From: Spirogloea muscicola
Lineage: Eukaryota > Streptophyta > Zygnematophyceae > Spirogloeales > Spirogloeaceae
DNA: 26,208 nt
Direction of reading: 5' to 3'
NCBI GenBank assembly: GCA_009602725.1
Contig: WELB01000020.1
Location: forward strand, 975,996-1,002,203
The stretch's first letter is position 1; the number at the start of each line of letters is the position of its first letter. A program made the translations under genes and the position numbers. The notes beneath the pieces were generated by a model that saw nothing but the letters and a program-made list of their open reading frames with translations, was not told the DNA's origin and made no database searches. Positions 1 to 26,208 of this stretch are shown in pieces.

Positions 1-369
<369 letters not shown>

Positions 370-2881
370 CATCGTGACCGATGCCGGCCTTCAAGGCACG
401 CTGCCCAGCAACCTTGGGCAGCTGACGTTCCTCAAGACAATGTGAGCCCTCGATTCCATCGCTCCATGCTTGTTCATTCCCATCAACCAGATTGACATTG
501 TGTGTAGGGTCAGGTCTAGCTGAGCCTAGCTAGTTCCAGTCTGACCTTGGTCGTGGCGCCACTCTGCACCGCACCTACTCCACTCGCTTGCCTTCACCGC
601 AGCCACCTGTACAACAACAAGCTCGGCGGCGGCATCCCGTACTCAATCGGCAACATCGTGGGCCTCGACCTTTTGTGAGTGCTCTTCAGACCAACGCGCC
701 CTCTCGTGTATCTCTGGACAGCATTTCCGCTACTTGTGCGAGTGCGCTGATAACAGATCTGCTGCCTTGACTACTGACTGCATTCCTTCAACTGGGCACC
801 CTGCTCCACGTATGAATAGGAACATGGACAACAATACACTCACAGGTGCCCTTCCGTCATCAATGGCCAACCTCACCGATCTGACATTGCTGTGAGTGAG
901 GCCCCCCACCTCCTCCTAAAGTATAGCAATCCCTCAGCATGTGCTTCAGAGTCCATACCACTTTCAGCTTTGCTGGGCCAATGTCAGCACCGCAAGCTCT
1001 TCACAGTCATACCTTTTGTTCGGGGGTGCAATATATGCACAGGGCCTCGGTTTTCATCTCGCTTCGGTTGAGGGCTTACAATGAATATGAAGCTCAAGCT
1101 CTGTTGAAGTCACTATGTTAAGAAGCAGAATATTTATGAGCATTGGAGATTGCCTGCTAAGGCATTGGTCAGTGATCCTAGAATTGAGCTCTCTGAGGCC
1201 CGATGGAATGATTCTCAATTTGTACTGAATGGGTGCTGCTCTGCATCTACCAGCCACCTGGCTTACAACAAGCTGAGCGGTTCGATCCCGTCATGGCTTG
1301 CCTCAATGGAGAAGCTTGTCATCTTGTAAGTGCTGCTCTAAGCCAGGCTCCTGCACTTGTGTCTCACCTGCCGCTTGTCAGGGATTTGGCTGGTGATCTA
1401 GAGGCGTGGAACTGTGCCTGGTCGTCAGCTGTTAACGCCCTGCTCTGGCAGCATTTATGTGAAAGACTCTTTCAAGATTATCTAATTTCGGACTTGATTG
1501 ATGACCACCTCAATGAGATGGTGTTCTCTCTGGTCACATCTCATCAAGTACCAGCTTCGATGCCCCCTGCATGGCTGCAGCATTGTGAACAACAACAACT
1601 TCACGGGCTCTGTGCCGAGTACTGTGAACAAGCTGGCGGCGCTGCAGAAGTTGTGGGTTCCAAGCTGCTGGCTCTCACAGTTGGACGTCTTCTGTTGTGA
1701 TTAGATTTCTCAGCATATACCTCAATTGTGTACCTCTTTGCCTCTCGCTGAAATTGACTCTTATGACCTCCTGCAGTGTGGTAGGGAACAATCAGATATC
1801 GGTTCTCTCGTCCTCCATTGGCAAGCTGGCAAATCTTACTGTCTTGTAAGGCTCCATGCCTGGCCGACATTCGGATTCAAAGTGCAATTTTCAAAGCTCT
1901 TGTATTACCTTGCATACTGATCCCCAGCATTCGTGGATGATCAATGTCAATGGGTAAGACATGTATGACTCACTGCCAAAATCTGCTCAAGCATTTCATG
2001 TCCTGCTCAATCAGGGATGTCTCTGGAAACAAGCTGATTGGGCCATTCCCATCGTACATCCTGTATTTGGCAAATCTCCAGCAACTGTAAGTAGCAAGGC
2101 CACCGCTTGAGTGCTGCATACGTAGGTTGCAACTTGTATTTGAGCTTGGACTTCATATCGGCTCTGCAATGCCGGATTCTTAGATGACATACAGCCAATT
2201 TGCATGTGCAGCAAGCTTCTTCTGGAGACCTGCAGAAATAGATATGCACTGGGCTTATGCACTAATGGTTCGCTTCAAGTTTGCATCAACAGGTTGATGT
2301 CTTCGAACAATTTCAATGGGACTTTGCCATCCAACCTCGGCAGCAGCCTCAAGAATCTGAAGTCGCTGTAGGTCTATCAGACACTTGCTACGAGTTCAAT
2401 ACACACTAGAGATTCATATAGGAGGTTTGGTGTTGTGCTTAAGGTCAGACCTTCACTCTTACAAAGCGGTCTTGAAAGCTGCTACAAAGAGTCACACCAC
2501 AAAGCACTGTGGCTTTGATATACTGGCTTTGAAATCTGCCAAGGTATACTTTCATAGTAGCAATTTGGAGTTGTTAGAGTGACTGCATTCACCAGCTTAC
2601 TGTGAGGTTCTCTTGCAGGTACCTTGACCACAACCTCTTCACCGGAACCTTCCCCACAAGCTTGACCAAACTGTTCAACGCAACGGGGCTGCGCAAGATG
2701 GACGTGTCATTTAACTACCTCAATGGCACGCAGCCCAAGGTGACCGGAGGTGGGGTCTACTTCAATTTCTCACTTGATTGTTTCCTGAACGCCGCCAACC
2801 AGCGCAGCCCCGCTGCTTGCGCCTACTTCTACGCCCACGGCGAACCATTGCCGCCATCGCCGCCGCCGCCTCCGCCGCCAC
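370..2881 (+). other. gene A LRR array, one repeat per exon, ending in a proline-rich linker
   Basis: Eight successive exons each encode one LRR of 23-25 residues, for example HLYNNKLGGGIPYSIGN in 603-674 and HLAYNKLSGSIPSWLAS in 1254-1325. Six are exactly 72 bases (370, 603, 820, 1254, 1581, 2015). That at 1777 is 69 and that at 2293 is 75. The ninth exon (2619-2881) carries a last full LRR (YLDHNLFTGTFPTSL), a second degraded repeat (MDVSFNYLNG), a capping segment with two cysteines (DCFLNAANQRSPAACAY) and a linker PPSPPPPPPP encoded by CCG/CCA codons at about 2848-2880. Each LRR exon begins with the last base of the codon split by the previous intron. Confidence 0.88.
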
Positions 2882-5800
2882 GTGAGTGTCATAGCATAGA
2901 CACTCTTTCCCCGAGTTTGTTGTCAATCAAACACATGAGTTTCAGAGACTCTTTGTGGCTATATTTGTCTCACCATATTCATGGCATTTGCTGTTAAATA
3001 GCAGCAGTACCGCTGAGCCTCAAGTCTGATGAGCTCATGTTGACTGCACTCGACACAGCCCCTTGCACTACGATATACGATTGCTACCCCTGGGCCTACC
3101 AGCAGCCGTACTCGAACGACCCAGATTGTGCAACACTTGGTTGCCTGTAAGTGATGCCTTCCCATTCATATGGGTTGACAGCAGTGCACGGCCCTTTGTC
3201 CAGAACATCTGCTGCATCAAACTTTTGTTGTGCACAAGGGTTAGGCACGAAGTATCTCGATGGAATCTGCAGCTGGTGTTTGAGGACGAAGACCCACAAC
3301 ATCGTCACATGGTCAAAGCTTGTCCGAGTGCGCACTCAGTGGAATGTGTAAGTTTGAATGTGGTGGTCTTGGTTTCTCATTACATCTCAAAGCTGACATT
3401 GGTCTGCTACACCAACTGTGTGCTTGTTACACAGCAACGGAGTGTGCGGCTTCACATATAACCCGCGCGAGATTTATTGCTACAATGCCGGAGCAGATCC
3501 TTATGGCAGCGAGCCGGCCAAGCAGGGCTGCAGCAGACCCGGCTGCAAAGAGTAAGCAACCGCCTCCACCTCTTCCACTTGTGTAACACGAGCTTGCCTT
3601 TCCATTCATCTTCTCGATATTCGCATTTTACGCATCATCTTATGCTCAAAGCGGCATGATTCAATAAAATACTGTGTTAATGATGTTCGAAGTAAGCATG
3701 ACGTTAATGCGACCATGTTCAAGAAGCCTGCTAATTCCAGTGTGAGCTGGCAGTGGCTTGTGCCAGTATCTGCCGGACAAGGACGGGACGCAGTGCCGCA
3801 GGGCCGACCCCAACGCTTGCCACAACAACACCTGCCTGTAAGTGGACTACAGTACTAGCCTGCCATGACCCCGCCAGTCATAGGAGGGACCTCAAGTATG
3901 TCACTTAAGCACATAAACTCAGAACATGACTGCTGCTCATGAGAGCAAAGGTACTGCGTTCCAAGTTCAATCAGGGCTTGCTGTCAATGATGATGCACAT
4001 CAGTGGCCCCTTGGGCAAATTGGGGCAACGAGCCCCAATTTGCCTGGGACCTGGCTTGTAACAACCCCAAATAGCACGTATAACCATAGTAGCTGGAGAC
4101 TAATGTAATACTGGAGAATATGGGGGAAAGTATCACTGAGCGCATCTTACTACCACCAGTATGCAGATCGCAGCTATAATTCCAGCCAAATGCAATCTAC
4201 TTTGGTAGATTACAGCTTGTTAGGAGTGATGTTATTTGCATTGGCTTTGGTTGAAGCAATATGTAGGCTGCTATTTTAATATCTGCTGCCGGCATCATCT
4301 GCGCAGGGGCGGGGCCTGCGTGTCAAAGAATGCCGCTCCTGGCAAGGCCTGCAGTGTGAACGCGAGCTCAGTGAATCCTACCTGGAACACGGCTTGCTAT
4401 CTGGGCAGCTGCAGCAGGTGCACAATCTGACCTCTCTTCAACCATGCACCTGTTGACGCTTCTCGTGTTGTGGATACGAGCAAAACCGTTGATGTTGACA
4501 TTCGACAAGCCATTCAGTCAATCACTAACTTATCCATAGAACCTGCAAGCTGGCCAGAGTCAGGCACCTATTTAGATGCTTTCCTGCCAGACTGGAGTTT
4601 CAGACTGGATCTTCATCATGAGCTGATGTAAACATGGCAACCTGCAGCACTGGGAACTGCACACAGTTCACATTCTCCAGCAGCAGCACCATCTGCCAGA
4701 ATCCTGGCGTTACATACCCGGCCTGCAAGACCAGCCATTGCAGGTGCACAATGGAACTTTCTCAAAGATACACACTTGAAGCACATAAGATTGTTGTGAC
4801 CAAACGCATCTTAGAGCTCCTCTTGGCGGGGCGCTGATCATGTGAAGGTCGTAAATACCAACTCAATAAGCAGGACAACAGCTAGAGCCACTGGTTATCA
4901 GCCTAATTGGTGGAGGACTGTCAGGCCTTACAACAGACAAAAATCTCTGACTTAAGGAAATTTTTACTTGGGTGAGGCAGTGGAGTCGATGGCACCTGTA
5001 AAACAACCCTGTACAACAGCCCCGATGGTACCATCTGCACAGCAGGCTCAAGTGCCCGGGAGTGCCAACAGAAATTCTGCAAGTCCGTGACTCTAACACC
5101 AATTCTCTTAGAAAACGATATATACGCTTTGAAAACAGCATGATCAGCTTGTCAATACCTCGCATGTCTTTTGCCAACTCTGAGCCCTATCTACATCCAA
5201 GCAAGCAGAACAGATTGAATATGCTGGCTTTCCTCTGCCGATTTCCCTCATATTGGTGACTGATGTCTCATGTGCTCATCTATACGGGAAACCCAAGTCA
5301 TTCATAGAACATAACTATAAGAGATGACTGTCCTTTGGAATGTCCAGGAGCGGAGCTTGCACCGGCTTGATGAACAAGACTGACCACACACCATGCCAGA
5401 CCATGGAGACAGACTTTCCCTCCAACCTCCTCGGCCCTGACTACCCATACAGCCATGAGGGGGTACAGTACGGTCAATATGACAGCGAGTGTGTCAGTGG
5501 ACTTGGATGCTAGTAAGTGGATTCTCGAGAGACAACTGATAGTGCATCATGGCAGAGTAAATGGCAAAGTGAATTTTCACATTTGTTGCAGCTGCATTGC
5601 AAGCTAGCATATACCACTTCTGCAAGTGCATGTATTATTCCCTGTCATCTGGTGTCTGCTTTCGGTGGTGACAGCTTTGTCTTCACAGCCTCATGCACGT
5701 TCATAACTCATGTGTTTGTTACATTTTTGCAGCGGTGGCTACTGCGTCGGAGAGAGCTACTATCCCAAGGGCACATTCTGCGGGACACGGTACGAGTGCG

Positions 5801-5988
5801 GGATCATCCAGCTCTTCCAATGCTGCCCGGCCTGCGATGGCCAGGGCGGCTGCACTGTCTCTGGGAGTGATGGCCAGGGTTGCTTGATGTGCAACGGATA
5901 TATAGGCTACTATGATTGCATCGACGACCACACATGCGACTACAATGGTTGCACTTGTTCTGGTGGCTCGTGCTACTACAATCCCTGA
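370..5988 (+). CDS. gene A: LRR / cysteine-module secreted-type protein (5' partial)
   Basis: Spliced model of about 636 visible residues, missing its N terminus. Exons: 370-441, 603-674, 820-891, 1254-1325, 1581-1652, 1777-1845, 2015-2086, 2293-2367, 2619-2881, 3005-3146, 3435-3551, 3754-3837, 4307-4417, 4648-4743, 4981-5082, 5348-5512, 5733-5988 (TGA stop). Every junction is GT-AG, and the reading frame is continuous. All introns are phase 2 except that between 2881 and 3005, which is phase 1. The first nine exons encode plant-type LRRs. The rest encode four-cysteine modules and a conserved Cys-rich C terminus. No kinase or membrane segment is seen, so the product is probably extracellular. 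It is a paralogue of gene B at 19242-26208, in opposite orientation. The function is not known. Recognition of a ligand, adhesion or a wall role are inferences from the domain types. Individual splice sites could be off by a few bases; 3002 is an alternative start for the exon at 3005. Confidence 0.85.
3005..5988 (+). other. gene A cysteine-module array and conserved C-terminal domain
   Basis: Seven exons (3005, 3435, 3754, 4307, 4648, 4981, 5348) each end right after a C-x(2-4)-C pair, with the next codon split in phase 2. Most begin with a G-x-C motif and have a second Cys after a short G-T-like turn, giving about four cysteines per module (C1, C2, C3-x(2-4)-C4). A clear example is 4981-5082: GVDGTC...SPDGTIC...ECQQKFC. 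The last exon (5733-5988, 85 codons with stop) carries CCPACDGQGGC, then GCLMCNG, and ends CTCSGGSCYYNP. Gene B's last exon aligns to it (CCAHCDGAGRC). The spacing loosely recalls disintegrin or ADAM-type Cys-rich segments, but no family could be assigned by eye. Confidence 0.8.
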
Positions 5989-6680
5989 CGCTCAGATCAT
6001 GGCAGAGTGCACATGTCACTGCACGCATTGACTCAGCGGCATGGATTGTGCACAAGCATCTCTAGTAGTGAGCACAGAGCACATTTAGGCACTGCTTATA
6101 GAAAAATACACGTGGCTATTGACTTGCTGCGCACTGTAGATTACAACTGGATTATTCTTTGACAAAGTACGACCTTGAGCTTCAGCTTATGCTTGTATAA
6201 GACAGCAAGAGTCCTGCTTTCAACTGCGCCTCCTTTCTGTGTTGATAAGGCTGCAGTAAAAGTTTATTGCATCGTTGTACAAGTCGACCTGTGAACAAAG
6301 ACAAGCACAAGTGACACGATAGGAACAAGAATCAGTGATAGGCATCATCACCCCCTGATTATGCTCCCAGGCGTATCTGCATGTGATTTTTTTTTCCCCT
6401 CTGCTTCACAACCTCGGCACTGTAAATTCGTACAACTGGCAGATTGTACTATGAGCCCCAAGAATCTATGTCATATCTGCTGAGTATAGTGACATGTCAG
6501 CGCGTCCGGTTGGGTTGGGTGACCGTCTGCCTCAGCCTATTAGGCCGGGGGGGCCTCCCCCTAGAAGGGAGGCCACGGTACATTGGTCTGATTTTTGGTG
6601 CGATCGTGCTGCTCTGAGCGCCCTAGCTATGGCTATGGCTGCCACCCACTAAGAAAGAACACTTCCATGTATTTGGGAAA
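5989..6680 (+). other. 3' UTR and downstream flank of gene A
   Basis: There is no supported coding region here. A TGTAA motif at 6421-6425, about 430 bases past the stop, matches the polyadenylation signal commonly used by chlorophyte algae and is the best candidate for the 3' end of gene A. A T-run lies at 6388-6396. Two overlapping open frames of 70-83 codons on the minus strand are only shadows of the last exon. Confidence 0.45.
6552..6574. repeat. short perfect hairpin GGCCTCCC / GGGAGGCC
   Basis: The 8-base arms at 6552-6559 and 6567-6574 are perfectly complementary around a 7-base loop. A G-run immediately precedes them. It could be a transcription-end structure for gene A or merely GC-rich noise. 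Confidence 0.5.
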
Positions 6681-6683
6681 ACT

Positions 6684-6800
6684 GGAAGGCCAAAGTGGCC
6701 AAGTACCACTGCAAGCACATCTGACGACGTACATTGCCCACTGCAAATTTAACCCGCTCAGTAACCACGGGTCAGCACATAGAGGTCGCTAAAGGATGCC
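6684..6800 (-). mobile_element. retroelement 3' end, copy 1 (heavily 5'-truncated)
   Basis: Bases around 6748-6795 are nearly identical to parts of 7420-7470 and 16420-16470. On the minus strand they read ASFSDLYVLTRGY followed by TGA, the shared C terminus of the element's ORF. The 3' UTR-like portion, at lower coordinates to about 6684, is more diverged but alignable: all three copies share GGAGGGCC or GGAAGGCC, CAAGTAC and GCAAGCACA. Nothing upstream of the last few codons is recognisable, so this copy is severely 5'-truncated. Confidence 0.75.
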
Positions 6801-6889
6801 TGAATATCGGATGGCATACTCCATTGGGAGAGCCACTTCTTTCTATTCCATGCCCTACTGTCACCAACTACAACCAAGGGTGCGGCTCC

Positions 6890-6965
6890 GTGTGCGGCCA
6901 GGCGGAGCCTGTGCTAGTCCGGCCTCTGTGTGCGGCCAGGCGGAGCTTTGTGCTACTCTGGACTG
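6890..6965. repeat. two tandem copies of a 38-base unit
   Basis: Units at 6890-6927 and 6928-6965 both begin GTGTGCGGCCAGGCGGAGC. The second ends with several substitutions. The repeat lies between retroelement copies 1 and 2. No function is evident. Confidence 0.85.
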
Positions 6966-7327
6966 TGTGCGCTACCAGATCAGAGTCTGTCTATGAGCAA
7001 ATCTGCATCTGTAGGCCAAGACGAGGGCGGGCTGCCGGTCCTCCGGAGGAAGGCAAACGTCCAGTGGAGGACTCTGAGTGGAGAAGATAAGGAGCCAAGA
7101 CCGTTGACCACAAGAGACAAGAGCAACATCAGGTGCAGCCAGAGCAGAAAAATCCTATGATCGACATGGCCGATGGAGTGCTATACTCATGTAAAGGTAG
7201 CATGCACGATAAAGCAGAGAGCTGATCTGTCCGCAGAATCCCATATATGCTGGCCATGCCCGCATGAAGGCTACCTTGTCCTGGCTGCCACATGCACGCC
7301 TGCGCCCATCGCGCACGTTTGCTGTCG
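6966..7327. other. spacer between retroelement copies, no gene seen
   Basis: Open frames here are 60-120 codons, overlap on both strands and resemble no recognised protein. The segment is left as unassigned. Confidence 0.4.
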
Positions 7328-8110
7328 GGAGAATGCGTGTGAATTTAGAGATGGAGGGCCATGTGTGGCCAAGTACAGAGGCAAGCACATTGACAAATGT
7401 ACGTCACCTGCTGCTAAGCTGACCCGCTCAGTAACCACGAGTCAGCACATAGAGGTCGCTAATTGATGCCCGAATACCGGACGGCAATCGACAAGCTCTT
7501 GAGCTACCAGCTAAGGCTCGACCAGCTTTCTGATGCAACGCATGAGCCTGAGCTCAGTGCAGACAAGCTGACACTCGACGACGCAAGAATGACAACTATG
7601 CTGCCGGCATGCTCATCTGAGCTGGAAGCATATTCTCACGTAAAGCGCATCCCAAGCTTGCAGTATTCTGCAGTAAGGCGTGGAAGCGAGGGCCCATGCA
7701 GCCAAAGTGTCGATTGCCGCCTTTAGGAGGTGATCGCTGCGGGGGTAGTCAGAGTTGTGTCGGAGCTTTCTCTGCTCAGCACCTCCCACTGCCTGGCCAG
7801 CAGTGTGTGTCGAAGCGGAACTCTTGTATGCCTCCGTCACCACCACATCCACCCAAGGCGCGTGGGCCACCGCCAGGTTTTACACCCACAATGTCCAGGG
7901 TGCGACGGTGATGGCGTCCCTGGGGAATCCGTGGTGATGGGCATCACAGTGCTTACTTCCACAATAGCGCAATAGCCTGCGCCGCGCATCAGGCCCGCCA
8001 GCGTGTCCCGTCGGATGGATGAGGCCGCCTCCACAGGCGGTGCGACTCAGCTGCATCAAAGCCTAGTGATAGAGCTGACTCATGCGTTTGCAAGCTGCCC
8101 ATCCCACAAT
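7328..8110 (-). mobile_element. retroelement C-terminal fragment, copy 2 (frameshifted)
   Basis: Reading the minus strand from about 8105, a Cys/His segment (CDCG, THESALSL) leads to RRDTLAGLMRGAGYCAIVE and VMPITTD. After a frameshift comes WVDVVVTEAYK, then AEQRKLRHNSDYPRSD. Around 7600-7500 follows a basic stretch RRRVSACLH, a stop codon, then AQAHALHQKAGRALAGSS. The C terminus is SDLYVLTRGY and a TGA. The order D-V-V-x-T-E then A-E-x-x-K-L is what the restriction-like endonuclease domain at the C terminus of R2-type non-LTR retrotransposons shows (RH..., PD...DV..., ...K...Y). Stops and frameshifts make it non-functional. The 3' UTR-like tail reaches about 7328 and is shared with copy 3. 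Confidence 0.78.
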
Positions 8111-8599
8111 CACATTTGTCTTAAATTATATTGATCTTTGACGCGAGAAGGAGACGAGCTAAAGTTGCAGATGGCCACAGTGTGCCCTTGCAGATGGATG
8201 GCTACGAGACAAAGGTCTTTCGAGGGTTTGGATACATCTACAGATTCCCTGGGCAAGAATAGGGCCGTGCTCCAGTGTGCTCCAGTGAGGCCTTGAAACA
8301 AGCAAGTGCACCTAAGCATGAACTCTGATGCAAGGCGGTAGTGAGGGATACGGGTGTGAAGCACTTTGGAGTAAGAGCCTATATCCTACTCTGGGTACCA
8401 CCTTGTGTGCCTCGTAGGAGAATGGCGGGTCATTAGCACTCAATCTTTGTTGCTAATTGACGCCGTCTAGCCCCTTTATGCAAACACGCAAGACACACTT
8501 TGTGGTGCGAGATGTAGTTATTCGTATCAACTGCTTGTACTCACTGCAACATTGCGCCGTCCAACAATGGGGCACTAGCCGTGTATGCTGCAGTAAGCA
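8111..8599. other. unassigned intergenic sequence
   Basis: No recognised coding sequence is present. A 10-base direct duplication GTGCTCCAGT lies at about 8269-8288. The open frames of 78-84 codons on either strand show no recognisable motif and no splice-compatible extension. Confidence 0.4.
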
Positions 8600-9175
8600 C
8601 ATAGAGGGCGGTACTAAATGGAATTCAGTACCACGCCAAGTCGGAAGCGACTATCAGGTCCGCGATGCGCATGGATGGAAGAAGCCAAACTAAGCCGTTA
8701 CAATTGTTTAAGCAAAAGCTAGTGCAAAGACTGGGCAGCAAGGAGAATTTAAGAAAGAAGATAAGGAATTGGGAAGAGACTTCGTGGAGAGATCGTGGAA
8801 GATAGCGACAGAAGGTGACCCCTGTGGAGGCTCCCGTTGTCGGGGAAAGTTACTTCTTGTCAGAGAGCGGCCCACTGCACCATAAGTGCCTTGTCCCATC
8901 AAGGTTTGGCCTGCATTGTGCCTCAAGGGCATGAGCTTAAGCTCGCTGCAAACAGTCTGACACATGATGGTGCAAGAACGATAGATGGGCTCCCAGCAGC
9001 CCATGTCAGCCAGAAGTACATACCTCACTTACGTCATGCATTTTCGTAAAACAAATTTACTTGATTAGGGTATAGAAACGAGAAATTATGCAATCAAAGG
9101 TGTCGACTGCGGGTGGCAGGAGATGATCACAGCTGAGGTAGTCGAAGTAGTGCTGTGACTTGCTTCGCTCTGCAG
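8600..9175 (-). mobile_element. retroelement C-terminal fragment, copy 3 (diverged)
   Basis: Two blocks align with the better-kept copies in the same order and orientation. Bases about 9100-9170 match 7705-7770 and 16725-16790 (the GGAGATGATC...GTAGTC region). Bases about 8920-9035 match 7540-7660 and 16540-16660. On the minus strand the second block reads SFLHHHVSDCLQRA, equivalent to LSFLRRRVSACLH of copy 2. The lower-coordinate part around 8595-8625 keeps only AGCACATAGAGG-like similarity, so the left boundary is uncertain. The reading frame is destroyed. Confidence 0.6.
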
Positions 9176-11244
9176 CTACTGCATGGCCAGGAATGCAGGT
9201 GTTGACTCTGGACAAAATATCCTTTGACCCTTTGACCTTAAAGATGCAGGGCGCCTTCTGAAAGTGCAGTGTGAGAACGCTCGGGTTGCCAAGCCCAAGC
9301 GCGAAATGCGCAGCGAAGGAGGATGTGAGACCAGCCAGATGTGTGGCTTTGTCAATAAGTCAAACACAACGAACAGGTGAGAACGGTGCGAATCAACAAA
9401 CAAAGATCTCGAAGGTGGGCAAGGAGCTCAATCAGGCACTCTCTCACATCTTTTTTGCCGGCCCGGCTGTTTGCCCAAATACTGGCCTGGGCGTCTAAAC
9501 CCGACGGACAGTGCACTCTATCCCTTATGGCCTTTCAAAGCAGGTCGCATCTAAACGGTGTGTTTAGAACATGGGGGCATTGCTTTGCTTCTATTGATGT
9601 CAAGCACCATGTCAGCTCTTTGCATCGGTCATGTAATGAACCAGCCGTCTGGTCCACCTTGCCCCAGGCAAGGTCTTGTATTGTTGCACCCTTGGATAGC
9701 GAGAGCATCCGAGACTTAACACATGGCTCTGTCGGCATTACATGATCGGCCATTTATGACAAGTGGCCCGCCAGGTGGCGGGCTGGCTTGCCGGGCAAGG
9801 GCCCGCCGGGCGGTGGGCCCCGCCCGTTCGAAATACCCCTCGCCAGGATCCACCCGTTCAAGTAGGACCTCTGCTCCACGCTTGTAGGCCCCTCCGAACC
9901 TTTGTCAATTCATTTTGGGCTGGCATTTCGCAGCCCTTTCCCCCATTAGGAGCACCACTTTTCCTTTGGCCTGCCGCAAGGCAGGCCTTGGGGCGACCTG
10001 CTCACACCCCTGGAAGGGGGGTGGCACGGGGAAGCACGAGGAGCCTTGGGGGCTGAGGCTCGACAAGCAATTCGAGCCAGTGAAGCTCAGGAGCAATCTT
10101 GCCGCTGCTCGCCGCCGCAGCCGCCGCCGCACTCTGCCGTGGGGCCTGCTGCGCCGGCCTGCGCCCAGGAGGTGGAGTCGCCGCCGGAGGGCGGCGCCAC
10201 AGGGCCTATCTTTCGCTCCGCGACGCGCTAGTGCTTCACCGTGTAGTGGGTTGGCTTCTAGACCCCCTACAGCCAAACTCAATAAGTATCTCTCTCTCTA
10301 ACTGCATGTGTAGGGCGAGGTTCCTTACAGGTCAGCCTTGCTAAGACAGCCACCACCAACACTTAGGAACGCACAGGCAGGTCGATGGTATGGGAAGCGC
10401 CACTTGAGACCCGGCGGGCCGCGCAGGACAAGCTTCTGGCGAAAGCGATAGCACCGCAACTCCACGCCGCTACGACCCCTGGGGCCGCTGCCGGTCAAGT
10501 GCTTTCTTCAGCTTAGTAGTTTTCCAAGTCCTTTGCAGCGCTCGCAGGCCCTGGCCCTTTACAGCGTGCTGGGCGCGCGCCCTAAGCCAGGCCACCGGCT
10601 TCCGATGCGGTGCTCCGGCTCCCCCGACTCTTTCCATCTCCCTGCAGCGCTCTTTGGTTCACGCGTGCATCTGCGTGCAGGCATTGCCCCGGCTGCCGCC
10701 GTCGGCTGCTACTGGCGCGGGTGCCGATACTCTATTGATATTGGTATGGGTACGGGAACTGCTCTCAGGCTGCTAGGACTCCTGGCTTACGTCTGCTGTG
10801 AAAATATACCGAGCGGCCACTTGTGATTCTCAAATTCCTCCGTGCTGTCCTAAACTTTTCTGGACTCATCAATACTCTTCGGGCTGGCCCTTTGCAACCC
10901 CCGCCTTCGGAGGAGCTACTTCTTCGGAGTAAGTCTGTCCGTAGTTGGTCTGTCCACACGTGAGCACACTTGTGTGCTAACTTGTGGGTACTAAAGCCTT
11001 ACCGCAACCCTGCTTTCGCCCTGGACGGAAAGCCCTTTTAGCCTAGGGTTTGCTATGTGTAGCCCATCAATAACAACACATAAGACTAAGAGGGAGGCCA
11101 AGCTGAGCTACTCTGCACAGTCCCCGTGAATGACAAACCCTTAAGCATAGATTCTGACGTAAGTCCTGAGCACCTTGCGGCTCTTTCCGTCTCCCGGCCA
11201 GGGTCCCCCGTCCGCGATGCCCGCCGGTCCGCCGCCGCCGCAGC
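9176..11244. other. unassigned 2 kb intergenic region, GC-rich in parts
   Basis: No supported gene was found. Bases 9762-9840 form a GC-rich stretch built of GGCCCGCC/GGCGGGC words that can pair with each other. Bases 10090-10200 are GCC/GCG triplet-rich, which opens long frames in several phases at once; such frames are not evidence of coding. A 43-codon frame at 10385-10516 has coding-like composition but no homology that could be recognised and no supporting splice context. Confidence 0.4.
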
Positions 11245-11510
11245 CGGCGGCGAGCGCGGGCGAGGCAGCATTCGAAAGATTCGGCGGAAGGCCTTTCAAC
11301 GAGGAATTCGGGGGGGATTATCTGGGGACTCTGGATGCGCCGCACGCCACTTGGAGCCGCGCGGGTGCTGCGTCCGCAGATCGCCGCCGCGAGTGCGGGC
11401 GAGGCAGCAATTGGGAGTCCCGGCGCAGGGCCACTCAACGAGGATCGCCCGAAGAAGATTCGACTCTGGACGCGCCGTGCGCCACGGTGCCGCGCAGGGC
11501 CGCGTCCGCG
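11245..11510. repeat. two partial repeat units in inverted orientation
   Basis: Units starting at 11250 and 11389 both open with a near-identical 21-base word (GCGAGYGCGGGCGAGGCAGCA, where Y is C or T). They continue with CTGGA-GCGC-CG-GCCAC words. Together they are similar to the reverse complement of the direct unit at about 11790-11920 (GCGAGCGTGTGTGCGAGGCA on the minus strand). This makes a head-to-head arrangement with the direct repeats that follow. Confidence 0.65.
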
Positions 11511-11519
11511 GAGGCTCCT

Positions 11520-12355
11520 CGCGCCTTCTCTTACAGAGATGGAGGGCAAGTACTCCCTTCCAATCGGATTTTCTTCATCACAACCCGGGCTGGCCTTCCA
11601 CAGCCGCCGCTACCTCTGGATCGGATTTCATCACCAGACCTCACGGCCAGCGCTGGAGCGGGAGCGGAGGCGGCGGAGGAGTGGAGGAGACGGGCGCCGC
11701 CGCCGGGGAATAACCTTAGCGGCGGCAGCCCCGCCGAGCGCGGAGAGGGCGCGGTGCGGATATTCGGGGCGGCACCAGAATTCCGCAACCGCGGCACGCG
11801 CGGCACCACGTGGCGCACGCTGCGTCCAGACACCTCCAGAATCTCCCCCAGGCGACCCCTCGCCGGGAGGGCCTGCAGGGAATCTCCCAAATGCTGCCTC
11901 GCACACACGCTCGCCGCCGTCTGCGACGGCGCATCCTAGCGCCTTCCTCCTCAGAATTGAAGGGCTGATTGATGGAGAGGGTCGGAATCCTCTCCATCAC
12001 AAATTCGGTCTGGCCTTTCACAGCCGCCGGCTTCTCTGCATCAGATTTTATGTCCAGATCTGGGACCTGCGGCCAGCGCTGGAGTGCGAGCGGAGACGGC
12101 GGAGGAGGCGAGGGGACGAGCGCCGCCGCCCGGAAGATCTTCCCCTGCGCCGGCAGCCCCGCCGACTGCGGGGAGGGCGCGGTGCGGAATTTTTGCGCGG
12201 CACCAGAAATCTAAGTGCACAAGGCACGACGTGGGGCGCGCTGCGTTCAGGGTCCCCGGAAACTTCCCCCTGCGACGCCTCGCTGGGAGGCCCTCCGGAG
12301 AATCTCCCCGACCGCCGCCTCGCCCGCGCTCGCTGCCGTCTGCGACGGCGGCGGA
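11520..12355. repeat. tandem direct repeat, about 420-base unit, two copies
   Basis: Unit 1 (about 11520-11939) and unit 2 (about 11940-12355) align with the same offset along their length. GCGCCTTC occurs at 11520 and 11940, TGGCCTTYCACAGCCGCCG at 11591 and 12011, and GAATCTCCC at 11880 and 12300. Because the offset is close to a multiple of three, a 373-codon open frame (11335-12456) spans both copies. Its Arg/Pro-rich, low-complexity translation and the equally long frames in other phases argue that it is a by-product of the GC-rich repeat rather than a gene. The array ends about 190 bases upstream of the PstS-like start codon. Confidence 0.8.
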
Positions 12356-12472
12356 CCCGGCTGGCATCGCGGCCGGGGGCCCGGGCGGGGATCCTAGTTG
12401 AGGTGGCCTCGGGGATGCCCTGGAGGGGCCGCTCCGCGCCCCCCCAACCGCCGTAGTAAAGAAAGGAGAAGA

Positions 12473-12478
12473 TATAAG
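12473..12478 (+). promoter_or_regulatory. candidate TATA box (TATAAG) of the PstS-like gene
   Basis: The word GATATAAGCG lies 64 bases before the ATG at 12542 and just after a GC-rich stretch. That leaves room for a short 5' UTR. It is a match by position and sequence only. Confidence 0.4.
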
Positions 12479-12541
12479 CGGGAGCGGCTGGTCAAATCTG
12501 TCTCATCCTCGCAGCCGCGCCTCCTCTACACGCTGTCCGCC

Positions 12542-13504
12542 ATGGCCGCCCTCCTCGCCGCCGTGCTGGTCCTCGCCCTCGCCGCCTCCGCCGCCGCCAA
12601 CTCACCCTGCACGCCCAACACCACCTTCGTCTTCGGTGGCGCCACGTCCGTCCAGCAGCTGGAAAATCAAGTCATTGCCTCCTACAGCTCGGCCATCGGC
12701 TGCTACGCTAACGTCGGGTGCGCCGTCACCCGCCATGCCACCTCACTGCGCAGCACACGCGTGGGGCGCGAAGTCCTGCTCCGCTTTTGACACGAGATGC
12801 TGGCAGTCCCCCTCTGATGCCACGGCCACGGCCCTTTCTGTCTGCGCCGTAGTAGAGCCGGAACTTGATCAGCCATTCAGCCACTTCATAACACTGCGCT
12901 TGGCTCCTGGTCTTGCAGCTCCGGCGCCGGTTACAACGGCTTCAAGGCCCGCACGTACCTGGTTGCTGCCTCTGATGCTGCCATGACCTCGGCCCAGGAG
13001 AGCAACCTCGGCTTCGTCAGGTACACCGTGCCCCAGGGCCTGCAGTCCTACTCCCTACTCTACAACGGCACCACGCAGCTGACTCTGTCTTGCCAGAACC
13101 TTGCCGACCTGTACTCCGGCTTCTCCACCTCCATCGGAGCTGGTGCCATCACCATCCCGGTCGCTCGCTCCGATTCCTCGGGCACAAGCTTCGTCTTCTC
13201 GTCCTACCTCAACCTCTGCACTGCCGGGGGTATCCGCCCTTGGCCCGCCACCAAGGTTGGCGAGGTTGTGGCCTGGGGCTCACCCAACCTGGTGACTCAG
13301 AGTGGCTCTCAAGCCCTTGCCGCGTACGTGTTCTCCCACCCTGCTGCCGTTGGCTACCTGGGGACTCCTGTGGCCATCACCTTCGTCACTGGCAATATCC
13401 GCATCGCGCTGACCAACAATAAGGCTGGTCAGAACTACAAGGGCAGCTCCTGCTCCGTGACTGGCGCTATCCCAGTCTCCCTGCCCGCGGCTGACGCGAC
13501 ATGA
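12542..13504 (+). CDS. secreted PstS-like phosphate-binding protein, interrupted by in-frame TGA
   Basis: The product belongs to the type-2 periplasmic-binding fold, PstS class, which binds phosphate. Exon 1 is 12542-12717 and exon 2 is 12919-13504. The intron (GTGCGC...TTGCAG) is phase 2 and joins YANVG to SGAGYNGF. The ATG has a good context (CCGCCATGG) and opens a classic signal peptide (LLAAVLVLALAASAAA). PstS hallmarks are in order: GGATS near the N terminus, GSGAGYNGFKA, AASDAAM with the ligand Asp, and ARSDSSGTSFVF matching the Arg/Ser-Gly-Thr phosphate loop. A GYLG segment follows later. The frame stops at 13502-13504 after 253 residues, although homology continues in frame to 13843. 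Either it is a nonsense pseudogene or a truncated protein, or the base is a sequencing error. A phase-0 72-base intron 13457-13528 could skip the stop but would delete conserved sequence. GC content is visibly higher than in the LRR genes. Confidence 0.8.
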
Positions 13505-13843
13505 TCTGGTGTCAACACCATCTTCCAGCCTGGCTCCGGTGTCTGCCCTATGGTTTCCTTCGTCTACATCTGGGTGCCCAAAATATACGTCGCCCCTCCG
13601 ACACCGCCTGCCTGTGTCATCTGCTCCGCTACTCAACTCAAGACTTTCATGAACTTCATGTTCTCGACCAGTGAACTGGCCAAGCGCATGCGGTACTCCT
13701 GCGCTAGCGACCCGGCTGCATGGAAGTCCACCATGCAAGAGCTCCTCCGCGGTGGCATGACCGGTGGGGCCCCAGCTGTGCGTGCACGCCACGCTGTGAA
13801 TCCGAGAAGAGCGCGCCATAAAGAAGAAGACTGTTTCCAGTAG
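13505..13843 (+). pseudogene. C-terminal remainder of the PstS-like protein after the premature stop
   Basis: This stretch stays open for 112 codons in the same frame as exon 2. It starts SGVNTIFQPGSGVCPMVSF and contains TQLKTFMNFMFSTSELAKRM. It corresponds to the PstS C-terminal region, where the family has a D-W-S motif, a hydrophobic strand and a K-F-F-D-W-A-like helix. The Trp of the D-W-S motif is where the TGA sits (DAT-stop-SG). This fits a TGG to TGA change in an otherwise little-decayed gene. The last 30 residues are Arg-rich and may be past the original end. Confidence 0.65.
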
Positions 13844-14060
13844 AGGGCGATGGTCAGCCCAGAGAATAAATTGAGCTCGCCACAGGAGACGAGGTGGCGC
13901 AACAAGAAGAATGAGACGTAGCCAGCCGGCCAGAAGAGCTTCTCGGGGCAAGCGTCAAGAGGTAGGTGACAAGAGAGGCCAGCGCCCAGATGTTCACAAC
14001 ACTGAGCATGTATGTAGCGTTCCCACCGCTGAGAGGGTTCAAGCTCGAGTCAATGCTAAG
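13780..14060 (-). other. possible decayed membrane-protein fragment
   Basis: The minus strand reads SGGNATYMLSVVNIWALAS and LVTYLL. After a frame change near 13945 it reads CPEKLFWPAGYVSFFLL, and further on ELNLFSGLTIALYWKQ. Both segments are hydrophobic with aromatic residues, as in a multi-pass membrane protein. No family was recognised, and the upper part overlaps GGC-triplet-rich DNA. The lower end overlaps the PstS-like remainder on the other strand. It is offered only as a weak candidate. Confidence 0.2.
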
Positions 14061-14504
14061 TTGTGTAGCGAAGCCGCGCCTGCCATGGCGTGGCGACGAC
14101 GGCGGCGACAGCGGCGGCGACCTCAGCGGCGGCGACTGGGAAGCGACCGGACTAGGCGGGCCCGTAGGTGTTGAGAAGTGCAGGGTAACTGCCCTCCAGT
14201 GTCTGATGACCCCAGCCCGGCGGCGCGCCCTAGCGACGACGGTCTGGATCTCACGGATCCGACCCCAACCCAACGGTGCAGATTCAATCGAAATACCAAC
14301 CGCTGGGTTACACTCTTAGCCCTCCTAGACCTCGTCTACCGCTGTCCGGGATGAGCATCCCAAGGCGCTACAATGCAGCTCCACACAGGACAGCTAGACC
14401 TAGACCATATGAAGCTAGCAGTCAAAACTTAACATAAAACAATCTTTCCAACAACATGTAGTCCTGGTGGCACAGCCCAGTGTAGGCATTCTCCTTTGCC
14501 CCAG
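14061..14504. other. unassigned spacer with GGC-triplet run
   Basis: Bases 14095-14145 are a degenerate GGCGAC triplet run. No gene is supported in the rest. The 117-codon open frame crossing this region on the plus strand owes its length to the triplet run. Confidence 0.4.
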
Positions 14505-14601
14505 TGACGTGCGGTGTGACGCGCGAGTGATGCGCGTGTGACGCGCAGGTGATGCTCGAGGTGACGCGCGATGTGACGCGCCTGCAGGCCATGTGACGCA
14601 C
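14505..14601. repeat. array of TGACGCGC-like motifs at 11-12 base spacing
   Basis: TGACGTGC, TGACGCGC, TGATGCGC, TGACGCGC, TGATGCTC, TGACGCGC, TGACGCGC and TGACGCAC start at 14505, 14517, 14528, 14539, 14550, 14562, 14574 and 14594. The step is 11-12 bases until the last, which is 20. TGACG is the core of bZIP-type sites, and the spacing is close to one helical turn. A simple microsatellite origin is equally possible. Confidence 0.75.
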
Positions 14602-15184
14602 AGGCGCGCTGCTTCCAGAAGAATGCGGCTGCTGTCATCAAAAGTGCGGCTGTAAGAGCAGTCAGGTGCATGCAGAGGGTGTACATGACTATATTTAGCA
14701 GAGCCACAGGTTGGGCAGACAGGGCGCTCTTACCACCCCCGTATCAGTGATAGAATTGTCAAGTGAGCTGAAGGACAGGAAGAGCAATACCGCTGTGTAA
14801 CGTTCCCACTTACTGTGAGCGTTAACACAGAATGTTACGCTCACCTGATTGGCACGTACCGACCTGGCCTAGCCAGGTGGTCGCGCACGAGGGCCTCGGT
14901 GACGCAGTGTCCGCCCTGGCGCGCCTCGACATGGTCGGGCCCCGGCGTGAGCCGGTCCGACAGGTCGGCCACTCCCGCGGCGTGGGGCCTTCCGAGAATT
15001 CGCCCCTCGGGGTGGACCTCGTTCAGCCCTGCGGGGCGGGCCTACCCCTCGACAGGTCTGCCCCTCGGGCGGGCCTCGTTCGGCCCGCCCCCTGGCCCGC
15101 CCTTTGGGATTTGCTCCGAAATCCCTACGTCCGAACCCAATCAGGACTCGACCGCCTAATTGCCCGTGAACAGGGGTTGGGTCA
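14602..15184. other. unassigned spacer with a GC-rich 58-base duplication
   Basis: Around 14868-15110 the sequence is GC-rich. GCCCCTCGGG...CCTCGTTC.GCCC occurs at 15002 and again at 15060. The long minus-strand frame here is Arg/Gly/Pro-rich and is judged to be compositional. Just before 15185 the recognisable retroelement homology begins. Confidence 0.45.
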
Positions 15185-15852
15185 TTACAGGGATTCTCAT
15201 AGTATGATGATGCCTTGCTCATGGGTGACCACACGCTCAGGTGTGCCAGAGGCAGTGAACGCACGGGCTCTCACAACCTCCTACGTGACGCCATGCATGG
15301 CATCGTCAAGGAGGCGGGATACCAAGTGGCGTTGGAGAGCACCTGGGTGATGCCCGTCCACTCCGCAACGGGGTCCCTTGGACGAGGCGTGTTGATCTGG
15401 TTGGCGTCTCCCTTGGAGTTGGCAAGCCTCTTCATGGACGGCGTCCTAACCGACAGCTTCCGGACGAAGGGCCTCATTACTTCTGAAGGTGGCCGAACAC
15501 AAGAATTTGCTTAAGTACAAGGACCACCCGGCGGGTGATACCTTTTACCCCCTGGCCATGGACATCCATGGGTGTTACGGGGGTCAGCGATCCTCGTTAC
15601 TTTTGCTGCTGGCCTCTCAAGCTGACCCAGCGGCGTCGGGAAGAGGGTGCAGCCCTTCCCGGTGGCTCGGTGCCTCAAGGTCTTGTTTCCTGCTACCGAA
15701 TGCGTTCATCTATGTGCCTACGGCGTTCCCAGGCGATTGCTTTGCATCGCCGGGCTGGTCGCGCCCTTGCAGCAGCCTCTGGTTTGCTCAGCGGGCTTGC
15801 TTTTCTTCCCCTCAGCTCATCTGACTTCCTACTGCTGACACGCGGGTATTGA
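15185..15852 (+). mobile_element. retroelement C-terminal fragment, copy 4 (plus strand)
   Basis: This is the best-kept endonuclease-region copy and belongs to a diverged subfamily. It reads GDHTLRCARGSERTGSHNLL, then RDAMHGIVKEAGYQVALEST and WVMPV (15215-15360). After a frameshift near 15490 comes AEHKNLLKYKDHPAGDTFYP, then LAMDIHGCYGG. After another shift comes GLVSCYRMRSSMCLRRSQA, then LHRRAGRALAAASG, and the ORF ends SSDFLLLTRGY at 15852. The Cys/His plus R-x-x-HN pattern and the later A-E-x-K...Y match the order in R2-type restriction-like endonuclease domains. The alignment with copy 2 on the opposite strand (AGYQVALE / AGYCAIVE; DHPAGD / DYPRSD) shows common descent. It lacks any reverse-transcriptase region and is 5'-truncated. 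Confidence 0.78.
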
Positions 15853-16029
15853 GGGCGCCGTGTCTGCCTAGCCTTTGGCTTCGTCATGAACACCTGTATG
15901 CATCTGGCTTGCAGTTTACAGCCGATTCTTTACAATCAGCAGCCGCATTCTTCTAGTAAAGGGGCGATGGCTGTTCAGAAAGGAACGAAAATATCTTGAA
16001 GGGCCAAGGAAATTGCTAAAGCACACAGC
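15853..16029. other. spacer between two convergent retroelement ends
   Basis: The 3' ends of copy 4 (plus) and copy 5 (minus) point at each other across this 180-base stretch. No gene is seen. Confidence 0.4.
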
Positions 16030-16260
16030 GACTTAAGTGGCCACTGGGTGCTCAATATCCCATCCCCTGTTGACCAGCCATAGCTCAGAGAAAGTAGTCT
16101 CCGCGTAGCGGGTCCCCTGTCTATAGCCAGAGACTGCAGCCAAAGCGCGACCGGCACGCAAACGCAATGCGCGTGCCATCGACCGCTGCAGCGATACTGA
16201 CAGGCGCATGCGATACACCTGGGCGAGAGAGCCTGCTGCGACGTAAGGGCAAATGCTGTG
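16030..16260 (-). mobile_element. retroelement extreme C terminus, copy 5
   Basis: The minus-strand frame reads AAGSLAQVYRMRLSVSLQRS, then LRLRAGRALAAVSG, and ends SELWLVNRGW plus ten residues. These align one for one with the plus-strand copy 4 (GSVPQGLVSCYRMRSSMCLR, then RRAGRALAAASG, SSDFLLLTRGY). No endonuclease-region sequence is recognisable upstream, so the fragment begins near 16260. Confidence 0.7.
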
Positions 16261-16330
16261 AGATGCCAGCACGAAAGGAACAAAAAAGAGAGGAACGAAC
16301 AAGGTTTAGAAGAAGCAAGCGCTTCCAAGG

Positions 16331-16995
16331 GGAGAGGAGTGTATATAAAGCGATGGAGGGCCGGGGTGCCCAAGTACGAAGGCAAGCACACTGACAAATG
16401 TACATTACCTGCTGCTAAGCTGACCCGCTCAGTAACCACGAGTCAGCACATAGAGGTCGATAAGTGATGCCCAAGTATGGGACGGCACTTTTACAAGCCC
16501 TAGTGCCACCAGCTAATTCTCGACCAGCTTTCTGGTGCAAAGCATGAGCGTGAGCTTGCTGTAAACAGGCTGCTGTAAACAGGCTGACACACGACGTTGC
16601 AAAAATGATAAGTAGGCTGCCGGCATGCCCATCTCGGCTGGAAGCGTATCCTCACGTCGTACATATCTCAGAACTGCAATGTTCTCAAGAAAAGGATGAA
16701 AAGGAGGACCCATGCAGCCAAAGTTGTCAACTAGCGGCTGGTAGGAGGTGATCGCTACGGGGGTAGTCAGAGGTAGTACTGCTCTGCACTGCTCACTCAT
16801 AGCCAGCAACCTGGGTCGATGCTGGACACTTGGCCGCCTCCGTTATAACCACGTCGACTAAGGCTCGTGGACCTCCGCCAGGTCGTACACTGACGATGTC
16901 TAGGGTGCGATGGTGATGGCGTCCCTGAGCGTCCGTGATGATGGGCGTTATGTAGTTCAGTTCCACAATGACGCTGTAGTGTCCCCACCTGTTAC
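16331..16995 (-). mobile_element. retroelement C-terminal fragment, copy 6
   Basis: The minus strand reads GHYSVIVELNYITPIITDAQ, then TLDIVSVRPGGGPRALVDVV and ITEAAK, in one frame at 16970-16800. This is the clearest D-I-V...L-V-D-V-V-I-T-E string, comparable to the catalytic PD...DV core of R2-type restriction-like endonucleases, with Leu where Pro is expected. Further on come LSFLQRRVSACLQQ, then AHAHALHQKAGREL, and finally ASLIDLYVLTRGY plus TGA. A tandem 14-base duplication (16558-16571 and 16572-16585) shifts the frame within the basic stretch. The 3' UTR-like tail (GGAGGGCC at about 16355) is shared with copies 1 and 2. Upstream similarity to copy 2 is lost at about 16995. Confidence 0.78.
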
Positions 16996-17273
16996 GTGCC
17001 GTTAACCGTGGGTTAAACGCTGACGCGTAGTAACGGCGCGCGGCCCCAGCATCGTTGGTTTGCGACACGTGAGCGACGCGCGACAGTGACGCGCGGCGCG
17101 CCGCGGCTCACCGGAGGTGCCGCCGCATGGCCGCCGGGCCGCCGGGCCGCCGACATTATGGCCGCCGCGCCGGCGGAGCGGCCGCCGTATCGCCGCCGGG
17201 ACTCACGAGGCTCCCGGGGTGGAGCGACCGCCGTGGCGTCACCGTCAATTGGAAACGTGGGCGGGTGCTGATA
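16996..17273. other. GC-rich spacer
   Basis: The sequence is dominated by GCCGCC/GGCGCG words and two GACGCGCG motifs (17075, 17088) similar to the array at 14505. The short open frames are compositional. No gene is supported. Confidence 0.4.
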
Positions 17274-17424
17274 CTAAGGGCCGATTAACACTGGGACGGA
17301 CGGACGCGGCCGAGGGGTACGTGTCGCGCGGTATGTGGAACGCCCGGAATTAAAGCCCTTGCCAAGTCGAGGCCAAGTCGAGGCCAATCTGCGTCCGTCC
17401 GTCCAAGTGTAAGTCGGTCCTTAG
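17274..17424. mobile_element. MITE-like element with about 34-base terminal inverted repeats
   Basis: The left arm 17274-17307 (CTAAGGGCCGATTAACACTG then GGACGGACGGACGC) and the reverse complement of 17391-17424 (CTAAGGACCGACTTACACTT then the same 14 bases) match at 30 of 34 positions, with the inner 14 perfect. The 83-base centre contains a 12-base tandem repeat (GCCAAGTCGAGG). No transposase is encoded. No clear target-site duplication was found flanking the arms. The alternative is a long imperfect hairpin that arose by chance in a repetitive segment. Confidence 0.5.
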
Positions 17425-17849
17425 ACACCGTCCCGCTTCCACGACCTCAGCTCGCCGTGACTCGGAAACGAGGCACCAAGGCTGGAGGTAACCACATTGG
17501 CGCCATTGACACGGCTCCCCTGACAGCCGTCGACACTCAGGGCAGGAGAACTCAGCAGCATCATCTCATTGCCAGCACGAGAAGTGGAGTAGGCAACTAC
17601 GCCAAGGCAGCTTGGTCTGAGCCCGGCACGCCTCCCACGCAACATTGGCAGCGATGAGTTGTCGCCTTTGCAAGTGCACCAACACATCACACCATGAGCA
17701 CTTGAACGCCAGAGGGTCGTCATCATTGGGAAGAGGCTCCATCTGAGAGGCTTGCTCATGTGTTGTCGTCGTGCATTCGTCCACGTCCTGGCCAAGGTGC
17801 AGTTCTGTGCTCGCTGCAGCGTTGTGGGTTACCACGGGCTTTACAGAGG
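17425..17849. other. unassigned spacer
   Basis: The minus strand carries a stretch reading DPLAFKCSWCDVLVHLQRRQ in an 89-codon frame (17566-17835) with a CxxC pair. It resembles a zinc-binding fragment, but no family could be assigned and no splice context supports it. Confidence 0.3.
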
Positions 17850-18260
17850 GCAGCCGTCTGCTCGCTTGATCGCGGTGGCATTGTTGGGGCCGTTAAGGTG
17901 GAGCAGCTTGGTGATAGCTAAACCAGGACGTTGGTGGAGATACTCTCTGTGCTGGCTTGGCCAATTTGCTCTACGGGGCTGTTGGGGAGCAGTTCGCAGC
18001 TCGACCTGCTGCCGTGGGCATCCTGTGGCAGCCGGGGAGCAGTCACCTGCTCGCTCTGCCAAAGGAATCCTCTTCCTCCACGGGACTGCCAAAGAAGCCG
18101 TCTTCTGCTCGCTTAGCTGCCGTTGGCATCCTCCTGGCGAGCTGGAAGCAGTAGTCTGCTCGTTGTGCCGAGGCAACTCTGGCGCTTTCTCGAAGCAGTG
18201 CTCTGCTTTTCTGGTGCACCTAAATGTTCCAAGCCATCCTGGGCACATGCCTCTGCTCGC
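17850..18260. repeat. degenerate minisatellite with a unit of about 47-57 bases
   Basis: The word TCTGCTCGCT or a near variant recurs at about 17856, 18048, 18105, 18154, 18203 and 18250, each followed by a GCTGCC..GGCATCCT-like block and a GAGCAG or GAAGCAG block. The 190-codon plus-strand frame (17752-18324) and the 135-codon minus-strand frame across it show the same period in translation. They are thought to be by-products of the repeat. Confidence 0.6.
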
Positions 18261-19241
18261 TGGGCTGCCACGATCTCCCGAGCCCCCGCTATTGGGCGTC
18301 AGCCGCTGGTATGCGTACTTCTAAGCCGCTACTGAGAATAGCACACGATGTCATGTGGGGCCATCTAAACCCAGCACGATGTCGAAGAGGTGCGCTGGGC
18401 ACAACCCAGGCTGTTACGTATTACAGGAGATCCTTCAGCTGACCTTTTATATAGTCCGTGAGAGCTGTCAGCTTGACGGTGTTCCTGATATTGCTGGACC
18501 CTTGCACCCTCGTATGAGCTTGCGAGGCGCCCGCTGAAGGAATCTCAAAGCTCCGACTGCTAAAAGTGACGGTGGCACCTCTAATCATGTTATATTAATG
18601 AAGGCATCCATTCGGGCAGCCACCGTGAAGATGTAACCGTGGCCAAACTGTGATGTCCGAGGCGCGTTCACGAGAGAAGGGCCCCCTGCGCCCCGTCGCC
18701 GTAGCCAGAAACGGATTGCCCTATTTGACCATGTAAACGCTTGGGTGCCCAAGCATTAGCGGTCAGAAGCGGGACAGTCCACTTGGTTCGTTCTTCAGTG
18801 TCAGAAGCGTTCCACCCTTGAAACGAACCTGACACTAGGTCACCAGCACAGTCGCTCGCACCTTGCATCGGTAGGCGTCATTTGCACGTGTGCCGGCACA
18901 CATGTATGGCAACTTCGTTTCCTCTATGACGTATCGAAGCACAACCTTGAATGACCGTTAGAGGTGTGGTGTGTGAATGACTCCCTACTTATTTGTAAGA
19001 CTGATCTGCGGCACCGTGTGATTGCCTTGTGCACTCAAAAACGGTAAGATCCTGACCTGAAAGCAAGTGCTGGCTGTTTAATTGAGCCCGGGGCTCCTGA
19101 TCGCTGGAAATAGCTTGCCTTCTGATCATTTATAGTGACCGAAGTAACAATTCAGGCTACAAAACAATGTCGTGGCATGCCCTTAAGCACGGCCTTTTAA
19201 AAAAGATTGCTCGGCAAGTGTGATATTCGCACTTGTGTTGC
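18261..19241. other. intergenic region including the probable 3' UTR of gene B
   Basis: No coding sequence is supported. The part next to 19242 should contain the 3' UTR of the minus-strand gene B. No convincing minus-strand TGTAA was found close to its stop. Confidence 0.4.
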
Positions 19242-22200
19242 TCACAGGTAGTTAAACACACAAGAGGTCCTTGCACAGCTGCAACCACTGGGCTCACACC
19301 CACTCGTCCCTTTACCACATGAGGGGCCCGTGCACTTGGTGCAACTCTGCCCATCTCTGATATCCTCGTCGCACCTTCCTGCGCCATCACAGTGGGCGCA
19401 GCACTCGTCGGTCTCGCATGTCCCAGTGATATAAGGCATGTAGTACTGCCCAGGAGTTGGCAAGCACACGGTGCCCGCTGGCTTGTTGCTGGTGACGTTG
19501 GTACATTCTCCAGCGCTGCCCAGACAAGACATGACATATTGGAGAGGTCATCAGATTGCAGGGAGGCTGCGGAGCACAATGGCGAGCCTGTGGTACTTTT
19601 CAATGCGCGGCAGGTGGTGTAGCTAGTGCTCACAAGCCAATTACTGATAGAAAGCGAGTAAAAGTGGAACACTGCATGATATCACGCAATGAAAATGCCA
19701 TGCAGTTTTCTGTGAAGTATGGACCCCAACTACATGTGCTGACGGATGCCCACCTGCACGAGCTGACCTGGCAACGGACGTCAAGTGCATTGGGGTTGTA
19801 CTCGTCACAGATGGTGCTATTGGGGTACCGTTTTGCAGTCTGACACTGGCCCAGGCTGCAAGAAGCAACAAAGCCTTGGTCCAGAATGAGCACTATTCGA
19901 ACATTAAAGCTCATCAACGTCTAGTAGCTGAAACAAGCTCTGTAAATGTCACAGGAATCCCCTGTGCTGTTGCTCAGATGTCAAACCTGCAAGCCTGGTC
20001 TTGGCAGCGCTTTCCAGTTTGTGGGCCGCAAGCTGTGCCGTTGGCAGCCGTGTAGTACTTGCTGTAGTCACACTGGCCAGCACCACTGCATCCAGGTGGC
20101 CACATCACTCGAGCAGCGAGTACGTGAGATGTTGGCAATGCCTGATTCTGAAGAGCTTGCAGTTGACTCTCACGAAAGCGTGATCTACAAGCCACAGGCT
20201 AATGCTACCCTTGAGGCATACATCACATTCTCGTATCAGAGTAGGCAGACCACCACTGCATTAGTCTTCATAGTAGTCTGATTAGCAGATCTCCATCAAG
20301 TTGCCCGACTCTCAGTGAAAGATAGATTGACTGTGTTATTAAAGATGGAGTGGCCAGACATGATACTGACACTTCGTCCTCATTGTGGTGCACAAATTGA
20401 AGGCATATACTACTGCTACCTTCCTTAGATTGGCTTCACAAGTCTCTCTTGGCCTTACTTGCATCTATATATGAAGTTGCACTGATCGCCATTATCACAC
20501 GGGGTTGTGCTCGGGGCTGGATCTGTGTTGGAACATGTACGGGTACTGTCAATGTGAACAAGGAAGAGGCTATGAGTGCAGAGTACGTCAGGCACACCAG
20601 AACATTTAAATAAGCAGCAGAAAGAGTGAAAAGCCAGACTTCAGTAATGAGGTCAAAAACATACCCTCACATGCAAGAATTGCTTGGCCAGTCATTGTGG
20701 GGAGAATTGGGTTGCTTACTCTGGATCACACGAGTATAGTAAGCAAGGATCTGGAGCACTGTAGTAGCCATACGGGTCCGGCTGTGCATTGGGGTTGCAG
20801 CTTGTCCTGCCATTGTACGTTGCAAGGCAAGAGCCCTTCCTGCAGATGTACCTATGCTTGCTGTTTAGTACATACTCGCAAAAATTGCCCCGTAGTAGAC
20901 CCTTGTAATGCTCTGGATGACTATTAGACATTTCTGAGTTTCGGCTGTCAAGAATGTGATAGGCCATTGACCCTACCAAGCTTGCGCAAACTAACTTGAA
21001 TGAAAACATGACATTACAAGCAACATGTGATTCATGTCTACATGGCTAGCTGATCACCTTCTGGGCTAATTTTACAACTGTGACGCTTTCTTGATGGATG
21101 TATTAGAGCGTGAAAGGCCAGGGCTTACTTACAAGCATGTGGTGTTGGCACACTCGTAATCAGTGAGAGCTAGGACGAATTTCGTTCCATCAGTGTAATT
21201 CTTGTGCAAGTTGCAGAAGCCGTTACCACTAGTCAACAGCAAGTGGTTTAGGCTTTAGGTTTGGGGGTTTCAGTACTGCCTTCACAAGCTCCTGCTATTA
21301 GTCAATGCGAATCGGCAAGAGCCTACTTTACTACTTATGGGTGCTGAGCGTCAAGATACTTTTTGAACAGGCATAGTGCATCACTAAAGAAAAGCAATAG
21401 TACTATATATGTATAAGGTTGCTCAAACCTAGCGCAAAGCTTAAAAACATGCAGGTGACATATGAACAAGGCTCTATATGCTTACTTGCAAAAGGTGCTG
21501 AAGCACGTCAGGCCACTATGTGATGACTGGCAATCTTTGGAGGTAGTACGGAACGATCTCAAAATGCATGATCCATTGCTGTCAAAAAGGTATGTATGGC
21601 GTGAGTAAGCAGCTCTAGAAACTCTGAAAAGGCTTTCAATGCTGCAATGTAGTACGAGTTTTGTTCAAAATTTGGGTTCCTTGTAAGCAGGGACTGTATC
21701 TTTGAGCTCCACCAAATGCAGTATCTGCCAAATTGATCATGCAAGTGTGCGACATGACTTGCAACTGCTCTCACTGCATTCCCTACCGACTCTTTGGTAG
21801 CGGGCAATGTTCCTAGAGAATGTGGTCAGACAATTATGCACTGAGATTATTGCCATCTGACAGGTCTGAGCCCTGGATCTGTATCCTGGAAGCCAATACT
21901 TTCACCTGTGGACTAGTGCACCCAATAGCGTCAGCTTGTTACCTTGCACAGCGGGCGTCAAAGCAGTTGCCATCCCACCCAAGTTGGAGCTGGGCAATAT
22001 CAGTGCATGTGTGATTGATGACTGATGTGCGCACATTCTGGAATGTACAGATCCCAGCCCTGTGCACAGGCGAATGGAGACAGGCATGTTGTCAAGGCTG
22101 TCACTAATGTAAGAAGTAAGTGTTAAGAAGTAAGTGTCATTTTGTCATCTGTAGAAGTCAAGGTATTGGTACTCAAGGAACCGAAGCAGATCTACAGTTT

Positions 22201-22793
22201 CCTAGTGCTCCTGCAGACATGCCACTAGCAATTGAATGTCAAGCGTGATAATTTGGCAATAACCAAGATGTCCTTCTTTCCACGTCTATCTTGAATTATC
22301 AAACAATTTGGTTGATGCAAATTTGGTTGGACTGAAGAGCACTGACAGGCAGGTGACTTTGAGCATTGGTACGATTGACCTCCAGTTGAGGTGTGACAAG
22401 ATGTTCCGTCAGCATATTGGTCCAGATAGCACCGTGCACTTGTCTCACTGCAGGAAAACACACAAGAGTAACCTCCAGACATAGCTTAACAAGAGCTTCC
22501 ATCTTCATGTTAGGCCACATAATACAACATAAGATAAGAAGATAAGATGAGAAAACATGACATAGCATGCACTTGCGGCACTGAAAACTCCATATTAGGC
22601 AAGCCTCCATCTTGAATACTATCGGGGTAAAACAAGCAACCAAGCAGAGTGCCTATTGCAGGACATATCAAGGAGAGTGTGAGCCTGTTACTAGTCAAGC
22701 TCGTGGCTTACTTGCAAAGTGCAAGATTGCAATCGTGAGCATACTCCACACCCAGATTGTCGCAGGAAGCTACTTCCGCGGAAGGAATGCAAG
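19242..22793 (-). other. gene B cysteine-module array and conserved C-terminal domain
   Basis: Ten module exons precede the terminal exon. The regular form is x-G-x-C ... C ... C-x(4)-C with the next codon split in phase 2, for example 21578-21486 (NGSC ... DC ... CFSTFC) and 20085-19987 (GAGQC ... NGTAC ... CQDQAC). Variants: 21812-21759 has only the last Cys pair (ECSESSC), 21228-21133 lacks the second Cys, and 20944-20720 is a longer exon with six Cys and a duplicated look. The terminal exon (19515-19242) carries CCAHCDGAGRC, then GQSCTKCTG and CSCARTSCVFNYL before the stop. It aligns with gene A's last exon. Confidence 0.8.
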
Positions 22794-25700
22794 CTGCATG
22801 AGCACACAAATAGAAATTGGAGACAAGCTTTTATCTTTGGAGAGTTGAGGATTAGTACTCACCCATGTTACATTATTTGCTCCAGCAAGCATATGATGAC
22901 TTTCGACAGACTCAAAGCACTTCAGAGATAATTTGGGCTCACTAAGTGGCAGCTACTTTACACAAATGCTTACAGGAAGAAGCAAAAGGTAATGCAGTTG
23001 GCAATTACGTGGGGCCAATTGTGCTGCGCATATAGAGGTCGGCCTCTGGTTTGCTTGGAGTTTGAAGCAGTTGTTGGAGATGTTGACTCTTACACCCGAG
23101 ATGGACACGGATGCGACTGGGCCAGTCATGTAATTCCCAGATACATCAACATAATACAATTGCGTCTTGTTGAGAAGTGGATATAAGCTTGGAGGGAAGC
23201 CACCTTGGAAGTTGTTCTTGGACACGTCACTGCCGACAGAGCATGGAAACTATTACAAGATAGTCCCTTAACCAAATTAGTACAAGTATCATAGTTGGTC
23301 AAGCGCTGTCCAGCAAACATGCACATGGCAATCTCCTGCCTTCTGTTTTGAATGCCGAGCAAAGCAGAACCACTTACAGTTTCCTTAGCTTCTTGGAATC
23401 TCCGGAATAAGCATAAACTATGCCATGAAAGCTATTCCCAGCCAGATTGCTGCACATCGACGACAGGACCAAAGCCTCTTCAAGACAGCTCGATTTGGGA
23501 AGCAGCTGACAGGTGGGGTCAAGATTGAACACGGGCTGTGCAGTAGATGTGGGTCATGCGACAGTTGTGGACTTACGTGCCAGACCTAAGGGAAGTGCAT
23601 CAGAATAAAGTCTGGCATCACTTGACAATGAGGTCCTCAATTAGTATCTGGATCCACGCTGATTGAAGTTCCTAAGTCATTTGATGGCAAAGACAACGCT
23701 ATCAAGTTTTTGGGGCAGGGCTCACATGATCTGGATGGTTCCACTCTCACTTAGGCTGATAGGAAAGAATCCAGTGAGGTTGTTGTAGGAAAAATCCCTG
23801 TGCGCAACAAACAAATCACAGTCATATCCTGCCTCACATATCAACGATAGAGCAGAGTAGTTGCTCATTATTGCAAGCTCTATGGCCACATTTTGACGGG
23901 GTGTGCAGCAGAGTAGTTGCTCATCGTTGCAAGCTCTGTGGCCACATTTCAATGAGGTTGGCCACAAGGTAACAACGACGGGCCTCGCACATAAGCGATT
24001 GCAAGGTCGGGCATGTAATAAGCTGATGAGCGATAGAAGAAGGGGATCTCTCCACTGAGCTTGTTGTGTGCCAATTGACTGCCAAACAAGGCAACTCGTT
24101 GTGAGACGTCTTGCAGGAAGATCTCGCCAGCCAGGTTCATGAGTGTATTCCGTCAGTATGAATGTCATGCAAGTATATGCAATAAGTATCTGCCAACCAC
24201 ACAAGAGAGGCCAAGTAGATGATACAATGTGGAAGGTGTGGTTCTCTACAGCTGGCAAGCCCAGGCTTTCCTTTTTCAGGTTCTAAGGTGCAGAGCTATG
24301 GTGCTTTACCACTTACATCTTCTGAAGCCTAGACATGCCCTCCATGTTGGATGGTATTGTGCCTGTGAAGCCATTGTTGTCCATGATGCTGGATGAGAGA
24401 CCAAGTACAGCTTTGAAGTGAGCAATGATACACAGGCTTTCTGTTAAGTTGCCTCGAATTTGCAGTAAGAGAGGTCTCATCTCTGCCAACTCAATCATAG
24501 AACCTTTACAAAGTGGTTTTTCGTTTGAGGAAAGGCAGACTGCTTCAGACCGGCAGTCATTGCCATGAGGCTCGAGAAAGGTTGCTTTGACAGAGAGAAC
24601 TGACAAGATGACAAGGTTGTTGAGGTTCGTGATGGTCGTTGGTATCGCTCCCGTCAGATTGTTGCAACAAAGATGGCTGCACCAGTGGTGTGCAAGTTTG
24701 AATCAGGTCAGCAAATTCAGAGGTGGATATCAGATAAAATACCTCGAAGCCCACATAAGTGATTGTAACTAGCTGAGAAAGGTCCAACTTGCAATATGGG
24801 CTGCGAGTGCCAGTCTGAGTTTCCTGTGGGTGACGTGTTGAGGGGTTTGAAAATATTCAAGCCTTATAGAGACTTGGGTCTTTTGTCACCAAAAGCACTG
24901 AACGCGGAATCTTTTCATGCTGCGCAGCAGTTCTGATACTAGTCGATTGTCAACCACTCTACCTATTCATCTTCTGAGAACTCACAGCAGGCTCAATTTC
25001 GCCAGCTGCCCGATGGAGCTCGGGATGCTCCCAGTCAGAAAGTTGTGATCCAGGTTCCTGCTTGCACTAGTGTCCATCAGCTTATGACGAAATCCTATCC
25101 ACATTCGAGCAAGTGCACATGCCTGCAAAGAGACTGTAGTGGAGAGTTGCGACGTCCACCAACAACAAGGTAATTGTCAAATAGAGTACTGACAGGAGGT
25201 CTAGCTCCGCAAGTTTTCCAATGGTGGACGGGATTGATCCTGTTAGTCGATTGCCATAGAGGTGCCTGAGACATTATCACAGATTTTGTGAGTGGGTCTT
25301 TCTCACAAAGTGTCACAGTCAGCATGAGAGAATTCTGCACATCACAGCGACCAGCTTGTGGTGATTAGCTGCCACTTGGGGTAGCCCATGATTGACTGGA
25401 GAGCTTACAATCGCGTTAGCCTTGCCAGTCTGCCGATTGAGGGCGTGATGGTGCCATTAAGGTCGGCATTCACCACCACTCTGGGACAGGGCCAATCGAC
25501 ACTGGTGTCACTTTCAACGTATTGATTGCACTGACCGCACTCATGCCTTGGTATCACCCAACTCAGAAGGGCAGACAGAGGGCCAGTGCCAGTTACCGGT
25601 GCCCAAGCAGTGAAGACTCTGCGACAGCGCAAGTCTGCACAGACTTACTGCTAAACAACAACGTGTGATGACTGGAGCAATATAAAGGTGCTCGTATCTT

Positions 25701-26208
25701 GGCTTTGTTGCCTCTTACTAACACTGAGGAAGGTGTGCAGGAAGGAGCAATCGAGTGCGCAGCCAAGGTGATGGTGGAGGCACTCACAGCGAGCTGACTC
25801 GGCTGGTGTTGTCGCACTGGATGCCGTACCAGGAGCACTTGGCGCCGGCGGTTGTGCAGCCGGCGCAGGGGTTGGGCCCCACCCAGGTGGACAATATGGC
25901 AGGACTTCGCACCGCAGACTTGAAGGACTGCAGCGCTGCCACTGCGTGACGATTCTCCAAGAGTCAGAGGCAACTCCGACTCGCGGCCTGCACTCGGGCG
26001 GCAGTAGCCTGGAGAAGGACGGGCTCACAGTCGGGGTGCGTGGCGAGGAGCTGGCGTCCGGCGTGGCGCTCTGCGGCGGCGAAGTCCGCCGCCGCTGACA
26101 AGAGGACGGGCACGGCGGCGGAGTCAGCCCGGCGGCGGCGACTTGGCCGCGGCAACGCCGGCGCGGCGGCGGGAGGGCCGCTGACCTGCGCCGAGGAGAG
26201 CCGCGGCG
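19242..26208 (-). CDS. gene B: LRR / cysteine-module secreted-type protein (5' end just outside)
   Basis: Spliced minus-strand model of about 799 residues, missing only the start of the signal peptide. Exons in transcript order: 26208-26186, 26094-26029, 25941-25788, 25480-25409, 25265-25194, 25057-24986, 24676-24605, 24388-24317, 24078-23980, 23797-23726, 23449-23378, 23229-23009, 22793-22712, 22447-22343, 22059-21943, 21812-21759, 21578-21486, 21228-21133, 20944-20720, 20545-20459, 20085-19987, 19855-19754, 19515-19242. All junctions are GT-AG and frame-continuous. They are phase 2 from the LRRNT exon on, except a phase-1 junction after 23009, as at the matching place in gene A. Order of parts: AAALLGA-type signal end, LRRNT, nine LRR exons, ten cysteine modules, conserved C terminus. 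It lacks the polyproline linker of gene A. No kinase or membrane anchor is seen. The function is unknown; a secreted or wall-bound recognition or adhesion protein is an inference. The donor at 23980 and the acceptor at 20944 are the least certain. Confidence 0.85.
23009..25480 (-). other. gene B LRR array, one repeat per exon
   Basis: There are nine LRR exons, as in gene A. Seven are exactly 72 bases and encode one repeat each, for example HLYGNRLTGSIPSTIGKL (25265-25194) and NLDHNFLTGSIPSSIGQL (25057-24986). Exon 24078-23980 is longer and irregular (QLAHNKLSGEIPFFYRSSAY), with several possible phase-2 donors. The last exon (23229-23009) matches gene A's last LRR exon in design. It has a full LRR, a second degraded repeat (VDVSGNYMTG) and a two-Cys cap (NCFKLQANQRPTSICAAQ). 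It ends LAPR instead of a proline run. Confidence 0.85.
23851..23957. repeat. 56-base tandem duplication inside a gene B intron
   Basis: AGCAGAGTAGTTGCTCAT begins copies at 23851 and 23907. Each continues with TTGCAAGCTCT.TGGCCACATTT. The duplication lies wholly within the intron between exons 24078-23980 and 23797-23726. Confidence 0.88.
25788..26208 (-). other. gene B N-terminal region: signal-peptide end and LRRNT cap
   Basis: The edge exon (26186-26208) reads AAALLGA before a GTCAGC donor, typical of the end of a signal peptide. Exon 26094-26029 continues AADFAAAERHAGRQLLATHP. Its junction to 25941 creates DLAALQSFKSAV, the usual 'D..AL..FK' opening of plant LRRNT caps. The same exon then has STWVGPNPCAGC and CSWYGIQCDN, which match the W-x-G-x-x-P-C ... 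C-x-W-x-G-V-x-C cap signature, and it ends RVSSL. Reading straight through the two introns would meet in-frame stops, which supports the splice model. Confidence 0.75.

Follow-up and report, generated by a model that had tools for sequence, protein, structure and literature searches.

The window, by which we mean the whole analysed stretch of 26,208 nucleotides, corresponds to C20:975996-1002203 in the Spirogloea muscicola assembly (153 Mb, 471 contigs). It holds two predicted genes arranged tail to tail, gene A (+, 370-5988) and gene B (-, 25927-19242), and each combines a head of LRR exons with a tail of Cys exons. A run of N adjoins the window at both ends; immediately 3' of the N run, positions 1-111 consist of 48 A followed by (AC)n. 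Between the two genes, the open stretch at 12920-13501 (+) matches PBP_like_2 (PF12849, E 1.1e-6). Exon ends were assigned to AG/GT sites with a script and manually and were compared with paralogs, and every exon model in Table 1 is a prediction. A small gene finder, for which the clear exons served as training set, also returned false short exons (e.g. 938-982 and 3273-3347), which were removed by hand.

Table 1. Predicted exons of genes A and B in the window, with the phases of the flanking introns.
Gene	Exon	Strand	Position	Length (nt)	Phase	Remark
A	LRR1	+	370-441	72	2-2	AG/GT of LRR1-8 matched in C455, C274
A	LRR2	+	603-674	72	2-2	AG/GT matched in C455, C274
A	LRR3	+	820-891	72	2-2	AG/GT matched in C455, C274
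A	LRR4	+	1254-1325	72	2-2	AG/GT matched in C455, C274
A	LRR5	+	1581-1652	72	2-2	
A	LRR6	+	1777-1845	69	2-2	
A	LRR7	+	2015-2086	72	2-2	
A	LRR8	+	2293-2367	75	2-2	
A	CAP	+	2619-2881		2-1	Final LRRs, C-terminal cap, Pro-rich hinge
A	C1	+	3008-3146		1-2	Start ambiguous, tandem AG sites
A	C2	+	3435-3551		2-2	
A	C3	+	3754-3837		2-2	
A	C4	+	4307-4417		2-2	
A	C5	+	4648-4743		2-2	
A	C6	+	4981-5082		2-2	
A	C7	+	5348-5512		2-2	
A	C8 (last)	+	5733-5988		2 to stop	
B	LRRNT	-	25788-25927		out-phase 2	3' end placed, 5' end provisional
B	LRR1	-	25480-25409	72	2-2	
B	LRR2	-	25265-25194	72	2-2	
B	LRR3	-	25057-24986	72	2-2	
B	LRR4	-	24676-24605	72	2-2	
B	LRR5	-	24388-24317	72	2-2	
B	LRR6 remnant	-	23991-24078			LRR start with acceptor present; phase-2 donors weak; end provisional
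B	LRR7	-	23797-23726	72	2-2	
B	LRR8	-	23449-23378	72	2-2	
B	CAP	-	23009-23229		2-1	Phase shared with gene A; Pro-rich hinge absent
B	C1	-	22712-22793		1-2	
B	C2	-	22447-22343		2-2	Donor score low, -2.2
B	C3	-	22059-21943		2-2	
B	C4	-	21578-21486		2-2	
B	C5	-	21228-21133		2-2	
B	C6	-	20839-20720		2-2	
B	C7	-	20545-20459		2-2	
B	C8	-	20085-19987		2-2	Donor score low, -2.7
B	C9	-	19855-19754		2-2	
B	C10 (last)	-	19242-19515		2 to stop	

Protein identity and related genes

Both products match the Pfam family LRR_1 (E 1.8e-20 for A, 1.7e-19 for B) as well as LRR_8, and a PDB sequence comparison of the A head gave the GSO1 and FLS2 ectodomains as its best solved relatives. Judged by these matches, the heads of A and B are of the plant LRR type. 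The gene B match to LRRNT_2 has an E value of 0.005 and 17.5 bits, which is under the cut-off of 20.7. Both genes were read through their Cys exons to the stop codon, and at E up to 1 the Pfam matches comprised LRR families, with LRRNT_2 in B only, and no kinase; at the same threshold, no ROC-COR domain was matched in A or B as visible in the window. Neither tail was matched by a Pfam family at E up to 1, and the tail of A has no PDB sequence match at E up to 10. Matches of B to NCBIfam models (bacterial LRR effectors and others) are far under their cut-offs and were treated as LRR cross-matches. A signal-peptide-like start is seen at 89374 in the A-like gene of C274, and from this start and the lack of a kinase match in A and B we infer that the products of the family are probably secreted.

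LRR similarity also matched PDB chain 6qxp, which we take to be a plant LRR extensin. Plant LRR extensins have a tail of extensin repeats. Gene A resembles them in that its LRR head is followed by a Pro-rich stretch, whereas the Cys-module tail is different and gene B has no Pro stretch.

The LRRNT exon of B has 19 other matches in the genome, none of them farther than about 111 kb from a contig end (on five of the contigs, being shorter than 222 kb, any position would qualify), and the last exon of A has at least 15 further matches. A link between the LRRNT matches and chromosome ends was considered and rejected as weak (p 0.015, a conservative value from the farthest match on each of 11 contigs); contig ends need not be telomeres. 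TTTAGGG is the plant-type telomere unit; 615 overlapping matches to four units were counted in the assembly, and among the matches listed no exact four-unit repeat lies on C20. The placement near contig ends may reflect a subtelomeric position or assembly breaks. A tail-to-tail pair of an A-like gene with a B- or D-like gene occurs at three places: the window itself (370-5988 (+) and 19242-25927 (-)), C274:90043-95995 (+) with about 98.4-103.8 kb (-), and C20:1084.7-1090 kb (+) with 1091165-1095841 (-). This suggests that the gene pair was duplicated as a unit.

Exon boundaries and intron phases

According to the initial annotation, nearly every exon after the LRRNT exon is symmetric in both genes. 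This was confirmed on the predicted exons. In gene A, 14 of the 17 exons in the window (LRR1-8 and C2-C7) are phase 2-2 and 15 of the 16 introns are in phase 2; in gene B, 15 of the 19 exons after LRRNT are clearly 2-2 and LRR6 is uncertain. The exons that are not 2-2 are the same in both genes, namely CAP, C1 and the last exon. The LRRNT exon as a starting point is seen in B only; in A the corresponding region is a run of N, for which reason our own statement that gene A has no LRRNT exon was also dropped. The LRR exons are mostly 72 nt long, as had been described (6 of 8 in A and 7 of 8 in B). The shared end claimed for the Cys exons stands in part: 12 of the 16 non-last ones stop exactly 2 nt past their last Cys and four stop at 5, 5, 5 and 8 nt, with phase 2 kept. 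Missing from the annotation was the CAP-C1 intron between the LRR and Cys halves. Its phase is 1 in genes A, B and D (and, by the gene finder, in C455), which makes CAP and C1 symmetric only when taken together.

All 17 exons of gene A have counterparts in the paralogs C455 and C274, with dN/dS between 0.15 and 0.33. Aligned to A, C455 has AG in 16 of the 17 acceptor places and GT in 15 of the 16 donor places, and C274 has 16 of 17 and 16 of 16, respectively. The exceptions in C455 are the C7 donor, which reads TT, and the C8 start, which is misaligned with 16 nt missing and has AG at the true start. In C274 the C1 acceptor is unplaced, with gaps in the alignment, and C2 is aligned in part.

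A wider scan of stretches of this genome located LRR cores in any frame and took the best nearby splice sites with no phase assumed. It returned 75 cores, and both splice scores exceeded 2 in 59 of these, among which 57 were phase (2,2) and 55 exactly 72 nt long; when the cut-off was removed, 70 of the 75 cores were (2,2), although the splice profiles, trained on window exons, may slightly favour phase 2. With random phases about 1 in 9 would be expected to be (2,2), an expectation to be read with the homology of the LRR exons in mind, as they are not independent draws. A scan with the 4-Cys motif gave 105 hits, and the (2,2) share was 15/19 at a cut-off of 3, 23/39 at 1.5, 30/55 at 0 and 44/84 with no cut-off, this motif also matching last exons and background. 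The architecture of one module per exon is thus real on the predicted exons.

Part of this layout is already published. According to PMC3050792, rice LRR-kinases have 72-nt exons of one LRR each, in which a phase-2 intron splits the first Leu of xxLxLxx, and exon shuffling among these LRRs was inferred. The split codon in gene A encodes I, L or F at the same place; unlike the rice genes, A and B have no kinase match, a Cys-module tail and a fixed LRR order. The brown-algal ROCO genes, which are LRR-ROC-COR GTPases, have 72-bp phase-2 LRR exons (PMC11378527). For Tetrahymena LRR genes, PMC6564038 describes arrays of 90-bp exons with an extreme phase-2 bias and a highly variable number, the youngest being pericentromeric and subtelomeric. 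The phase-2 bias is alike in our family, but most of its exons measure 72 bp and, in the genes read, LRR number does not vary. As far as the consulted parts of the literature go, the matches listed include no description of an LRR head joined to a Cys tail with one exon per module. The phase-2 72-bp LRR exons are known from rice and brown algae, and the one exon per uncharacterised 4-Cys module is a new variant.

LRR order, Cys-module number and damaged exons

The initial annotation proposed that the symmetric exons serve exon shuffling, with fast copy-number change or isoforms as the outcome. A reading of this kind, in which active shuffling quickly changes the LRR or Cys number or yields many isoforms, can be compared with the order of the modules. 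In A, B and D, LRR1-8 pair by position, the damaged LRR6 of B being counted, and the orderings that score at least as high as the observed one (itself included) number only 2 of 40320 for A-B, 1 for A-D and 1 for B-D. The best single matches among the three genes are less tidy at the weak LRR6-8. A second test covered LRR1-5 of A, B and 15 of the 19 B-like loci; the other four (L037, L038, L039 and L041) were excluded because the scan recovered fewer than five of their exons or not all of the first four. The nearest relative in another gene was the exon at the same position for 80 of the 81 exons, A-LRR4 being the exception, and the mean score was 75.5 for the same position compared with 32.6 for the other exons within the gene. 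The B-like loci have diverged from one another by about 1 silent change per site, and so the LRR order is old.

Exon number gave the same result. No variation of LRR number or order was seen between paralogs, either in A, B and D (LRR1-8) or in the 15 collinear loci of the 19 B-like ones (LRR1-5). More than five LRR exons were seen in none of the 19 B-like loci in the examined stretches, where the scan accepted an exon only if it was phase 2-2, measured 69, 72 or 75 nt and showed the LRR pattern, so that odd-sized extra exons would escape it. The DNA of A and B contains no recent exon duplication of at least 30 nt, and in A only four LRR exons are alike, at 61-76%. Fast copy-number change of the LRR exons is therefore unsupported, the eight positions standing in fixed order in A, B and D. 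Pooled over pairs, the dN/dS of LRR1-5 is 0.19 at concave sites, 0.08 at scaffold sites and 0.44 at the others; at dS of about 1 such pooling could mask single selected sites in the concave class. For the brown-algal ROCOs, by contrast, shuffling of the LRR exons and splice variants were reported, along with a concave side under positive selection (PMC11378527, citing Zambounis 2012). The LRR half of the present family looks frozen in exon order, and shuffling is unsupported there.

The Cys half is different, and here a difference by whole modules between subfamilies is supported. Tails were read through in A, C455, C274, C20b, B, D and E only. The number of Cys exons is 8 in A, C455 and C274, 10 in B and 7 in D and E; it varies between the subfamilies, as active shuffling would have it, and is equal within them, which speaks against that reading. 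A shared order between subfamilies was not demonstrable, since 300 (A-B), 748 (E-B) and 309 (E-A) of 2000 permutations did as well, and the modules are short and diverged, so signal loss could account for the absent common order. Inside the subfamilies the order persists: L024 follows B in C6, C7, C8, C9 and C10 at 38-53% identity (with a weak C5-like match thereafter, E 0.06), and eight A-like loci have C7 followed by C8, and in four of these a C4-like piece comes first. Tail turnover is thus old or slow, and the modules of the Cys half have perhaps been shuffled over long times. The loci L014-L019, L021 and L023 (C81, C27, C24 and C236) form another subfamily, whose 3' end carries A-like C4 to C8 modules. 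At L014, two C8-like last exons lie 0.8 kb apart (C81:64413 and C81:65246), the second with a good acceptor and frameshifted.

Some exons are damaged. In LRR6 of B the in-phase donors are weak (the best is GTTACC, 0.7) and the better GT sites are out of phase (GTGCGA 2.0 and GTGGCC 3.1). The intron after it contains a 56-nt tandem duplication, 84% identical, at 23851-23962. Without LRR6, gene B reads open for 679 residues to the stop. In gene D (C20:1084500 onward, +), C5 has one base fewer than in E and a stop soon after, and the gene without C5 is open to the end, 510 residues counted from LRR1. The claim that an exon can be lost without breaking the frame therefore holds in prediction for both genes, and in-frame exon loss is plausible in B and D from the reading frames. 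It should be considered that most exons are symmetric, so damage is expected to fall in symmetric ones. In C455, C8 is not read in its normal frame when C7 is left out, but an upstream GTCAGC donor keeps the frame open; the lost C7 donor, at first taken for a break, may therefore leave the frame intact.

Origin and use of the symmetric exons

We consider it probable that a joint account holds for the family, built on what is seen on the predicted exons: their boundaries and phases, the collinearity of the head, the tail counts and the selection. It describes a probably secreted family in which an LRR head of the plant type is followed by 4-Cys modules in tandem. Both halves would have grown long ago through duplication of a phase-2 exon, which would be why there is one phase-2 exon per module, and they would have met once, at the phase-1 intron still common to A, B and D. 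Since then the head would have kept its eight repeats and its cap in the same order, with purifying selection acting on the concave face as well, and the Cys tail would have changed its module number from one subfamily to another. The dN/dS of 0.26 (head) and 0.43 (tail) between A and C20b agrees with purifying selection, as do the ratios given below for A-C455, A-C274 and D-E. New diversity would come mainly from whole-gene duplication, with which the further last-exon and LRRNT matches agree, and the symmetric exons would now act mainly as a buffer, in that one exon can be lost and the rest still be read.

Another explanation is that phase 2 was merely inherited from founder exons and that neither shuffling nor skipping mattered afterwards. 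Homologous introns simply retain their phase, the head is conserved, and the damage to LRR6 of B and C5 of D needs no special cause where most exons are symmetric. The subfamilies, however, differ in the tail by whole exons, and B and D are open to the stop without the damaged exon; we consider this explanation somewhat unlikely.

About as unlikely is that some copies are decaying pseudogenes and the exon losses are a part of that decay, which would be compatible with the joint account. The degraded C20b, which contains one stop and, as aligned, several boundaries lacking AG or GT, fits it, as do the losses at C7 and C8 of C455. The dN/dS between D and E is 0.25 in LRR1-5 and 0.64 in the tail without C5, and the latter may reflect decay of D. 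Against decay, the ratios are 0.15 and 0.23 for A-C455 and 0.17 and 0.33 for A-C274 (head and tail, respectively), and the frame of C455 is open through its upstream donor. That phase symmetry is a damage buffer through which an old shuffling layout now shortens the proteins module by module, through in-frame loss by exon death and skipping as at LRR6 of B and C5 of D, mainly in the Cys tail and with the head protected, is in our view unlikely. Active exon shuffling, for all the symmetric exons throughout, the differing tail counts, the second last-exon copy at C81 and the brown-algal parallel, is very unlikely in view of the fixed LRR order, the lack of recent exon duplication in A and B and the equal tail numbers within subfamilies.

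A layout that permits shuffling is often equated with evidence of shuffling, and here the two are separable: the permissive layout spans both halves of the protein, and in the genes read the module number differs only in the Cys half. The family also provides a 4-Cys module that is uncharacterised, and its genes are a natural system for testing symmetric exons as a source of robustness to exon damage.
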